Source: Paenisporosarcina antarctica (GTDB lineage Bacteria; Bacillota; Bacilli; Bacillales_A; Planococcaceae). Taken from it: 64,000 nucleotides of DNA. The DNA lies in NCBI RefSeq assembly GCF_004367585.1, contig NZ_CP038015.1, forward strand, positions 2,362,001 through 2,426,000, in the 5' to 3' direction. A program made the translations under genes and the position numbers. Each line of letters begins with the position of its first letter. Within the stretch, counting starts at the first letter, position 1. The notes under the pieces were generated by a model, which saw only the letters and a program-made list of their open reading frames with translations, had not been told where the DNA came from and did no database searches. Below, in pieces: positions 1-64,000 of the stretch.

Positions 1-829
1 AATTTAGTAAACAATGATGCAAATGTGATTTATCAGGTGCCGATAGTTTCTGTTTCGTTCGTAGTCGACGAATGATAGCAAAGAATGTATCAGATATGGG
101 TACACCCATAATGATAATGGGAATGGCTAGTGAGATAAATGTAATACCCTTAAAGCCTAGAAGTGACAATACACCAATCATGAACCCTAGAAATAATGCA
201 CCTGTGTCACCCATGAAAATCTTGGCAGGGTAAAAATTATAAAACAAAAATCCAAATGTACTTACAGCCAGCATCATGGACATGGCCAAAACGAACATAT
301 CTCCCATAATAAACGCCATAATAGACAAAGTAAGCAAACCAATAGTTGAGACGCCAGCTGCTAGACCATCTAATCCGTCAATTAAATTAACTGCATTAGT
401 AATACCGACAATCCAAAGAATAGTTAAAAAGGAGCTTAAAAACCCAAAATCTAACACTCCACCGAATGGTAAGTTAATAAATCCAATTTCGATATCCCCC
501 AAAAACACAACAATTCCTGCGGCAATTAATTGTCCGCCTAATTTAATAATAGGTCGTATATCGTACAAATCATCCAAAACGCCTGTGATCACAATGATAA
601 ATGCGCCGATGATAATATAAATAGCATCCGGTGATGCGGGTTGATAGATAAAATAACCTATAATAAAAGCTAAAAAGATAGCTAAACCGCCAAGTCTTGG
701 CATAATTCGCACATGAACTTTGCGATGATTCGGTTGGTCAACTGCGCCAATTTTAATTGCGAATTTTTTTATTAATGGTGTAATTACTAATGACGCGATA
801 AATACACCTATTAGTGTAGCCAAAAACAT
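1..829 (-). CDS. tagO: Undecaprenyl-phosphate N-acetylhexosamine-1-phosphate transferase, TagO/WecA type (3' end outside window)
   Basis: I translated this by hand on the minus strand; 276 codons are open to the window edge, so the C-terminus is missing. It is a polytopic membrane enzyme of the MraY/WecA superfamily, which moves GlcNAc-1-phosphate from UDP-GlcNAc to undecaprenyl phosphate and starts wall teichoic acid linkage-unit synthesis. Visible family motifs, in order: DQPNHRKVH near the N-terminus, DDLYD (Mg-binding Asp pair), NLIDGLDGLAAG, FMGDTGA, and near the edge HLHH, as in the HLHHR loop. The ATG at 829 has a perfect AAGGAGGT eight bases upstream. It is the last gene of the minus-strand envelope cluster. 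The substrate assignment is by family; the tagA neighbour supports it. Confidence 0.9.
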   Translation of the reverse strand, partial: MFLATLIGVFIASLVITPLIKKFAIKIGAVDQPNHRKVHVRIMPRLGGLAIFLAFIIGYFIYQPASPDAIYIIIGAFIIVITGVLDDLYDIRPIIKLGGQLIAAGIVVFLGDIEIGFINLPFGGVLDFGFLSSFLTILWIVGITNAVNLIDGLDGLAAGVSTIGLLTLSIMAFIMGDMFVLAMSMMLAVSTFGFLFYNFYPAKIFMGDTGALFLGFMIGVLSLLGFKGITFISLAIPIIIMGVPISDTFFAIIRRLRTKQKLSAPDKSHLHHCLLN

Positions 830-924
830 GATTCTACCTCCTTGCATATATCGTGCACTTACTCGCCGATTATATCCACATTATTATAGCATGTAAATGT
901 TAACTTCTAAGACGAATTCTTTCT

Positions 925-954
925 ACTATACTTAACAGTACCCGATTTTAACAA
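925..954 (-). promoter_or_regulatory. Candidate sigma-A promoter for tagO
   Basis: On the minus strand TTGTTA (949-954) and TATAGT (925-930) are separated by 18 bases, in the 156-base gap before tagO. Both hexamers are near consensus. tagO may therefore be transcribed separately from the upstream glycosyltransferase. Confidence 0.4.
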
Positions 955-985
955 TTGTAACCATTCTATAAGACGTTACTTCTAT

Positions 986-2104
986 CTATTTAGTTTCACT
1001 TATCATCATTTCATAAGATTGATAGAGAGAATTTTGTAATTGTTCGTTTGAGAAGTTTGCTTTCGCATGCACATTTAATAAATCACCCATCTGTTGTAAC
1101 GAATTATTGGCTTTTGCTGCTATCGATTCAATTAAAGCTTGCGCTAACTCGTCTACACTTTTAGGCTTTACAATCCATCCGTAATCTTTGTTAATAATTA
1201 AATCCCTTACTCCCCCAACATCCGTTGTAATAATCGGCGTATGAGCGTTTGCGGATTCTAACAAAACGAGTGGAAAACTCTCACTATATGAAGTTAATAA
1301 TGATACGTCTGCTAACGCCAATAGTTGAGGTATATCATTTCTAAATCCAAGTAATTTAATATGATTTGATAAATTACTTTGTTTAATAAGCGTTTCAATT
1401 GCACTTCGCTCAGGTCCATCACCTATAAGTAGTAGTTTAAAGTCTTTAATCGGCTTTAATTTTTCAATTGCATTTATTAATACGGCATGTCCTTTAACAG
1501 GATGTAATCTCGCAATATGGACAGCAACAAAGTCTTTTTCAGTTAAATTATAATGGGCATTGAGGTTGCTTATATCCTTGTCATAGTTAACATTTGTGTA
1601 ATCTATCCCATTAAAAATGGTAGAAATTCTTTGTTCATCGACACCGTATTCTACTAACATCTCTTTAAAACGAGTAGAAACAGCAAAAACATGATTGGCT
1701 TTCTTAATCGCTCGACGATTTAAATACTGAAAAATAAATGCTAGAGGTTTCGGTTGATGCAAAAAATCGAGTTTTGGGTCACTATGTACAGTAATTGCCC
1801 AGTGGACATTTATTTTAGAAGATAGATTGTTCATAATAAAATTAGCACGCGGTCCATGCGAATGAACAATTTCAATGCCACGTTGTATTATATGTTGATG
1901 TATTTTGTTATTTACTGTGAGGTCTAAGCGACTCTGTTGTTTTATTACGGTTACATGGATTCCTAGTTCTCTCGCTTGTTGTGCAAATGCACCATCAATT
2001 AACAGCAAAAGTTCTGCTTCAAACGGCGCATTGTGAAATAGTTGAAGTAGGTGCTTTTTAGATCCACCCGTTTCTCCTCCACTAATTATGTGTAGAATCT
2101 TCAT
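986..2104 (-). CDS. Glycosyltransferase family 4
   Basis: A 372-residue cytosolic or membrane-associated GT-B glycosyltransferase. The N-terminal Rossmann half begins MKILHIISGGETGGSKKH. The C-terminal GT4 domain shows HIARLHPVKGH, then LIGDGPER, and then the nucleotide-sugar site ESFPLVLLESANA, in which the E-x7-E pattern of retaining GT4 enzymes is present. The start has GGAGGTG seven bases upstream. It lies 14 bases after tagA and upstream of tagO, so it probably adds a sugar to a lipid-linked wall polymer. Donor and acceptor cannot be read from sequence. Confidence 0.85.
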   Translation of the reverse strand: MKILHIISGGETGGSKKHLLQLFHNAPFEAELLLLIDGAFAQQARELGIHVTVIKQQSRLDLTVNNKIHQHIIQRGIEIVHSHGPRANFIMNNLSSKINVHWAITVHSDPKLDFLHQPKPLAFIFQYLNRRAIKKANHVFAVSTRFKEMLVEYGVDEQRISTIFNGIDYTNVNYDKDISNLNAHYNLTEKDFVAVHIARLHPVKGHAVLINAIEKLKPIKDFKLLLIGDGPERSAIETLIKQSNLSNHIKLLGFRNDIPQLLALADVSLLTSYSESFPLVLLESANAHTPIITTDVGGVRDLIINKDYGWIVKPKSVDELAQALIESIAAKANNSLQQMGDLLNVHAKANFSNEQLQNSLYQSYEMMISETK

Positions 2105-2118
2105 TGGTTCACCTCCAA

Positions 2119-2853
2119 TTAACTGTGTTGTTTACGAGTACGTCTTCTACTAGTTACCACTTTCGCTAAGAACAAAGGCAATGCCCATTGACGTTTTATT
2201 CGAGATGGTTGCTTTATTAAACGGTACAACCACTCCGTTCCCGTCTTAAGGAATAATTCAGGTGCACGTTTTACATGACCACTAAACACATCAAAGCTAC
2301 CTCCAACTCCTTGGAATACATTGACATGTAGTTGTTCCATATTGTTTTTGATAAACAACTCTTGCTTAGGACTGCCAAGTGCAACAAATAAAATATGCGG
2401 TTGTACTTCGTTGATTGTTTTCATTATTTGTTGTGTGTCATTAATATAGCCATCCAATGTTCCTGAGATAATCAATTTCGGGTATTTTTTTTGAATATTT
2501 CGAGCTGCTTGATTAACAATTTCAGGCTTTGCACCGTACATGAAAATTTTCCATTCATTTTTGTTGGCTAACGCTAATAAATTTCCCATCATGCCAATTC
2601 CTGTGACTCTGCCTTTAACGATTCCACCACTTAATTTTGAAGCAATTGAAACACCAATACCATCGGGAATTTGATATGTTGATTCATTTAATAAGTGGCG
2701 AAGGTTTAAGTCTTGCTCAGCCATCATTATTTTTTCGGGATTAATCGCGACTATACGGACTTTTTGAAATCGTTTAATATCATCTTCTATACGACTCATT
2801 AATTGTTGTTCGTTTAATGTTGTGACATCTACACCCATTATATTTTCTTTCAT
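2119..2853 (-). CDS. tagA: N-acetylmannosaminyltransferase, WecG/TagA/CpsF (GT26) family
   Basis: 244 residues, the usual family length. Characteristic stretches are AINPEKIMMAEQD, YQIPDGIGV, GRVTGIGMM, FVALGSPKQELFI, GVGGSFDVFSG and the C-terminal basic segment EWLYRLIKQPSRIKRQ. TagA adds ManNAc from UDP-ManNAc to GlcNAc-PP-undecaprenol, the committed step of the teichoic acid linkage unit, directly after TagO. WecG homologues instead transfer ManNAcA. With a UDP-ManNAc dehydrogenase-like gene just upstream, a ManNAcA donor cannot be excluded. RBS GGAGG lies 8-9 bases before ATG. Confidence 0.88.
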   Translation of the reverse strand: MKENIMGVDVTTLNEQQLMSRIEDDIKRFQKVRIVAINPEKIMMAEQDLNLRHLLNESTYQIPDGIGVSIASKLSGGIVKGRVTGIGMMGNLLALANKNEWKIFMYGAKPEIVNQAARNIQKKYPKLIISGTLDGYINDTQQIMKTINEVQPHILFVALGSPKQELFIKNNMEQLHVNVFQGVGGSFDVFSGHVKRAPELFLKTGTEWLYRLIKQPSRIKRQWALPLFLAKVVTSRRRTRKQHS

Positions 2854-2870
2854 ATATCAAAACCTCCAAA

Positions 2871-2902
2871 ACAAAAAGACATTCCTATAGGGGAAATGTC
2901 TC
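2871..2902 (-). terminator. Intrinsic terminator between the dehydrogenase gene and tagA
   Basis: On the minus strand GACATTTCC, a short loop and GGAATGTC (one bulge) are followed by TTTTTGTTTT. It directly follows the dehydrogenase stop codon and ends close to the tagA RBS, so it may attenuate rather than fully stop transcription. Confidence 0.6.
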
Positions 2903-2913
2903 TTATCATTTTT

Positions 2914-4197
2914 TTACTGAACAGGGTTGCCTTTTCCATCACCAAGTTTATAGACTGTAAAACCTGCGTCTTCCCATTGCTTTCGATCAATTGCGTTCTT
3001 TGTATCGAGTACAATTGGGTGGCTCATTAATTCGGCAATATTATGTGGATTAATTTTTGTGAAATAATCATGATTTGTCAAAATTACTACGATATCAGAA
3101 TCTGTAATGGCTTCATCAAATCCTTGTGTTTGAGAAGGGACCTTGTTTTCTTTAACATGCGGATCAAAGGACACTAAATCAATGTCTTCATGCGACAATT
3201 GCTCAACGATTTCCATAGATGGACTTTCACGAATGTCATCAATATTTGCCTTAAACGTTAAGCCCAATACGGAAACACGAGGGTTGTCTATTTGATTTAA
3301 TCTAGAAATTTCAAGTATTTTTTCAACTGTAAACTTTGGCATTCCATCGTTAGTTACACGAGATAAATAAATAATTTTCGCTAATTCACTTTGTTTTTCG
3401 ACTAAAAACCAAGGATCAACTGCGATACAGTGACCGCCAACGCCGGGACCCGGATAATGAATATTTACACGTGGGTGATGGTTTGCAAGAGAAATAGCCT
3501 CCCATGCATTAACTCCAAGATTTTCACTCATTTTAGCCAGTTCATTGGCAAACGCAATATTGACATCTCTGAATGTATTTTCAATGACTTTCACCATTTC
3601 AGCTGTCGTTACATCTGTTATATGGAATTCACCTTTAACAAAACTTTGATAAAATTCTTTTGTACGCTCTGCAGATTCTAAGTTAAAGCCACCAATAATT
3701 CGGCTGTTATTTACTAGTTCTTCAAATACTTTCCCTGGAATTACTCGTTCAGGGGAATGGGAAATAAATAGTTCGATTCCCATCTCTAATTTACTTTGCT
3801 CTAATATAGGTATCATTACGTCCATAACAGTACGAGGTGGAACCGTAGATTCAAGAACAACTAAATCACCTTTCTTTAAAAAAGGAACAATAGAAGCTGT
3901 CGCTGATTCAATATATTTCATATCAGCCGTTTTTTCAGCCGTGATTGGTGACGGCACAGCTACAATAAACATGTCCGCCTCTTCAGGAGTAGTAGATACA
4001 GTAAAAGTCCCTTGTACTAGAGCATTATTTAAATATCCTTGAAGACCTGGTTCTTCTATATGAACTTGACCTTTAGATAATAAGTTAATTGCACGTTCAC
4101 TTACATCAACACCGAGTACTTGGTAGCCGTGATTTGCAAACATCACTGCTGTAGGTAATCCTATATAACCAAGACCAATAACACATATTTTCTTCAT
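2914..4197 (-). CDS. UDP-N-acetyl-D-mannosamine dehydrogenase-like (UDP-glucose/GDP-mannose dehydrogenase family)
   Basis: The chosen start is the ATG at 4197 (427 residues): a GAGG lies upstream, and the protein then begins directly with the Rossmann motif ICVIGLGYIGLP. The longer frame adds 19 unconvincing residues. Family features: NAD-binding N-terminus, VLESTVPPRT, SPERVIPG, and the active-site region PGPGVGGHCIAVDPWFL with the catalytic Cys in GGHC. The C-terminal UDP-sugar domain includes LGLTFKANIDDIRESPS. The GVGGHCIAVDPWFL form resembles WecC-type enzymes, which oxidise UDP-ManNAc to UDP-ManNAcA. It heads the tagA/GT4/tagO run. A related UDP-sugar dehydrogenase is the alternative. 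Confidence 0.8.
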   Translation of the reverse strand: MKKICVIGLGYIGLPTAVMFANHGYQVLGVDVSERAINLLSKGQVHIEEPGLQGYLNNALVQGTFTVSTTPEEADMFIVAVPSPITAEKTADMKYIESATASIVPFLKKGDLVVLESTVPPRTVMDVMIPILEQSKLEMGIELFISHSPERVIPGKVFEELVNNSRIIGGFNLESAERTKEFYQSFVKGEFHITDVTTAEMVKVIENTFRDVNIAFANELAKMSENLGVNAWEAISLANHHPRVNIHYPGPGVGGHCIAVDPWFLVEKQSELAKIIYLSRVTNDGMPKFTVEKILEISRLNQIDNPRVSVLGLTFKANIDDIRESPSMEIVEQLSHEDIDLVSFDPHVKENKVPSQTQGFDEAITDSDIVVILTNHDYFTKINPHNIAELMSHPIVLDTKNAIDRKQWEDAGFTVYKLGDGKGNPVQ

Positions 4198-4243
4198 TAA
4201 TATTCGCCTCGATTTTTTTATGTAGTTAACACTTAATCTATAT

Positions 4244-4272
4244 ATTATATCCAATTTCCCGATAAAAAGACA
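4244..4272 (-). promoter_or_regulatory. Candidate promoter for the envelope cluster
   Basis: A perfect TATAAT (minus strand, 4244-4249) lies about 47 bases upstream of the dehydrogenase start. The -35 at 17-base spacing (TGTCTT, 4267-4272) is weak, so the call rests on the -10 and its position. Confidence 0.35.
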
Positions 4273-4566
4273 GCATGTCTAATGTCCCCGATATGTGAAT
4301 TACTTGTATTCTTTAGCTTTATCTAAAATTATAAAGATTTATCTATTCTTCATTCTTTCTGCACAATTTAAACGTACTAGAAATAGTGTCCCATAGCAAG
4401 CTAAAGGACATGTTACTATATTGGTTTTAATCAGTTATTCGAGGGTAATTACCTGGAATTAGTTTTCGTTATTTCTAATAGTAGCGTTTGATCTTTAAAG
4501 ATCTCACACATATCTAAGTCACTTTGAGAATCAAGAAATATTCCTGATTGTTTTAATATGCCCGTT

Positions 4567-4605
4567 CCAAGGTTTACTTACTGGAAATAGAAATGTAAAC
4601 CTTGG
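4567..4605. repeat. Perfect 11-bp inverted repeat in the ltaS/dehydrogenase gap
   Basis: CCAAGGTTTAC (4567-4577) and GTAAACCTTGG (4595-4605) flank a 17-base loop. The repeat is 29 bases past the ltaS stop and may act as its terminator, but there is no U-run on either strand. The rest of 4273-4633 is AT-rich with no coding signal that I can see. Confidence 0.5.
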
Positions 4606-4633
4606 TCGAGCTGAATAATAAAGGTTTTATATG

Positions 4634-6508
4634 TTATTTTTTATCTATTTGACTTTCTTTCGATGTATATTGATCCATTAAACCATCTGACATATTAAGT
4701 ATTTCTTGAATGTTAGTCGTATTTTTATCAATGTATGTCATATCTAAATCGATTCTTTTCATATCTTCTATATCATAAAAACGTTTTGGAAAGCGTGCAT
4801 TTTCTGCAATATAAAAATGGTCATTATTAATAAAAGATCCAGCTGGTAAATAGTAACGCATTCCGAGTAAATTGTTCTTATATTGGAATAGATTTTGTCC
4901 CAAAATTGGTGTTTTGATTTCAATTCCTAATAAATTTAAAAGTGTCGGCATCATATCTATTTGGCCACCCAGGTTCGTATTGATCGTGTGATTCTTAAAA
5001 ACTCCTGGTACTGTTATGATGAACGGCATCGTAAATCTGTCTTTTAATGAATATGGTTTTCCTAATAATTCAGCCATTAAATTATTATCTTCCGCTGTCA
5101 TGGGTCTGCCATGAAGACCCGAGTGATCACCGAAAATAGCAATGACAGAATTTTCATAAATACCTTCGTCCTTTAAATTTTGAATAAAACGGCCGATTTG
5201 TTCATCAGTGTAACGTACTGATTGTAGATAATTCCCTACATAAGAACCTTCGTAAGAATCAGGTAGAGTTAACAATTCATCTTTAGCCGGCATTTTAAAA
5301 GGTGTATGGCTCGTTATTGTCATAATATTTGCATACATTCGTTCGTTTTGACTGACTTTTTCTTTCACTTGTTCTGTGACGAAGTCAATCAGAATGGAAT
5401 CTGATGGTCCAAAACCAATAACGTCTTCATTAGGAATTTCTTTGTCAGTGAATACATCTTGGAACCCAAGCACTGGATATAAAACATCGCGGTTCCAATA
5501 CGTAATATCATCTGCATGAAAAGTCATAGATTTGTATTCAGCTTCATGTAAATAATTCACCATAGATGGATAGGATTTACCTGTAAGGAAATTAACTGTA
5601 GGTTCTAGCCCTTTAGGATATAGAGATGTATGTAATAGCCATTCAGAATCTGAAGTATTTCCTGCTCCAATTTGTTGAATAACATTTGTGAATTCTGTAC
5701 TTTCTCCCAATAATTGATTGATATTTGGTGTGATTTCTTGATTATTAATTTTCTCACCAACAACAAATTCTTGCATAGATTCTACTTGAATCACAAATAA
5801 ATGTCGCTCTTTTGCTAAGCCAAAACTTTTATGTTCTATGTCCGGCAAGTACTTATTGTTCTTCAGTTCAATGAATTTAGGGTAATCAAATTCTTCTGTC
5901 AGCTCTGATGCTTCAATAAATTCATCTTTATTTCTCAAATTTCGTTGCATCATTTGTGAAATTTGTGTATTCAAATACCCGTATTTTTTTGAAGAAACAG
6001 ATATATCATAAATGGTTTCATTGTAAGTTATTGATTGAATGATAATAGAAAAAACGACTGAAGTGACAATGATTATGGTATTTAATCGTGTAGCTGTGGG
6101 TGTCTCCATTTTCTTGAAAATCGCAATAGCGACGACTAAAATAAAGGTATCTATGAAATAAAGTAAATCAGTGTAAGCGTATAAATATGGAAGGATTTCA
6201 ACTATTGACCCTGCTTGATTAGTTTGGCTTAAATCATAATAAGAAGGAACAATTAAAAAATACCGCTCATACCAAGTAACCAAAATCATGAGAATTGAAG
6301 TCAGTAAATTAATACTAATTAGATAAGGAATTGGATGTTTTTTTATAAATAACAAAACTAGAAAGTAGGGAATTAACCATATGAAAGATTCCCGTAATAA
6401 GTTCATAAGTGACATATCATCAAATAACTCATATCGGAAATAAAACACTTTAGTTATGACCATTATTAGTGTTGTAACAGTAATTAGCAGGGTTGATCTA
6501 TTTTTCAT
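4634..6508 (-). CDS. Lipoteichoic acid synthase-like sulfatase-fold membrane enzyme
   Basis: 624 residues from the ATG at 6508, chosen because AAGGAG lies 12 bases upstream; the upstream extension is unlikely. About five membrane helices fall in residues 7-160, followed by an extracellular sulfatase domain (about 230-560). The LtaS catalytic set is present: Glu243 (VIQVESMQEF), the nucleophile Thr285 (GAGNTSDSE) and Asp461-His462 (IFGDHSGLHGR). LtaS enzymes polymerise glycerol phosphate from phosphatidylglycerol. Paralogues in the family act as primases, or decorate or process polymer, so which role this one has is open. Large flanking spacers suggest a single-gene unit. Confidence 0.88.
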   Translation of the reverse strand: MKNRSTLLITVTTLIMVITKVFYFRYELFDDMSLMNLLRESFIWLIPYFLVLLFIKKHPIPYLISINLLTSILMILVTWYERYFLIVPSYYDLSQTNQAGSIVEILPYLYAYTDLLYFIDTFILVVAIAIFKKMETPTATRLNTIIIVTSVVFSIIIQSITYNETIYDISVSSKKYGYLNTQISQMMQRNLRNKDEFIEASELTEEFDYPKFIELKNNKYLPDIEHKSFGLAKERHLFVIQVESMQEFVVGEKINNQEITPNINQLLGESTEFTNVIQQIGAGNTSDSEWLLHTSLYPKGLEPTVNFLTGKSYPSMVNYLHEAEYKSMTFHADDITYWNRDVLYPVLGFQDVFTDKEIPNEDVIGFGPSDSILIDFVTEQVKEKVSQNERMYANIMTITSHTPFKMPAKDELLTLPDSYEGSYVGNYLQSVRYTDEQIGRFIQNLKDEGIYENSVIAIFGDHSGLHGRPMTAEDNNLMAELLGKPYSLKDRFTMPFIITVPGVFKNHTINTNLGGQIDMMPTLLNLLGIEIKTPILGQNLFQYKNNLLGMRYYLPAGSFINNDHFYIAENARFPKRFYDIEDMKRIDLDMTYIDKNTTNIQEILNMSDGLMDQYTSKESQIDKK

Positions 6509-7073
6509 GATTCTCAAAATCTCCTTATGAAAACATAACAAATTTTATTTCAATATGATTATTTTTCTTAACATGCGCTCTATATCCAATTTACATTCTT
6601 AACAATTTTACCACTTAACTTACATTTAAGACATCTAAAATATTTTATCACAAATATCTTTTTCATTTAAAAGAATTTTAATATCCCCCTCGAACAAATT
6701 TAGAGTATTTGATAATTTAATAAAAAGGAGATGATTTTTTATACAATTAAAAATAGAATTATCTACTAAAACTAGTAGCACTTAAAAGGTTACATCGTCG
6801 CATGTCGATAAATCACCCCCAATATATCGATGTCAAACGAGATTTGTAATGCCGATGCAGGCTATGTTAGAGAAGATTTTATCGACGTTCTTTCAAGTAT
6901 TCATTTCCCAATCCCCCACTTGTTGTCCTCCAAAATTCTTTTTCTCAAAAAAATATTCCATCCTCCCAGATTGACATCCGTGTTTTTACATCTGCTTATT
7001 CCCTAATAAATCAACATGAGTAACAAAAGTTTTTACTACATGGTAAAATTCATCATCATATAAAATAATATTC
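6509..7073. other. Long non-coding spacer upstream of the LTA synthase gene
   Basis: No open frame with plausible composition or RBS was found on either strand. The stretch is AT-rich. An orphan AAAAAGGAG at about 6722-6730 is not followed by a usable start. Together with the terminators downstream it separates the envelope block from the RocB-like operon. Confidence 0.6.
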
Positions 7074-7115
7074 GTGAAAAGAACTTCTAGGAATTTTCCT
7101 AGAAGTTCTTTTCAC
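7074..7115. terminator. Perfect 42-bp palindrome, terminator-like on both strands
   Basis: Two 20-base arms (7074-7093 and 7096-7115) are exact inverted copies around a TT centre. Each arm starts GTGAAAAGAAC and contains CTAGG, so an A-rich 5' flank and a U-rich 3' flank exist in both directions. It is about 90 bases beyond the end of the RocB-like gene and 570 bases from the next gene, so which transcript it serves is unclear. Confidence 0.5.
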
Positions 7116-7140
7116 ACGATATATTGTGCGGATAAAATTC

Positions 7141-7161
7141 CGCGAATACGGGATAAACGAC
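7141..7161. repeat. Single degenerate unit of the 21-nt intergenic repeat family
   Basis: The sequence CGCGAATACGGGATAAACGA (plus one base) matches the family pattern CGyGAATATnAGATAA seen as tandem copies at six other places in the window. Only one clear unit is present here. Confidence 0.45.
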
Positions 7162-7164
7162 AAA

Positions 7165-7192
7165 CCCCCTCACTTCAATAAAAGTGAGAGGG
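7165..7192 (-). terminator. Terminator of the GntR/PatA/RocB-like operon
   Basis: An 11-bp stem with one G-U pair (CCCTCTCACTT and AAGTGAGGGGG on the minus strand) starts 11 bases after the stop codon. It is followed by TTTG, so the U-tract is short. Confidence 0.65.
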
Positions 7193-7202
7193 TCATTTTG
7201 AA

Positions 7203-8816
7203 TTATATTTTTTCACATAGTACAGATTTAATCATGTTTTCGAGAATTTGAGGTACTTCTACGAAGGCGCTTTGCATTTGCAAGCGTTCGGTACGTCTGT
7301 GGGCATCTTTTCCGAATGGGCCAACGTTTAACACTGGTGCTTGAAGCTCACGCATTTCATTAAATGGAATGGTGTAGGTATCTCCCCAAACAGGCGTGTT
7401 GGCTTCAAACACTTGCCATCCACCGCTATTATCATCGTAGTTCACATAACTTAAGTCGGAAATACCGTTAAAGTAATGAATACGTTTTATGGATCGATTA
7501 AAATTTCTAGCTCCAAATTCTTTGACAAATTTGACACATTCTTCTACTAACGGATTATTGCTTGAGTTAACCGCTGGATAGTATGGAGGTGCGTAAAGTA
7601 AAACCATTGCTGGGGCTAGTTCTTGGCAATGTATCATTAGAGTATCTATAATGCGGAAAGATTTTTCACGATCATCCATTTCGTAATTTTCGCTAACCGT
7701 CATTTTTACTGTTTGCACATACTCCTCGCCGAATTTACTAACAGCATGCTTTAATAAATCATCATATCGCATGACGCTTATATTTCCCACTGGCCTTACG
7801 CCTTCACGAGAACAAATCATTTGGTAACTTGCATTACATTCATCTGCTGCTTTAATAGCGACTTGTTCGAATAAATCCATGATTTCAGCTGCATTACGTT
7901 TCATTAAGAACACATTGTATAATGCAGTAGCTCGATATGGAGTCTGTGCAGAATACTCCATTTTCAAGTCTTTTTGTTGGAGTGACACGGGTAAAGGCAT
8001 CTTTTCACCTAGAACGGTCTCTTGGAATATAGGATTGTATTCCATATGTTGAGTTAAGAAAGCAGCAATATAGTTTGCAGAGATACCGCTTAAAGGCTCG
8101 CCCACATGTGTTTCCATTCCATAAAAAAAGGCGGACGGCATGATTTTACCAATTGATCCTGAATAAAGATAATATTTATCGTCACCAGGTTGTTGCGCGA
8201 ATACTGGCTCACTATTTAGAAAAAGTTTATAAGAAAGGTCGTGTTGAGTGCGCAACTCAATTAATTTTGATACTGCCGCTCTCATCCCTAAACTATTCGT
8301 CTCTTCATCCGGGACAGTCAATAAAATGAGGTTTATTGGCCACTGTTCTTTACTCGCTTTTTCAATTAATCCCATGTGTAAAACAAGACCCATTTTCATA
8401 TCCATCGTCCCTCGACCGAATAAATAATTGCCCGATTCTAGGTCAATACGTGCTTCATCTGGTAATTCGTTCTTCCGCTCAAAAAATGCTTTTGTTAACA
8501 TTTCTGGTTCACATGCCAATATTTCCAAATCTCCATATTCTTCGGTATTGACTGTATCAAAATGGCTTAGTAACACAATTGTTTCCTTTGCCTGAGGATG
8601 TATATATAATGCTGTAAGAAATTTCCTACCCAGGTCAGCATCTGTCAGTTCTATTTGTTCTGGATGAGCTTGAAAGTAAGGAATATCTTGCAATTTCGAT
8701 TGAACTTTGAATGGAAATTCACGCTCTCCATCTGATAAAGTCATACTTTTCCAACTAACCACTTCATTTAGTAATGCACGAAGGGCTTCTGGTGTTGACC
8801 ACATAAGTTTTGTCAT
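7203..8816 (-). CDS. rocB: M20-family metallohydrolase, RocB-like
   Basis: 537 residues, close to RocB of Bacillus (about 565), whose biochemical reaction is not established. M20 zinc-site motifs are visible: LLSHFDTV (metal His and catalytic Asp), GRGTMDMKMG (bridging Asp) and TVPDEETNS (the Glu-Glu pair with the general base). A lid/dimerisation insert lies in the middle. RBS GGGAG is nine bases before ATG. It is the last gene of the operon, 94 bases after the PatA-like gene. RocB is tied to arginine/ornithine breakdown in Bacillus, but here the neighbours are a GntR regulator and an aminotransferase rather than rocD/rocF, so the substrate may differ. Confidence 0.7.
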   Translation of the reverse strand: MTKLMWSTPEALRALLNEVVSWKSMTLSDGEREFPFKVQSKLQDIPYFQAHPEQIELTDADLGRKFLTALYIHPQAKETIVLLSHFDTVNTEEYGDLEILACEPEMLTKAFFERKNELPDEARIDLESGNYLFGRGTMDMKMGLVLHMGLIEKASKEQWPINLILLTVPDEETNSLGMRAAVSKLIELRTQHDLSYKLFLNSEPVFAQQPGDDKYYLYSGSIGKIMPSAFFYGMETHVGEPLSGISANYIAAFLTQHMEYNPIFQETVLGEKMPLPVSLQQKDLKMEYSAQTPYRATALYNVFLMKRNAAEIMDLFEQVAIKAADECNASYQMICSREGVRPVGNISVMRYDDLLKHAVSKFGEEYVQTVKMTVSENYEMDDREKSFRIIDTLMIHCQELAPAMVLLYAPPYYPAVNSSNNPLVEECVKFVKEFGARNFNRSIKRIHYFNGISDLSYVNYDDNSGGWQVFEANTPVWGDTYTIPFNEMRELQAPVLNVGPFGKDAHRRTERLQMQSAFVEVPQILENMIKSVLCEKI

Positions 8817-8910
8817 GATGCTAATCTCCCTAGTATGAATTTTACTGTAAATATAGACGTCTTATTTGATGTGCGTTTGAAAAGTATCGATGACTTTAAA
8901 ATCATGCACT

Positions 8911-10092
8911 TTAAACTATTTTCCCAACTACTTCTTTTCTTAATGTTGCGATGTATGCTTCCATACGATCCATGCCTTTAACTAGCACAGGCATTGCATA
9001 CGCGTAAGAAATCCGTATGAAACCTTCACCATATTTACTAAATGCACTACCTGGAACACAAGCAACTCCACCTTCTTTTAGAAGTCTTGTTGCAAATTCG
9101 AATGAAGGTAAACCAAATTCTTTAATAGAAGGAAAAATGTAAAAAGCACCGTTTGGTTTAACAACATTTAGCCCCATAGCTAGTAGACGAGTATAAATAT
9201 AATCTCGACGTACCATGTACTCTTTATTCATTTCAGCAGGTACACTGCTACTTTTTCCAAGTGCTTCAATCGCTGCATATTGGCTTGGTAATGGTGCACA
9301 TACTGAATTATATTGGTGAATTTTAATACAATGTTGGATGAGTCCTTCAGGTCCTAGCAAAAACCCTATGCGCCAACCAGTCATAGAATGCGATTTTGAT
9401 AACCCATGAATAATAAATAAGCGATCGCTTAGTTGTGGATATGATGCGAATGAACGGTGTTGTCCTTCAAACGTATTTTCACTATAAATTTCATCAGATA
9501 ATATATATATTTCATGCTCTTTTAAGACATTTGCTAATGCATCCATTTTCTTTGAATCAATGGTGACACCAGTTGGGTTTGATGGGAGATTAAATAAGAC
9601 CGCCTTCGTCTTCTCTGTAATTAACCCTTTTAAACGCTCGGGATCAGGTTCAAAGCCTGTATCGGAAGTATCAAGATACTTTATCTTTGCGCCGCACATC
9701 GTGATAAGTGGAGCGTACCCTGGATAGCAAGGCGCCGGCAAAATGACTTCGTCTCCGTCTTCCAATATCGTTCTAAAAACAGCGTCGATGGCTTCGCTTG
9801 CGCCAATCGTGATGATGATTTCGCTGTCTGCTTTATACGTGAATTGATACTTTTCAGTGAAGAATTGACTGACTGCTTTCCGCAGTTCAATTAGCCCAGC
9901 GTTATGGGAGTACCCCGTTAAGTTGTTCGTAATTGCAGTAATCCCCGCTTGTTTCACGCGTTCTGGTGTTGGGAAGTCTGGTTGGCCAATGGTTAAATTG
10001 ACTGCGTCAGGATAATGAATAAGTTGATTGGAAAATTGGCGAATACCTGAAACTTCAATCTTAGTAATGCGTTCGTTTATTGTAAGTGGCAT
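8911..10092 (-). CDS. patA: PLP-dependent aminotransferase class I, PatA-like
   Basis: 393 residues, cytosolic fold-type I aminotransferase. Closely resembles B. subtilis PatA from memory: EVSGIRQFSN, LTIGQPDFPTPE, IIITIGASEAIDAVFRTIL, NLPSNPTGVT, ILSDEIYSE and GLSKSHSMTGWRIGFL, with the Schiff-base lysine at Lys233. PatA is assigned to N-acetyl-LL-diaminopimelate aminotransfer in lysine/DAP synthesis. Here it sits between a GntR-FCD regulator (six bases upstream) and a RocB-like hydrolase, which fits inducible amino-acid catabolism better, so I hold the biosynthetic role loosely. Confidence 0.8.
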   Translation of the reverse strand: MPLTINERITKIEVSGIRQFSNQLIHYPDAVNLTIGQPDFPTPERVKQAGITAITNNLTGYSHNAGLIELRKAVSQFFTEKYQFTYKADSEIIITIGASEAIDAVFRTILEDGDEVILPAPCYPGYAPLITMCGAKIKYLDTSDTGFEPDPERLKGLITEKTKAVLFNLPSNPTGVTIDSKKMDALANVLKEHEIYILSDEIYSENTFEGQHRSFASYPQLSDRLFIIHGLSKSHSMTGWRIGFLLGPEGLIQHCIKIHQYNSVCAPLPSQYAAIEALGKSSSVPAEMNKEYMVRRDYIYTRLLAMGLNVVKPNGAFYIFPSIKEFGLPSFEFATRLLKEGGVACVPGSAFSKYGEGFIRISYAYAMPVLVKGMDRMEAYIATLRKEVVGKIV

Positions 10093-10098
10093 TGATCT

Positions 10099-10758
10099 TT
10101 AACCCTCCTCATAGTAATGAAGAAATCTTCTTTCAATATTATCCATATGTTCGTGCATGGCTTTTCTTGCAGCGAGCTCGTTTTGTTTTTCAAGAGCAGT
10201 TATTATATCTTGATGTTCTCCGCTCGCTTCCATTGCAGAAATAGGGTATGTATTTGCAAGAATTAAAAAGGCACGATTGACACCTGTATTAATAGTATGA
10301 ATCATTTCACACAACTTTATATTAGGATTTTGATCAGCGAGTAGTAAATGAAATTCACAATCAAGTTTAATAAAGTCATGAAAATCATTATTTTCAGCTG
10401 CATTTTTTTGAAGTTTTAGGTTTTCTTTTAAGTTTATTAAAAATTTCGGTGTCACATGTTGAACTACTTGCTCCACATTGTAAGTTTCTAGTAATTTACG
10501 CACTTCCATTTGATGAAGTGCATCTTCTTTTGTGAAGGACGAAACAGTTGCAGGCTTACCTGTTTGTAAGATGACCAATCCATCAGTTGCTAATCTTCGA
10601 ATCGCTTCACGAAGTGGTGTCCGACTTATCCCAAGTTCCATCGCAAATTTTTCTTCTGGCAATTCTTCACTGGGGGCTAGTTTACCTAGTAGTATATCTT
10701 TACGAATTAAATCATATGCTTGATCCGCGAGCGATTCAGGTTTTTTGATTTTTCTCAA
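10099..10758 (-). CDS. GntR-family transcriptional regulator with FCD domain
   Basis: 219 residues. The winged-helix domain (about 10-75) shows ADQAYDLIRKDILLGKLAPSEEL and the recognition segment LGISRTPLREAIRRL. The FCD effector domain (about 85-210) has the spaced acidic and His residues (EFHLLLAD, ASGEHQDIITALE) that bind metal and a carboxylic acid ligand in this class. It starts with TTG, supported by AAGGA seven bases upstream. First gene of the operon; probably autoregulates through the palindrome at 10788-10805. Confidence 0.88.
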   Translation of the reverse strand: MRKIKKPESLADQAYDLIRKDILLGKLAPSEELPEEKFAMELGISRTPLREAIRRLATDGLVILQTGKPATVSSFTKEDALHQMEVRKLLETYNVEQVVQHVTPKFLINLKENLKLQKNAAENNDFHDFIKLDCEFHLLLADQNPNIKLCEMIHTINTGVNRAFLILANTYPISAMEASGEHQDIITALEKQNELAARKAMHEHMDNIERRFLHYYEEG

Positions 10759-10787
10759 CGTGGTTTCCTTCTTTTCAAAAATTATTG

Positions 10788-10805
10788 TATTCTGTATACA
10801 GTATA
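10788..10805. promoter_or_regulatory. Palindromic operator, probable GntR-FCD binding site
   Basis: TATTCTGTATACAGTATA is symmetric at 8 of 9 half-site positions around a perfect CTGTATACAG core. It lies 29 bases upstream of the gntR start and just downstream of the -10 below, where a bound repressor would block initiation. The assignment to the adjacent regulator is inferred. Confidence 0.6.
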
Positions 10806-10810
10806 TGCGG

Positions 10811-10839
10811 ATTATAGCTTAGAAAGCTCTTAATGTATA
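10811..10839 (-). promoter_or_regulatory. Candidate sigma-A promoter of the gntR operon
   Basis: On the minus strand TATACA (10834-10839) and a perfect TATAAT (10811-10816) are spaced by 17 bases. The palindromic operator begins about six bases after the -10. Confidence 0.55.
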
Positions 10840-11096
10840 GTGGAGAAATTTAAGAGTCGATTATTATTTGCATTAGTGGGAATTTTCCAGCTAACAGCTA
10901 CTACCTGGCAGCAATTCTCAGCTCTAATTGATGTATATGTCTTCCAATTGTTGTGCGTTCTCTTCTTTTATAGCTATAATCTAGTAACGATATGCTTCTT
11001 CTGAATACTTTAGATAATCTCCGATATAGTGCGCTGACAGCAACATATACTTTGGCGAACCAAATAACACGATGTTCGTATGTTCAAATTATGTGG
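10840..11096. other. Non-coding spacer
   Basis: This is the promoter-distal part of the 675-base divergent gap between the gntR operon and the XRE regulator. A 62-codon minus-strand frame at 11010-11198 overlaps the repeat units and has no RBS or recognisable composition. I see nothing else here. Confidence 0.5.
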
Positions 11097-11108
11097 TTCA
11101 CGTGAATT

Positions 11109-11150
11109 CGTGAATACTATATAAGTGTGGACGAATATCAGATAATCCTC
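11109..11150. repeat. Two tandem units of the 21-nt intergenic repeat family
   Basis: The units CGTGAATACTATATAAGTGT (11109-11129) and GACGAATATCAGATAATCCT (11130-11150), each 21 nt with one further base, sit head to tail. A weaker possible unit precedes them. They match the reverse complement of the four units at 21351-21434. Confidence 0.65.
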
Positions 11151-11433
11151 TATTAAATTTCCCGCCAGACAACTCAAAGTTAATCTCTGATATCCCAACG
11201 TGAGTAAGGCATAATGCTAAGATGCCCTATACGAGCCACAAATTCGCGTATTTTTGGTTAGGACTGTCTTCCGTTCATTTTTATTGTATTTAAGAGTGTT
11301 TGGTAATTGTGTCTTAAAATAAAATACAGAATGTTTAATAATTAAGAATATTTACTATATATCTGACTTACTTTAAAAAAATGTTGTAAACTAGGAGATA
11401 GATGTATTACTAATTGGAAGGAGGTTTGAATAA

Positions 11434-12021
11434 ATGGACTTTCCAAAAGAAGAAGTTGGTAAGCGTATAAGAATTTTACGAAAATCGCGTGGATTTACTG
11501 CGGATGATTTAGCGAAAAAAATAGGGGTCAGCCAAAGTATGATTTCTCAAATAGAGCGTGGACTAGTGTCTCCTTCTTTGGACACCTTATGGAAAATGAG
11601 TCACTGTTTAAAATTGCCAATTTCCGCTTTTTTCGAAGAAGATAATCAACAACATGTAACTGTTTTCCGTGAAAATGAGCGTTTTGAGTTGAAAAAGATG
11701 CGTCCAAATATAACTTATCAACCTCTGTCACCGAGTAATGGCAAAGAAATCAGCTTATTCAAATTGATATTGGATCCTGGTGAAACTTTGGATAACCCAT
11801 TAATGTTTCATATGGGTGAAGAATGCGGCTACGTACTATCTGGAACTATTCGTGTAACAGTGGACGGTCAATCATACGAGCTTCATCAAGGGGATAGCAT
11901 TTACTTTGATAGCAATCTTCCACATAATTTTGTAAATGTGAGTCCAACTATCTCGACAGCTATTTGGGCCATGACACATCCTTTTGAAACTTTTCTGAAT
12001 CCCACTCGTATACATAAGTAA
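11434..12021 (+). CDS. XRE-family regulator with C-terminal cupin domain
   Basis: 195 residues. The HTH is at about 8-65 (GKRIRILRKSRGFTADDLAKKIGVSQ, then MISQIERGLVSPSLDTLWKM). The cupin barrel is at about 110-185 (GEECGYVLSGTIRV, QGDSIYFDSNLPHNF), with His and Glu at the usual cupin ligand positions. Such proteins (SinR/PuuR-like HTH plus cupin) sense small molecules, often amino-acid or polyamine derivatives. The start has GGAGG nine bases upstream. The next gene follows after 25 bases, so they may be co-transcribed. Target and ligand are unknown. Confidence 0.88.
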   Translation: MDFPKEEVGKRIRILRKSRGFTADDLAKKIGVSQSMISQIERGLVSPSLDTLWKMSHCLKLPISAFFEEDNQQHVTVFRENERFELKKMRPNITYQPLSPSNGKEISLFKLILDPGETLDNPLMFHMGEECGYVLSGTIRVTVDGQSYELHQGDSIYFDSNLPHNFVNVSPTISTAIWAMTHPFETFLNPTRIHK

Positions 12022-12046
12022 TGGATTAATTAGGAGGTATATTATT

Positions 12047-12280
12047 ATGTTATTAAAAAACCCTGGTATTGCCGCGGTATTAAGTTTCTTTTGGACCGGT
12101 GTCGGGCAAATATATAATGGTCAAATTGTGAAAGGCTTAATTTTAATTCTCGTGCAACTTATCAATTCAGCCTTAATGTTCGTATTAATTGGATTTATTA
12201 CCTTTCCGCTTGTTTGGATTTGGGGAATCTATGACGCTTACAAAGTTGCAGATAGAATGAATAAAAACGGTTCATACTAA
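12047..12280 (+). CDS. Small membrane protein, TM2-domain-like
   Basis: 77 residues with two hydrophobic stretches (about 7-24 and 29-62). The pattern NPGIAAVLSFFWTGVGQIYNGQ, followed by WIWGIYDAYKVADRMN, matches the TM2/short membrane family found widely in Firmicutes. Function unknown. RBS AGGAGG is present nine to ten bases upstream. It lies in one probable operon with the XRE-cupin gene. Confidence 0.75.
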   Translation: MLLKNPGIAAVLSFFWTGVGQIYNGQIVKGLILILVQLINSALMFVLIGFITFPLVWIWGIYDAYKVADRMNKNGSY

Positions 12281-12338
12281 CCACTCCCATTTTGGGGCCA
12301 CTGCTTTCGTTTTTAAAATTTGTAAGTATGTTTAAATT

Positions 12339-12384
12339 AAAAAAGGCGACATTTCGTTCTATTTTGAACGGAATGTCGCCTTTT
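12339..12384. repeat. Hairpin at the end of a transposase relic (copy 1)
   Basis: A 19-bp stem with one G-U pair (12341-12359 and 12366-12384), opening AAAAGGCGACATTTCGTTC, closely matches the hairpin at 60976-61017. Each lies immediately beyond a relic of the same protein end. It may also terminate the TM2-like gene transcript. Confidence 0.65.
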
Positions 12385-12410
12385 CTTTCGTATTTCTTAC
12401 TCTGCTACCT

Positions 12411-12497
12411 TCAGTAAGGAAAAATTCGTTTGAGGTTTACGGCAAATAGCGTCATGGCTCCTTGCATCTGCACAACGATATCGTAAATCGCCTTGGG
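12411..12497 (-). pseudogene. C-terminal fragment of a transposase-like gene (copy 1)
   Basis: The minus strand has an in-frame stop just before and encodes PKAIYDIVVQMQGAMTLFAV, then NLKRIFPY and stop. The pattern QGAMTLFAVNLKRI resembles the end of DDE transposases of IS1182/IS4-like type; the family is not settled. A second relic at about 61020-61092 reads AIFAVNL in the same context, next to the same hairpin. Confidence 0.5.
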
Positions 12498-12557
12498 CTA
12501 AGGTTTAAAGATTCTTGAGTGGAAAGGCGGGGGCACATTCTGTGAGATTTTAAACAG

Positions 12558-12579
12558 AAAAAGGAACCTCTCCTTTTTT
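12558..12579 (+). terminator. Small terminator-like hairpin
   Basis: AAAAAGGA, a five-base loop and TCCTTTTTT. It is about 280 bases after the TM2-like gene with no closer gene on the plus strand. The remainder of 12500-12690 shows no coding signal. Confidence 0.4.
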
Positions 12580-12693
12580 AAATGAAAGAAAATATATATA
12601 TGAATGATTGAAGTGCAAGGCGGCTATTCTTAATTTTTCTTTCTAAGTAGTAAAAGATTCTCTTTTTGTTTGTGTTGTTTTATGTAGAAAATT

Positions 12694-12733
12694 AGGAAAG
12701 GGTCTAACCTCTGTACAGGATAGACCCTTTCCT
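12694..12733 (-). terminator. Terminator of the EamA transporter gene
   Basis: A perfect 13-bp stem (AGGAAAGGGTCTA and its complement, 12694-12706 and 12721-12733) starts eight bases after the stop codon. On the minus strand it is followed by AATTTTC. Confidence 0.7.
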
Positions 12734-12740
12734 ATTCGAC

Positions 12741-13661
12741 TCAATTTGAGACAGATTTCTTTAATTTATGCTTTCTCCACAAGTCTTCCGCTGCACCTGA
12801 ACCAAATATCACTCCTGTGACGATAAAAACAAGTCCAAATATATGTCGAATTGATATGACTTCATCTAAAAAAATGGAAGCTCCTACTAATGAAAAGAAC
12901 GTATTTAAGTTCATAAAAATGGCAGCCTTTGATGGGCCTGTTTTACCAACTGAGTAGTTGAAGAGCATATGTCCAACTGCTGTTCCAATTATTGCACTAC
13001 CAAAGAAAAGAGCCCAAAATATAGGCTGAACTTCGAAAAATACTTGAATTTCACCTGGTTCTTGGACCAAGCTAATGACAAACAATACGAATGAGCCGAT
13101 TAAGAACATATAAGCAGTGAGCAACCTTGGATCCAATGTTTTTGCAGCTTTACTTATGACCAAATAACTAACTACTTGAGCTAATATCGATATGAACACG
13201 AATACATCACCAAAAGATAAACCAGATGCCCCTTCTCCAGCTGCTAATACTGTGGCACTGACGCCAAATAAACCGAGAACAACGCCAACCCATTGCAATC
13301 TTGAAGGATAAACTCGCATGATTAAGGATACTAATACAGCGGTTAACACGGGACCCGTCCCTAAAATTAAACCAGCATTCGAACCAGATGTCATGGATAA
13401 TCCAATTGACAAGAAGTATTGGTGTAATACGACATTAAGGAGTGCCCCCACGAAAATAAATTTCCATTCTTTTTTCGTGGGTTTTCTCACAAGTTTCATC
13501 GCCGTTAATATTGTAAACACAGTTAGACTTGCTAAAAATATACGAAATGCAGTCATGGTAACAGGACGCACTTCTGAAACTAAATATTTTACGGCTGGTA
13601 AATTAAAGCCCCATATGAACATAACTAAGACGAGAATTCCATAAATTTTCCATTGTTTCAC
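12741..13661 (-). CDS. EamA-family (DMT superfamily) transporter
   Basis: 306 residues from the GTG at 13661, preferred because GAGGTG lies nine bases upstream; a GTG four codons earlier overlaps that RBS. Ten hydrophobic segments form two EamA repeats (about 5-140 and 150-290), with typical GFNLPAVKYLVSEVRP and GKTGPSKAAIFMNL. This family exports amino acids and other metabolites across the cytoplasmic membrane. The substrate is not predictable. It appears monocistronic. Confidence 0.88.
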   Translation of the reverse strand: MKQWKIYGILVLVMFIWGFNLPAVKYLVSEVRPVTMTAFRIFLASLTVFTILTAMKLVRKPTKKEWKFIFVGALLNVVLHQYFLSIGLSMTSGSNAGLILGTGPVLTAVLVSLIMRVYPSRLQWVGVVLGLFGVSATVLAAGEGASGLSFGDVFVFISILAQVVSYLVISKAAKTLDPRLLTAYMFLIGSFVLFVISLVQEPGEIQVFFEVQPIFWALFFGSAIIGTAVGHMLFNYSVGKTGPSKAAIFMNLNTFFSLVGASIFLDEVISIRHIFGLVFIVTGVIFGSGAAEDLWRKHKLKKSVSN

Positions 13662-13935
13662 TTGGGTCTTCACCTCATTAACTATTTCGTAATACGAAAA
13701 TCAATACAGTAATCTTAATACTTTACCTCACTAAAGTAAATGAATTCATTTTTATAAATGGTTTTTGTTACCATTTAATGAAAACCAAAATTTTAGGTAT
13801 TTAAACATTCTAAAAAATTCATTGTAGGGCGAATGTAACAATGAAAAGTTTTCAATTTCTTCTATAGTTGCTAAACATCTTTATTGTAGGTGCTTACCTT
13901 CTATTAAAATGAATGTTGTTTTATTAAACAAAAAA

Positions 13936-13962
13936 TCCATTTAACTGGGTGAGTTAAATGGA
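13936..13962 (-). terminator. Terminator overlapping the exonuclease stop codon
   Basis: The perfect 10-bp stem TCCATTTAAC/GTTAAATGGA (13936-13945 and 13953-13962), followed by TTTTTTG on the minus strand. The TAA stop (13954-13956) and the last two codons lie inside the upstream arm. Confidence 0.8.
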
Positions 13963-14559
13963 ATGTTTAAAGCAATATTGATAAATTTTAGCTGTGACGA
14001 GACAATCTCCTAAAGCATCATGAGCATTATGCTCAAGTTGCAAATACTGAGCTAATGTTGTTAATTTGTGATTAGGTGTTTCATTAAATACTTTTCTTGA
14101 AAGTTTTAATGTATCAATAACTGTATATGTAGGTAATTCAACTTTTTCTTCTAGAGCATATAAAAAATTCATATCAAACGATGCATTATGAGCAACAATC
14201 GGTAGATCCCCAATAAATTCAATTAACTCGTTTATTACACTATCAATCTTTGGTTCATTTTTCACCATACTATTTGTAATACCAGTTAATGCCGTGATAC
14301 GTGTTGAAATCGACCGCAATGGATTAACAAGTTGATTCATAATGCCAATTTGCACATGATTTCGGAATTTTACAGCTCCGACTTGAATAATTTGATCTGC
14401 TCCTGGTCGTAATCCCGTTGTTTCAAAATCAAGTACTACATAATCTTTTGCTTTTTTCACGGAAGGAATATATTTTTTCAGGGGTAAAGTACGCTTTGTC
14501 GTAGCCCAATACTGTTGACGTGTTTTTCGTCTAAGTAGCTCTGCTGCTCGATCATCCAT
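13954..14559 (-). CDS. DEDDh 3'-5' exonuclease, DnaQ/PolC-epsilon-like
   Basis: 201 residues from the ATG at 14559, where GGAGG lies eight bases upstream; a TTG five codons earlier has no RBS. Exonuclease motifs: ExoI VVLDFETTG (Asp44, Glu46), ExoII VAHNASFDMNFL (Asp129), ExoIII HNAHDALGD (His180, Asp185). It is a stand-alone proofreading-type nuclease acting on single-stranded DNA ends or on RNA. The polypeptide has a basic N-terminal extension of about 40 residues before the domain. No operon partner. Confidence 0.87.
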   Translation of the reverse strand: MDDRAAELLRRKTRQQYWATTKRTLPLKKYIPSVKKAKDYVVLDFETTGLRPGADQIIQVGAVKFRNHVQIGIMNQLVNPLRSISTRITALTGITNSMVKNEPKIDSVINELIEFIGDLPIVAHNASFDMNFLYALEEKVELPTYTVIDTLKLSRKVFNETPNHKLTTLAQYLQLEHNAHDALGDCLVTAKIYQYCFKHSI

Positions 14560-14648
14560 CTTGTATTCCTCCAAATCTATTAGTTCTTATAGTCTATCTA
14601 CTATAAGAACTATATACCCAAACTAAGAAAAGCGCAAAGCATCTTCTA

Positions 14649-14664
14649 ATCACCGGTGCTGGAA
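14649..14664. repeat. 16-nt sequence shared with 57425-57440
   Basis: ATCACCGGTGCTGGAA occurs identically in two unrelated intergenic regions. It includes the palindrome CACCGGTG. The flanks are not obviously alike, so it may be a residue of a common element. Confidence 0.35.
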
Positions 14665-14772
14665 ATGTCTGAAGCTTAGGTACGAGATGTCACATTGTAG
14701 CTAGACATAACTATATGAAGTCCGTTTGAAAAACTTATAATTTTAAATACCCCCTAAAAAGGTAAACATCTA

Positions 14773-14801
14773 TTGACGAATCATGAAAGATTCATTATGA
14801 T
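14773..14801 (+). promoter_or_regulatory. Sigma-A promoter of bioY
   Basis: TTGACG (14773-14778), a 17-base spacer and TATGAT (14796-14801), both close to consensus, lie 57 bases upstream of the bioY start. Confidence 0.75.
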
Positions 14802-14807
14802 GTTTTT

Positions 14808-14838
14808 ATGTTAACTAAAATATATTACAAGTTTACAA
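14808..14838. promoter_or_regulatory. BirA operator upstream of bioY
   Basis: ATGTTAACT and AGTTTACAA are inverted half-sites separated by 13 bases, matching the Firmicute BirA box (TTGTTAAC, spacer, GTTAACAA) with a few changes. It begins six bases after the -10, so biotin-loaded BirA would repress bioY. Confidence 0.75.
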
Positions 14839-14857
14839 AAACATTGGGGGATTATAT

Positions 14858-15412
14858 GTGAGAAATGAAAATTTAAAAATGTTAATTGTAACTGCACTTT
14901 TTGCAGCGATTATCGGCATTATGGCACAGCTAACTATACCACTACCACTAGTTCCAATTACCGGGCAAACACTTGCCATCGGGTTTGCGGCAACTATTTT
15001 AGGAAAACGGTATGGTACGTTATCCGTACTTGTTTACATCATGTTAGGAATTGCGGGATTGCCTGTGTTTAGCGCTATGACCTCAGGCCTTGGTATAGTT
15101 TTTGGTCCAACAGGAGGCTATATCATCGGATTTATTCCAGCAGCCTTCATTATAGGTTGGTATTTAGAACGTTTTGGGTTTACCGTAACCCATGCCATCA
15201 TTGCTAATATTATGGGGACGGTCATTACATTAACGTTTGGAGCGGTTTGGTTAAAATTCATTGCAGAGTTAAGTTGGACTGCTGTTTTAGCGGGCGGGGT
15301 TACTCCATTTATTATTGTGGGAATCATTAAAGCAGTAATTGCTGCAACAGTTGGCATAATAGTACGTAACCGTTTAACATCCGCAAAGTTATTACCGGTT
15401 GTCATTGCATAA
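14858..15412 (+). CDS. bioY: BioY biotin transporter (ECF S-component)
   Basis: 184 residues, six membrane segments. Family hallmarks: MAQLTIPLPLVPITGQTLAIGFAA in pieces near the N-terminus, LPVFSAMTSGLGIVFGPTGGY and GFIPAAFIIG. BioY binds biotin in the membrane and works alone or with the shared EcfAA'T module. The start codon is GTG at 14858 with a modest GGGGG upstream. Control by BirA is supported by the operator between -10 and start. Followed by a strong terminator. Confidence 0.93.
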   Translation: MRNENLKMLIVTALFAAIIGIMAQLTIPLPLVPITGQTLAIGFAATILGKRYGTLSVLVYIMLGIAGLPVFSAMTSGLGIVFGPTGGYIIGFIPAAFIIGWYLERFGFTVTHAIIANIMGTVITLTFGAVWLKFIAELSWTAVLAGGVTPFIIVGIIKAVIAATVGIIVRNRLTSAKLLPVVIA

Positions 15413-15436
15413 ATAAATAATTATTTAATTAAATCT

Positions 15437-15484
15437 AACCAGCTATTTTAAAAGTGTATCTACTTTTAAAATAGCTGGTTTTTT
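15437..15484 (+). terminator. Terminator of bioY
   Basis: A perfect 19-bp stem (15437-15455 and 15462-15480) beginning AACCAGCTATT, followed by TTTT, 24 bases after the stop. Confidence 0.85.
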
Positions 15485-15559
15485 GGGTGGATCTGTTCAA
15501 TTGTATTGCCCGGGAAATAATTGGGTTGTTTTGTCATGTACTAGTCGAATTATGATAAT

Positions 15560-15593
15560 CAAATGATTAGTACATTAAGTAAATAATCATTTG
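15560..15593. repeat. 10-bp inverted repeat in the bioY/brnQ gap
   Basis: CAAATGATTA and TAATCATTTG (15560-15569 and 15584-15593) with a 14-base loop. There is no U-run. It could be an operator or a folded leader; nothing in the sequence decides. Confidence 0.35.
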
Positions 15594-15636
15594 TATTATC
15601 CCGTATTTCCGGGGGATATTTCTTATTGGTAGTCAT

Positions 15637-15678
15637 TTATCTGAAATTCACGCAAATATATCAATCTAAAAATTGATA
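15637..15678. repeat. One or two units of the 21-nt intergenic repeat family
   Basis: TTATCTGAAATTCACGCAAA (plus one base, 15637-15657) fits the family pattern TTATCTnATATTCrCG. The following 21 bases fit only loosely. The rest of 15485-15857 is AT-rich and contains a TATAAT at about 15814 that could serve brnQ. Confidence 0.5.
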
Positions 15679-15857
15679 AGTAAAAGAATGGTATCAGCCT
15701 CAAATGTAACGAAACCTAACAATTAATTCCTCCTTTGTTCATTACTCTCTGTTAAGTTTAGAATTTTCTCGCATTTGTCACAATTTTGTTAGTTTAATTT
15801 ATATGCATCATGTATAATTGTTGATTGTTGCTACCGTATTAAAAAGGAGTTTTTTAA

Positions 15858-17177
15858 ATGAAATCACAAAATACTCTAACTATTGGAGAGAATATAGTAG
15901 TTGGTCTCATGTTATTTGCATTATTTTTAGGTGCTGGAAATATTATCTTTCCACCATTACTTGGTCAGTTATCTGGGGAATCATTAATACTTGCTATATC
16001 TGGTTTTCTTATTACTGGAGTTGGATTGCCATTACTGGCTGTGATAGCAGTAGCAAAATCAGGCGGAGACTTACAAGGAATTGCAAGTAGAGTACATCCA
16101 CTTTTCGGATTAATTTTCACCATTGTAGTTTATCTCGTAATTGGCCCACTTTTCGCTATACCTAGAACTGCAACCGTTTCATTTGAAATTGGCGTTGCTC
16201 CTTTTTTAGCAGAAGGCATTTTACTAGAAAAATGGCCATTAGTCATCTTTAGTATTTTATTTTTCACTGTAACCGTATTATTCGCTCTTAATCCTACTAA
16301 GCTTGTTGATCGCATCGGAAAAATTTTAACACCGATATTAATTACGGTCATAGGATTATTAACGATAAAAAGTATAATTACGCCTATGGGTGAAATTGGT
16401 CCATCACACGGTGCTTATAAAGAAAGTCCGTTTTTTGAAAGCTTTTTACAAGGTTATTTAACAATGGACTTTTTAGCAGCCTTAGTATTTGGTATTGTTG
16501 TTATTAAAGCTTTAGAGAATAAAGGAGTCCATGATAAGAAGAAATTAGTCAAAACAACTATTTTTGCTGGTTTTATCGCGGTATTAGGGTTATCTCTTGT
16601 TTACATTGCATTAAGTTATATTGGGGCAACAAGTATCGATGAGATTGGTATTCAAGAAAATGGCGGTGCAATTTTAGCATTAGCTTCTGTTGAATTATTC
16701 GGGAATTTCGGCAAAATCATTTTAGCTATGACAATTATGTTTGCGTGCTTAACGACTTCTATTGGATTAGTTGTAGCTTCCTCTCAATTCTTCGAGAAAA
16801 TAATACCTAAAATATCTTACAAATTGTTAGTCTTTATATTCGCTGGATTTAGTGCAATTGTTTCAAATGTTGGGTTAACTCAACTTATTAGTTTCTCAAT
16901 ACCTGTCTTGTTAGCTATTTACCCGTTAGCAATTGTATTAATGTTTCTATCATTCATTGACAAATCTTTTGATCGATCACCGATTGTTTATCAATTAGCA
17001 TTATTATTCACTAGCTTTATCAGTATTTTTGATGGGCTAAAAGCTGCTAAAATAACTTTCCCTGTTATAGAAAGTGCATTTAATTACCTTCCACTATATA
17101 CACAAGGAATCGGTTGGCTGATACCCTCTATTATAGGTGGTCTTATTGGTTTCATCATATATAAATTCAAAAAATAA
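15858..17177 (+). CDS. brnQ: Branched-chain amino acid transporter, BrnQ (LIVCS) family
   Basis: 439 residues, about 12 membrane helices, the usual length. Family signature early: GLMLFALFLGAGNIIFPPLLGQ in pieces, followed by SGFLITGVGLPLLAVIAVA. BrnQ imports leucine, isoleucine and valine with a cation. RBS AAAGGAG lies eight bases before ATG. The gene is followed by a bidirectional terminator and seems monocistronic. In Bacillus brnQ genes are controlled by CodY or Lrp-like proteins; I could not point to a convincing CodY box here. Confidence 0.92.
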   Translation: MKSQNTLTIGENIVVGLMLFALFLGAGNIIFPPLLGQLSGESLILAISGFLITGVGLPLLAVIAVAKSGGDLQGIASRVHPLFGLIFTIVVYLVIGPLFAIPRTATVSFEIGVAPFLAEGILLEKWPLVIFSILFFTVTVLFALNPTKLVDRIGKILTPILITVIGLLTIKSIITPMGEIGPSHGAYKESPFFESFLQGYLTMDFLAALVFGIVVIKALENKGVHDKKKLVKTTIFAGFIAVLGLSLVYIALSYIGATSIDEIGIQENGGAILALASVELFGNFGKIILAMTIMFACLTTSIGLVVASSQFFEKIIPKISYKLLVFIFAGFSAIVSNVGLTQLISFSIPVLLAIYPLAIVLMFLSFIDKSFDRSPIVYQLALLFTSFISIFDGLKAAKITFPVIESAFNYLPLYTQGIGWLIPSIIGGLIGFIIYKFKK

Positions 17178-17229
17178 ATATTACATTTAAAATTATTTTT
17201 TGAAAAAATTATATAATTTTTCACACACA

Positions 17230-17267
17230 AAACCCGTTGCAGTCTCTATGAGTACTGCAACGGGTTT
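17230..17267. terminator. Bidirectional terminator between brnQ and the GSP17M-like gene
   Basis: A perfect 14-bp stem AAACCCGTTGCAGT with its complement (17230-17243 and 17254-17267). It lies 52 bases after brnQ and 49 bases beyond the convergent gene's stop. The U-tracts are short: TTTAAT on plus, TTTTG on minus. Confidence 0.75.
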
Positions 17268-17316
17268 AATCTATATAGAGGGGGTCTCTAGTAGATGTAG
17301 TTAAATTTGAATTTTA

Positions 17317-18273
17317 TTATAAAATTTTGTTGTTTAATGGCATTTTACTACGCAATTTTTCAGGCTCAATACGTTCTTCATATTGATCAGTTTTTATATC
17401 TTCTTGCTCATCTTCTCCTGATTGTAATTCATTATTGTTAGAGTTATTGTCTAAATCTTCAGATCCAAAAGCTGCAGGACCTAAATTTGGATCAGCACCT
17501 GGTGATTGAAAACCAAAACGTTGCTCATTTGAAATTTCATTATTAGTTGGACGCTTATTTTGTATCATTTTCTCTTCTTGCATTGAATGTATACTATGAT
17601 TTTCATCTTTAACCAAATAAGGATCGGTAGAAAAAGTTTCGCCACGCTCTAAACGATCTTGAGGATCGTCAAATTGACCATCTGTTTTATTTACTAAATC
17701 ATTTGCTGATGGTTCGAATCCTTGCTCTTTAGCGTATTCACTTTGTGGCTCCGTTTTTTCTTTTACATGTTGGTTAGTACTCGCATCATTTCGAGTTGTT
17801 TCTTTAAAATTAGGTTCGCTTTGTTGAACTGGTCGTTCTTCACCTGGATATGGTTGTTCACTATTTCTTGAAGAATCAAACACATTATTCTCTACTTCAA
17901 CTTCATTTAATTGTTGATTTGCGAGGACATCTTCATTTGGCACTGCTTCTCTGTCTGTGTAAAGAACGAATCCACCATTAGCCACGTCTTTCGAGTAGCG
18001 CTCTGTTTCCCCATCACTTAAATCTAATTTACGTAATCCTTCTTTAATTGCGTCTTCACCAGTAAACCATGATTTAAATTTATCTATCATCGTTCCCGCT
18101 TCGTGTGTTGAAACTTCTGAGTGACTATTCAATGTACTCATGTGTGAGCGCTCTTTAGAAACAACATGAATATCACTTTCAGAATATCCTTGTTCTTTTA
18201 ATTGTTCTAATTTCACATACATTTGTTCTTCTGATAAAGCTACAACAATTCGACGATTTGATTCTAATTTCAT
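17317..18273 (-). CDS. General stress protein 17M-like domain protein with long acidic tail
   Basis: 318 residues. Residues 6-115 match the YflT/GSP17M-type fold: RRIVVALSEEQMYVKLEQLK, then SESDIHVVSKE, and GGFVLYTD at its end. The remaining roughly 200 residues are hydrophilic, rich in Glu, Asn, Gln and Asp, and look disordered; B. subtilis relatives are often just the domain. RBS AGGAGGT is present, and a sigma-B promoter is seen upstream, so it is probably part of the general stress response. Its molecular role is unknown. Confidence 0.8.
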   Translation of the reverse strand: MKLESNRRIVVALSEEQMYVKLEQLKEQGYSESDIHVVSKERSHMSTLNSHSEVSTHEAGTMIDKFKSWFTGEDAIKEGLRKLDLSDGETERYSKDVANGGFVLYTDREAVPNEDVLANQQLNEVEVENNVFDSSRNSEQPYPGEERPVQQSEPNFKETTRNDASTNQHVKEKTEPQSEYAKEQGFEPSANDLVNKTDGQFDDPQDRLERGETFSTDPYLVKDENHSIHSMQEEKMIQNKRPTNNEISNEQRFGFQSPGADPNLGPAAFGSEDLDNNSNNNELQSGEDEQEDIKTDQYEERIEPEKLRSKMPLNNKIL

Positions 18274-18310
18274 GGTGTTACCTCCTAATAATTTTTAGTA
18301 TACATACTAT

Positions 18311-18337
18311 CTACCCTTTCATTAATTTGAGTTAAAC
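18311..18337 (-). promoter_or_regulatory. Sigma-B promoter of the GSP17M-like gene
   Basis: On the minus strand GTTTAA (18332-18337), a 15-base spacer and GGGTAG (18311-18316) match the sigma-B consensus GTTTAA-N13-15-GGGTAT at 11 of 12 positions. It lies about 40 bases before the start. Confidence 0.75.
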
Positions 18338-18466
18338 AATATTTAGAATAATTAATCAGTATGTAATATAAGCCAGAAAAGCAGGTTTAAATTTAATAAG
18401 ATTGTCTTTATTGTCATTTAAGTGGTTTAATATCGCTTTTGGATAAAAATATTAATTTCAGACAAA

Positions 18467-18517
18467 AGAGACTGACTTAAATTGTCTAAAATTACTAGAC
18501 AATTTAAGTCAGTCTCT
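18467..18517 (-). terminator. Terminator of the SDR gene
   Basis: A perfect 22-bp stem (18467-18488 and 18496-18517; AGAGACTGACTTAAATTGTC plus two) with a seven-base loop and TTTTG on the minus strand, 80 bases after the stop. Confidence 0.75.
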
Positions 18518-18597
18518 ATATAAAAATTGGTAGAGCATGAGATATCTTTGGAATTAATAGGTTTAGTCATTCTAGTGAATTATTTTATTGACTGTTT

Positions 18598-19557
18598 TTA
18601 CTTATTATGAATTAGCAATTGTTCTTGTTGTAATGTCGGTCCGGCTTTTAGTTCACGCTTTAGTGCCCATTCTCGCGTATCATGAGCAGTCTTCGATAAT
18701 GGTCGAAATGTTAATCCATTTTTTACTGCCTGTTCATTTTTCACAATGAAGAAACCTTCTGGATAGTCGATTGAAAATGGCATCCAGAATGGATATCTTC
18801 GGGATCCTAAATCTTCCTTTTCTAATACTTCATCTGAAATCCACACTTTCTTAATTACTTCAGTAGAAATTTCATCAATAAAATTATTTAACGAAAGAGG
18901 ATCAGAAGCAGCATTAAATGTACCTGATTTTCCTTCTTCCACCATCTGTACAATCCACTTAGCCATATCTCTTACATCAATCCATTGAACTAATCGATTA
19001 AGTTCATCGCCGCCCGGTATAGCCACTTTACCTTCTTTTGTTAACCGTTTAGCGTAATATGTAAATCGGTCAGTCGGATCATGTGGTCCTACAATAATAC
19101 AAGGTCTAATAATTAAAGCACGCTCTTTAAAAATGTCGTTAACCAATTGTTCACACATAACTTTTAACGGTCCATATGTGTCTCCTGTGACTTCATCTGT
19201 TTCGATTTTTTGTGTGAAAGTAGAACTCAATTCATTAGGTCTACCATTTTTATAATCATCATAAACAGAAATGGTTGAAATAAACATATATGTTTTTGTT
19301 TTATTTTTCAGACTGTCAAGCATTGGTTGCAAATCTTGAGGCGAGTAAGCACAAGTATCAAACACTACATCCCACTGCTCTTGACCTACTAATTTTGCAT
19401 CTATCCGACGATCACCTTTAATATGCCTTACGTCTTTAAACACTTCAACATTCGTTTTCCCACGATTAAATAATACTACCTCATGTCCTTTTTCTACCGC
19501 GGCTTCAACTAAATATCTTCCAACAAAAGAAGTTCCACCTATCACTAAAATTTTCAT
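18598..19557 (-). CDS. NAD-dependent epimerase/dehydratase-like extended SDR protein
   Basis: 319 residues. The Rossmann start KILVIGGTSFVGRYLVEAA, then FISTISVYDD (Ser), and later TYGPLKVMCEQ, in which the YGPLK segment occupies the YxxxK position. The substrate half contains VQWIDVRDMAKWIV and GTFNAASDPLSL. Such proteins resemble isoflavone-reductase or epimerase-type enzymes acting on nucleotide sugars or unknown substrates. RBS GGAGGG lies nine to eleven bases upstream. It is monocistronic, and no neighbouring sugar genes hint at a substrate. Confidence 0.82.
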   Translation of the reverse strand: MKILVIGGTSFVGRYLVEAAVEKGHEVVLFNRGKTNVEVFKDVRHIKGDRRIDAKLVGQEQWDVVFDTCAYSPQDLQPMLDSLKNKTKTYMFISTISVYDDYKNGRPNELSSTFTQKIETDEVTGDTYGPLKVMCEQLVNDIFKERALIIRPCIIVGPHDPTDRFTYYAKRLTKEGKVAIPGGDELNRLVQWIDVRDMAKWIVQMVEEGKSGTFNAASDPLSLNNFIDEISTEVIKKVWISDEVLEKEDLGSRRYPFWMPFSIDYPEGFFIVKNEQAVKNGLTFRPLSKTAHDTREWALKRELKAGPTLQQEQLLIHNK

Positions 19558-19790
19558 TTTACTTATCCCTCCTCTTTATTAAATTCTTTGCAAATAAAAA
19601 AAATCCTTTAAACTTTTTTTGTAAAGCATTGCTTATTGTTTTTTAAGCATACTAAATTTATAATGGAGCAAATCATTAGACACCTGAGAATGCACGGGGC
19701 AAATAGTCGTATTTTGTCGAATTGTGCTATTGTTTCCTAACGTGTAATGGTACACTTAGACTTATCTTATTGAACAAAAAGGAGCATTTT

Positions 19791-21290
19791 ATGGATATTC
19801 AATGGACTCAACTTCCTCAACTAAATGCACTCCATGTATATGGACCTACTACTCAAGATACTGCTGGGATTGTATACGATTCAAGAGATGTAGAAAATCA
19901 GTTTGCCTTTTTTTGCATTATTGGAGAAGAGACAGACGGACACTTTTATATAAATGAAGCGATAGAAAATGGAGCTACAACTATAGTTGCTTCTCAAAAA
20001 TCAATAATTGAAGGTTTTACCTCATCTTACTCACACATTTCTTTTGTCCTCGTTGGAGACTCTCGTGAAGCATTAGCTTATACAGCTATCGAATTTAATC
20101 ATCACGCCTCTGACAAGTTGTTTAAAGTGGGAGTTACTGGTACAAATGGTAAAACAACAGTCGCTTCGTATGTGCGGAATTTATTTAATTTACTTAGAAT
20201 TCCTTGTGGTATGTTAGGAACTAATGGCATATTCACTTCGAAGGAAATCCTGCATATTAAGAAAAGCACACCTACTACTCCAATGTCTTCAGATGTACAA
20301 GCAATCTTTAGCGAGCTTTTAAAACGCGGTGATAAAGCGGCTTGTATGGAAGTATCTTCTATTGCCTTAGATCAATATCGAGTAGGTGGGTTTGAATTTG
20401 ATGTAGCCATTCATACAAATATTTCAGAAGAACATATGGAATATCATAAAACGTTCGAGCATTATAAAATGTGTAAACTTCGCTTATTTACGCAAGCAAA
20501 AGCAAGCATTGTAAATTTGGACGACTTAGGCATGAGCGAAGATATTATTCGAGTATCAAATGGTTCGATTTTAACTTACTCTCATAATACAGACTCATAT
20601 GCGGATTTAATTTGGACAAACATCCATCATTATACAGGTGGCATGTCGTTTGATTTAATTTATCAAGGAATCTCCCATCGCATTAGCACCCCAATTTATG
20701 GGGAATATAATGTAGGAAATTTAGTATCTGCTATTGGAGCTGCTTTATTAGCTGAAATGGCAATTGATGAAATTTTATTGGCTTTACCAAAAATGGAACA
20801 AGTCGATGGTCGATTTCAAGTAATTCACGGTCCAGATAACCGAAAAATCATTTTAGATTACGCACATACACCTGTAGCATTAGATGCCATACTACATGCC
20901 GTCAAAAAATTACCTCACAAAAAATTAATTACATTAATCACAGGGATTGGTATTCGTGATTTTTCTAAAATGCCGAAAATGGCAAAAACTGCTGAAGGTA
21001 AGGCTGATGTTTTAGTCGTAACGGTTGATCACCCTGGCTACAATGACCCTTGGAAAGTGGTTGATGCGGTCCTAAAAGGTTTCACAGAACCATACTTGCA
21101 ACAAGTACTGACCGCTCCTTCTAGACATGAAGGGGTAATAAAAGCTTTAGAAGCAAGTCAACCCGGTGATATTGTTTTACTAACTAGTGGTTGCATTAAT
21201 GGTTCGCAAATTGTCCAAGGTGAATATATTCCACACTCAGATGTAGACATTATTAACGATTATTTTTACAATACAAAATTAAGTGTATGA
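19791..21290 (+). CDS. Mur ligase family protein, MurE-like paralogue with divergent substrate motif
   Basis: 499 residues from the ATG at 19791 (AAAGGAG seven bases upstream); the longer frame is unlikely. Three Mur domains: N-terminal UDP-binding type with GIVYDSRDV, ATPase domain with P-loop GVTGTNGKTT (114-123) and the probable carbamylated lysine in YKMCKLRLF (Lys229), and C-terminal domain with DYAHTP (356-361). The amino-acid specificity motif, DNPR in DAP-adding and DNPA-like in Lys-adding MurE, is here DHPG (413-416). Normally murE is in the dcw cluster; this copy stands alone. It may add a different diamino acid, or act on a non-peptidoglycan substrate. Confidence 0.82.
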   Translation: MDIQWTQLPQLNALHVYGPTTQDTAGIVYDSRDVENQFAFFCIIGEETDGHFYINEAIENGATTIVASQKSIIEGFTSSYSHISFVLVGDSREALAYTAIEFNHHASDKLFKVGVTGTNGKTTVASYVRNLFNLLRIPCGMLGTNGIFTSKEILHIKKSTPTTPMSSDVQAIFSELLKRGDKAACMEVSSIALDQYRVGGFEFDVAIHTNISEEHMEYHKTFEHYKMCKLRLFTQAKASIVNLDDLGMSEDIIRVSNGSILTYSHNTDSYADLIWTNIHHYTGGMSFDLIYQGISHRISTPIYGEYNVGNLVSAIGAALLAEMAIDEILLALPKMEQVDGRFQVIHGPDNRKIILDYAHTPVALDAILHAVKKLPHKKLITLITGIGIRDFSKMPKMAKTAEGKADVLVVTVDHPGYNDPWKVVDAVLKGFTEPYLQQVLTAPSRHEGVIKALEASQPGDIVLLTSGCINGSQIVQGEYIPHSDVDIINDYFYNTKLSV

Positions 21291-21332
21291 AACCCTTCTG
21301 GCACATTTGCCAGAAGGGTTTTTGTTTTTGTG
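21290..21332 (+). terminator. Terminator of the MurE-like gene
   Basis: A perfect 13-bp stem (AAACCCTTCTGGC with complement), then TTGTTTTTG. The first stem base is the last base of the TGA stop codon. Confidence 0.88.
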
Positions 21333-21350
21333 GGCTGTTGCATTATAAGG

Positions 21351-21434
21351 ATATCTGGCATTCATCGTGGGTTATCTCATATTCACAATATTTTATCTGA
21401 TATTCGCGAACACTTATCTAATATTCACGTTTGG
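21351..21434. repeat. Four tandem units of the 21-nt intergenic repeat family
   Basis: Units of exactly 21 nt start at 21351 (ATATCTGGCATTCATCGT...), 21372 (TTATCTCATATTCACAAT...), 21393 (TTATCTGATATTCGCGAA...) and 21414 (TTATCTAATATTCACGTT...). This is the clearest array of the family. Two short plus-strand frames over it (21330-21515 and 21490-21795) have no RBS and are not taken as genes. Confidence 0.75.
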
Positions 21435-21545
21435 CGCACACAATTTGATCGTGAAAGAAAGATGTCACTTGGGTCCTTGATATTGGCAGATGCTAGACAT
21501 AGATGCCTTGAATGAAGAAAAAACCTATTTAAGCTTATCATATAA

Positions 21546-21579
21546 AGAAGAGCTTAAGGCAATTGCCTTAAGCTCTTCT
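21546..21579 (-). terminator. Terminator of the C26 hydrolase gene
   Basis: A perfect 34-bp palindrome AGAAGAGCTTAAGGCAA and its complement, nine bases after the stop; TTCTTTATA on the minus strand. Confidence 0.75.
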
Positions 21580-21587
21580 CAATACTA

Positions 21588-22307
21588 TTATTCTAGTGAT
21601 TTCCTTTTCTTAGCAGCGTTAATATATGATTTAAATAGACGCTTTGATGGTTCATCGTCAATTTGTGCGAACTCTTCAGGATGCCATTGGAAAGCAAATA
21701 CAAAGGAATGCTTAGTACTTTCAACACCTTCAATGATGCCATCTGCTGCACGGGCAACGATTTTTAAAGGACTTTTCACTTCATTACAAGCTTGATGATG
21801 GTATGAATTCACTTTAAATTTGTCTTCTTTTAGCATTTTGTACATACGACTATCTTTTTCTACTTCAACAGGATGTGATCGATGTGTTCTTTCAGCTTGT
21901 TGTTTATGTTGCATGACGGGTTCTTCACGTTGGGAGTGAATGCTTTGATAAAGTGTTCCTCCAGTAGCTACGTTTAGCATGTGCAATCCTCTACATACAC
22001 CAATGTATGGTTTGTCCAATTCCAATATTCTCTGAATTAACGCATACTCCATTGCATCTATTCGTGGAGCAATTTTACCTAAATTCACATGAGGTAACTG
22101 GTCATAATAAGCAGGATCGATATCCTCCCCACCTGTTACAAATAATGCATCTATTTGTTCACACATTGCCTCTAAATCTTCTCCTGGTATTAGTGGAATT
22201 AACAAAGGAATACCTCCAGCTTGCGTAATTGCATTGGGGTATACGGGTGGCATAAAGTAGCTACCATCTTCTAACACTTCTGCAGTAATACCAACGATTG
22301 GTTTCAT
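21588..22307 (-). CDS. Class I glutamine amidotransferase-like hydrolase (peptidase C26, PuuD-like)
   Basis: 239 residues, cytosolic. Catalytic triad: Cys in GVCRGLHMLN, with His and Glu in FQWHPEEF. The early motif FVTGGEDIDPAYY and THRSHPVEV are typical of gamma-Glu-GABA hydrolases, which cleave gamma-glutamyl-gamma-aminobutyrate in putrescine breakdown. No other putrescine gene is nearby, so the true substrate may be another gamma-glutamyl compound. The start has GGAG seven bases upstream. Confidence 0.85.
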   Translation of the reverse strand: MKPIVGITAEVLEDGSYFMPPVYPNAITQAGGIPLLIPLIPGEDLEAMCEQIDALFVTGGEDIDPAYYDQLPHVNLGKIAPRIDAMEYALIQRILELDKPYIGVCRGLHMLNVATGGTLYQSIHSQREEPVMQHKQQAERTHRSHPVEVEKDSRMYKMLKEDKFKVNSYHHQACNEVKSPLKIVARAADGIIEGVESTKHSFVFAFQWHPEEFAQIDDEPSKRLFKSYINAAKKRKSLE

Positions 22308-22542
22308 CTATAATCTCCGTTCTATTTTTAAATTATCCTGTATCAGCAGAATATACCCAATTCATCTAAACTAAAAACATCACTATGTAGTAAATTAAAT
22401 TTTAATAAAAGTGAATTTTAAGCATTTAATTAACTTAAAGTATACTTATTCGACAATGGAACTAAGGTTCTTTGTCAAATGACGTTGGTCAGTAAAACTG
22501 CTTTATTACGGCAGTCTTTTATTATGTAGTTTTTCAAGTATC

Positions 22543-22670
22543 CGTTGCTTTCCGTTCCAGATGGACGCTTTCCGCGGGCACGGCTTCAGCCTCCTCGTCG
22601 CGAAAAACACGCTCCTGTGGGGTCTTCAGCTCGCGCTTTTTCCGCTGGAGTCGCCATCTTACACTCCAAG
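22543..22670 (+). repeat. GC-rich Bacillales-type repeat, copy 1
   Basis: A strongly GC-rich stretch in AT-rich surroundings: GGACGCTTTCCGCGGGCACG, then GGCTTCAGCCTCCTCGTCGC, and CTCCTGTGGGGTCTTCAGCT. The same order of blocks appears in reverse complement at 23401-23547. I recall this as a widespread dispersed repeat in Bacillaceae; the name is unknown to me. Confidence 0.7.
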
Positions 22671-22792
22671 CAAATAAAATTTCACGTTAAAATTGGATAA
22701 GAATATATAAATTGCCTGATCCAGTGAAATGCATAAAAGTAGGATTATGTGGCTGAGCGTAATTGTTTTTGTTCGCTTTGTTTATCAGTTGG

Positions 22793-23400
22793 TCATAATT
22801 TAAAGTGTAAAATAATACGGTTTTTGTAATTATGGAAATTTCTATATCCATACGCGACACGATTCAATACGTTGATTTTATTGTTAATCCCTTCAATTCT
22901 TCCGTTATTGTAAGGGTAAATAAAGCAGTTTTCTATGAACTAAGATGTTTTCTTAACCTTTTTAAGCTTGTTCTCATATAACTTGAAATTAAAGGTGAAA
23001 CAGATCTAGTTAAACAAGTCTCTAATGCCTTGAAATCCTTATCAGACATAGCTTTTAGAAGTTCTTGATAGAACATTTCTTCTACAATACTTGTCGCTAA
23101 GCGTTGGCCGAATAATGGGTATTATTTATATTCTAACTCATAGTTCAGATTCTTTTTTAAGGAGTAGCTTCCAGTAACGCTTCAGGCGACGGCATTTCTT
23201 CCTATTATCAAGAGGATATTTTTTAAGTTTATTCATGATAGTAATACGACATTTATTCATAGAGCGATTCATTAATTGAACTAGATGAAATGGGTCAAAG
23301 ATAATCTTCGCTTGCGGAAATAACTCTTTGAAGACACTCACATAGCCCGTATTCATATAAATCGTTACCGTCTCTACATTTATGTTTCCTATATTCTCTT
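22793..23400 (-). pseudogene. ISL3-family transposase remnant (DDE), frameshifted and truncated
   Basis: On the minus strand: NVETVTIYMNTGYVSVFKEL, FPQAKIIFDPFHLVQLMNRS, and MNKCRITIMNKLKKY match the catalytic DDE region of ISL3 transposases. After a stop and frame changes, the C-terminal signature YNNGRIEGINNKINVLNRVA, then YGYRNFHNYKNRIILHFKL, ends at a TGA at 22793. The N-terminal third is missing, and copy 2 of the GC-rich repeat abuts its 5' end. Confidence 0.82.
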
Positions 23401-23547
23401 AGCTGGCTTCCGGGCAGAGCGGCGACTCCGGTGGGATTAGCGTAACAGGTGAGACCCCACAGGAAACGAATTGTGCACAATTCGTTTGCGACGAGGAGGC
23501 TCACCGCACGCCCCACGGAACGCGTCCGCTCGGAACGGAAATCAGCG
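23401..23547 (-). repeat. GC-rich Bacillales-type repeat, copy 2 (inverted)
   Basis: The complement carries CTGATTTCCGTTCCGAGCGG, then TGAGCCTCCTCGTCGC and CCTGTGGGGTCTCACCTGTT, the same blocks as copy 1. In its middle is a perfect 24-bp palindrome (23464-23487, AAACGAATTGTG and complement). It seems to have inserted into, or replaced, the 5' part of the transposase gene. Confidence 0.7.
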
Positions 23548-23704
23548 TGTATCAGGCTTCTATTAGTTTCATAGATATTCACAAAAAATGACATTAGTGA
23601 AATTCCATCCCATTCTCCTGTTTTATCGAGAAGTGGATTTTATTCACCAACGTCATATATTGAACAACCGGAACTGAAAAATAAACAGCCAGCATTTTAA
23701 TCAT

Positions 23705-23751
23705 AGTAAGAAAACTCCATCATTATTATTCAATGAAGGAGTTTTCTTACT
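23705..23751 (-). terminator. Hairpin terminator beyond livF
   Basis: A 14-bp stem AGTAAGAAAACTCC with its complement (23705-23718 and 23738-23751), 60 bases after the livF stop. The U-rich stretch lies within the stem, so strength is uncertain. Confidence 0.55.
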
Positions 23752-23813
23752 AAGTTATTTAAACCTCATTTTAAGTGAAAAAAAGAGAAGATTTGACCTT
23801 TTTAACCAATTCA

Positions 23814-24602
23814 TTAGACGTAACGAACATGCTTTTTATAAGATTTTCCTTCACGGAAACTCTTTCTCCCTTTATCACTCATACCAAGATAAAATTCACG
23901 CACTTCTTCATTCGCCAATAATGATTCGACTGGTCCTTCTAGTGCAATTCGTCCATTCTCCATAATATAACCGTAATCAGCTATGGATAACGCAACATTA
24001 GCATTTTGTTCAACGACAAGAATAGACATACCCTCATCCTTATTTATTTGTTTAATGTTTTGGAAAATTTCTTTTACAAGTAAAGGTGCAATTCCAAGAG
24101 ACGGTTCATCTAATAGAAGCAATTTCGGTTTGGCCATAATGCCTCTTCCAATGGCTAGCATTTGCTGTTCTCCACCAGATAATAAGCCCGATGCTTTATT
24201 TCTTAATGCTTTTAATTTAGGGAAATAATGGTAAACTCTATCTATATCATCCTTAAGATTGTTTCGGTCTTTTCTTGTATAAGCACCTGCCATCAGGTTT
24301 TCTTCTACACTTAAATGTTTAAAAACTCTTCTACCTTCAATACATTGAAAAATACCATTTCTTACAATTCGATCTGGGTCAATTCCATTAATTTTTTCGC
24401 CCTGAAACTCTATTACACCATCTGTAACTTGTCCGCCTTCTTTACTTAACAAACCGGAAATCGCTTTTAACGTTGTTGATTTCCCCGCTCCATTACTACC
24501 TAAAAGAGCAACAATTTTACCATCAGGAACTTCAAGTGACATTCCTTTTACTACGAGAATAATTTTCGAATAAACAACTTCGATATTACTAAGACGGAGC
24601 AT
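23814..24602 (-). CDS. livF: Branched-chain/hydrophobic-acid ABC transporter ATPase, LivF-like
   Basis: 262 residues. Walker A GSNGAGKST, signature LSGGEQQM, Walker B KLLLLDEPSLG and the H-loop position replaced by Gln in VVEQNAN, which is normal for LivF. It energises the importer formed by LivH/LivM. The C-terminal tail (about 245-262, SFREGKSYKKHVRYV) is basic and longer than usual. RBS AAGGAGG lies eight bases upstream. Last gene of the six-gene minus-strand operon. Confidence 0.9.
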   Translation of the reverse strand: MLRLSNIEVVYSKIILVVKGMSLEVPDGKIVALLGSNGAGKSTTLKAISGLLSKEGGQVTDGVIEFQGEKINGIDPDRIVRNGIFQCIEGRRVFKHLSVEENLMAGAYTRKDRNNLKDDIDRVYHYFPKLKALRNKASGLLSGGEQQMLAIGRGIMAKPKLLLLDEPSLGIAPLLVKEIFQNIKQINKDEGMSILVVEQNANVALSIADYGYIMENGRIALEGPVESLLANEEVREFYLGMSDKGRKSFREGKSYKKHVRYV

Positions 24603-24667
24603 ATGTCAACCTCCTTAAATTAGAAATATAGAGAGAACACTAGAACAAAATGCCTCTCTATAAAGAA

Positions 24668-25936
24668 TTATTTGTCGCTAATACCAAAGTATTCTGTAAT
24701 GATTTCCCACTCACCATCTTTAAGTTGACCTAAACGAATTTTATCAGTACCAGCTTGATTATCAGGTGAGAAAGAAACATCTGCTCCTAAACCATGTAAT
24801 TCGAAATCTTGAATTGATTCAATTGCTGCTTTCATATCTGTACCTGTAACATCACCATCAGTTTCAGCTATTGCAATTTTCATCGCTTCAGCCATAATAC
24901 TTGCCGTTGCCCAACCTTGAACGAATTTTTGGTTAATATCTTCAACTGTTTTACCTTTTGAATCTAAATACTCAACAATTGGCTCCATACCTGGAAGATC
25001 TTCAGTTGGGAATGCATGTGTTACTACACCAATAAAGCCATCTAATACATCAACCCATTGTTGGTTGTCTGCTCCAGCAGGTATCAATCCTTCTCCTGCA
25101 GTCCAGTTTAACCCCATAAATTGTGTTTTCCAGCCTAATGATTTCGCATCACGTACAACATTTCTTGTTTGACCCCATGTATAGTTAATAATTGTATAGT
25201 CCGGTTCCTCATTGCTTCTTGACCAAGACTGAAGTGTTGTTAGAGGATCTGTATCACCAAGTTCAATTAATACATCCGGCGTAATTTCTACTACACCATC
25301 TAGATTTTCTTTAGCATAGTCTTTAATATCTTGAATCGGTGATTCAGAGAAAGGATGCCCTTTATGATAAACTAACGCCACTCTTGCAGGTGATTCACCT
25401 TTATGATTTTCTTCAATCCAATCAAGTATTGCACGACCTTGATCAGAATAACTTGCTGCAGTTAGATAGTTATAACCACTTTCATTTCCTGTATCTTTTA
25501 AGTTTTCAGAATACGATGCTGAGAAAAATGGTATTTTGTCATTAATGATTTGTTTTCTAAGTGCTTCTGTATCCGCAGTACCCCATCCAAGAACAGCCAC
25601 CACTTCATGTCGATCTCTTAATCCTTGATAAACTTGTTGAGCTCGACTAGTATCGTAGGCGTAATCTTCACCAATAAAGTCAACTTTATAGCCATCAATT
25701 CCACCCTTAGAATTTAAGTTTTCAAAAAATGCTCTTTCTCCTTCTGCATATGGAGCTCCTACATCACCAGTAGCACCTGACTCATCAAATAGTCCACCTA
25801 ACTTAATAACTTTATCTCCTGATGATTCGCCACCAGTCTCTGAGTCTCCATCGCCACAAGCTGCTAGAACACCCATCAAAAGTATTAGACTTACAAACGT
25901 CAAGCTTAGCTTCTTCCAACTATAAAATATTGACAA
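24668..25936 (-). CDS. ABC transporter substrate-binding lipoprotein, LivK-like (periplasmic-binding fold type I)
   Basis: 422 residues with a lipoprotein signal peptide (lipobox LMGVLAAC, Cys at about 27), then an acidic Gly-Ser linker and a type I binding fold (IKLGGLFDESGATGDVGAPY onward, VVAVLGWGTADTEALRKQI). It captures the ligand outside the cell for LivHM. A TTG start at 25936 is used, with GGGGG six bases upstream. Proteins of this long subtype (about 420 residues) occur next to acyl-CoA ligases, so the ligand may be an organic or aromatic acid rather than leucine. That is inference. Confidence 0.88.
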   Translation of the reverse strand: MSIFYSWKKLSLTFVSLILLMGVLAACGDGDSETGGESSGDKVIKLGGLFDESGATGDVGAPYAEGERAFFENLNSKGGIDGYKVDFIGEDYAYDTSRAQQVYQGLRDRHEVVAVLGWGTADTEALRKQIINDKIPFFSASYSENLKDTGNESGYNYLTAASYSDQGRAILDWIEENHKGESPARVALVYHKGHPFSESPIQDIKDYAKENLDGVVEITPDVLIELGDTDPLTTLQSWSRSNEEPDYTIINYTWGQTRNVVRDAKSLGWKTQFMGLNWTAGEGLIPAGADNQQWVDVLDGFIGVVTHAFPTEDLPGMEPIVEYLDSKGKTVEDINQKFVQGWATASIMAEAMKIAIAETDGDVTGTDMKAAIESIQDFELHGLGADVSFSPDNQAGTDKIRLGQLKDGEWEIITEYFGISDK

Positions 25937-26009
25937 ATTAATTCCCCCTTATTATATATATACTCAAAATCTCATGTAGAGATTTTAAAAGTAAAACTAC
26001 TTAACATAC

Positions 26010-27074
26010 TTATTCTTTAGTAGAAAATGGCCATAACCGGAAGTAGTTTTTAATATTATTCCAAATGTGAACTAAACCACCTGGTTCAAAGATTAAAAAT
26101 AATATGATGACTAATCCGAAAACAACTTCACGGAATGATGAAAGTAACGAATGAGCATCTGGAATAAATATAGTTAGATACTCTACCATGTAACCTAGCC
26201 CTACTGGTAATAAAGTAATAAATACGGCACCTAATATGGCACCAAACACACTACCTAATCCACCGATTAAAATCATAGCTAAGTATTGAATAGAAACTTG
26301 AATACTATAAAGTTCTACAGTGACAATCATTGTGTAATGAGCAAGTAATGCTCCCGCAATTCCCACAATGAAAGAACTAATAGCAAATGACATAACTTTA
26401 TAACTAAATAAGTTAATTCCCATAATTTGAGCTGCAACATCTCTGTCACGTACAGCTAAGAATGCACGTCCTGTACGTGTTCTAAATAAATTAAGTGCAT
26501 AAATCGTAGTAAATACTGCGACGATCAAACACAGATAGTAGTAACTGTTCTGGTCATAAAACGAAAATCCTCCAATTGCCGGACGTTCCAATACCATTCC
26601 TGCCCCACCACCAGTTACACTCCAACTACTAATAATCCAAAGAATAATAACTTGAGCTGCCAATGTGGCAATAGCTAAATATAAACCTTTAAGTCTAAGC
26701 GATGGTATACCGAACATACCACCGATGATTGCAGTGATTAATCCAGCGAGTGGCAGTGATATCCAAAAGCTCAAACCATATGTCGTTGTAAATATGGCAG
26801 AAGTATAACCACCAACAGCTAAGAATGCTCCTACACCTACTGAAATTTGTCCTGTAAAACCAGTTAAAATATTTAGCCCTATAGCGCCAATTACTGCGAT
26901 AGCACATAGTGTAGCTAAACCAATAACATAATTAGAAGCAAATAGTGGAAATAAAAACAGCAATATGACGATAATTAACATCCTTATTTTCACACGTCGA
27001 ACGCGAAATAATTCCATGTCTTTACTATAACTTGTCTTGTAATTTCCGCATTCCATTACAAATGGATTCTTCAT
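26010..27074 (-). CDS. livM: ABC transporter permease, LivM-like
   Basis: 354 residues from the ATG at 27074, four bases after the livH stop; the longer frame overlaps livH by 29 bases and is less likely. About ten membrane helices. The family segment GLNILTGFTGQISVGVGAFLAVG is visible in pieces, along with FLAVRDRDVAAQIMGIN, the cytoplasmic ATPase-coupling loop. It forms the pore with LivH. Confidence 0.88.
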   Translation of the reverse strand: MKNPFVMECGNYKTSYSKDMELFRVRRVKIRMLIIVILLFLFPLFASNYVIGLATLCAIAVIGAIGLNILTGFTGQISVGVGAFLAVGGYTSAIFTTTYGLSFWISLPLAGLITAIIGGMFGIPSLRLKGLYLAIATLAAQVIILWIISSWSVTGGGAGMVLERPAIGGFSFYDQNSYYYLCLIVAVFTTIYALNLFRTRTGRAFLAVRDRDVAAQIMGINLFSYKVMSFAISSFIVGIAGALLAHYTMIVTVELYSIQVSIQYLAMILIGGLGSVFGAILGAVFITLLPVGLGYMVEYLTIFIPDAHSLLSSFREVVFGLVIILFLIFEPGGLVHIWNNIKNYFRLWPFSTKE

Positions 27075-27078
27075 TCCG

Positions 27079-27963
27079 TCACACCCTTTCAATTCCACCT
27101 TTACCAAATAGACCGTATGGTTTAATCATTAAAATAATGATTACAACGATAAATGGTATTACTTCCTTTATCCCTCCACCAATAATTGGTTGGAGATAAC
27201 CTACTGATAAACTTTGCAAAATACCAATTATAAAGCCTCCAACAATAGCACCTGGAATGCTATCTAATCCACCTAAAATAACAACAGGAAGTACAGTTAG
27301 ACCAATCACTGTCATAGAAGCATCTACACCATTGATATTTCCTAATAGAATCCCACCTACTGCGGCTACAAGTGCAGCGATTCCCCATGTGATGGCATAT
27401 ACCGATTTAACACTAATCCCCATAGATAGCGCTGCCATTTGGTCATCTGCTACAGCACGCATAGCAAGTCCCATTTTAGAAAACTTAAAGAATAATGTGA
27501 ATATTGCAAGTAAGATCATGACAATAATGAAAGACCACATATAGATTGGTGAGATGATAATATCCCCAATTCGAATTAGTTCAGACGAAAAGATAGGTGG
27601 GAATGATTTTGTTTGGTGTCCCCAAATCATATGGACAATACCACCGAGCAAACTAGCTAACCCAATCGTAGCCATAATGACCGATATTACTGGTGCATTT
27701 GTTAATGGCCTTAGAACCACTTTTTCAACCGCCATTCCTAACAAGGCATTGAACACAAGTGTTAGTACAAATGCAATTAGAAATGGTATTTTATAAACAG
27801 CAACTAATGTAAGACAAATGTAGGATCCAATTAAAACAAATTCTCCATTTGCAAAGTTTAAGGCATCACTTGCTTTATAGATAAGAACAAATCCTAGAGC
27901 AACTAACGAGTAAATACTACCAACAACAACGCCTGTTATAAGCATTTGCAAGAAAAATGTCAT
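27079..27963 (-). CDS. livH: ABC transporter permease, LivH-like
   Basis: 294 residues, about eight helices. Typical: VGSIYSLVALGFVLIYKASD and LNFANGEFVLIGSY at the N-terminus, and the coupling loop KMGLAMRAVADDQMAALSMG. The RBS AGGAGGTGA is built from the last codons and stop of the upstream ligase gene, and the gap is only three bases, so translation is coupled. Confidence 0.9.
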   Translation of the reverse strand: MTFFLQMLITGVVVGSIYSLVALGFVLIYKASDALNFANGEFVLIGSYICLTLVAVYKIPFLIAFVLTLVFNALLGMAVEKVVLRPLTNAPVISVIMATIGLASLLGGIVHMIWGHQTKSFPPIFSSELIRIGDIIISPIYMWSFIIVMILLAIFTLFFKFSKMGLAMRAVADDQMAALSMGISVKSVYAITWGIAALVAAVGGILLGNINGVDASMTVIGLTVLPVVILGGLDSIPGAIVGGFIIGILQSLSVGYLQPIIGGGIKEVIPFIVVIIILMIKPYGLFGKGGIERV

Positions 27964-27966
27964 GCT

Positions 27967-29829
27967 CTAAGTCACCTCCTGTTCTATCTGTGTGATTTTT
28001 GTATCGTTAACACTTATTCCACTTTCTACCCCGTACAGTTCATCTATTACATATTGGTATTTTTTAATAACAAAATTTCTTCTTACCTTTCTAAGTCTAG
28101 TTAATTCTTGATCAGCTGTACTTAGTTCTTTATCAAGGAGAACAAAATTCCTTACTTGAAGATTTTCAGGAACCGCTTTCATAATAATTGAAACTTCTTT
28201 TTCAATAAGATTAATTACATCAGGTAATGCTGTGAGGTCAGAATATTTCGTGTAATTGAGTTGTTTCTTTTCCGCCCATCTACCTACGTTATCGATATCA
28301 ATATTCACCATAGCTACGATGTAAGGACGATCTTTTCCGATGACAACTGCTTCACGAATATAAGGGCTAAGTTTTAGTTTATTTTCAATAAGAGCTGGAG
28401 AGATTTTTTTACCTTCTTTTGACTGGAAAACGTCTTGCATACGATCAACAACATATAAATGACCATCATCACCGATGTATCCAGCATCTCCCATATGCGT
28501 CCAACCACCATTAAGCACGTTTTTAGTCAATACTTCATTGTTATAGTAACCTTGGAAAACACCCGGACTTTTGATTAAAATTTCACCCTCCTCAGAAATT
28601 TTCACTTCTGTATCAGGAAGTGGAACACCAACGCTATCCAAATTTATATCTCCATTACGGTGTGCAAAGGCAACTCCTGACAGCTCAGCTGAACCATAAG
28701 TTTGTTTTAAATTAACACCTAGTCCATGGAAAAATTCAAGTACTTCTGTCCCAATGGAACCTCCATTTGTATATGCGCTTTTTACTCTTGCTAAACCTAA
28801 ATGATCTCGAATGGCACTAAAGATTAAATAGTCTCCAAGTGTATACATAAGCTTAGTACTGAAAGATACAGGTTTATTATGAAGCTTTGCTTCAGCCATT
28901 TTATCGCCGTAGGGTTTAAATAAGTCGTAAACTTTCTTTTTAAACCAACTAGATCCTTGAATTCGTAATTTGAACTTAGAGAGTATGTTTTCATACATTC
29001 TAGGTGGAGCAAATATCACATGTGGTCCTATTTCTCGTAAATCGCCGCCAACCGTTGATGTTTCTTCTGGAAAGTTTAGCGTTGCTCCATGAAGTAGAGA
29101 CATTGTGATATTCATAACTTGTTCACCTATCCAAACTAGTGGAAGAAAAGAAAGATAGTCATCGCCTTCTTTTACTGTTTCAATTTTCGCCATTTGATTA
29201 GCTGAGGAAATTAAGTTTTGATGCGATAAAAGAGCTCCTCTAGGCTCTCCAATTGTTCCAGATGTATATGCGATGATTGCAGTGTCATTAGACTTACCAT
29301 TAGCAATCAGCTTTTGAAATTCATCGGGATTCCTATCATCATAGATTTTCCCATGTTCTTGTAAATCATGGATATACATTAGCTTAGGATGTTTATAGTT
29401 TCTCATCCCTTTAGAGTTATAGTAGATGATTTTCTCGATAGCAGGTATTTGATCTTCAATACTTAATAATCTATCAACTAGTTCTTGATCTTCGACAATG
29501 ACAATTTTCGCCTCGCAATGATTTAACATAAAGGCAAATTCTGAAGGGGTGGACTCTTGATAAACACCAACAGCAATACCACCAACACTTTGTGCTGCTA
29601 ATTCGGCATAAAGCCATTGTGGCTTATTTTCTCCAATAATCGCTAATTTATCGCCCTGTCTAAAATCTAATGAATGAACTAGACCTACAGCCAAATCCTT
29701 TACGTTACTATAATAAGAAGCCCATGTTATTTCATTCCATATTCCCAAGTACTTTTGTCTCATTGCAATATCATTACCATTATTTTCCGCTTTGTTTAAT
29801 AATAGTTGCGGCAACGTTTTCCCAGTCAT
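27967..29829 (-). CDS. AMP-dependent acyl-CoA synthetase (ANL superfamily, long-chain FadD15-like)
   Basis: 620 residues. ANL motifs: A3 IIAYTSGTIGEPRGALLSH, A5 LKQTYGSAELSG, A7 MGDAGYIGDDGHLYVVDRMQ, and KKISPALIENKLK with the hinge. The catalytic C-terminal Lys found in many long-chain ligases is not obvious in this subfamily. It activates a carboxylic acid to its CoA thioester with ATP. It sits inside a Liv-type transporter operon, between livG and livH, with couplings of a few bases, so it probably traps the imported acid. The natural substrate is unknown. Confidence 0.88.
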   Translation of the reverse strand: MTGKTLPQLLLNKAENNGNDIAMRQKYLGIWNEITWASYYSNVKDLAVGLVHSLDFRQGDKLAIIGENKPQWLYAELAAQSVGGIAVGVYQESTPSEFAFMLNHCEAKIVIVEDQELVDRLLSIEDQIPAIEKIIYYNSKGMRNYKHPKLMYIHDLQEHGKIYDDRNPDEFQKLIANGKSNDTAIIAYTSGTIGEPRGALLSHQNLISSANQMAKIETVKEGDDYLSFLPLVWIGEQVMNITMSLLHGATLNFPEETSTVGGDLREIGPHVIFAPPRMYENILSKFKLRIQGSSWFKKKVYDLFKPYGDKMAEAKLHNKPVSFSTKLMYTLGDYLIFSAIRDHLGLARVKSAYTNGGSIGTEVLEFFHGLGVNLKQTYGSAELSGVAFAHRNGDINLDSVGVPLPDTEVKISEEGEILIKSPGVFQGYYNNEVLTKNVLNGGWTHMGDAGYIGDDGHLYVVDRMQDVFQSKEGKKISPALIENKLKLSPYIREAVVIGKDRPYIVAMVNIDIDNVGRWAEKKQLNYTKYSDLTALPDVINLIEKEVSIIMKAVPENLQVRNFVLLDKELSTADQELTRLRKVRRNFVIKKYQYVIDELYGVESGISVNDTKITQIEQEVT

Positions 29830-29846
29830 TGTTTCATTGCCTCCTC

Positions 29847-30620
29847 TTAACCAGCTTCTTCTTCCCCTAAATAAGCCTTAATTACCTCTGGATTATTTTG
29901 AATTTCTTCTGGTGTTCCAAAGCCAATCAACTTACCAAAATCTAGTACAGCAATATGATCAGATAGATCCATAATGACGCCCATATCATGTTCAATTAAT
30001 ACAACTGTCATTCCTTTTGTTTCATGCATATCGATAATGTAACGTGCCATATCTTCTTTTTCACTGCTGTTCATTCCAGCCATTGGCTCATCTAGTAAAA
30101 TCATCTTTGGGTTAAGAGCTAATGCTCTCCCTACCTCTACTCGTTTTTGAAGCCCATATGATAATGTGCCTACAGGAACGTTACGAATATCTTGCATTTC
30201 AAGGAACTCAATTACTTCCTCCACTGCATGTCGGTGCTCAACTTCTTCTTTTTGTGCAGCACCCCAATATAAACCCCCCGCAAATAGTCCTGATTTCATA
30301 TGAATATGTCTACCAAGTTTAAGATTATCTAACACTGACATATGAGCAAATAGTGCAATATTCTGGAATGCACGTGCAATTCCTAGTCCAGTTCTGTTAT
30401 AAGGTTTCATTGTTAATATTTCTTGATTTTGAAATTTCATAGATCCTTTTGTTGGTTGATATAGACCACTAATACAATTTAGCATACTCGTTTTTCCAGC
30501 ACCGTTAGGTCCAATTAATGAGAAAATTTCTCCTTCTTCAATGTGGAAACTTACATCATTTAATGCTTTTACTCCTCCAAACTGAAGTGAGAGATTTTCA
30601 ATAGTCAACATGTTGTTCAT
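29847..30620 (-). CDS. livG: ABC transporter ATPase, LivG-like
   Basis: 257 residues. Walker A LIGPNGAGKTS, family insert ARAFQNIALFAHMSVLDNLK, signature LSYGLQKRVEVGRA (a degenerate LSxG form usual for LivG), Walker B KMILLDEPMAGMN and the H-loop VVLIEHDMGVI. RBS AAGGAGG sits about nine bases upstream. First gene of the operon and the closest to the TetR-like operator. Confidence 0.92.
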   Translation of the reverse strand: MNNMLTIENLSLQFGGVKALNDVSFHIEEGEIFSLIGPNGAGKTSMLNCISGLYQPTKGSMKFQNQEILTMKPYNRTGLGIARAFQNIALFAHMSVLDNLKLGRHIHMKSGLFAGGLYWGAAQKEEVEHRHAVEEVIEFLEMQDIRNVPVGTLSYGLQKRVEVGRALALNPKMILLDEPMAGMNSSEKEDMARYIIDMHETKGMTVVLIEHDMGVIMDLSDHIAVLDFGKLIGFGTPEEIQNNPEVIKAYLGEEEAG

Positions 30621-30664
30621 CTTTTCTCCTCCTTACTTTGCCTTCTCAAGTAAAGCGTATATTC

Positions 30665-30694
30665 ATTGTACAAATGAGCGACCGCTCAAGTCAA
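30665..30694 (-). promoter_or_regulatory. Sigma-A promoter of the liv/acyl-CoA ligase operon
   Basis: TTGACT (30689-30694), an 18-base spacer and TACAAT (30665-30670) on the minus strand, about 45 bases upstream of livG. Confidence 0.75.
30675..30688. promoter_or_regulatory. TetR-type operator within the promoter spacer
   Basis: TGAGCGACCGCTCA: inverted TGAGCG/CGCTCA half-sites with a two-base centre, exactly filling the space between -35 and -10. Palindromes of this form are typical of TetR-family (FadR/PfmR-like) repressors of fatty or organic acid operons. No TetR gene lies in the window. Confidence 0.65.
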
Positions 30695-30964
30695 TATAAT
30701 ATTTCGAAGATTCTAAATATATTATTAATTTAATATATTACTATAGGATTTATAGCTAAACTGTACTAGTTAAAATATTACGGTTTACACTGTAAATCCC
30801 TAGAAAACTAGACATTCTCGAGACGAATTATGAAAGAAATTAGCGTTTAATAGAATATCTTGTAATAACAAATGTATTTATGACTTACATTGTTAGTTAT
30901 CTGGTAGTAAATTGGCGATCTTTTACGAAACCAATAATCATCAAATTGTGTCCAAGTTATTAAA
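30695..30964. other. Non-coding spacer upstream of the liv operon
   Basis: AT-rich, with one imperfect inverted repeat GGTTTACACTGTAAATCC at about 30781-30798 whose role cannot be judged. No coding signal on either strand. Confidence 0.45.
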
Positions 30965-31489
30965 TTACTGCAATAACTCCCTTAAAGTTTGAGAATGCTC
31001 TAACCTCTCATTTGAAACAATTATTGGATGGAAGCCCCCTAGTTCTACTAAATCTTTATCATTTCCACGGATAACGATATAAAAATCTTCAAATTTTGTT
31101 GGACGAATCTCGTCAATTTGTAGCGATTTTTCTTCATAAAACATATTAATTTCTACTTTAGTCGCTATAGAAACTTCTTCTTTATCTTTATTTTCAACTA
31201 AGTCATTGAAAACTGGCTCTACTTTCTCTGGAATACCAATAAAATGATTTACTAATTTTTGCAAAAGATTAACAACTTCAGACAATCCAATTAACACGAT
31301 TCCGATAACTACATAGGGAAACAAGACTGAAAACAGGATCGAAAAAGAAAAATTATTACTTATTTCATCAAATTCATTGATGCTTTCAGTTCCACCATTA
31401 CTTATTGAGGTTACAATCCCGGTAAAAACTACTACAATTCCAGCAATGAACAAAATATAATGGATGCTATTCTTTTTGATTTTCACCAC
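30965..31489 (-). CDS. Hypothetical membrane protein with two N-terminal helices
   Basis: 174 residues; I do not recognise the family. Two hydrophobic segments (about 12-28 and 48-72) precede a soluble C-terminal half of about 100 residues with mixed charge (IPEKVEPVFNDLVENKDKEE onward). The reading starts at a GTG fused to AAAGGAG, leaving almost no spacing; the next codon is also GTG, so the exact start is uncertain. Monocistronic, facing away from the acetyltransferase gene. Confidence 0.65.
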   Translation of the reverse strand: MVKIKKNSIHYILFIAGIVVVFTGIVTSISNGGTESINEFDEISNNFSFSILFSVLFPYVVIGIVLIGLSEVVNLLQKLVNHFIGIPEKVEPVFNDLVENKDKEEVSIATKVEINMFYEEKSLQIDEIRPTKFEDFYIVIRGNDKDLVELGGFHPIIVSNERLEHSQTLRELLQ

Positions 31490-31706
31490 TCCTTTATCTC
31501 TATATTTCTACAATACCTGCATAAATTCCTGCCAAATTATGTTATAATTTTATTTAAATATACCCACACAAGAAATGGTATACTGGTTCATATTCTCTGT
31601 TCTTTAAGTAGACTGCAATAACCATCACAAGAATTCTTATATATGTAATATCTCTTAATGCTTGTAATCGGTATTATTATAAATTTGACAAGAAAGTTGT
31701 GGTTCT

Positions 31707-32174
31707 TTGACATTAACTACACAAGCCATTGTAAGAGAAATGACAATTGATGACATCTCATCATGGCTCGATATGAGAACTTTATTATGGCCACACTGTC
31801 CATTAAACGAACATAAACAAGAAATAATTGAACAACTGAATTGCCCACAAACGTTTCAAGCATTTATTGTAGAAGTTCAAAATGAGCATGTTGGTTTTTT
31901 AGAGGCAAAATTACATCAAAATGTACATATGCGTTTTGGGTTAGCTGGCTATATGGAAGGTTGGTTTGTAAAAGACTTGTACCGAAAAAAAGGTTTCGGA
32001 AAGCTAGTAGTTAATGCTGTTGAAACGTGGACGATCAAAAAGGGATGTCATCAAGTAGCTTCAGACACAGAAGAATTCAATGAAGGCAGCATCTTTGCAC
32101 ATATGAAATTGGGTTTTATTGAACAATTCCGTGCAGATGGTGAAGTGAAATTTTTGAAAACATTGTCAAGCTAG
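31707..32174 (+). CDS. GNAT acetyltransferase, aminoglycoside 6'-N-acetyltransferase-like
   Basis: 155 residues. The layout follows AAC(6')-I type enzymes: IVREMTIDDISSWLDMRTLLWP, GFLEAK, GYMEGWFVKDLYRKKGFGK with the acetyl-CoA R/Q-x-x-G-x-G/A-like loop (RKKGFGK), WTIKKGCHQVASDTEEFNEG and FAHMKLGFIEQ. The family transfers acetyl from acetyl-CoA to an amine, here possibly an aminoglycoside or a cell metabolite. The start is TTG with a weak RBS; the next ATG would cut into the fold. Resistance is not proven by sequence. Monocistronic. Confidence 0.78.
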   Translation: MTLTTQAIVREMTIDDISSWLDMRTLLWPHCPLNEHKQEIIEQLNCPQTFQAFIVEVQNEHVGFLEAKLHQNVHMRFGLAGYMEGWFVKDLYRKKGFGKLVVNAVETWTIKKGCHQVASDTEEFNEGSIFAHMKLGFIEQFRADGEVKFLKTLSS

Positions 32175-32318
32175 TTGAAACGAAAAACATTATAGTATGT
32201 ATCAATTTAGTAGATGCTCCCTACTTGGGTGGCAAAAGGTTCACATATTACTAGAATATCTAATCTTTTTGAACATTCCTTTCGTTTTCTTTCTATAGAA
32301 TAAAAAGAGGTGTGTAGG

Positions 32319-33665
32319 ATGAAAACAATTATCTTGATTTTATGTGTAACAATGAGTTTATTTACATACACCACAAATGTGGATGCTCATGCAGACTTAG
32401 CATCAAGTTCTCCCGTTGATGGAGCAGTACTCAAAACTTTACCAAATGAAGTCGTCCTTACATTTAGTACAACAATTGACAATCAAGTATATAAAATGGA
32501 TGCGCAAAATGAACAAGGTGAATCGGTAATAAATGGAGAATCTTCCATAAACCCTGCTGGTGATGAATTATCAATTTCTCTTTTAGATACAACTGACGGT
32601 TTAGTCACCGTAACTTATTCGGTGATTTCAAAAGATGGTCACCCAATTGAAGGAATCATTTCTTTTACCATTGAAACTGAAGAACAACTAACCTCTTCTG
32701 AAACCGAAGAGAAACTGTCAACTGACGCATCATCTAATGGCACTAGTGAAAATAAACAAACAGATACTCCTACAATTATTGAACCACAACAACAAGTCCC
32801 AACTAAGTCTTTAAATGAAATAGATGAGCAACCGTCGATGGATATGGTTTCTTTAGCCGACAAGATGGAATTCACTACCAATAAAACCGCTACTCCCCTT
32901 TCATCAATCATTAAATCAGCATACTTACTTGCACTGTTAGTACTAACGGGTTCTTTGTTATGGAGATTCAAAGGATATAAAATCCCTTATTTGGCGCAGA
33001 TGCAATTGATTCATCTAGTAATGCTAGCCCTTTTCACATGGTCTCAGGCTCGTAACTTTACACGCGTATTTGAAGGAATACCATGGCAGGATTTATTTCT
33101 TCAAACAGAGGTTGGACAATTTTGGACAGCAGCTATCATAATTACTGTTTTAGGTCTTTATATTGTTGGACGTAATCGATACGTTGATCTCGCATGGCTA
33201 TCGGGAATTTTAATAATAAAAAGCCTAAACAGTCATGCAATTGCTACTCAAATTCCTATTGTGACGGTTAGCTTAAACTTCATTCATTTACTTTTTTCAG
33301 CTTTATGGATAGCAGGATTATTTTATGTCATCCTTTTATGGAAAAAGAGTATGGCACAACCATTCATTTCAACTTTCTCTAAAATGGCTTTACTTAGCAT
33401 AATTATCTTAACTATTACAGGCAGCATTTACGCATGGCTACTAGCACCATCCCTTTCTTCACTATGGACGACTGAATGGGGATACTGGTTAATCACGAAA
33501 ATTGTCGCAGTGATTGGTGTCTTCATCCTAGGAAGTCTTATTCGTCAACATATGAAAAAAACTGGCTCCCTTAGCAAACGAAGTTACTTATTTTTTGATA
33601 GTGCTTTAGCTATCATCATCCTGATAATTGTAGGCGTTTTAACACAACTTAGTTCATCAATTTAA
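32319..33665 (+). CDS. CopC-CopD fusion copper transport protein (YcnJ-like)
   Basis: 448 residues from the ATG at 32319 (GAGG eight bases upstream). A signal peptide (about 1-25, ending VDA) leaves His as the first mature residue, HADLASSSPVDG, the copper-binding N-terminus of CopC domains. DGHPIEG carries the second His. After an acidic, Ser/Thr-rich linker (about 125-200) comes a CopD membrane domain with about eight helices (NSHAIATQ, LLFSALWIAGLFYV). B. subtilis YcnJ is longer (about 540 residues). Probable role: copper uptake or handling across the membrane. No ycnI/ycnK homologue adjoins it. Confidence 0.87.
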   Translation: MKTIILILCVTMSLFTYTTNVDAHADLASSSPVDGAVLKTLPNEVVLTFSTTIDNQVYKMDAQNEQGESVINGESSINPAGDELSISLLDTTDGLVTVTYSVISKDGHPIEGIISFTIETEEQLTSSETEEKLSTDASSNGTSENKQTDTPTIIEPQQQVPTKSLNEIDEQPSMDMVSLADKMEFTTNKTATPLSSIIKSAYLLALLVLTGSLLWRFKGYKIPYLAQMQLIHLVMLALFTWSQARNFTRVFEGIPWQDLFLQTEVGQFWTAAIIITVLGLYIVGRNRYVDLAWLSGILIIKSLNSHAIATQIPIVTVSLNFIHLLFSALWIAGLFYVILLWKKSMAQPFISTFSKMALLSIIILTITGSIYAWLLAPSLSSLWTTEWGYWLITKIVAVIGVFILGSLIRQHMKKTGSLSKRSYLFFDSALAIIILIIVGVLTQLSSSI

Positions 33666-33725
33666 GCTTAAAGTCCAACTCCATTCATTATTTATGAATA
33701 CGCTAAGTTGAATAGAGGTGAATTC

Positions 33726-34991
33726 ATGGACGAGCAAAAAAAACGTAAATGTTGTAATTGTTCAACATGCAAAGCAAGACGAGGTCCTAGAGGATTCACC
33801 GGTCTTCAAGGATATGCAGGACCACCAGGTGAACGCGGTGAAAGAGGACCACGAGGCTATATGGGATTTCAAGGAGCACCTGGAGCTAAAGGTGATACCG
33901 GCTCTCAAGGAGAAACTGGGTTACAAGGGGATATCGGACCTCAAGGGGACCCGGGTGTTAATGGTGATACCGGCTCTCAAGGAGAAACTGGGTTACAAGG
34001 GGATATCGGACCTCAAGGGAACCCGGGTGTTAATGGTGATACCGGCTCTCAAGGGGATACTGGGTTACAGGGGGACATCGGACCTCAAGGGGACTCGGGT
34101 GTTAAAGGTGATACCGGCTCTCAAGGAGAAACTGGGTTACAAGGGGATATCGGACCTCAAGGGGACCCGGGTGTTAATGGTGATACCGGCTCTCAAGGAG
34201 ATACTGGGTTACAAGGGGATATCGGACCTCAAGGGGACCCGGGTGTTAATGGTGATACCGGCTCTCAAGGGGAAACTGGGTTACACGGGGATATCGGACC
34301 TCAAGGGGACCCGGGTGTTAATGGTGATACCGGCTCTCAAGGGGATACTGGGTTACAAGGTGATATCGGACCTCAAGGGAACCCGGGTGTTAAAGGTGAT
34401 ACCGGCTCTCAAGGGGAAACTGGGTTACAAGGTGACATCGGACCTCAAGGGGAAACTGGGTTACAAGGGGATATCGGACCTCAAGGGGAAACTGGGTTAC
34501 AAGGGGATATCGGACCTCAAGGTAAAAAAGGTTTACAAGGAAAAACTGGATCTAAAGGTAAACCAGGGATATCTGGCGGAATTGCAGAATTTGCCCATAT
34601 TTACAACACAGACATCCAACGTTTATCAAAAGATGAATCTCTCAAATTTAACTCTAATGGTATCCTAACCGAAGGCTTTTTGCATAATGAAGGTGAAGGA
34701 AGCATTGTCGTTAAAAAAGCTGGAATTTATGAAATTATTTTTCAAGTGTCTGCACGCCACCAAAATCAATTCACTCTTTTTGCTAATGGCGTAGCTATTC
34801 CTAATAATACTTTCAGTTCAAATATCGAGAACCCACAAAATAATGGCTTGACCATCCTTTCATTAGCCTCAAACAGCGAACTCACTTTACGAAACCTTAC
34901 TTTAACAACTACCTATATAGACCTACAAACAGATTTAGTTAGCAATGAAATCCTTGTAAATGCTTCTTTGACAATAAAAAAACTTTCTTAA
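33726..34991 (+). CDS. Collagen-like repeat protein, BclA-like spore surface candidate
   Basis: 421 residues from the ATG at 33726 (GAGGTG six bases upstream). The N-terminus is basic and Cys-rich (KKRKCCNCSTCKARRG), with no signal peptide. A continuous Gly-X-Y region of about 265 residues follows, including seven 24-residue units (GDTGSQGETGLQGDIGPQ, GDPGVN) and four 12-residue units. The C-terminal part of about 135 residues (AEFAHIYNTD ... NASLTIKKLS) resembles the trimeric BclA/C1q-like domain. Such proteins form hair-like filaments of the exosporium or spore surface in Bacillus; location here is inferred. Monocistronic. Confidence 0.85.
   Translation: MDEQKKRKCCNCSTCKARRGPRGFTGLQGYAGPPGERGERGPRGYMGFQGAPGAKGDTGSQGETGLQGDIGPQGDPGVNGDTGSQGETGLQGDIGPQGNPGVNGDTGSQGDTGLQGDIGPQGDSGVKGDTGSQGETGLQGDIGPQGDPGVNGDTGSQGDTGLQGDIGPQGDPGVNGDTGSQGETGLHGDIGPQGDPGVNGDTGSQGDTGLQGDIGPQGNPGVKGDTGSQGETGLQGDIGPQGETGLQGDIGPQGETGLQGDIGPQGKKGLQGKTGSKGKPGISGGIAEFAHIYNTDIQRLSKDESLKFNSNGILTEGFLHNEGEGSIVVKKAGIYEIIFQVSARHQNQFTLFANGVAIPNNTFSSNIENPQNNGLTILSLASNSELTLRNLTLTTTYIDLQTDLVSNEILVNASLTIKKLS
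33891..34524 (+). repeat. 72-bp tandem repeat array with 36-bp terminal repeats inside the collagen gene
   Basis: Units begin at 33891, 33963, 34035, 34107, 34179, 34251, 34323 and 34395 with the common start GGTGATACCGGCTCTCAAGG, exactly 72 bp apart. The last one breaks down into four 36-bp units ending about 34520. Differences between copies are few, so the array is probably length-variable between strains. Confidence 0.9.
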
Positions 34992-35035
34992 TGAATTAAC
35001 GACTGAAATTCAGATAAATGGAACTGAGTACGAGA

Positions 35036-35065
35036 AAGCCCACCGAAATAATTTTTCGGCGGGCT
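35036..35065. terminator. Bidirectional terminator between the collagen and SEC-C genes
   Basis: The stem AGCCCACCGAAA/TTTCGGCGGGCT with one wobble or mismatch. It is 45 bases after the collagen stop and eight bases after the convergent SEC-C stop; TTTC follows on the minus strand. Confidence 0.75.
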
Positions 35066-35072
35066 ACTCTAC

Positions 35073-36068
35073 TTATTTTGTTGTGCTTACTAAATAAAAT
35101 TCGTTAATATCTTTATAATATTTATTTAGTGAATGAGTCGAAACCTCATACCATTCAGCAATCTCTTTTATACTCCAGTATGGACCTTCAAATAATTCAT
35201 GTTCTTGACCAAAGCGAATGGCACCGGCTGCGACCGCTCCTTCTTTTCTTGCATTCGGCTGATTTGTAACTAAATAATCTTCAATAATACTAACCAATTT
35301 TTCGGGATTACGATTTTGTTTCTCTAGTCTTTCCATTACTTCAATTAATATTCCAGCTTCAAAATCTGTAAATTCCCCACCATCATAACCATTTGACCCA
35401 AGCATTTCCCAGAATTCAATGAGGTGATTTTGTAAGAACTTAGATGACTCTTCATTACTCGTAGCAGAATTTTCCTTGGCAAATGATGTGATTGAATCAT
35501 GATGATCAGTTGGGAGGAAAATTAAACTTGAAACAGCTAGATAGTGATTTTCTTTTAAGCTGATATCAGGTAGCCTAAAGCAGAAAGCATGTACACCTAA
35601 AGGAACAGGCTTTTCACTTTCACGTTTCAAATACAGAGTTTCATTTGTAAATATGTCTTTTACCAACATAAATTTCAGTTCCACACCAACCACTTCTCCA
35701 AGGAGTACGGTCGGTGTTTTCCAATGTTCTAACACCTCGACCACAGCTGGTCGAACTGCTCTTTTCTGTTGTTTTTCAATATAATTTAGCCAAATTTCAG
35801 GTTTATTATGGAAGAAGAATTCATCAATTGCAATTGCTTCAATCATTTCTTCAACTAAGAATTTGTCTAACTTAGATTTCCATTCGTTCATGACACTTAG
35901 CAAAGCAGGTAAATCTTTTCGTTCTGGATATTCATCATAAAATAATTGTAGTAGGCGATCTAACTCTTCTGAACGTACTTCTTCAATAGAGACCGCTTGT
36001 TTACTTTCGCAACACTTTTTATATTTTTTACCGCTACCACATAGGCACGGATCATTACGTCCTATCAT
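35073..36068 (-). CDS. SEC-C zinc-motif protein of unknown function
   Basis: 331 residues from the ATG at 36068; a GTG three codons earlier is too close to the AAGGG. The N-terminus is a classic SEC-C motif GRNDPCLCGSGKKYKKCC (Cys8, Cys10, Cys19, Cys20), as in SecA tails, which binds zinc. The rest (about 30-331) is mostly alpha-helical and soluble. It ends with YWSIKEIAEWYEVSTHSLNK, which looks like a short HTH-like segment (about 285-315). I see no catalytic motif. Confidence 0.8.
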   Translation of the reverse strand: MIGRNDPCLCGSGKKYKKCCESKQAVSIEEVRSEELDRLLQLFYDEYPERKDLPALLSVMNEWKSKLDKFLVEEMIEAIAIDEFFFHNKPEIWLNYIEKQQKRAVRPAVVEVLEHWKTPTVLLGEVVGVELKFMLVKDIFTNETLYLKRESEKPVPLGVHAFCFRLPDISLKENHYLAVSSLIFLPTDHHDSITSFAKENSATSNEESSKFLQNHLIEFWEMLGSNGYDGGEFTDFEAGILIEVMERLEKQNRNPEKLVSIIEDYLVTNQPNARKEGAVAAGAIRFGQEHELFEGPYWSIKEIAEWYEVSTHSLNKYYKDINEFYLVSTTK

Positions 36069-36171
36069 ATAAAACACGCCCTTAATTAATAAAGTTTACA
36101 TCTTAGTGTAGCATGCATTTCGCCTTGAATACAGTCGACGAGGGACTTGGGACTTATGGATAGAGAGTAAA

Positions 36172-36201
36172 AAGAGACTTCAACTGAAGCTGAAGTCTCT
36201 T
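36172..36201 (-). terminator. Terminator of the YqcI/YcgG gene
   Basis: The perfect 11-bp stem AAGAGACTTCA/TGAAGTCTCTT followed by TTTTT on the minus strand, 63 bases after the stop. Confidence 0.85.
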
Positions 36202-36264
36202 AGTATTTTTCTACTTCTCATATGTTGTTGTCCATTTTAGATTTTACAATATAGCAAACTACAA

Positions 36265-36996
36265 TTAAGAGGATTTATGATTGAAAGGACACTTGCCTGT
36301 TAACGGCTCAACGTCATCTCCAATAAAGAACTGCTTCCATTCATTATGATGAGGGTCGCCAAAATGGCTTATGTCCGGGTGCTTTGGCAATTCATCCCAC
36401 GCTTCCACACGTTCACGAACTTTATCACGAGACATGATGCCTCCTTTTTCAGTCCCTTCAAGACCTTGAAAAATTTTACGAGGTTGGAATCCAAGAACCA
36501 TAGAGTTCCCCAAATGACGTGTCTTTCTTTGCTTATAAGCTGGTGCATTGGCAAACACAAAAATTGGTTCTCCATGAAAGCGGAAATCCCACATGTGATG
36601 CTCAGGGTCACGAGGAGCATTTTCGGGCCATTCTACCGGGTCTACTTTATGTAAATACTGTAGAATATCCCAAAACTGTTTCCGATATTGTTCTAGATTA
36701 CCTTCAACTTTAAATGGTTCTACAAATACAAATAAACCATGTCTTTTATGCTTTGGATTTTGAAATATGTCTAGAAATCCTTCCAAGGTTTTCGGTAAAT
36801 TGGACCAGTCATCTTGCGTTATAAAGCCATAACGTAATTCTCCTTTTAACTCTCCACCCATTCCAAAATGACAAGGAAATGTTTTATCGGTCACTATGTT
36901 GTGAAATGTTTTATATTCATCGATCAACCATTTAGGTAAATCTGTTCGAGTTGAAAAGTCTTCTTTCGTTAATAGAGCTTGTTGTTTTGTTAACAT
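36265..36996 (-). CDS. YqcI/YcgG-family protein
   Basis: 243 residues from the ATG at 36996, where GGAGGAG lies upstream. Family segments: FPCHFG near residue 45, YGFITQDDW, GLFVFVEPF, FWDILQYLHKVDPVEWP, DPEHHMWDFRFHGEPIFVF and NSMVLGFQPRKIF. One studied member, GntA, is a haem-dependent N-hydroxylase in guanitoxin synthesis; other members have no assigned role. No biosynthetic genes surround this copy, so its reaction is unknown. Monocistronic. Confidence 0.82.
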   Translation of the reverse strand: MLTKQQALLTKEDFSTRTDLPKWLIDEYKTFHNIVTDKTFPCHFGMGGELKGELRYGFITQDDWSNLPKTLEGFLDIFQNPKHKRHGLFVFVEPFKVEGNLEQYRKQFWDILQYLHKVDPVEWPENAPRDPEHHMWDFRFHGEPIFVFANAPAYKQRKTRHLGNSMVLGFQPRKIFQGLEGTEKGGIMSRDKVRERVEAWDELPKHPDISHFGDPHHNEWKQFFIGDDVEPLTGKCPFNHKSS

Positions 36997-37122
36997 TGAA
37001 TCTCCTCCACCACACATTTTATCATTATACCTAGACCATTGAGAACTAATTCGATCCGTTTAATTAGAGACAGTTGTTCTTCATCTTACGTATGCCCAAG
37101 TGCTTCTATCCCTATAACAAAG

Positions 37123-37156
37123 CAAAGACACAAATCGGTGGACATTTGTGTCTTTG
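37123..37156 (-). terminator. Terminator-like hairpin after the DUF3100 pair
   Basis: A perfect 13-bp stem CAAAGACACAAAT with its complement (37123-37135 and 37144-37156), 138 bases after the last stop on the minus strand. No long U-run. Confidence 0.5.
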
Positions 37157-37293
37157 TTTAGGAAAGTCTTTTTTTTATGGGCTCATCAAAATGACTCCAA
37201 CTACTAATTAATTTACCACAAGGGTTTCGTGTTTCATCATTTCAAATCGGGCTCCAAAAAGTCCAATGGCCTGCATGGAACTTTGAACATTTT

Positions 37294-37746
37294 TTATATA
37301 ATACCTTGCCATCTTAAAATTACTTCTGCAATTAATGCTGAACCAATAAAAGTTCCAAATAACACCATGATGGCTACTATGATGCTCCGAATTCCGAGTT
37401 TACGGAAGTCTGCCCAGTTAGAACCAATCGATATTCCCGCATATGCCAAAATGGGTGTAGCCAATGCCAATATACTAACTTTAGAAGTCCATTCAACGAT
37501 AAAATCTGAACCTGGTACAAACGGTAACGATACAAGTATTCCGATTACCCCAATATATCCAACAGCGGGTATATTCCCTGGAATCAATTTTTCCAAAATA
37601 AGACCAGCTACACTTATCATGATTAATATGATTAAACCAGGAATCGCAACCCAAGGAAGCACGTCATAGCCTAGCCAATTTCCCAAAGCTGCTGCAATCC
37701 CGAAGATGCCTAATACCAATGTCCATTCTGTTAAATGTTTAAGCAT
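37294..37746 (-). CDS. Small membrane protein, partner of the DUF3100-like protein
   Basis: 150 residues with four or five helices (TLVLGIFGIAAALGNWLG, VAIPGLIILIMISVAGLIL, YIGVIGILVSLPFVPG, SILALATPILAYAGISIGS). Its ATG overlaps the end of the upstream gene by eight bases, so the two are translationally coupled and probably form one membrane complex. The RBS AAAGGGGGC lies within the upstream gene. I cannot assign a transport family; the arrangement resembles split carboxylate exporters or importers. Confidence 0.7.
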   Translation of the reverse strand: MLKHLTEWTLVLGIFGIAAALGNWLGYDVLPWVAIPGLIILIMISVAGLILEKLIPGNIPAVGYIGVIGILVSLPFVPGSDFIVEWTSKVSILALATPILAYAGISIGSNWADFRKLGIRSIIVAIMVLFGTFIGSALIAEVILRWQGII

Positions 37747-38560
37747 TCGGGTTGCCCCCTTTTAATTTCCGCACTTTCCGATTCATCATAAGAGAGTAGA
37801 GTTTTTCAGTCAAAGGAAGTCCAATAAAAATACTGAAAAATAAACCTGTTCCTAGTGACAGTAAATTACTGGCACCTGCAAATGCGACAATTTGATCTTC
37901 CATCTCAGGATATGCGACGATAAGAGACCCGCTTGCTGCAGCCATCATACTGCCGCTTCCGACTCCGGATGCCATGGCGAAAGATAACGGATGAAGAGGT
38001 GTAGTAGTCGCTAATAAACCAGCGATTAACCCTAAAAATACTGCACCAAATACCGTACCAAAAATATAGACAGCCATTACTCCACGTGCTTCTGCTGATC
38101 CAAACCCAAATTTATTAACAATCAAACCTACATTAGGCTCACGGCCTATAGAATGAGTCATACCGATACTTTCACGTTTAAAACCTAAAAGGACTGCTAA
38201 TGGTAATGCAAAAAATATAGTCCCTAGGTTCCCTAATTCTTGCAGAAGCAATGCAGGTCCAGCTTCAATCAATGCCTCTATTTGAGGTCCAATCGAAACA
38301 CCGATTTTCGCAATGAGTAAAGTTACTCCGAGGACAATCAATGGTTCAGCATTTTTCGCCATCTTGTCACTAACAAGTGGTGTAAAAAATAGAGCCAATC
38401 CAATAATAAATGCATAAACCATCGGTAACAGTAAAATAACACCTGGACCAACTTTAAATGCAAACTGTCCAATAGCTTCCGTGACACATACAATTATCAA
38501 AACGACTGCATGCAAACGCCAATCCTTCACAATAGCTTTCAAATCTGCTTTCTCCATCAT
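37739..38560 (-). CDS. DUF3100-like membrane protein, probable transporter
   Basis: About 273 residues, with eight or nine helices. Notable loops: FKRESIGMTHSIGREPNVGL and MASGVGSGSMMAAASGSLIVAYPE, small-residue-rich stretches typical of substrate paths. The start is one of two adjacent ATGs (38560/38557), with GTGGGG upstream. Follows the carboxypeptidase-like M20 gene by 122 bases in the same direction. The DUF3100 call is from remembered family pattern. A role in moving the substrate or product of the adjacent hydrolases is inferred. Confidence 0.65.
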   Translation of the reverse strand: MMEKADLKAIVKDWRLHAVVLIIVCVTEAIGQFAFKVGPGVILLLPMVYAFIIGLALFFTPLVSDKMAKNAEPLIVLGVTLLIAKIGVSIGPQIEALIEAGPALLLQELGNLGTIFFALPLAVLLGFKRESIGMTHSIGREPNVGLIVNKFGFGSAEARGVMAVYIFGTVFGAVFLGLIAGLLATTTPLHPLSFAMASGVGSGSMMAAASGSLIVAYPEMEDQIVAFAGASNLLSLGTGLFFSIFIGLPLTEKLYSLMMNRKVRKLKGGNPNA

Positions 38561-38682
38561 TTTCCCCACTTTCAAAACCTTTATTTGTTTTTTTAAAGAT
38601 TAGACAGACACCATTCGGTAATTGATCAGGATATCTTCAAATATAGTACTTGTTCTTTCACACTTTTTTTACAATTATTCAC

Positions 38683-39981
38683 CTACAATTCCATGCACTT
38701 TTCAATGGCTTGTTTTAATACATGAGCACTGATGGTACAGTCCGTTAAAGTTGTCCATTCAGCAGGATTATGACTTACACCATTCTTACTTCTAACAAAT
38801 ATCATAGCCACTGGAATGAGCGCACCTAGCATCATGGCATCATGTCCCGCACCACTAACAAGATATTGTTTTTCAATCTTCATATCATTAAATACGCCAT
38901 TAAGCATTTTAGTCATTTCTTCACCAATCGGTACTGGAGGTGTGCGCATTTTTTCAGTTATTGTCACGTTAATATTTCGAGATATGGCAATCTCTTGTGC
39001 TTTATTTACGATGTTAGAAACGATTTGATCTCGTGTTTTTTCATTAATGTCACGAATATCTGTGATCAGACTAACTTTACCTGGAATCACATTTGCTCCA
39101 TTCGGTTCTACTTGAATTTTACCAACCGTAGCTACACTAGTTGCACTTACCATGGAAGGAGCTTTTTCAATGTTTAAAATTAATTCTGAAGCTGCAGTTA
39201 ATGCATCTTGCCGATCATCCATTGGTGTATTGCCTGCATGTCCTGCTTTGCCCTCAAACACAAATTCAATCCAAGAAGGACCTGCTATACCTTTGACAAT
39301 TCCAACAGGTAAATTCGCATTCTCTAACTTTTTCCCTTGTTCAATATGAATTTCTATAAATCTCTCGATGCCAAGATTAGTTCGTTTGGCTTTAGTAAAC
39401 CCTTCAAGTGTTTTCCCTGTGGTCGCTAAAACTTCTTCAAAAGTTAAGCCATCCTCATCTTTTAATGTCACTTGATTATTCATATCTATTACACCAGTCA
39501 TTGCACGACTACCCGTTAACCCACCACTAAACCGCGTACCTTCTTCATCTGTAAATACATAAACTTCATAAGGTTTCAATGGAATAATCCCATGCCCTTT
39601 CCAAGCCTCTACCACTTCAAGCGCAGCAATGACACCTAGTGGACCGTCAAAATGACCACCTTCAGGGACACTATCAACGTGAGAACCAGATGCAATTGAA
39701 GGAATATTAGTATATTGTCCTGCAATTCGTCCAACCACGTTTCCGGCACCATCTTGTGTTACCGTCATTCCAGCATTCTTCATCCAGTCCATCACAAGCA
39801 CTTTCGCCTGTTGCTCAAGTGGCGAAAAGCCCACACGAGATACACCATTTTGAGAAGTTAGTCCTATTTTTGATAACTCATGTAATCGTTTCGCTATTCG
39901 CTCACCAGAAATCCCATTTTTTGACCATGTTTGATCGTAGTCAGAAAGTAAAGCTTGTTGTAAGTTATATTGTTCAGTCAA
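38683..39981 (-). CDS. M20-family amidohydrolase, hydantoinase/carbamoylase (AmaB/AllC) type
   Basis: 432 residues, typical length. Dinuclear metal motifs: GSHVDSVPEGGHFDGPLGV (His, Asp), VFTDEEGTRF (Glu pair), EIHIEQGKKLE (His). Lid: GKAGHAGNTPMDDRQDA. C-terminal SGAGHDAM and SKNGVSHNPAEWT. Members hydrolyse N-carbamoyl-L-amino acids, allantoate or ureidoglycine-type amides. A TTG start is used, with AGGTGG upstream. It lies 74 bases after pcp, so it is probably co-transcribed; no other purine-catabolism gene is present. Confidence 0.9.
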   Translation of the reverse strand: MTEQYNLQQALLSDYDQTWSKNGISGERIAKRLHELSKIGLTSQNGVSRVGFSPLEQQAKVLVMDWMKNAGMTVTQDGAGNVVGRIAGQYTNIPSIASGSHVDSVPEGGHFDGPLGVIAALEVVEAWKGHGIIPLKPYEVYVFTDEEGTRFSGGLTGSRAMTGVIDMNNQVTLKDEDGLTFEEVLATTGKTLEGFTKAKRTNLGIERFIEIHIEQGKKLENANLPVGIVKGIAGPSWIEFVFEGKAGHAGNTPMDDRQDALTAASELILNIEKAPSMVSATSVATVGKIQVEPNGANVIPGKVSLITDIRDINEKTRDQIVSNIVNKAQEIAISRNINVTITEKMRTPPVPIGEEMTKMLNGVFNDMKIEKQYLVSGAGHDAMMLGALIPVAMIFVRSKNGVSHNPAEWTTLTDCTISAHVLKQAIEKCMEL

Positions 39982-40055
39982 AATTTATTTCCACCTTTCC
40001 TGTATCTATGGATAATCTTATTTTTGGTGTTCCTGAAAAACTAAAATCAAGAGTG

Positions 40056-40691
40056 TTATTCACAATTTAAGGGTAACTCCCTTTCACTTTCTGATAAAAC
40101 TGAAATACAAGTCATAATACCTTGCTTTAAATCTTCATATGACCAACTTGGTATATTTCCGTGTTGAATGGCAAGTTCATGAGAAGCTGGAATATGAATG
40201 AAACCACTTGGTACCCTTAGTTTATTTGTAGCTGTGTAATGAAGTCCTTCATACATCACGTTATTGCATAAATAAGTGCCTGCAGTATTTGAAATTGAAG
40301 CAGGATAACCTAACTCTATTAATTTCTCAACCATTGATCGTATAGGTAGTGTCGATAAGTACCCCGCAGGTCCTTCTTGTTGAATCACTTCGTCCACAGG
40401 GGTATTCCCTTCATTATCCGCTGCACCATCTTTAACATTTATCGCAATTCGTTCGGGTGTGATTTTATTACGACCTCCTGCGAGTCCAAGTGAAATAACT
40501 GCATCAGGCTTTATATCTTTTATCAAATCAATTAATTGACTAGCTGAAGACTTAAAATCTACCGACATCGTATTACCTACAATTTGATAGTCTCCAATAT
40601 ATTGTCCATTTAATTCTTCCACTATTTTCATCGTTGGATTTACTGTGAAAGACAAGAATGGTTCAAAACCTGTCAATAATAAAGTTTTCAT
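40056..40691 (-). CDS. pcp: Pyrrolidone-carboxylate peptidase (pyroglutamyl peptidase I)
   Basis: 211 residues from the ATG at 40691, with GAGG eight bases upstream. C15 peptidase triad: Glu80 (PERIAINV), Cys142 (GTYLCNNVMY) and His166 (GFIHIPAS). The N-terminal LLTGFEPFLSFTVNPT loop is typical. It removes N-terminal pyroglutamate from peptides, releasing 5-oxoproline. First gene of a probable run pcp, M20 hydrolase, DUF3100-like protein, partner. Confidence 0.93.
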   Translation of the reverse strand: MKTLLLTGFEPFLSFTVNPTMKIVEELNGQYIGDYQIVGNTMSVDFKSSASQLIDLIKDIKPDAVISLGLAGGRNKITPERIAINVKDGAADNEGNTPVDEVIQQEGPAGYLSTLPIRSMVEKLIELGYPASISNTAGTYLCNNVMYEGLHYTATNKLRVPSGFIHIPASHELAIQHGNIPSWSYEDLKQGIMTCISVLSESERELPLNCE

Positions 40692-40823
40692 CAAATTCAC
40701 CTCACCTTTATCAGTCCATTGTAACGTAGTAATTTAATTTATCTTGATGTGTAAATAACTTGGAGGTGAAGACAAAGTTCATTTTCGAGCCAGCTGGAAG
40801 GTCCCTAAAAACGTTTAAAAAAT

Positions 40824-40853
40824 AAGCTGAACAACTGGTTCGTTGTTCAGCTT
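40824..40853 (-). terminator. Terminator of the TRAP operon
   Basis: A perfect 12-bp stem AAGCTGAACAAC/GTTGTTCAGCTT, with ATTTTTT following on the minus strand, 11 bases after the stop. Confidence 0.88.
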
Positions 40854-40864
40854 TTTCAATACAT

Positions 40865-42868
40865 TTATACAGATAAACTTTGTTGTTTTCTAGCGCTCAA
40901 TACGTTCAGGGTAATCATTATAGCTACTCCAATAAAATCAATGATATCCGTAGAACCTTCTGGGAATATAAGTAATATTGCACTTACACCTAATACTAAT
41001 CTTGATATGATGTTTATTTCCTTTTTAAAATACCCTTCTACAGCGGCACTTAGTGCTAATATCCCAATAATTGATGTAAGGACAATCAATATAATTGCAC
41101 TAACTTCAGGCAAGGGGAACTCTTTAGCATTTGTTGCAACTCCAGTAGTATCAATCATCAACATGGCCGGATTATAAACAAATAAATAGGGAATGATAAA
41201 GCCAGCTATAGACAATTTCAACGCCTGGAAGCCAGTTTTCATCGGATCTCCACCTGATATTCCAGCTCCCGCAAATGCAGCTAACGCGACTGGTGGTGTA
41301 ATATTCGCGAAAATACCAAAGTAGAAAACAAACAAATGAGCAACTAATATTGGAATATCAAAAGCAGCTAAGGCTGGTGCTGCCATGGTTGCTGTAATGA
41401 TGTATGCAGGAATTGAAGGTAAACCCATTCCTAAAATCATTGAAGCTATCATCGTGAAGAATAACGTTAAGAATAGAGAACCTGCGCCTAAGCTTGTAAT
41501 AGATGAAGTCATCACCGTTCCAAAACTTGTTAAAGTAACGACTCCGATGATGATCCCAACAACCGCACAAGCAGTCATTACAGAGAGCGATTGTCTTGCA
41601 CCGTCAGCTAATGCATCTAATATATCGCGTGGATACATACGCGTTTCTTTTCTAATCATACTAACAAGAATCGTTAATAGAATGGTATAAAACGCGGCAT
41701 ACCCGATTGGCATTGATATATACAAGAAGTACACCAGTCCAAAAATCGGTAACAATAAGTGCCCTCGTGCTTTTAATACTTCTTTTACTTTAGGTAAATC
41801 AGCTTTTGGCACACCTTGTAAATTATCACGTCCCGCTCGATAATGCACCTGTGCAATAACACCTAAGAAATAAAGCAATGCTGGTAACAATGCCGCTAAA
41901 GCAATAGAGCCATAGCTAACACCTGTGGTTTCAGCCATAATGAACGCACTAGCACCCATAATTGGAGGCAATATTTGTCCGCCGATAGAAGCACTTGCTT
42001 CAACAGCTCCAGCAAAGTTTTTCGAGTACCCAATTTTCTTCATTAATGGAATGGTAAAAGCTCCAGTACCTACAACATTGGCTACTGCTGCCCCGTTAAT
42101 ACTACCCATAAATCCGCTAGAAATTACGGCAACCTTAGCAGGTCCTCCTCTTTGAGCACCCGCTAACGCTAATGATAAATCATTAAATAATTGACCCATT
42201 CCAGATTTGGACAAGAATGCTCCGAACAAAATGAAAAGGAAAATGAATGTAACGGAAGCACCGATTGCACTTGAAAATAATCCTTCCGTTTTCAAATACA
42301 TTTGCCCAAAAATATCAGCTAAATCATATTGACGAGTCATTAAGCGTGAAGGCATCCAACTTAAATGACTGACGAATGTGTAACCCAAGAACACTAATGC
42401 GAGTACAGGGAGAATGAGCCCAGTAATCCGTCTAGCTGCTTCGAGCACTAGAATAACTGTAATGATAGACATGACAATATCGGTTGTATTTGGAATACCA
42501 CCACGTGTGGTCATAATTGCCGTGTACTCTTTCAATAAATAGACTGTTGAAGCGATGGATGCTGCAAATAATATCCAGTCATACCAAGCTACTTTGGTCC
42601 TATCTTGCTTTTTATGAGCAGGATAAATTAAGAATACGAGTGCAATTCCAATGGCCACATGAATGGAACGAGCTTGTAGTTCAGGCATTGGATTATATGT
42701 AATGTACAAATGGAAAAGTGAATAAGCAATAGCCACCGCAGTAATAAACCACGTAATACGTTTATTCGTGATTTGACGTACAACAGATTCACGGTCAAAT
42801 TTCTCTAAAACTTTTTGTCCATCTATAGCCGGATCAGCTGTAATTGATGCTTTTGGTTCTAAACCCAT
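40865..42868 (-). CDS. TRAP transporter fused permease (4TM plus 12TM, TAXI-associated)
   Basis: 667 residues from the ATG at 42868 (GAGG eight bases upstream). The N-terminal about 170 residues are the small DctQ-like subunit; the remainder is the large DctM-like unit with many helices. Typical large-subunit segments: GSINGAAVANVVGTGAFTIP, GGQILPPIMGASAFIMAE, MILGMGLPSIPAYIITA and FYFGIFANITPPVALAAFA. Uses an ion gradient to import acids presented by the TAXI binding protein. It follows the DUF1850 gene by 20 bases. Confidence 0.92.
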   Translation of the reverse strand: MGLEPKASITADPAIDGQKVLEKFDRESVVRQITNKRITWFITAVAIAYSLFHLYITYNPMPELQARSIHVAIGIALVFLIYPAHKKQDRTKVAWYDWILFAASIASTVYLLKEYTAIMTTRGGIPNTTDIVMSIITVILVLEAARRITGLILPVLALVFLGYTFVSHLSWMPSRLMTRQYDLADIFGQMYLKTEGLFSSAIGASVTFIFLFILFGAFLSKSGMGQLFNDLSLALAGAQRGGPAKVAVISSGFMGSINGAAVANVVGTGAFTIPLMKKIGYSKNFAGAVEASASIGGQILPPIMGASAFIMAETTGVSYGSIALAALLPALLYFLGVIAQVHYRAGRDNLQGVPKADLPKVKEVLKARGHLLLPIFGLVYFLYISMPIGYAAFYTILLTILVSMIRKETRMYPRDILDALADGARQSLSVMTACAVVGIIIGVVTLTSFGTVMTSSITSLGAGSLFLTLFFTMIASMILGMGLPSIPAYIITATMAAPALAAFDIPILVAHLFVFYFGIFANITPPVALAAFAGAGISGGDPMKTGFQALKLSIAGFIIPYLFVYNPAMLMIDTTGVATNAKEFPLPEVSAIILIVLTSIIGILALSAAVEGYFKKEINIISRLVLGVSAILLIFPEGSTDIIDFIGVAIMITLNVLSARKQQSLSV

Positions 42869-42888
42869 GCCGAACACCTCTTAATCTT

Positions 42889-43356
42889 TCATTTTAAAAT
42901 ATTCCACCAAGGGAGCAATTTACTCTCCAGAAGAACTTCTTCGTAATCATCGACAAGTTCATATAAAAGAATTTCTTTAGTATCAAAATAAATAGTTGTT
43001 TTCACTAAATCCGAAACCACGAGTAAAATGTCGTCCATTTCCCGATTAATGGTCATGTGAACATAACCATCGTCTCGTATTTCTACTAATCCATCACTTG
43101 GAACACCAGCACCAAATGTTTTAAAAGCTGTACTAGTTAATATGAATTTGTCACTATTAACTCTATATGATTCGATCCATTCTTCTTTTTCAACCGAATG
43201 AATCCACTGAACATCAAAGGTCTTTTCATAAATAAAGAGCGTGGAATTAGGGAGTGTAATCTGAACAAATCGTAGTGGGAATACTACAAATAGTAATAAA
43301 AAGAAGAGGAGCACCAATAAAAATGGACCCCTCAGTTTCCTTTTATTGTTCGTCAT
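42889..43356 (-). CDS. DUF1850-family protein, TRAP-associated
   Basis: 155 residues from the ATG at 43356 (AAAGG close upstream); it overlaps the TAXI gene by 14 bases. One N-terminal helix (about 12-33), then an extracytoplasmic domain of about 120 residues, with WIHSVEKEEWIESYRV typical of DUF1850 proteins. They occur between TAXI proteins and fused TRAP permeases in many genomes. Function unknown; position suggests an accessory subunit. Confidence 0.8.
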   Translation of the reverse strand: MTNNKRKLRGPFLLVLLFFLLLFVVFPLRFVQITLPNSTLFIYEKTFDVQWIHSVEKEEWIESYRVNSDKFILTSTAFKTFGAGVPSDGLVEIRDDGYVHMTINREMDDILLVVSDLVKTTIYFDTKEILLYELVDDYEEVLLESKLLPWWNILK

Positions 43357-44323
43357 AGTACCTTTGTGCACCCGGATGTACTGGCGCTACCATGCCTTCT
43401 TGCGCTGCTTCTAATGAAATATCTGCAGCTGCTTGATGGGCATTTGTTAAACCTTCAAGACCTTCAAAGAACGATTTAGTTAGTTTATACACATCATCAT
43501 CACTCATATCAGAACGTACAACTAATGCATTCATAATTGCTGCTGTTGGAATGGCTTCTTCATTTCCGTAAGTTCCTGTAGGAATATCAAGAGCTACGAA
43601 ATACGTTTGATCTTGTGCAATTTCCTTGATTTTCTCAGGATCTACAGGTACTAGCATCATATCTAAACCTTGTTCAAGCTCCATAAGTGAAGCATTTGGT
43701 ATACCGCTTGTTAAGAATGCTGCATCTATTTTACCAGATTTCAAAGCATCCGCTGCTTCTGCATACCCTAAGTAATCTACTTCGACATCGTCATATGTAA
43801 TTCCGTGGCCTTCTAGTAAATTACGTGCATTTACTTCAACACCTGAGTTTTGCGCACCAACTGCAATACGCTTACCTTTTAAATCCTCAAACGAGTTAAT
43901 GCCTGTTTTTTTAGATGTCACAATTTGAACGTAGTTTGGATAAAGGGATGCAATTTGAGAAACATTTCCAACTTTTTCATCAAAGTTTCCTACACCTTCA
44001 ACCGCTTCACTTAATACGTCACTCATAACAAATGCCATTTCAATTTTCTCTTGCTTGATCAAATTAATATTTTCTACAGACGCACCAGTTGTTTGTGTTT
44101 TTGAGTTAACTCCTAACTCACTTGAGTATAATTCTCCTAAAGCTGTTCCAATAATGTTATATGGACCCGAAGCTCCTCCAGTTGCAATCGTTACTAAATT
44201 CGAATCTAGACCTTCAGAACCTTCACCCTCCGAAGTTTTTTCACCCTCATCTGCACCACATGCTGCTAAAACTAAACTTGCAAGTAGTACAGTCGCTAAG
44301 CCTTTTACTAATTTTGTTTTCAT
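43343..44323 (-). CDS. TAXI-family TRAP transporter solute-binding lipoprotein
   Basis: 326 residues. The lipoprotein signal (LASLVLAAC, Cys22) is followed by an acidic linker and the TAXI domain (about 43-320): TIATGGASGPYNIIGTALGE, VTSKKTGINSFEDLKGKRIA, AALTSG-like DAAFLTSGIPNASL. TAXI proteins bind glutamate, dicarboxylates or other acids on the outside of the membrane. RBS GGGAGG lies upstream. First gene of the three-gene TRAP operon. Confidence 0.92.
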   Translation of the reverse strand: MKTKLVKGLATVLLASLVLAACGADEGEKTSEGEGSEGLDSNLVTIATGGASGPYNIIGTALGELYSSELGVNSKTQTTGASVENINLIKQEKIEMAFVMSDVLSEAVEGVGNFDEKVGNVSQIASLYPNYVQIVTSKKTGINSFEDLKGKRIAVGAQNSGVEVNARNLLEGHGITYDDVEVDYLGYAEAADALKSGKIDAAFLTSGIPNASLMELEQGLDMMLVPVDPEKIKEIAQDQTYFVALDIPTGTYGNEEAIPTAAIMNALVVRSDMSDDDVYKLTKSFFEGLEGLTNAHQAAADISLEAAQEGMVAPVHPGAQRYYDEQ

Positions 44324-44583
44324 TTATAATTTCCTCCCTTTTCCGTATATAAAAATTTCAACAAGTCTAATTATACATAATTATCGAAACATTTTGGCTG
44401 TTAAAATGAAAAGGCTTACTAATACGTATTAAATAAACAGAAAATATACTTAAAGTAGAGTAATTCATACATTAAGAACCAATTAAAGGAAAAGGTAATT
44501 GTATCCATATTACAAATCCCCCCTAAATACATATCATCCACTGCAAATGACAAAATTCTTGCACGTTCAAATTGTGTTTATTA

Positions 44584-44646
44584 CGTGAATACTAAATAAA
44601 TATTTATGAAATCGAGATATATACCCGTGAATGCAAGATAGATCTC
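44584..44646. repeat. Three tandem units of the 21-nt intergenic repeat family
   Basis: Units begin at 44584 (CGTGAATACTAAATAAAT...), 44605 (TATGAAATCGAGATATAT...) and 44626 (CGTGAATGCAAGATAGAT...), exactly 21 nt apart. The orientation is opposite to the array at 21351. A weaker unit may precede them at 44564. The remaining 44324-44820 shows only a terminator. Confidence 0.7.
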
Positions 44647-44766
44647 TTGGGACTCTAGAAAAAAGAAAAAACCTTCCACACAATGTGATAATTTTTACTT
44701 ACTTATTTTTCCAATATTAATTATCTAACATGGTATGTATGACTTTTGACTTTTATCAATTAAATA

Positions 44767-44799
44767 AAAAACCACAACCCCATTAGGAGTAGTGGTTTT
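44767..44799 (-). terminator. Terminator of the 50-residue protein gene
   Basis: A 14-bp stem with one mismatch (AAAACCACTACTCC, TAAT loop, GGGGTTGTGGTTTT) followed by TTATTT on the minus strand, about 22 bases after the stop. Confidence 0.75.
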
Positions 44800-44821
44800 C
44801 CTCTCTATTTATGACTAGCAA

Positions 44822-44974
44822 CTAAAATCCGCCTCGTTCATCTACATTATGATTATGTTGACCATCACGTACTTGAAGAATTTCTTTTTCTTCCTTGCTT
44901 AACTTTTCTGGTTGTTGAATTTGAGCATTTACAGGTTGGTTCTTAGGTTGCTTTTCATCATGTGTTTCATTCAT
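44822..44974 (-). CDS. Small hydrophilic protein, 50 residues, unknown
   Basis: The start is the ATG at 44974 (GAGAGGTGG upstream); the longer frame is not needed. The sequence is polar, rich in Gln, Glu, Lys and Asn, with a short charged helix (KLSKEEKEILQVRDGQ) and no Cys or membrane segment. Its size and composition recall small spore or stress proteins, but no family is recognised. It has its own terminator, which supports expression. Confidence 0.55.
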   Translation of the reverse strand: MNETHDEKQPKNQPVNAQIQQPEKLSKEEKEILQVRDGQHNHNVDERGGF

Positions 44975-45115
44975 TTTACATCCACCTCTCCATATTAAAT
45001 TCATGTCTTTGTTGTTCTTTCCCAAATGAACAAACTTATAACAAAAAGATTAAATAATTATATTGGTGAATAGTGCTATAGACAATTACTCAGCTTATTC
45101 CGTTGTCAAAAAAAT

Positions 45116-45643
45116 CTAGTCTTTCACGAAAATTTGAAGTTCATTAAATTCGATTCCATTTTTAGTAATCTCCGATATTGAATAACTCATATTTTCTTTC
45201 ATCAAATTACTCATAAAAGCTACCCAAAAACTTGGTAAGATGATGCATTTTTGTTCTTTATTAATCGACTTAAATACATGGTCTTCCCAACTATTGTATA
45301 ATTCAATCACAATTCGTTTTTCTTGTTTAGAAAACATGGTTATTTTAACATTTCCCCACCCTGCATTGCGGTGAAAGTCGCTGAATTCAATTAAAATATT
45401 TTCTAAATCACTTCGCCCTGCATAGGATTGGCTGACCAAATAGCCCAAACGATAACCAAAGATTTCAAGAACCTCATTACTTTTCTCTATACCTGCAACT
45501 TCATCTAATGTCTTTATTAAGATTTCAAGAGTTTTATTCCACATAATGATAGAAGGCTCATCATTGAAGGTCAATAAACCTTCATTATTTTTCCAATTAA
45601 ATTCATCACTATTTATTTTAATTTGTGAAATTGATTTTACCAT
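45116..45643 (-). CDS. Hypothetical protein, possibly V4R/XylR-N-like fold
   Basis: 175 residues, soluble. The middle has GYRLGYLVSQSYAG, then FHRNAGWGNVKITMF, IELYNSWEDHVF and ILPSFWVAFMSNLMKENMSY, ISEITKNGIEF. The order of a G-W-G stretch, an N-S-W-E stretch and a small-residue G-x-x-E end is reminiscent of the V4R (4-vinyl reductase/BchJ) ligand-binding fold, but Cys ligands are absent. I treat it as unknown. RBS GGGGAG is upstream. Confidence 0.6.
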   Translation of the reverse strand: MVKSISQIKINSDEFNWKNNEGLLTFNDEPSIIMWNKTLEILIKTLDEVAGIEKSNEVLEIFGYRLGYLVSQSYAGRSDLENILIEFSDFHRNAGWGNVKITMFSKQEKRIVIELYNSWEDHVFKSINKEQKCIILPSFWVAFMSNLMKENMSYSISEITKNGIEFNELQIFVKD

Positions 45644-45771
45644 TCTTTAAACTCCCCTTACTCCATTTTTGTGTCTTTATGCCTATTCACATTAAAATTT
45701 AATAGTCTTTTATATATAGTGTAATGTAATTGTTCACAATATTCAAATTAAACATTGTGTTTTCATGCAAT

Positions 45772-45805
45772 TAAAAAGGTATACCATTCTTTAAATGGTA
45801 TACCT
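45772..45805 (-). terminator. Terminator overlapping the NERD gene stop codon
   Basis: A perfect 12-bp stem AGGTATACCATT/AATGGTATACCT (45777-45788 and 45794-45805) then TTTTT. The upstream arm is the last four codons, and the TAA stop is in the loop. Confidence 0.85.
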
Positions 45806-46528
45806 ACATTTTGGATATTGACTACAACTCGTAAACTTTCCGGTCTTTCCCGATTTCTCAATTAGTTCATTATTACATTTAGGACACATGTTTCGCTCTA
45901 GTTTGGCATCTCTAATTTTTCGCTCTTGTTTGATCGTTTGAACATGTTTTTTGGCTATATCTTTATTCATACAATTTGCTTTTCGAATCATTTCAGCCAC
46001 TCTATGAACTGAATCAGTTGACATGCCCACTACTGTTTTCGAGTTTATTATCCTCGGCAATTGTTGTGAATGTACCACATGGATATCCTCAGATATAATA
46101 TCAATTTTCTTAAGCGTTCCTCTCTTACTAAACGCAACAATTGAAAAGAATGGTCCAAAATAATCTTGGAGATGATGTTCCAAAAACTTGATGTGACCAT
46201 AATTTTGGTGAATTGGATTTTGAAACCTGTATTTACTCTTAAATATGGTTTGCGTCCAAAACTTGCTATGTTCTGAACCAAAAATCCATCCTTTATAGTT
46301 CTTTGTTTCCACAACAAATATTCCTGTCCGTCCTATGATTACATGATCAATTTGAGTAGTATTCCCATCTTTCTCCAACATAATGTTATGAAGAACTTCA
46401 AACTCTTCTTTTTTCAACTTCTTTAATATAATTCTTACACTTAATTCCCCCAAAAAACCTTTCACTTTTGGAGATTTCAATACAGCCGATACAATGATAA
46501 GTAAAATTAATAATATTGGAAATAGCAT
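45791..46528 (-). CDS. NERD-domain nuclease-related protein with C-terminal topoisomerase-type zinc finger
   Basis: About 245 residues; the ATG at 46528 has GGGGGTG nine bases upstream, while ATG 46546 and GTG 46573 lack an RBS. An N-terminal helix (1-20) anchors the protein. The NERD domain (about 30-150) has KGFLGELSVRIILKKL, TQIDHVIIGRTGIFVVETKNYKG, with the Asp and Glu-x-Lys nuclease-like residues. The C-terminal zinc ribbon is CPKCNNELIEKSGKTGKFTSC and CRYTI. Reported roles of NERD proteins are unclear; a nuclease or DNA-repair function is inferred. Confidence 0.8.
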   Translation of the reverse strand: MLFPILLILLIIVSAVLKSPKVKGFLGELSVRIILKKLKKEEFEVLHNIMLEKDGNTTQIDHVIIGRTGIFVVETKNYKGWIFGSEHSKFWTQTIFKSKYRFQNPIHQNYGHIKFLEHHLQDYFGPFFSIVAFSKRGTLKKIDIISEDIHVVHSQQLPRIINSKTVVGMSTDSVHRVAEMIRKANCMNKDIAKKHVQTIKQERKIRDAKLERNMCPKCNNELIEKSGKTGKFTSCSQYPKCRYTI

Positions 46529-46711
46529 CGCTATAGGCACCCCCATCTTTATTATGTGAACTAATTCTCTCACAAAAAGGGAATTTGTGGTAGCCTACTT
46601 TTAGTTATTTCACAATTATAACTAATCTTTACTTCCATTAATTTGATATTATTGTAGTCTACCTATACCTATTATTTTACTTTAGAATATAAAGTGAATA
46701 TTTTAATATAT

Positions 46712-48346
46712 TTACTTAAATAATTGACAAGTTTTCATCGGTTCCCCAATTTTTCGCAAACCCCAGGTCATTTCCAAGTAAATATCACATAAAAGAGCCA
46801 AGTGTTCTCCAGATACCTCAGCCATTTCAAGCGCTATAACACTTTCGTAAACTACGGCCATCCGCTGAGTCATAGCTTTGGCTTCAAACTTCTGCATGTC
46901 TTCTTCTAAAGAAGCAAATATATTTAGGTCAATTTGTAATTCATCCAACACTTTTGCAACTATTGGTTTTAAAGAACTCTTTGATATTTTTTCGATTCGT
47001 AATTTCATTGTTGATATAAATAACGTATGTGCATTGAATTTTCTTACTAATCTTACAAACTCTAAACCTAATATGTTTGCAGTACCTTCCCACACTGTTA
47101 AAACTTGCGCGTCTCTTAGCAATCGTGGAGTCACAAAATCTTCGATGTAACCATTTCCTCCATGCATTTCAATAGCTTCATGGGAAAAATGTATTGCTTG
47201 TTCAGCTGATTCTTTTTTCATGATCGCAATAAATAATCGGTTCAATATTAGTTCTTCTTCACTTACTTCTTTGGTAGCCACACGGTCATATAACGTAATT
47301 AAATCAAAGACAGTTGCAAGTTCAACTTCCATTTTTGCAGTTAATTTTCCTAACGTATCTTGCACCATTGGAAAAGCTATAAGTTTATGACCGAATGCAT
47401 CTCTTTGATGTGCATAATCGGAAGCCTCATTTAAAGCACGTCTCATAATTCCAAGAGATGCAACGGCATTACAAATGCGTGATAAATTTAGCGCTTCCAT
47501 CATATATTTTAATCCATTCGCTTTGTCCCCAACGACATATGCAATGGCCCCTTCGAACTCTATTTCTCCACTAGGTACTGCCCGAACACCTAACTTATCT
47601 TTCAATCTACGAATAGAAACCCCGTTTAAAGAACCATCTTCACGACGCCAAGGCACTGCAAAAAGTGTCAACCCTCTTGAACCTTCTGGGGCACCTTCAA
47701 TTCTGGCAAGTACCATTGCTACACCAGCCATTCCCACATTCGAAGCAAAGTATTTCTCACCAAATAATTTAAAATGCTCTCCATCACTTACAGCTTTCAC
47801 AACGTTTGCGCCAACATCAGAGCCACCTTGACGCTCAGTGAGGAATGTAGCACCTTCAAACAAGTCATCGTCTCCAGTTGCGGTAACATGCGGCAAAAAC
47901 CGTGATTTTAACTCATCATTTGCATATTGTTCCAGTAAAAAAGCCGTCGCCATCGTTAACGTTACCGGACAATAAAACCCCGCTTCGGATTGAGACAATA
48001 CATAACCTTGAGCAAAACTGTACAAGTAGTTCCCCTTACGACCCACTTCAGGAATTTCTTTATGTACATAGCCAACAATCCCAGTTTCATACGTTTCCTT
48101 CACCGTTTTTTTATATCCTTCATTGACCCATACTTCTGAAACGTTTTCCCCATAGCGATCAAATTTCACTAAACGCGGTTCACCTTCACGATCCGTATGT
48201 CTCGCACGCTCATCAATTTCATTTGCCACAACTGCACCAAAGTTTGTTAGTGATTTATGGGCATATGAAAACATATCAGGTTGTAGCCCATTTCGTAAAA
48301 TCTCATGAAGCGTTGTATCTGTCGTGTAAAAATTACGTGGATTCAT
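46712..48346 (-). CDS. Acyl-CoA dehydrogenase, AidB-like
   Basis: 544 residues, like AidB (about 540), longer than short-chain ACADs. FAD/substrate parts: FLTERQGGSDVGANVVKA, GEKYFASNVGMAGVAMVLAR, SRICNAVASLGIMRRALNEA, HQRDAFGHKLIAFP and EMHGGNGYIEDF. The last includes the E-x-x-G-G-x-G-Y region where the catalytic base lies in some ACADs. It follows the ligase with no gap (TAA then ATG). The enzyme probably oxidises an acyl-CoA made by that ligase; chain or branch specificity is unknown. Confidence 0.9.
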   Translation of the reverse strand: MNPRNFYTTDTTLHEILRNGLQPDMFSYAHKSLTNFGAVVANEIDERARHTDREGEPRLVKFDRYGENVSEVWVNEGYKKTVKETYETGIVGYVHKEIPEVGRKGNYLYSFAQGYVLSQSEAGFYCPVTLTMATAFLLEQYANDELKSRFLPHVTATGDDDLFEGATFLTERQGGSDVGANVVKAVSDGEHFKLFGEKYFASNVGMAGVAMVLARIEGAPEGSRGLTLFAVPWRREDGSLNGVSIRRLKDKLGVRAVPSGEIEFEGAIAYVVGDKANGLKYMMEALNLSRICNAVASLGIMRRALNEASDYAHQRDAFGHKLIAFPMVQDTLGKLTAKMEVELATVFDLITLYDRVATKEVSEEELILNRLFIAIMKKESAEQAIHFSHEAIEMHGGNGYIEDFVTPRLLRDAQVLTVWEGTANILGLEFVRLVRKFNAHTLFISTMKLRIEKISKSSLKPIVAKVLDELQIDLNIFASLEEDMQKFEAKAMTQRMAVVYESVIALEMAEVSGEHLALLCDIYLEMTWGLRKIGEPMKTCQLFK

Positions 48347-49846
48347 TTACTCCCCTCTCTCTCTCAGCGGTTGTTTTAAAATCTTTCCTGATGCATTTCG
48401 TGGAAGAGCATCGACTTGCTCGAACAATTTTGGCACTTTATAAGAAGATAACTTTTCTTGTGCAAATGCTGTCAAATCCGAAATAGACACTTCTCTCGTA
48501 CCTGAAAAGTATGCTTTTACCGTCTCTCCCCATACAGGGTGTGGTATGCCAACCACAGCAACTTCATTCACAGCTGTATGCGATAGCAAGACATCCTCAA
48601 TTTCTTTCGGGTACACATTAACACCACCAGAAATAATTAAGTCTTTCTTTCTATCAACTATAAAAATGTAGCCATCTTCATCAAATCTTGCTAAATCTCC
48701 AGTTTTTAACCAACTTCCATCAAACGTAGCCAAAGTTGCCTCTTCATTTTTGTAATATCCAAGCATCGTACCTTCACCTTGCAAATAAATTTCCCCGACT
48801 TCTCCAATTGCCACATCATCTCCATTACCGTTAACGATACGAAGTTCAGTAAACAGAGCAGCCCTTTTTCCAATACTCCCTGCCTTTTTTGCGTGTTCGT
48901 TTCCTAGTAACAACGATCCACTAGGACCAGCTTCCGTTAACCCGTATACACAGACGAAATTTTCAGTATGAAAAGAACTCTGAAGAAATTCAACTTCGCC
49001 TTTTGAAAGTGGTGCTCCTCCATAGACCCACCACTTCATCGATGACAAATCTGTTTGTGCAATAGCTGGTTCTTTTGCCGTTAACATATAGGCAACAGGC
49101 GCACCAAAGAAATGAGTCGTACGCTCTAATTCAACCGTTTTTAATAGTAATTCTGGCGTGAATGTTGGAGTTAGGACATGCGTCGCTCCGACAATCATCC
49201 CTGCGAGCAAGAATAAATGAAGAGGTGCTGAATGACTTAGTGGCATCATAACCAACAAACGACTCTCAGGCTTTACTTCCAATTCAATACAAATCATTTG
49301 AGCAACTGTTAACACATTTCGATGGCTAAACAATACCCCTTTTGGTTGTCCCGTTGTTCCGGATGTATACAAAATGGTGGAAGGATCATCATCTTTTGAT
49401 GTACATTGCAGCTTGAAACTCACCTTCATTTCAAGTAATTTTTCAAATGAATCCCATTTTCCAAATTGTTCTGACGTCTTTATCAACACTAGATTAGATT
49501 GTAACGGTTTCACCATAGCAAATAACAACTCATGCACAACCAACGCCTTCGCATCTGAATGATCTAAAATATACTCAATTTCAGATAATGTAGACTTCGC
49601 ATTGATTGGAACAATTACACCACCTAAACGATGTACTGCAAAATATGTCACCACAAATTCAGGAACATTTGGCATAAAAAGAACCACTTTATCCCCAGCG
49701 GTAATCCCTTTTGACATCAAACCATGTGCCATACCCTCCACTTGTCGATCCAACTCTTCATAAGTCAATCGTTTTCCCATTCCTATGACCGCCTCTACAG
49801 TCGGAAATTTTCGTGCATTTCGCTCCAATATAACAGATAAATTCAT
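48347..49846 (-). CDS. Class I AMP-dependent acyl-CoA ligase
   Basis: 499 residues from the ATG at 49846, chosen because AAGGGG lies eight bases upstream, against TTG 49852. ANL motifs: TILYTSGTTGQPKGVLFSH, VCVYGLTEAGPSG, KTGDLARFDEDGYIFIVDR, KDLIISGGVNVYPKEIED and the catalytic Lys in PRNASGKILKQPLRE. Makes acyl-CoA from a carboxylic acid. Two bases after merR, and directly before the dehydrogenase, indicating one operon. Confidence 0.9.
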   Translation of the reverse strand: MNLSVILERNARKFPTVEAVIGMGKRLTYEELDRQVEGMAHGLMSKGITAGDKVVLFMPNVPEFVVTYFAVHRLGGVIVPINAKSTLSEIEYILDHSDAKALVVHELLFAMVKPLQSNLVLIKTSEQFGKWDSFEKLLEMKVSFKLQCTSKDDDPSTILYTSGTTGQPKGVLFSHRNVLTVAQMICIELEVKPESRLLVMMPLSHSAPLHLFLLAGMIVGATHVLTPTFTPELLLKTVELERTTHFFGAPVAYMLTAKEPAIAQTDLSSMKWWVYGGAPLSKGEVEFLQSSFHTENFVCVYGLTEAGPSGSLLLGNEHAKKAGSIGKRAALFTELRIVNGNGDDVAIGEVGEIYLQGEGTMLGYYKNEEATLATFDGSWLKTGDLARFDEDGYIFIVDRKKDLIISGGVNVYPKEIEDVLLSHTAVNEVAVVGIPHPVWGETVKAYFSGTREVSISDLTAFAQEKLSSYKVPKLFEQVDALPRNASGKILKQPLRERGE

Positions 49847-49848
49847 TG

Positions 49849-50226
49849 TCAATTCCCCTTTATGTTTACTAGTTTTTTCGAAAACTGATGATGCAGCAAT
49901 TCTATTTCTGACTTCATCTCTTGTAAATCGTGAATCTTAACATCAATTTCAGCCAACCGTTTATTTCCGTATTCAATAGTTCGCTCTAGCTGTCTTACAC
50001 CCGTTCGATCTTGATCAAATAACAATACCATTTCTTTGATTTCCTCCAAATTAAATCCATATTGCTTGCCACGAACAATTAACTTTATCTTTGCACAATC
50101 AGATGGTCTAAAGACACGAATATTGCTTTCTGTTCGCTTAGGGATTAACAAACCAAGCTCCTCATAATAACGAATCGTTCTAGTAGTCACCCCAAACTCT
50201 CTCGCCACATCGGCAATACTCTTCAC
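49849..50226 (-). CDS. MerR-family regulator, LiuR-like
   Basis: 125 residues. HTH about 3-70: SIADVAREFGVTTRTIRYYE, ELGLLIPKRTESNIRVF and GKQYGFNLEEIKEMVLLFDQ, followed by a coiled-coil dimerisation helix (about 80-118, RQLERTIEYGNKRLAEIDVK). No Cys for metal binding, so it probably senses an acyl-CoA, as LiuR-type regulators do. GTG start with GAGGAG upstream. Upstream promoter has the long spacer expected for MerR control. Confidence 0.88.
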   Translation of the reverse strand: MKSIADVAREFGVTTRTIRYYEELGLLIPKRTESNIRVFRPSDCAKIKLIVRGKQYGFNLEEIKEMVLLFDQDRTGVRQLERTIEYGNKRLAEIDVKIHDLQEMKSEIELLHHQFSKKLVNIKGN

Positions 50227-50259
50227 ACTAACTCCTCCTCAACTCGCATATTTTAATTT

Positions 50260-50291
50260 ATTTTATCATTTACGTTAACGTTAACTGCAAA
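50260..50291 (-). promoter_or_regulatory. MerR-type promoter with GTTAACGTTAAC operator
   Basis: TTTGCA (50286-50291) and TAAAAT (50260-50265) on the minus strand are 20 bases apart, the overlong spacer typical of MerR-regulated promoters. The perfect palindrome GTTAACGTTAAC occupies 50274-50285 within it. Confidence 0.65.
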
Positions 50292-50906
50292 CTAATATTT
50301 GAATTAATTGAAAAATTATCTGCTCTTTCTATAGAAGAAGAAGCGTTGTTAAAAAACACTTTATTTGGAAATGGGATTTAAGATATTTAAATCCGTTTGT
50401 TGTCTAGGATATGTCCTTTTCGTGTGATGATAAGTGATGAGAAAAGAAGTGAGATTGCGACTAGATTAATTGTTGGATCAGCTATTGGGACAGGGCAGCA
50501 ATCGTACCACTCGTCTTTTATGCAGCACCATACCTTGCTCGACTCGTCGAAAATTCACTACTGGAAGTCGGATAAAGAAATTATTGAAGTCTCTCAATCT
50601 ATCGGTGCAACAGTTCCTCAAATCAACTTCAAATTTTTTATTACCAGAAGAATTAAGCTCACTAATTCTAGCCTTCCGTACATAGGATTACATCGTAGGC
50701 ATTGAAAAATACCAATATTCGGATATAATACTTGTGACATTTAACGATTACGTTCAATTCCAACATTCGTCTCACTAGAAGAACTATTAAACTACAAAGA
50801 CTTTTGGAAATAATCAAAGCGTCTATAACGGACACTTTATTTGTTATTAGTACAAACATCTCTATAGAAAAAAGGCGACCGAAAATACCATTTCGATTGC
50901 CTTTTT
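50292..50906. other. Spacer with apparent decayed coding remains
   Basis: Short frames on plus (50397-50705, 50470-50685) and minus (50668-50859) lack RBSs, and none gives a recognised product. A hairpin AAAAAAGGCGACCGAAA/TTTCGATTGCCTTTTT at 50868-50906 with U-run marks a possible old transcript end and begins like the two transposase hairpins. I consider this a relic, family unknown. Confidence 0.4.
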
Positions 50907-51283
50907 ACATACTTTAAAACCATATTTGGATTTTGGCTACATCCTTCGTTACAAATTCCAGTATTTCTCTATTCCAACTTGTGCACAATTTTTCCGACTT
51001 AGCATTAGCTCACGATAAAAATCAAGAATACACTCAATATTTCCCAAACAATTTAGTCTGGGTACAACTAAAATGGAAAGTATATGCTATTTATTATAAT
51101 AATTACATAAATTAAAAGTTTTTTTAAAAACATTTTGTCTTTATCCAGAATAAGACAGGTGAATTCCCTCCTTTTGGACTATAATTATAGTAGATATTTT
51201 TATAGGAATTTGGTGAATCTTGCAGTTTATCGTCTAATACACTCGAAATTACATAAAAAAATAAGTATAGAGAGGTGATACAG

Positions 51284-53548
51284 TTGCCAACTAACATTGA
51301 CTCATACCAAGAAAATTTAAGACTTATTGAAGAATCAAACCAAAGATGTAGATCATTAGGATTAGACCCAACAATTGTTCCAGAATCTATTCAAATTAGC
51401 CAAGAGCAACTGCAACATATTCAACGAGAAACTCTTGAAACATTAAAAGTTGTTGAATTTTTTATTCCTGAATTTTTAAATATGGTGAAAGGAACCCCCC
51501 TTCTAATCGTGGTGACCGATAATCAAGGCATTGTTACGTATATCGAAGGAGACAGTACGATTAAAGATGTCATTAAACAGTTTGGGTTTAGAACCGGCGT
51601 GCAATTTACAGAGAGTTACAATGGAACGAACTGTATTAGTCTAGCACTCGACCATAACAAACCAGTTGAAGTAATTGGGCCTCAACATTATCATGAATTT
51701 CTTAGTCAATCCGCTTGTTATTCTGTACCATTTAAAAATCATCGTACCGATGGAACATTTGGGACAGTTTCAATCATGACTGCTTTAAACTTCCAAGATC
51801 CATTGCTACTTTCATTACTTTCTATTGTTGGTAATAGTATTGAACGTGAAATCCAACTGCGAGAACAAAATAAAGACTTGAATGTATTAAACCAAATGGT
51901 AACTGAATCAGCGCAAACTGCCATGATTTTAACAGATCAAGTTGGACGCATAATGGAATTTAATCCATATGCTGAAAAATTGACTGGTTTAAAACGAAAA
52001 AACGTTCTCAATCAACCCGTTCAAGATTTAGCAATTATCGGTGATTGGATAAAAAAAATAATTCAAACAAAAGATAGATTCTCTGATTTAGAAGTTATAT
52101 TCAATAATATCGATTCCTCAAAAGAAACCATTTGTTTGTTCGATGGTAGACCGATTTACAGTGAGAATAAACATTTTATTGGAACAGTAGGTAGCTTCCG
52201 TGACATCACAGAACGCTATGAAAACCAACTTCTTATGAAACATCACGCGCATCATGATGAACTAACCGGGCTTCCCAACAGACGCTATTTCCAAATGTAT
52301 GTAAATAGTATTCTCGAATCATCACAATCACATGAAAATATGCTGGCAGTTTTCTTGCTAGACCTCGATCGCTTTAAGTTAATAAACGATACACTTGGTC
52401 ACTCAAAAGGTGATACGTTACTTGTGGAAATTGCACAACGATTAAATGACTATTTACTTAATAAAGGCAAGCTATTTCGTATGGGAGGTGACGAATTTAC
52501 AATTGTCTTAAGTGCGAGCCAAACATTCGATGACCTAAAAAATATTGCTGATGACATTATTGAAATTGTTCGTAAACCTTTTGTCATTCAAGGTCTTGAA
52601 TTTCATATAAGCACGAGTATCGGCATCGCCATTTACCCGAATGACAGTTCAGATGTTACTACTCTTTTCTCACATGCTGATAATGCCATGTATCGCGCAA
52701 AAGAACGAGGTAAAAACGGCTATTGTTTCTACAATTCAGACATGAATGAAGAGTCGATGAAAAAGCTGACTCTTGAAACGGAGCTCGAATTAGCTATTAA
52801 AAACGATGACCTTGTGCTTCATTATCAACCACAAATCGATTTACAAACCAATCAAATTATTGGAATGGAAGCTTTACTACGGTGGAATCATCCGCAACTT
52901 GGTCTTATTCCACCATCAGATTTCATTCCCATTGCTGAAGAAATGGGTTTAATGGTCATTTTAGGTGAATGGGTCCTTTCTCAAGGTTGTAGGCAAATGA
53001 AAACTTGGCATGACCAAGGGTTGACATCACTTAAAATTTCCATCAATTTATCTCCACAAGAATTTTTAAAACAACGTCTCGTTGATAAAGTAAAACAAGT
53101 ATTGCTGGATACTGGACTTACACCGAATTGCTTGGAACTTGAAATCACAGAATCCATGACAATGGATGTCATTCGCTCTACCTCAATTTTAGAAGAATTA
53201 AGTGAACTCGGAATACAAATTGCAATTGATGATTTTGGTAAAGGTTTCAGTTCACTAAACTATTTAAAGAATTTCCATATTCACCGCTTGAAAATCGACC
53301 GTAGCTTTATTCATGACATGATTAGTGGACCAAAAGACGCGAAAATTGTAGGCACAATCATTTCAATCGCTCACGCCCTTAATCTAAAAGTCATTGCGGA
53401 AGGTGTTGAAAATGAGGAACAACTTCTCTTTCTACGCAATTTAAATTGTGATGAAATTCAAGGGTTCTATTATAGTAAACCTTTACCTGCAATTGAAATT
53501 GAAAGAAAATATATACTAAATTCTTCTAGAGGTGTCATTCAACTATGA
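51284..53548 (+). CDS. c-di-GMP turnover protein: GAF-like (AcoR/DhaR-type sensor), PAS, GGDEF, EAL
   Basis: 754 residues from the TTG at 51284 (GAGGTG six bases upstream); GTG 51275 is fused to the RBS. N-terminal 1-200: SNQRCRSLGLDP and NGTNCISLALDHNKPVEVIG, the sensor form typical of AcoR/DhaR activators. PAS about 205-315 (FNPYAEKLTGL, GSFRDITERYE). GGDEF 320-485 with intact GGDEF at 401-405 but no RxxD inhibitory site. EAL 500-745 with EALLRW at 529, ISINLS, EITES, IDDFGKGFSS, LKIDRSF and AEGVE, so both domains look active. Its last four bases overlap the ThDP enzyme start. Confidence 0.9.
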   Translation: MPTNIDSYQENLRLIEESNQRCRSLGLDPTIVPESIQISQEQLQHIQRETLETLKVVEFFIPEFLNMVKGTPLLIVVTDNQGIVTYIEGDSTIKDVIKQFGFRTGVQFTESYNGTNCISLALDHNKPVEVIGPQHYHEFLSQSACYSVPFKNHRTDGTFGTVSIMTALNFQDPLLLSLLSIVGNSIEREIQLREQNKDLNVLNQMVTESAQTAMILTDQVGRIMEFNPYAEKLTGLKRKNVLNQPVQDLAIIGDWIKKIIQTKDRFSDLEVIFNNIDSSKETICLFDGRPIYSENKHFIGTVGSFRDITERYENQLLMKHHAHHDELTGLPNRRYFQMYVNSILESSQSHENMLAVFLLDLDRFKLINDTLGHSKGDTLLVEIAQRLNDYLLNKGKLFRMGGDEFTIVLSASQTFDDLKNIADDIIEIVRKPFVIQGLEFHISTSIGIAIYPNDSSDVTTLFSHADNAMYRAKERGKNGYCFYNSDMNEESMKKLTLETELELAIKNDDLVLHYQPQIDLQTNQIIGMEALLRWNHPQLGLIPPSDFIPIAEEMGLMVILGEWVLSQGCRQMKTWHDQGLTSLKISINLSPQEFLKQRLVDKVKQVLLDTGLTPNCLELEITESMTMDVIRSTSILEELSELGIQIAIDDFGKGFSSLNYLKNFHIHRLKIDRSFIHDMISGPKDAKIVGTIISIAHALNLKVIAEGVENEEQLLFLRNLNCDEIQGFYYSKPLPAIEIERKYILNSSRGVIQL

Positions 53549-55167
53549 AAACAGTCGCTACACTACTTGTCCAACATTTACAGTCATTTCAAGTTACACA
53601 CGCATTCGGAATCCCTGGTAAAGCAGTCGTTCCACTTCTCCTTGCGATGGAAAAGAGCAATCTTGAGTTCGTTTTAAGCAGACACGAATCTGGTGCTGGC
53701 TTTATGGCAGGTGGTTATTCACGACAAAACCATACACTCGGGGTTGCAATCGGCACTTCAGGACCAGGCGGCACAAACTTGCTGACAGCGGCTGGACAAG
53801 CAAAGGCCTTTCACTTACCCGTCCTTTTCATTACAGGTCATCCATCTGTCAAAGAATCGGGGCGCGCAATGGGTCAAGATTCTAGTATCTTTGGAACAGA
53901 TCTGGTCAAAATGTTCGAACCCGTTACCCTATTTAGTGCGAGAGTCGAGCGTGGTGACCAATTTGAGATGTACTTTCAACATGCACTTGATCATGCATTA
54001 ACCGGACGTAAGGGACCCGTTCATTTATCTATTCCTGCAGATGTACTCATGCAAGAAATTGAACCATTCACACTGTCTTTACCGAACCTAAAACTTCCCG
54101 TATCACCTTACATGAATGAAGTGAAATTCTTACTTGAACAAGCAAAAAAACCTCTCCTTTTCCTTGGGAAAGGTGTACATATTTCACGAGCTTATGATGA
54201 AGTAAAGAATCTATCGCTTCAATATAATCTGCCAGTCATCACAACACCTGGAGGAAAAGGCACGATTTGCAGTGATCATCCAGGTTACTTGGGACCATTT
54301 GGTTTAGGTGGAACGCAAGCCGCAAGTGACTATATGAATGATGGTGTCGATTTATTAATTGTCGTCGGAACTAAACTTACCGACATGACTTTACCTGGAT
54401 TTACAAAAGCTATGTATCCAAAACAAGTCATTCAATTTGACATGGAATCTACGTTTGTAGGCAAATCAATACCAGTTCCAACCTTGTCGGTCATTGGAGA
54501 CGCAAAAGTTAATATACAAGCGATTCTTGACCCTGCTTTCCTTGAAACCGCAGCAGCAACTATATTCGTTGAAAAAGATAAAATATACGTTCTTCCTCCA
54601 ACTGATGAAAAACTGTCAGCCGTTACTGCAATTAACTTAATGCGCAAACACTTACCAGCAGAGACCATTCTGTTTGGCGACGATGGCAGTCATACTTTTT
54701 ACGCAATCCAACATTTTGATATTGAACAACCAGGTACATTCTTTTCGGACGATATTTTTGGTACAATGGGTCATGCAATTGGATACGCAATTGGGGCAAA
54801 ATTTGCAAACCCTCAGCAAGACATTGCCTGCTTAACAGGGGACGGTTGTATGATGATGCATGGTTCAGAAATTTCTGTTGCCGTATGCCATGACTTACAA
54901 ATTCCATTTATCGTCTTCAATAATGGTCGTCTCGACATGGTTGATAAAGGAATGCGCTACAACTTGGGACGCTCAGTGGGTACAGTTTATGAAGCTCCTG
55001 CAAACTTGAGTCTATTTGGAGAATCACTTGGTGCAGCAGCATTCCGTTGCTTTACAGCACACCAAATCGAAGAAGCACTTGTCTTTGCAAAGACCTATAA
55101 TGGACCAACTGTCATTGAAATAATGGTAGATCCTGAAGAAATTCCACCCACTTTAAAACGTGGCTAA
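53545..55167 (+). CDS. ThDP-dependent enzyme of the acetolactate synthase/benzoylformate decarboxylase family
   Basis: 540 residues, three domains: PYR (1-165) with the catalytic Glu48 in SRHESGAGF, a central domain (190-340), and the PP domain with the ThDP/Mg motif GDGCMMMHGSE...FNN (432-460). The general fold is IlvB/AlsS-like. No ilvN or alsD is nearby. The start ATG overlaps the GGDEF-EAL stop (ATGA), implying coupled translation. The reaction (acetolactate synthesis, decarboxylation or lyase) cannot be decided from sequence. Confidence 0.82.
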   Translation: MKTVATLLVQHLQSFQVTHAFGIPGKAVVPLLLAMEKSNLEFVLSRHESGAGFMAGGYSRQNHTLGVAIGTSGPGGTNLLTAAGQAKAFHLPVLFITGHPSVKESGRAMGQDSSIFGTDLVKMFEPVTLFSARVERGDQFEMYFQHALDHALTGRKGPVHLSIPADVLMQEIEPFTLSLPNLKLPVSPYMNEVKFLLEQAKKPLLFLGKGVHISRAYDEVKNLSLQYNLPVITTPGGKGTICSDHPGYLGPFGLGGTQAASDYMNDGVDLLIVVGTKLTDMTLPGFTKAMYPKQVIQFDMESTFVGKSIPVPTLSVIGDAKVNIQAILDPAFLETAAATIFVEKDKIYVLPPTDEKLSAVTAINLMRKHLPAETILFGDDGSHTFYAIQHFDIEQPGTFFSDDIFGTMGHAIGYAIGAKFANPQQDIACLTGDGCMMMHGSEISVAVCHDLQIPFIVFNNGRLDMVDKGMRYNLGRSVGTVYEAPANLSLFGESLGAAAFRCFTAHQIEEALVFAKTYNGPTVIEIMVDPEEIPPTLKRG

Positions 55168-55247
55168 TTCACATACAGGATTATCAATAGATTAACTATG
55201 GTTTAGCATGCCAAGCACATGACATAACCTAAAGAATTACAGAGACT

Positions 55248-55280
55248 AGCGATGTGAATCTTTCACATCGCTTCCTTTCT
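55248..55280 (+). terminator. Terminator of the GGDEF-EAL/ThDP operon
   Basis: A perfect 11-bp stem AGCGATGTGAA/TTCACATCGCT followed by TCCTTTCT, 80 bases after the stop. Confidence 0.65.
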
Positions 55281-55336
55281 ATCAGGCAGGTAATCATCTT
55301 GCATTAACACCCAACCTCCCCTCTCTCCCGACTTTA

Positions 55337-55441
55337 CGCGAAGAGTTGATATAGGATGCGAATTTCAGATAAACACTAATGAATTTAGATATACACAACT
55401 GAATACATACGAAATAAACCACCTTGAATTCTAGATATTCA
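55337..55441. repeat. Four to five tandem units of the 21-nt intergenic repeat family
   Basis: Units start at 55337, 55358 (GCGAATTTCAGATAAACACT...), 55379 (ATGAATTTAGATATACACAA...), 55400 and 55421, each 21 nt. They have the same orientation as the copies at 44584 and lie between the ThDP-enzyme terminator and the ATP-grasp gene. The rest of 55281-55544 holds no gene. Confidence 0.65.
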
Positions 55442-55544
55442 CACGCGTAATGAAGACCTTCCCTTTCCCTCTAACTTCGTGCAAGTTGACCAATAGTCTA
55501 GTTATCCTATAGGATTAATTATAGAAAAATAGGAGGACAATTAT

Positions 55545-56498
55545 ATGACTAAAGTTTATATACTTCATGAAAACAGTGAATGGACCGTCCATTTAACAAA
55601 AAGACTTGAAGAACTAAAGGTACCTTATGAAGAATGGCATCTCGATCAAGGTATAGTCAATCTTACTGAGGCTCCACCTGAAGGAATTTTCTACAATCGC
55701 ATGAGTGCCTCTTCCCATACGCGAAATCATCGATACGCACCCGAACTCACTTCCGCCGTATTAGCGTGGCTTGAGCACCATGACCGTACCATTTTCAACG
55801 GTAGCAATGCTCTTAGACTCGAACTGAGCAAAGTTCTCCAGTACACTGCATTAGAAGCTTCAGGAATCAAGACTCCGAAAACCATTGCTGCTGTCGGCAA
55901 AGAACAAATTATTAAAGCTGCGCATGAATTAGGAGAAACCTCCTTTATTACCAAACACAACCGTGCCGGCAAAGGTCTTGGAGTTCAACTCTTTCACACA
56001 ATTGAAAGCTTACGAACATATATTGAAGGTTCAACTTTTGAAGAACCTGTCGATGGAATCACTTTGATTCAACAGTATATCCAAGCACCACAACCCTACA
56101 TTACACGTTGCGAATTCATTAATGGTAAATTCCAATATGCAGTAAAAGTCGACACTTCAGAAGGCTTTGAATTATGCCCTGCAGATGCTTGCCAAATTGA
56201 CGACATGTTCTGTCCCGTTGGTGAAACGGAATCAAATTTAGAACAACCGAAATTTCAAATCATCGAAAACTTTAATGAAACCATCATTGAAAAGTATGAG
56301 CAATTCCTTAAACAAAACCAAATTAAAGTAGCCGGTATAGAATTCATTCGTGACTCAAATGGTGAATTCTACACGTACGACGTTAACACCAACACTAACT
56401 ACAATGCCGATGCCGAAAAACTAGCCGGTAAATATGGTATGTTGCAACTAGCAATAGCCTTAAAAGCAGAACTTGAAAAAAACTACACCAAAGCCTAA
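55545..56498 (+). CDS. RimK-like ATP-grasp ligase
   Basis: 317 residues. ATP-grasp layout: N-terminal alpha/beta part (1-95), ATP-binding with TSFITKHNRAGKGLGVQLF (Lys and Gly-rich loop) at about 128-150, and the Mg-binding end EFIRDSNGEFYTYDVNTNTNYN at about 262-285, in which D and N-x-N are the metal ligands. Such enzymes join a carboxylate to an amine (as RimK does with glutamate) using ATP. RBS GGAGG is nine bases upstream. Monocistronic. Substrate not evident. Confidence 0.8.
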   Translation: MTKVYILHENSEWTVHLTKRLEELKVPYEEWHLDQGIVNLTEAPPEGIFYNRMSASSHTRNHRYAPELTSAVLAWLEHHDRTIFNGSNALRLELSKVLQYTALEASGIKTPKTIAAVGKEQIIKAAHELGETSFITKHNRAGKGLGVQLFHTIESLRTYIEGSTFEEPVDGITLIQQYIQAPQPYITRCEFINGKFQYAVKVDTSEGFELCPADACQIDDMFCPVGETESNLEQPKFQIIENFNETIIEKYEQFLKQNQIKVAGIEFIRDSNGEFYTYDVNTNTNYNADAEKLAGKYGMLQLAIALKAELEKNYTKA

Positions 56499-56540
56499 TT
56501 TGGTTAATTGACAGAAATAAATACCCCTTTAAGAAAATGC

Positions 56541-56570
56541 AGCGGCCTTGAATAAACGGTCGCTCTTTTG
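56541..56570 (+). terminator. Terminator of the ATP-grasp gene
   Basis: AGCGGCC, a 10-base loop and GGTCGCT with one G-U pair, followed by CTTTTG, 43 bases after the stop. Confidence 0.6.
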
Positions 56571-56732
56571 CTGTTGAATTCATTAACATGAATTTACATC
56601 TCCTGTAAGTACGTCACAGTTGTGCCCGGTACACCGTTTCACATATTTTTGTATGCTTCCCATAGGCATACCTAGGTTACTACTCATCAATTCGTGATAA
56701 ACTAAAAACATCAGAACAGGAGTGATTACTAA

Positions 56733-57395
56733 ATGCGCGTAGCTATTTTTGACTTTGACGGAACACTGTATCCACAAGAAACCTATAAACTGATGATGAA
56801 TTATCTAAAGAAACATCCTATCCATTCAACTAAATATCAACCTTTTTATCGAGCTCTCATGAAGCCTTATCTTGCCTATAAAATGAAAATATACCCTGAA
56901 AACAAAATGAAAGCAAAATCGATGCAACTCTATTTAGATGCCTTAAAAGGTTTGCATCAACAAGAAATAGAAACATATTTTGAAGACATGTCAAAAGAAA
57001 TGCGCAACGAACTTAACCAATCAGTTGTCGATCGCTTACAAAAGCATCTAATTGAAGGAGATCATGTCCTGCTCGTATCCGGTGCATTCACGCCTATGCT
57101 TAACGAAGTAACGCGTGACTTAGCAATTCATAACGTAATTGGGACAGAAATACCTATGAGTAATGGCATATTAGACACTAACAAAGCCATTTACCATATT
57201 CAAGGTGAACGCAAAAATGAAATGATTGAAAAAGCACTACAAGGACTAGATATCGACTGGAAAAACAGTTCAGCATATGGCGACAGTATTTCAGATATAA
57301 CTGTACTTGAGCTCGTCGGCAACCCAGTAGCAGTCCGTCCCGAATCACGCCTAAGAGCAGTCGCAGAAAAAAGAAAATGGGAAATCCTCTGGTAG
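56733..57395 (+). CDS. HAD-superfamily phosphatase, subfamily IB (SerB-like)
   Basis: 220 residues. HAD motif I FDFDGTLYP (Asp8 nucleophile, Asp10), motif II LLVSGAFTP, motif III Lys in HIQGERKNEMIEK, motif IV YGDSISDITVL. The helical cap insertion is type C1. IB members remove phosphate from small molecules such as phosphoserine. The substrate cannot be read. AGGAG lies 10 bases upstream of ATG. Confidence 0.85.
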   Translation: MRVAIFDFDGTLYPQETYKLMMNYLKKHPIHSTKYQPFYRALMKPYLAYKMKIYPENKMKAKSMQLYLDALKGLHQQEIETYFEDMSKEMRNELNQSVVDRLQKHLIEGDHVLLVSGAFTPMLNEVTRDLAIHNVIGTEIPMSNGILDTNKAIYHIQGERKNEMIEKALQGLDIDWKNSSAYGDSISDITVLELVGNPVAVRPESRLRAVAEKRKWEILW

Positions 57396-57424
57396 CACTT
57401 AAAGCTAAAAGAGTCTGGTAGCCC

Positions 57425-57440
57425 ATCACCGGTGCTGGAA
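57425..57440. repeat. 16-nt sequence shared with 14649-14664
   Basis: ATCACCGGTGCTGGAA is identical in both places. Here it is 30 bases after the HAD phosphatase gene. The remaining spacer to 57631 has no coding signal. Confidence 0.35.
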
Positions 57441-57631
57441 GAAGCGAATCGAAAGAGCTTGTTGGTCTGTTCAACTTGACACGACGAAAAGTGGAGAAGC
57501 CCATTTAATCCTCTAAACCATTTTTGGAGTCTGAAATGGAGCCTGAGAGCTGGATTACGGAGTTAGACATAAAGAAATGCGAGAGCGATAAGGACTTATG
57601 GTAAAATAAAATAAAAAAGGAAGTACTTATT

Positions 57632-57850
57632 ATGAAACGCTTTAGCTTCATCATTCCCATCATGTTAATCGTCGCCATACTTGCAATGTGGATCTTAAAT
57701 AAAAATCACTCACAAGTCCCCTTTGATACACGAATAATAATCGCAGCTGGCGGGTCTATTGTATCAGGTATCGTTGCATTCTTTTTACTCAGAAATGATG
57801 TTCATAAAATAGATTCAAAACCAATTGAACCCAACAAAAAGAAGCGTTAA
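57632..57850 (+). CDS. Small two-helix membrane protein, unknown
   Basis: 72 residues: helix 1 about 4-22 (FSFIIPIMLIVAILAMWIL), helix 2 about 34-53 (IIIAAGGSIVSGIVAFFLL), and a basic C-terminal tail ending KPIEPNKKKR, expected to face the cytoplasm. RBS AAAGGA is upstream and a terminator downstream, so it seems real. No family recognised. Confidence 0.65.
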   Translation: MKRFSFIIPIMLIVAILAMWILNKNHSQVPFDTRIIIAAGGSIVSGIVAFFLLRNDVHKIDSKPIEPNKKKR

Positions 57851-57928
57851 ATACTTAAGGACTTCTCTCGAGAGGTGCAAAACACGAAATCAAGTCCCAA
57901 ACCTCAATTTAAAACGAAATGATTTTAG

Positions 57929-57951
57929 CATCGCTTTTAGCGGTGTTTTTT
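57929..57951 (+). terminator. Terminator of the 72-residue membrane protein gene
   Basis: CATCGCT, TTT loop, AGCGGTG (one G-U), then TTTTTTG, 78 bases after the stop. Confidence 0.8.
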
Positions 57952-58104
57952 GTTATTTTATTACATAAATACAAAATATAGAAACCTGTGATACACTTAG
58001 TTTATCTAAGTTCACTAAATAATCATATTTCTTATTCAACTAACGGAAAACGATTATGTAAGAACGATTAGAAAAGAAAAATTATTACTTGGGGGTATGA
58101 AAAC

Positions 58105-58302
58105 ATGAAAAATTCAGGAATACTTTTAGTTGGAATGTCTTTATTAACATTAGCATTGGTAATTGTTTTATCAAGAGTTGCTGAAGCAATATTTGTAATT
58201 AGTAAAGTTGATATAGGGCACGTAACACCTATTTTCGTTTATGTTCTAATAGGTATCGTCTTTTTATTAGGACTAATTTCTATATTAAATAAACAGAAGT
58301 AA
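58105..58302 (+). CDS. Small two-helix membrane protein, unknown
   Basis: 65 residues, almost entirely hydrophobic: helices at about 5-31 and 38-60, with a short loop VISKVDIGHVTP, ending NKQK. The GGGGG at about 58090-58094 lies 10 bases before ATG. A small protein of this type could be a membrane regulator, but nothing in the sequence says so. Confidence 0.6.
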   Translation: MKNSGILLVGMSLLTLALVIVLSRVAEAIFVISKVDIGHVTPIFVYVLIGIVFLLGLISILNKQK

Positions 58303-58329
58303 ATTATCCGTTTAAAGAAACGGATAATT
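58302..58329 (+). terminator. Hairpin at the end of the 65-residue protein gene
   Basis: A perfect 12-bp stem AATTATCCGTTT/AAACGGATAATT with a four-base loop, beginning at the last base of the stop codon. No U-run follows, so it may stabilise the mRNA end rather than terminate. Confidence 0.5.
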
Positions 58330-58535
58330 AGTTGAAGAAGTCATCTACAATCTTTCTCGATTAGATTATATTTGATTCAGTCGACTTATCAAGTTTCAAT
58401 CATTAACCTGCCATACCCATTTCGATACCTTTCGATGACAATATAATTAATGAAATACAACAACATGATCGTTCTTCCAAACTTTAAAAATATCGTGACA
58501 ATTTCAAGCATCTCTATTGATTTAAATGAAATTAA

Positions 58536-58573
58536 AAAAACACCTTATCACATACATGCGATAAAGTGTTTTT
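58536..58573 (-). terminator. Terminator of the NlpC/P60 gene
   Basis: A 14-bp stem with one mismatch (AAAAACACTTTATC on the minus strand) followed by TTTTTTT, 12 bases after the stop. Confidence 0.82.
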
Positions 58574-58584
58574 GAAATGTTCAT

Positions 58585-59082
58585 CTATTTTTTAGCTGCT
58601 ACCTGAGTTACTTTCGCCACACGTTTTGCACCCATATATTTTGAACCCCAATAGTACGGATCGTTAATTTTCGCTACTGAAACGCCTTTACTAGATGAAG
58701 AGTGTGCGAATTTCCCATTACCAATATAAATTCCTGCATGAGAAACGCCTCTACCTGAGGTATTGAAAAATACTACGTCACCAACTTTAAGATTTTTCTT
58801 CGCAACTGACTTGCCAGTTGCATACATACCACCAGTTGTTCTTGGCAATTTAACTCCAACTTTTTTATAAACATAACCAACAAATCCTGAACAATCGAAG
58901 CCTTTAGTTGAAGTACCGCCATAAACATATTTTGTTCCCATTACTTTATTTGCAACTGATGCAACTTGCGTAGATTTAACTCCATTTGCTGCATCTGCTA
59001 GATTAGCAAATGGTGCAATTACTAAAAATAAAGCAATTGTTAACATTGTTATGATTTTAAACAACTGAGATTGACGCTTCAT
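58585..59082 (-). CDS. Secreted NlpC/P60 cell-wall endopeptidase
   Basis: 165 residues. Signal peptide 1-31 (ends LADA-A), then directly the NlpC/P60 domain (40-155): Cys64 in GFDCSGFVGYVYKK, His115 in GVSHAGIYIG, His127 in KFAHSSS as third catalytic residue. No SH3 or LysM anchoring domain, so it is a minimal secreted enzyme that cleaves within peptidoglycan stem peptides. RBS GGAGG is upstream. Monocistronic. Confidence 0.9.
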   Translation of the reverse strand: MKRQSQLFKIITMLTIALFLVIAPFANLADAANGVKSTQVASVANKVMGTKYVYGGTSTKGFDCSGFVGYVYKKVGVKLPRTTGGMYATGKSVAKKNLKVGDVVFFNTSGRGVSHAGIYIGNGKFAHSSSSKGVSVAKINDPYYWGSKYMGAKRVAKVTQVAAKK

Positions 59083-59567
59083 AAGATAAATTCCTCCGGT
59101 TTGGGTAATAATTATAGTTATCTGTTAAATTAACTATTTTTATATTACCATGAATAAAATTTAAATTATTTTACAGTTATATTACAAGTTCATTACGAAT
59201 TACGACAAAATAAAGACATGATGTAACAAGTTGTTATATTTCTAAGAAAATAGCATACCCCATAAATTTCTCGGAAATAGGTAGAAAAAATTCTTATGCA
59301 GTAGAGGATAAATTAACGAATTTTTTCAATCGTCTTTATACTAATTAACGATAAATTGTATGTACAACGTAATTATTAAAGAAGTGTCCATTGTTCTCTA
59401 CTAAGAAAGCTACCTATGGCATTTGAAATTTAGATATACTCTATCGACTTTAGAAATCCACCAACGAATATAAGAAAATAACTTAACTAATAGTCTAGAT
59501 ACCTCTCTCCCCTTTTAACTGTTAAAATAGAGACAGTAATTAAAAACTAAAACTAAAGGAGAATTCC
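59083..59567. other. Divergent spacer between the NlpC/P60 gene and pgi
   Basis: AT-rich, 485 bases. It holds a TATAAT-like -10 on the minus strand at about 59112-59117 for the endopeptidase gene, without a clear -35, and the repeat units listed separately. I see nothing coding. Confidence 0.45.
59423..59485. repeat. Three degenerate units of the 21-nt intergenic repeat family
   Basis: Units at 59423 (TTGAAATTTAGATATACTCT...), 59444 (TCGACTTTAGAAATCCACCA...) and 59465 (CGAATATAAGAAAATAACTT...), all 21 nt. They are more diverged than the 21351 copies, but the phase is kept. Confidence 0.55.
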
Positions 59568-60851
59568 ATGACAATTAAAGTAACTTACTCTGGTGATTAT
59601 CAACAATTAATATCCCCAGAAATTGAAGCAAAACTAAACGTGATTCATAACAATATGCAGAATAAAACGGGTCTTGGCTCAGACTATTTAGGTTGGTATG
59701 ATTGGGCAAGTCGTATGAACGAGACGTTCCTTCAAGAGATTCAACAGACGGCAGACCGTATTCGTCAAAATTCAGATGTACTTGTTGTCATCGGCATTGG
59801 TGGCTCTTATTTAGGTTCAAAGGCTGTCATCGAAGCATTAACTCCACATTTTCATACAAAACCTGAAATAGAAGTGATATACGCAGGACATCATGTTAGT
59901 GGAGAGTATTTAGCAAAACTCATGAAATATCTGAATGATAAAGAGGTAACAGTAAATGTAATTTCAAAATCTGGTACAACAACAGAGCCTGCTCTCGCGT
60001 TTCGGTTCCTACAAAAATATATGGAAGATCGCTATGGTGAAGAAGCTGTATCTCGTATCATTGTCACAACAGATGCTGAAAAAGGCTCATTACTAAGTTT
60101 GTCAAAAGAAAAAGGATACCAACGTTTTGAAGTTCCTGCTGACATCGGTGGACGCTATTCTGTATTAACAGCTGTCGGATTGCTGCCAATAGCTGTTGCT
60201 GGCCATTCCATTCGCGACTTAGTTAAGGGTGCATCTACTGCAGAAAAAACATTCAAAAAATTTGACATGAACTCAAACGTAGCTATTCAATATGCTGTAA
60301 TTCGTAATCATTTATATAATCAAAACTATTCAATTGAAATTTTAGCTACATTTGAACCTAAATTAGCGTATTTGCAAGAATGGTGGAAGCAACTATTCGG
60401 AGAAAGTGAAGGAAAAGAACAAAAAGGTCTATTCCCAGCATCCGTTTCGTTTTCTACAGATTTACATTCTCTTGGACAATACATTCAAGATGGACAACGT
60501 ATCCTGTTTGAATCATTCCTTATTATAGAAGAAACAGCCACTGACCTCTCTGTATTCACTGCAGAAAATAACGGAGATGAATTGAATTATTTAAGTGGTT
60601 TGACGTTAAATGAATTTAACTTAGCTTGTTATGAAGCGACTTCAAGTGCTCATTTATCTGGTGAAGTTCCACAAATAGGGCTTACCATTAAAGAACTTAA
60701 TGAAGAAAATATTGGCTTCTTGTTGTATTTCTACATGGTCTCTTGTGCGTATAGTGCCTATCTATTGGAAATCAATCCCTTTGACCAACCAGGTGTAGAA
60801 GATTACAAAACAAATATCTTTAAAATTCTACAAAAGCCAGGATTTATTTAA
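59568..60851 (+). CDS. pgi: Glucose-6-phosphate isomerase
   Basis: 427 residues, slightly under the roughly 450 of Bacillus enzymes. Sugar-isomerase motifs: VVIGIGGSYLGSKAV, VISKSGTTTEPALAF, DIGGRYSVLTAVGLLP, GLFPASVSFSTDLHSLGQYI and the C-terminal NPFDQPGVEDYK. The catalytic Glu is expected in the stretch between the last two signatures (family knowledge). It interconverts glucose 6-phosphate and fructose 6-phosphate in the cytosol. RBS AAAGGAG is seven bases upstream. Monocistronic. Confidence 0.95.
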   Translation: MTIKVTYSGDYQQLISPEIEAKLNVIHNNMQNKTGLGSDYLGWYDWASRMNETFLQEIQQTADRIRQNSDVLVVIGIGGSYLGSKAVIEALTPHFHTKPEIEVIYAGHHVSGEYLAKLMKYLNDKEVTVNVISKSGTTTEPALAFRFLQKYMEDRYGEEAVSRIIVTTDAEKGSLLSLSKEKGYQRFEVPADIGGRYSVLTAVGLLPIAVAGHSIRDLVKGASTAEKTFKKFDMNSNVAIQYAVIRNHLYNQNYSIEILATFEPKLAYLQEWWKQLFGESEGKEQKGLFPASVSFSTDLHSLGQYIQDGQRILFESFLIIEETATDLSVFTAENNGDELNYLSGLTLNEFNLACYEATSSAHLSGEVPQIGLTIKELNEENIGFLLYFYMVSCAYSAYLLEINPFDQPGVEDYKTNIFKILQKPGFI

Positions 60852-60975
60852 CCCCAAATGCTTAAAGAACCACTTTCAAATAGTACTTTTAACTGAAGTT
60901 TTAAAAGCGACTGCACACTACGGTGGCCACGGAAAAACTCGCGTTAAAAAATCCATTCGTAGGTGAGATTGAAAA

Positions 60976-61017
60976 AAAGGCGAGATTTCGTTCAATTCTG
61001 AACGAAATCTCGCCTTT
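60976..61017. repeat. Hairpin at the end of a transposase relic (copy 2)
   Basis: A perfect 18-bp stem (60976-60993 and 61000-61017), opening AAAGGCGAGATTTCGTTC, nearly the same as the hairpin at 12341-12384. It also could end the pgi transcript. Confidence 0.65.
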
Positions 61018-61019
61018 AC

Positions 61020-61092
61020 CTTGTGTTTTTTTATTTTGATTCCTTCATTTAGTTCATAATGAGTGAGATTCACCGCAAATATGGCTTATACA
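61020..61092 (-). pseudogene. C-terminal fragment of a transposase-like gene (copy 2)
   Basis: The minus strand reads AIFAVNLTHYELNEGIKIKKHK next to the hairpin, comparable with LFAVNLKRIFPY in copy 1. The frame is not terminated at the expected place, so it is decayed. Family not settled. Confidence 0.45.
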
Positions 61093-61107
61093 GTGCGATT
61101 AAAAAGA

Positions 61108-61148
61108 AAAGTCACCCAAAGCTCGGTAAATCAAGTTTGGGTGACTTT
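61108..61148. terminator. Terminator-like hairpin
   Basis: A 13-bp stem AAAGTCACCCAAA/TTTGGGTGACTTT with a 15-base loop, then TCTTTTTAA on the minus strand. It lies 140 bases beyond the alpha-glucosidase gene. Confidence 0.55.
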
Positions 61149-61242
61149 GATAAACTAAGTGTACTTTTTCAGTGCCATCCACAATAAGTGACAGTCGCTT
61201 TTTACGTACATCTCAATAGAAGTAACATCAGTTTCCTCTATG

Positions 61243-61278
61243 AGACCCCTCCTATCAAATTGCGATTCGGAGGGGTCT
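61243..61278 (-). terminator. Hairpin directly after the alpha-glucosidase gene
   Basis: A perfect 10-bp GC-rich stem AGACCCCTCC/GGAGGGGTCT, nine bases after the stop. No U-run, so the element at 61108 may complete termination. Confidence 0.6.
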
Positions 61279-61287
61279 GTTACAAAA

Positions 61288-62955
61288 TTACTTCATTTGA
61301 TAAATTCTTGTTTCATATGGAGCAAGTTCTAAGTGCGTCTTAGCATCATGACTTACAATTTCTCGATTTGCTAGTAGCAATCTAGAATACTCAAAAGGCA
61401 TATCTGAAAGATGTGAAACCTCTACCTTTTTTGTAGATAAATTCGACAAAACAATGACTTGATCGTCACCTAATGTGCGTGAATACGCATAAATTTCTGG
61501 ATGGTAAGGAAGCAATAAATCATACGTACCATACGTAAAGACGTCATAAGATTTTTTCAATTGAATCATTTTTTTATAAAAATGATAAATCGAATGTTTA
61601 TCCCTTAACTGATCTTCAACATTAATCTCTGCAAAGTTTGGATTGACGCCAATCCAAGGTAATTCACTGGAGAAGCCAGCATTTTTTTCAGACGACCACT
61701 GCATGGGTGTGCGTGCGTTATCTCGACTTGAAGCCCAAATAATGCCCATTATATCTTCGTGCGAGACACCTTCACTGCGCTTTGCCACATATAAATTTTT
61801 AGCAGCAATATCATTGTAATCTTCAATCGATGAAAATTTGACATTGGTCATTCCAATTTCTTGTCCTTGGTAAATGAACGGTGTACCTTGCATGAAGAAA
61901 TACATGGAAGCCATTGCTGTAGCACTCTCATACCAATATTCTTTATCATTTCCCCATGTCGATACGGATCGAGCTTTGTCATGATTTTCGATAAATAATG
62001 CATTCCATCCCTTATTCTCAAGCCCTTTTTGCCAACGTGATAATACTTCTTTTAACGCGACAATATCGAGAGATGTTTTCTTTTCTGCATCCCACAAACC
62101 GAGATGTTCGAATTGGAAGACCATATTAAATGAACCATGCTCTTCACCGACCCACAGATCAATTTCATCTACCCCTACTCCATTAGCCTCGCCTACGGTC
62201 ATAATGTCATATTTAGCAAATGTTTCTTTTTTTAACTCTTGTAAGAAAGGGTGAATTCCGTTGACATTCATATATTTATCCCATGCCAGTACAGTGGGTA
62301 ATCCTTGTTCATTCGGCATATCTGAAAAGTTTTCATCTTTTTTTATATGACTGATTGCATCGACTCGGAAACCATCAATACCTTGATCTAGCCACCAATT
62401 AATCATGTCATAAAGCGCTGTTCGCACATCCGTATTTTCCCAGTTTAAATCCGGTTGTTTTTGAGAAAAAATGTGCAAATAGTATTGCTCGGTTAACTCA
62501 TCATATTGCCAAGCTGGTCCACTAAAAATACTTTCCCAGTTGTTTGGTTCTTTGCCATTTTTGCCATCACGCCAAATGTACCAATCACGTTTCGGATTGT
62601 TCTTTGATGATTTTGATTCGATGAACCACTGATGCTCGTCACTTGTATGGTTAATAACCAAATCAATAATAAGCTTCATTCCACGGACATGTACTTCTTG
62701 TAGTAACTGCGTGAAATCTGCCATCGTGCCAAACTCATCCATAATATCTTGATAATTACTAATGTCATAGCCATTGTCATCATTTGGAGATTTGTACATC
62801 GGGCAAATCCATATGACATCAATCCCTAATTCTTTTAAATAATCTAATTTTGAAATGACGCCTTGTAAATCACCAATGCCGTCTCCATTAGAATCCATAA
62901 AGCTTCGGGGATACACTTGATAGACAATTGCCTCTTTCCACCAGTTTCGTTTCAT
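61288..62955 (-). CDS. GH13 alpha-glucosidase (oligo-1,6-glucosidase/maltase type)
   Basis: 555 residues. GH13 regions: I DLVINHTSD, II GFRVDAISH (nucleophile Asp199), III VGEANG (acid/base Glu256), IV FIENHDKAR (Asp326). The residue after the nucleophile is Ala200, which in this subfamily goes with alpha-1,4 rather than alpha-1,6 preference (Val), an inference. Cytosolic, no signal peptide. It lies next to an MsmX/UgpC-like ATPase gene and a catabolite-type operator, so it probably splits imported maltodextrins. GAGG is seven bases upstream. Confidence 0.9.
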   Translation of the reverse strand: MKRNWWKEAIVYQVYPRSFMDSNGDGIGDLQGVISKLDYLKELGIDVIWICPMYKSPNDDNGYDISNYQDIMDEFGTMADFTQLLQEVHVRGMKLIIDLVINHTSDEHQWFIESKSSKNNPKRDWYIWRDGKNGKEPNNWESIFSGPAWQYDELTEQYYLHIFSQKQPDLNWENTDVRTALYDMINWWLDQGIDGFRVDAISHIKKDENFSDMPNEQGLPTVLAWDKYMNVNGIHPFLQELKKETFAKYDIMTVGEANGVGVDEIDLWVGEEHGSFNMVFQFEHLGLWDAEKKTSLDIVALKEVLSRWQKGLENKGWNALFIENHDKARSVSTWGNDKEYWYESATAMASMYFFMQGTPFIYQGQEIGMTNVKFSSIEDYNDIAAKNLYVAKRSEGVSHEDIMGIIWASSRDNARTPMQWSSEKNAGFSSELPWIGVNPNFAEINVEDQLRDKHSIYHFYKKMIQLKKSYDVFTYGTYDLLLPYHPEIYAYSRTLGDDQVIVLSNLSTKKVEVSHLSDMPFEYSRLLLANREIVSHDAKTHLELAPYETRIYQMK

Positions 62956-63108
62956 GGCTCGACCTCTTTCATTTTTAAAAGTTAAACAAACACAAATTAC
63001 GTGTCCATTTACATTTTCTTGACGTGATTGTCGTTCTAATAAATGTGATGGGTTAATTAAATTTTTTCCCCTAAATCTTAATAAGATTACCTAATATTAT
63101 CTCGATTG

Positions 63109-63122
63109 TGGAAACGTTTGCA
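63109..63122. promoter_or_regulatory. cre/LacI-family operator upstream of the alpha-glucosidase gene
   Basis: TGGAAACGTTTGCA fits the cre consensus TGWNANCGNTNNCA at all but one defined position and is nearly palindromic. It lies about 155 bases upstream of the start. A second imperfect site, TGAAAACGTTGAAA, is at 63152-63165. CcpA or a MalR-type repressor could bind. Confidence 0.6.
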
Positions 63123-63256
63123 CAAAAACACAATAAATATGTCATACATGATGAAAACGTTGAAATTAAGCCCTCTTAGCACTTAAATTAATCATTTTCA
63201 TCATGAGCCCTCTCATATCACAAAAGTAAATTAATTTAACCATTATTCGAAATCAA

Positions 63257-64000
63257 TTACTTAATTCGTAGTTCGCTATCACGATCAAAGAAATGTCCTC
63301 TTTCTAAATTAAACGATAGGTCAATTTCATTTCCTGGTTGAACGGGGTTACTAGAGTCTAAACGAGCAACAAAATCTTGACCTTCGATGCTAGAGTACAC
63401 CATTAATTCAGCACCCGTAAGTTCAGATACATCTACTTTCAAGTTTAAAGTCTGGTGCCCATCTGAAACTTCATTGCTAATATGTTCCGGTCGAATACCT
63501 AAAATTAATTCTTTTCCATCATATCCTTGATCTTTTAAATACGCTAGATGTGATTCCGGAACCTTAAGTGAAGTATTCCCTATTACGAACATGCCATAAA
63601 CTAATTTTCCTTTGAAGAAATTCATAGAAGGTGAACCTATAAAGCCTCCTACAAAAACGTTATCAGGTTTATCATATACTTCTTTGGGTGTGCCAATTTG
63701 TAGGACTAGTCCATCTTTCATTATGACAATTCGAGTAGCCATTGTCATTGCCTCAGTTTGATCATGAGTAACATAAATCGTTGTTGTGTTAAGACGTTGA
63801 TGTAATTTTGCAATTTCAGCACGCATTTGTACACGTAACTTGGAATCAAGATTTGATAAAGGTTCATCCATTAAAAATAGTTTTGCATCTCGAACGATAG
63901 CTCTTCCAAGCGCTACACGTTGACGTTGACCGCCTGATAATGCTTTCGGTTTACGATCCAAGTAAGCTTCTAAACCTAATATTTCTGCAGCATTTTGTAC
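63257..64000 (-). CDS. Carbohydrate ABC transporter ATPase, MsmX/UgpC type (5' end outside window)
   Basis: 247 residues visible; the frame is open to the edge, so the Walker A half is missing. Seen: signature LSGGQRQRVALGRAIVR, Walker B LFLMDEPLSNLD, switch YVTHDQTEAMTMATRI, then the OB-type regulatory domain (about 140-247) with LGIRPEHI. These shared ATPases energise maltodextrin and other sugar importers. The internal TTG at 63961 is not a real start. The gene ends 301 bases from the alpha-glucosidase gene, same direction. Confidence 0.9.
   Translation of the reverse strand, partial: VQNAAEILGLEAYLDRKPKALSGGQRQRVALGRAIVRDAKLFLMDEPLSNLDSKLRVQMRAEIAKLHQRLNTTTIYVTHDQTEAMTMATRIVIMKDGLVLQIGTPKEVYDKPDNVFVGGFIGSPSMNFFKGKLVYGMFVIGNTSLKVPESHLAYLKDQGYDGKELILGIRPEHISNEVSDGHQTLNLKVDVSELTGAELMVYSSIEGQDFVARLDSSNPVQPGNEIDLSFNLERGHFFDRDSELRIK

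Follow-up and report, generated by a model that had tools for sequence, protein, structure and literature searches.

Short tandem arrays of 21-base units lie between the genes of Paenisporosarcina, and the locus studied here raises the question of what keeps their spacing nearly fixed while the unit sequence occurs in many versions. The window, i.e., the whole stretch of DNA analysed, comprises 64,000 nt of Paenisporosarcina antarctica (GCF_004367585.1, contig NZ_CP038015.1, positions 2,362,001-2,426,000, forward strand). An earlier note had described from its letters one degenerate unit that recurs between genes in strict 21-nt phase, and had proposed a protein-binding, bending or nucleoid function. 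The observation is real and is larger than that note saw, since about a dozen unit groups can be told apart, with its sequence (group or family A) among them; we sorted these groups by eye, and their names and core strings, A to M, are our own and likewise made by eye.

The recurrence of the unit in the window is genuine. The 16-nt unit TTATCTAATATTCRCG has 12 matches there at up to three mismatches, whereas 100 shuffles averaged 2.1 and never exceeded 6. Family A occupies eight places, three on the plus strand and five on the minus strand, which bears out the reported occurrence of both orientations and argues against replichore polarity. Their features are as follows.

4319..4379, plus strand: family A element missed by the earlier note, two units plus terminal motif CACAATTTAAACGTAC.
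7074..7161, minus strand: one clear unit (7136-7156) and a worn second, with terminal-like GCACAATATATCGTG.
11076..11145, minus strand: family A, two units (11125-11145 and 11104-11124), with terminal motif CACATAATTTGAAC.
15596..15657, plus strand: worn copy of family A; the unit at 15637-15657 is clear and those preceding it are degenerate.
21351..21434, plus strand: four family A units spaced exactly 21 nt apart; the array passes the lag-21 scan.
21435..21456, plus strand: head (terminal) motif of the 21351 array, CACACAATTTGATCGTG.
44559..44578, minus strand: head (terminal) motif of the 44579..44641 array, AACACAATTTGAACGTGC.
44579..44641, minus strand: three family A units at spacings of 21 and 21; the array passes the lag-21 scan.
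55352..55438, minus strand: worn family A array, unit starts 55438, 55417, 55392 and 55372, spacing read off as 21, 25 and 20.
59417..59478, minus strand: worn family A array, unit starts 59478, 59457 and 59437, spacing 21 and 20.

The strict phase thus stands at 21351 (21351/21372/21393/21414), 44584 (44641/44620/44599, minus strand) and 11109 (11145/11124, minus strand), but not at 55337-55441 or 59423-59485; TRF gives a period of 20 for part of the 55352..55438 array. At 7141 and 15637, also named as array sites, there is one clear unit each and the rest is worn. Only two of the eight places pass the lag-21 scan, the remainder being worn copies, and the averaged autocorrelation of the window's intergenic DNA, too blunt a measure, is weakly raised at lag 21 (z 2.4, below lag 9). 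A terminal motif, approximately CACAYAATTTGAACGTG, continues four copies (21351, 44584, 11109 and G000:2500031). The 4319-4379 copy matches positions 1-62 of a profile, R1, built from other copies (E 7e-6, window alone), and part of it matches a profile at E 0.006 in the whole genome; R1 gives the 11076..11145 copy 50.5 bits, but this copy is part of the R1 training set. An inverted repeat with a T-run (about 7074-7115) lies at the head end of the 7074..7161 copy.

The periodicity extends well beyond the window. A scan of intergenic self-similarity at each lag, which uses no consensus and from which no regions were dropped, returned 18 lag-21 regions for the window's genome, of which 464 kb was covered, and counts of 23, 11, 21, 6 and 3 for stretches of four other Paenisporosarcina genomes. 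Other lags gave 0-4 in each case, apart from a sharp excess at 42, a multiple of 21. G002 and G008 are not independent, because they are near-identical; a further Paenisporosarcina genome, G001, had no lag-21 region in 80 kb, and similar-looking arrays are present in Planococcus. The 16-mer itself, at up to two mismatches, has 11 matches in the whole genome versus 6 for the reversed pattern, and six of these 11 lie inside the window, so the exact consensus has no excess outside it. A plain 16-mer consensus search of 61 genomes was set aside, as 25 had a match, the reversed control was similar and nothing distinctive emerged; the dispersed piece TTTTCTGTTAGT was not enriched in G000 (7 versus 12 for the control, at one mismatch). 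It is the wider lag-21 class, rather than the exact 16-mer, that is genome-wide.

What these arrays have in common is a build. Elements of about 100-260 nt hold up to about seven units each, and in the eight groups with at least six units the unit divides into a core, about 13 nt long, and a spacer of some 8 nt that is low in information. Core positions carry mostly 1-2 bits and spacer positions mostly 0-0.7 bits, the exceptions being positions 6-7 of A and several spacer positions of D, F, G and L. Together these two parts, of which the spacer is largely free in sequence, set a core-to-core distance of 21 bp, or about two turns of the DNA helix. In a sequence scan from which no arrays were dropped, ten cores gave 162 pairs 13-39 nt apart, with 131 at 21 nt, 22 at 20, one at 22 and eight elsewhere, whereas reversed cores gave two pairs at 21; the pairs are not independent, owing to tandem blocks and the overlapping cores B and H. 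Both 20- and 21-nt spacing occur within groups C and K.

For unit identity, as for TT spacing, flanking genes, terminators, flanking proteins, and information and folding, 58 of 64 arrays were used, six having been removed by matching nine AT-rich places named by eye. Pooled over groups, neighbouring units are identical at 1708 of 2275 core positions (75%) and 551 of 1400 spacer positions (39%; chance 25%), and units of different loci at 71% and 32%. The spacer is thus near chance in sequence and yet keeps its length, which supports the view that the phase reflects more than plain decay. The same figures bear on a reading as neutral or selfish dispersed minisatellites, in which one ancestral 21-nt array spread and diversified, and the period persists by inheritance and not by selection, as slippage can change an array only by whole units. 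Decay should erode core and spacer alike, and here the cores are kept; neighbouring units, moreover, are hardly more alike than distant ones, unlike the product of recent slippage. This reading does account for the distant likeness, by eye, of groups A, C, E and G, which share a T-rich start and a similar terminal motif.

It also gains from the comparison of G002 with G008 (98.2% identical). Of 20 indels of at least 15 nt, three fall within arrays and each is exactly 21 nt; unit numbers also differ between loci. Arrays change faster than other intergenic DNA in this pair (80/1964 versus 718/57623, after three regions had been removed by eye). Substitutions are only weakly lower in cores than in spacers (21/1217 versus 24/807, p 0.066), and the ratio of small indels to substitutions is not clearly reduced in arrays (6/80 versus 86/718; low power, one strain pair). 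Position is not kept either, with none of three array sites shared by the two species compared, and sites are species-specific in the few comparable places. Taken together, we regard the minisatellite explanation as a possible but somewhat doubtful one. A nucleoid or bending role is unsupported, given the unshared sites and the fast change in that one pair; TT steps do lie about 10-11 nt apart inside units, but this is weak evidence for bending, since two T clusters placed anywhere on a 21-nt circle will tend to show such a distance.

The arrays might alternatively encode a 7-residue repeat peptide, as 21 = 3 x 7 and a window ORF (21330-21515) spans the 21351 array. Single-base indels inside arrays between strains and the 20-nt units speak against this, and a common frame across groups is not expected; we give it almost no credence.

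Orientation offers a further clue. One end, the head, is conserved in the well-preserved elements of A, C and E (approximately CACACAATTTGAACG in A, CACCCAATTT in C and E), and the opposite end fades into worn units, although D elements may have both ends distinct. The head often adjoins the T-run of an intrinsic terminator, and the hairpins vary between sites while the head is constant. The head and tail were compared at 31 loci, each represented by a single array, in groups A, C, E, G, H and K only. Within 95 nt, 14 loci have a terminator directed at the head and 5 have one directed at the tail, compared with 236 of 2000 random points (12-13%); the counts are 12 versus 3 at 60 nt and 23 versus 9 at 150 nt, and between codirectional genes (60 nt) 9/21 versus 0/21. 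The contrast is weaker once groups without a recognised head are included (17/45 versus 9/45 at 95 nt, Fisher p 0.10), and almost disappears (24 heads, 21 tails) in a less strict scan made earlier, in which T content set the orientation of 56 arrays. In a list of 50 heads, tandem copies included, a terminator was detected at 20; seven of its places were added by hand, and one (3059900) is mis-cut and holds coding DNA. The reported position near terminators is supported, and in groups with a recognisable head it is mainly this end that the terminator faces.

The gene context was read with long ORFs, not curated calls, as genes in the scanned stretches. Among loci with known flanks, 1 of 43 lies between divergent genes (about 19% expected), so arrays are rare there; in the window, two of the eight copies (11076..11145 and 59417..59478) are so placed. 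At codirectional loci the head faces a gene 3' end by 22 to 9. The 21351..21434 array sits between murE and a convergent peptidase C26 gene, and its nearest terminator, that of murE, is at the tail end; for the best array of the earlier note, this counts against placement of the terminator at the head.

Position behind terminators and the 22 to 9 bias towards gene 3' ends would also suit an RNA element, in which read-through past the terminator transcribes the array, and its repeated, single-stranded cores would then attract an RNA-binding or decay factor, or serve as a further termination region. It is not obvious, however, why RNA would favour a period of two DNA turns, and folding is unremarkable on either strand of the 58 arrays (mean z -0.26 and -0.54; arrays only, end modules excluded), with z below -2 in 5 of 58 on each. 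Rfam searches of nine loci gave four gathering matches, to four named families, all of which miss the arrays by their coordinates. A reading as RNA hairpins is unlikely, and we consider an RNA element in general distinctly so.

Transposon-end remnants were weighed as well, since Tn7-like and Mu-like ends consist of tandem transposase-binding sites, and such sites could be left by non-autonomous elements. Copies at several loci have array plus tail in common, tandem blocks of 236 and 264 nt occur, several unit groups could mean several transposases, and the terminator-side position would fit. Against this, the elements have one clear end only, and no transposase was found among the ten recurrent flanking proteins read. 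Viral contigs had no match to two exact patterns (C and E), nor did phage and plasmid records to one family A query. Neither of the marks of a MITE, target-site duplication and terminal inverted repeats, was established: the murE ortholog is array-free in L106 and L107, but the flanks are too diverged for a duplication to be read, and inverted pieces were seen, by eye, on either side of the 264-nt blocks. No clean whole-array insertion was seen between G002 and G008, where the ten size differences printed were unrelated insertions, assembly gaps, array-length changes and an E array set against other DNA; at G008 2867334 a C array falls within a stretch that is rearranged. We judge such an origin improbable.

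Parallels come from plasmids. Iterons and ParR-type centromere repeats are arranged directly, one every 20-22 bp or so (about two helical turns), each joining a conserved core to unconstrained bases, and lie at one origin or centromere beside the gene of their own protein. The arrays resemble iterons in repeat length, direct orientation and conserved core, but occupy many chromosomal intergenic sites; the flanking genes examined are ordinary and differ between sites, and no replication or partition protein gene was found among them. Bacterial group IIC introns target positions next to intrinsic terminators; the likeness is in position, the arrays differing in being about 100-260 nt long. REP/BIME and ERIC were dismissed, because they require a palindromic unit and the arrays have no inverted structure except one 13-nt, 77% inverted pair at 11106-11136. 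CRISPR was dismissed too, the 21-nt unit having a degenerate 13-nt core and no long identical repeats, and none of the flanking proteins inspected being encoded by a cas gene. Pneumococcal BOX elements (boxA-boxBn-boxC) are small dispersed composite intergenic non-coding repeats with transcripts predicted to form stem-loops, and SPRITE is a long hairpin with a U-rich tract (PMC3049150). The arrays are like BOX in being small, dispersed, intergenic and non-coding and in combining tandem units that vary in number with an end module of another kind, and unlike it in their ordinary folding, a unit length common to many cores and one clear end module. They share with SPRITE the tie to rho-independent terminators and gene 3' regions (PMC3049150), but follow hairpins that vary between sites, whereas SPRITE is itself the hairpin. 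The literature searched yielded nothing on such arrays, in keeping with the earlier remark that no named family is known for them.

The explanation that we favour, though tentatively and at a little under even confidence, is that these are small, dispersed, iteron-like arrays of putative binding sites behind intrinsic terminators, family A being one family of a likely superfamily in Paenisporosarcina. The cores may serve as docking sites for one or more sequence-specific DNA-binding proteins, as in plasmid iterons, and the period would be held because neighbouring bound proteins must share one helix face. Elements may spread by copying into terminator-adjacent DNA and would grow and shrink by unit-sized recombination, with binding specificity differing from group to group. 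The need for several proteins, or a loose one, to serve about a dozen cores counts against docking arrays, as do the mixed spacing in groups C and K, the only weak difference in substitution between cores and spacers, the fast change of the arrays and the weakened head-tail contrast once all groups are included.

A more specific version, which we think rather unlikely, is that related putative DNA-binding proteins, each with its own 13-bp core, form phased filaments on terminator-side arrays and so insulate neighbouring transcription units, the cores diversifying between species while the helical geometry is kept. It would involve roughly a hundred sites per genome, by extrapolation from the 44 loci seen in 1.42 Mb.

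Sequence is the usual basis on which dispersed bacterial repeats are defined. In these arrays it varies, whereas the period and the core/spacer split are common to them, and the constraint therefore seems geometric. The arrays look like an uncharacterised set of putative protein-docking arrays. If a protein reads them, they would amount to a system of phased sites spread over the whole chromosome and linked to the ends of transcription, in a genus that has been little studied; if none does, they would be a clean case of a tandem-repeat class that keeps its period while nearly all else changes.

The sequence singled out by the earlier note, TTATCTnATATTCRCG (family A), occurs intact or in worn form at eight places in the window, with one to five copies at each:

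21351-21434: family A array, phase exactly 21 nt
44579-44641: family A array, phase exactly 21 nt
11104-11145: family A copy, phase exactly 21 nt
55352-55438: worn family A array, spacings 21, 25 and 20 nt (read by eye)
59417-59478: worn family A array, spacings 21 and 20 nt (read by eye)
7141 and 15637: one clear family A unit each
4319-4379: further family A copy, found with a profile trained on the other copies

Allowing up to three mismatches, the window contains 12 unit matches, some of them isolated, chance-like singles elsewhere, against 2.1 expected and a maximum of 6 in 100 shuffles. The strict 21-nt phase claimed by the earlier note holds for the arrays at 21351, 44579 and 11104 and is lost at 55352-55438 and 59417-59478. 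A terminal motif, approximately CACAYAATTTGAACGTG, is common to the copies at 21351, 44584 and 11109 and to one at 2500031 in the same genome (G000). Since this motif follows the units, the element comprises a row of units with a distinct end, here called the head; the opposite end is the tail. The window also carries a 72-nt repeat at 33887-34522 (8.8 copies, 93% matches), within an ORF that looks like a collagen-like Gly-X-Y protein.

A profile built from two family A units and the end motif (R1) gave 24 matches at E ≤ 10 in the window's genome (3.97 Mb, two contigs), ten of these below 0.01. The ten consist of training copies, other window copies and an independent match at 2833698-2833760 (model positions 2-62, E 2.5e-4), which lies within a row of some six units carrying the end motif. 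Among 250 family genomes, searched with the stricter filters applied above 40 genomes, R1 was found at E ≤ 0.001 in four, all of the window's genus and its own genome among them. Searching with murE, the gene next to the best array, gives 24 loci at 57-82% identity, of which the first five are Paenisporosarcina (70-82%) and the remainder Planococcus and Planomicrobium. At this site the family A array is present in the window's genome only: two loci (L106, L107) show a short array-free interval, and in Paenisporosarcina sp. OV554 (L108, ~6600-6800, after murE) the same site holds a 21-nt array of another core, CCAAGTTGGAAA.

Self-similarity was also scanned without any consensus, at lags of 12 to 45 nt, an intergenic region being counted if at least 25 of 42 bases matched the base one lag onward.

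Intergenic regions self-similar at lag 21; at lag 42; at each other lag
G000 (window's genome), 464 kb: 18; 10; 0-4
G008: 23; 14; 0-3
G008, another 400 kb: 11; 4; 0-3
G002 (near relative of G008): 21; 14; 0-3
G004: 6; 2; 0-1
G005: 3 at lag 21; 0-2 at all others
Five named Paenisporosarcina loci: 3; 2; 0-1
Nineteen Planococcus/Planomicrobium loci, 220 kb: 2; 3; up to 2

Most lag-21 regions differ from the family A sequence. Samples of 80 kb gave no lag-21 region in G001, of the genus Paenisporosarcina, and, outside the genus, one each in G025 and G012 and none in G022, G026, G028, G023 and G024. The two Planococcus regions (L112:1283-1400 and L113:8038-8265) look like real arrays of other cores, each lying directly behind a terminator-like hairpin as judged by eye, and the class of 21-nt arrays may thus extend past one genus.

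Using cores defined by eye, 57 of 58 arrays were assigned to thirteen groups and one was left unassigned (A, 21 arrays; C, 9; E, 6; D, 5; H, F and L, 3 each; G, 2; five groups with one). In the eight groups with at least six units, positions ~1-13, the core, carry mostly 1-2 bits, with weak spots such as positions 6-7 of A, and positions 14-21, the spacer, mostly 0-0.7 bits, though D, F, G and L exceed this at some positions. Between neighbouring units, identity is 75% in the core and 39% in the spacer, and between units from different loci it is 71% and 32% (chance 25%). With the spacer near chance and the spacing nevertheless kept, unit length outlasts spacer sequence. When core pairs were sought irrespective of lag, 131 of 162 lay at 21 nt, 22 at 20 nt (13 C, 7 K, 2 B), one at 22 nt and eight at other spacings within 13-39 nt, these pairs being not independent owing to tandem blocks and overlapping cores; a reversed-core control gave two pairs at 21. 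Exact core pairs with a free gap of 0-24 nt were sought in 261 family genomes. Group C gave ten of 15 at 21 nt and five at 20 (G000 and G004) and group E six of six at 21 (G000 and G006), with no exact C or E pair in the remaining genomes and none for the reversed patterns in every row listed.

The retention of the core, the drift of the spacer and a spacing of about two helical turns across many unlike cores suggest a putative docking array, in which the cores would be protein docking sites ranged along one face of the DNA. Plasmid iterons have this same shape, a core/spacer array with two-turn spacing. The earlier note's view that the pattern is not the outcome of plain decay is borne out by these features, and protein-binding arrays are the likeliest reading, if a tentative one.

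The arrays are placed unevenly with respect to genes. Across 1.42 Mb, 44 separate intergenic loci comprised 31 codirectional, 11 convergent and one divergent, with one of unknown flanks. Because divergent regions make up ~19% of intergenic length, one in 43 is low (p 0.0017); adding the six window copies outside this list, two of them (11109, 59423) between divergent genes, gives 3/49 (p 0.017). No significant convergent excess was seen (p 0.16). The head faces a gene 3' end at 22 of the 31 codirectional loci (p 0.03), or at 24/35 once the window's four codirectional copies, evenly split in direction, are added (p 0.04), homologous direction being uncertain for groups D, F, J and M.

For groups A, C, E, G, H and K (31 loci), an intrinsic terminator within 95 nt pointed at the head in 14 loci (p 4e-6) and at the tail in five (p 0.41), compared with 236 of 2000 random intergenic points. 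Head and tail counts were 12 vs 3 within 60 nt and 23 vs 9 within 150 nt; at codirectional loci, the 60-nt counts were 9/21 and 0/21. The contrast is weaker across all groups (45 loci), with 14 vs 6, 17 vs 9 and 26 vs 14 at 60, 95 and 150 nt (Fisher p 0.07, 0.10 and 0.02). A looser scan took 56 arrays without merging those of one locus and used T content to orient them; counted by hand, it shows terminators at 24 heads and 21 tails, so that the polarity depends on knowing the head. The head itself recurs while the hairpins vary by site, TTTTTTATGGGGAAATTGGGTGAACGGG and TATTTATTGGGAATAATAGGGTGAACGGG, for example, following two unrelated stems. The earlier note's placement of the arrays near terminators is supported, with a head-side excess in the headed groups. 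At its best array, 21351, the murE terminator lies on the tail side, and a convergent terminator is 85 nt away from the head.

Arrays differ between species and between strains. Two stretches, one from G008, shared only 31 genes as reciprocal best hits; at six adjacent gene pairs whose intergenic DNA G008 shares, an array was present in one genome at three and in both at none. G002 and G008 are 98.2% identical over 386 kb, and their alignable DNA shows 20 indels of 15 nt or longer. Three of these measure exactly 21 nt and fall within arrays; several more (18, 19, 38 and 41 nt) touch arrays. The two genomes also differ in tandem array-plus-tail blocks. A 264-nt block of array, head and hairpins (L084:580-1560, G002:C1:1759256-1760236; and L085) has about four copies in G002 and six in G008. 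Inverted TTTTCTGTTAGT pieces flanking these blocks resemble the ends of a separate mobile repeat. C elements at four loci have array and tail in common for ~200 nt or longer, with 75-84% identity. The family D elements at four loci (G000 2468597, 2473360, 2500356 and 2517780) have their five units in identical order, with one motif at the start and an end motif near CTGAGC..CTCG, which suggests copying of whole elements. Selfish minisatellites with an inherited period would be the next explanation after binding arrays, and a rather doubtful one. Substitutions between G002 and G008 are faster in arrays (80/1964) than in other intergenic DNA (718/57623) in single-coverage alignments, in which 13 of the 27 arrays are well covered. 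Core positions in 17 arrays are substituted somewhat less often (21/1217) than spacer positions (24/807; p 0.066).

Two exact patterns (C, E) found no copy in viral contigs, nor did one family A query in phage and plasmid records. Ten flanking proteins, from six of the eleven listed groups recurring within 4 kb of arrays, included no transposase; we take them to be surface, transporter, regulator and enzyme-like proteins. Another dispersed intergenic repeat (~CTCCTGCGGTTACTCGTCGCAAAG) occurs at L003, L004 and L010 in G000 and at 2957005 and 2724998 in G008, where it also has tandem copies.

A literature search, with most subscription journals outside its reach, returned nothing describing these 21-nt arrays. 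In design, the pneumococcal BOX and SPRITE repeats come closest among the published families that we found. These are likewise dispersed, intergenic and modular or terminator-linked but, unlike the present arrays, have predicted folded RNA forms and one defined sequence per family (PMC3049150).

The terminator-side position of the arrays and their rarity between divergent genes fit either insertion at harmless sites or a role at transcription ends. G001, free of lag-21 regions in its sample, may provide a natural comparison within the genus.
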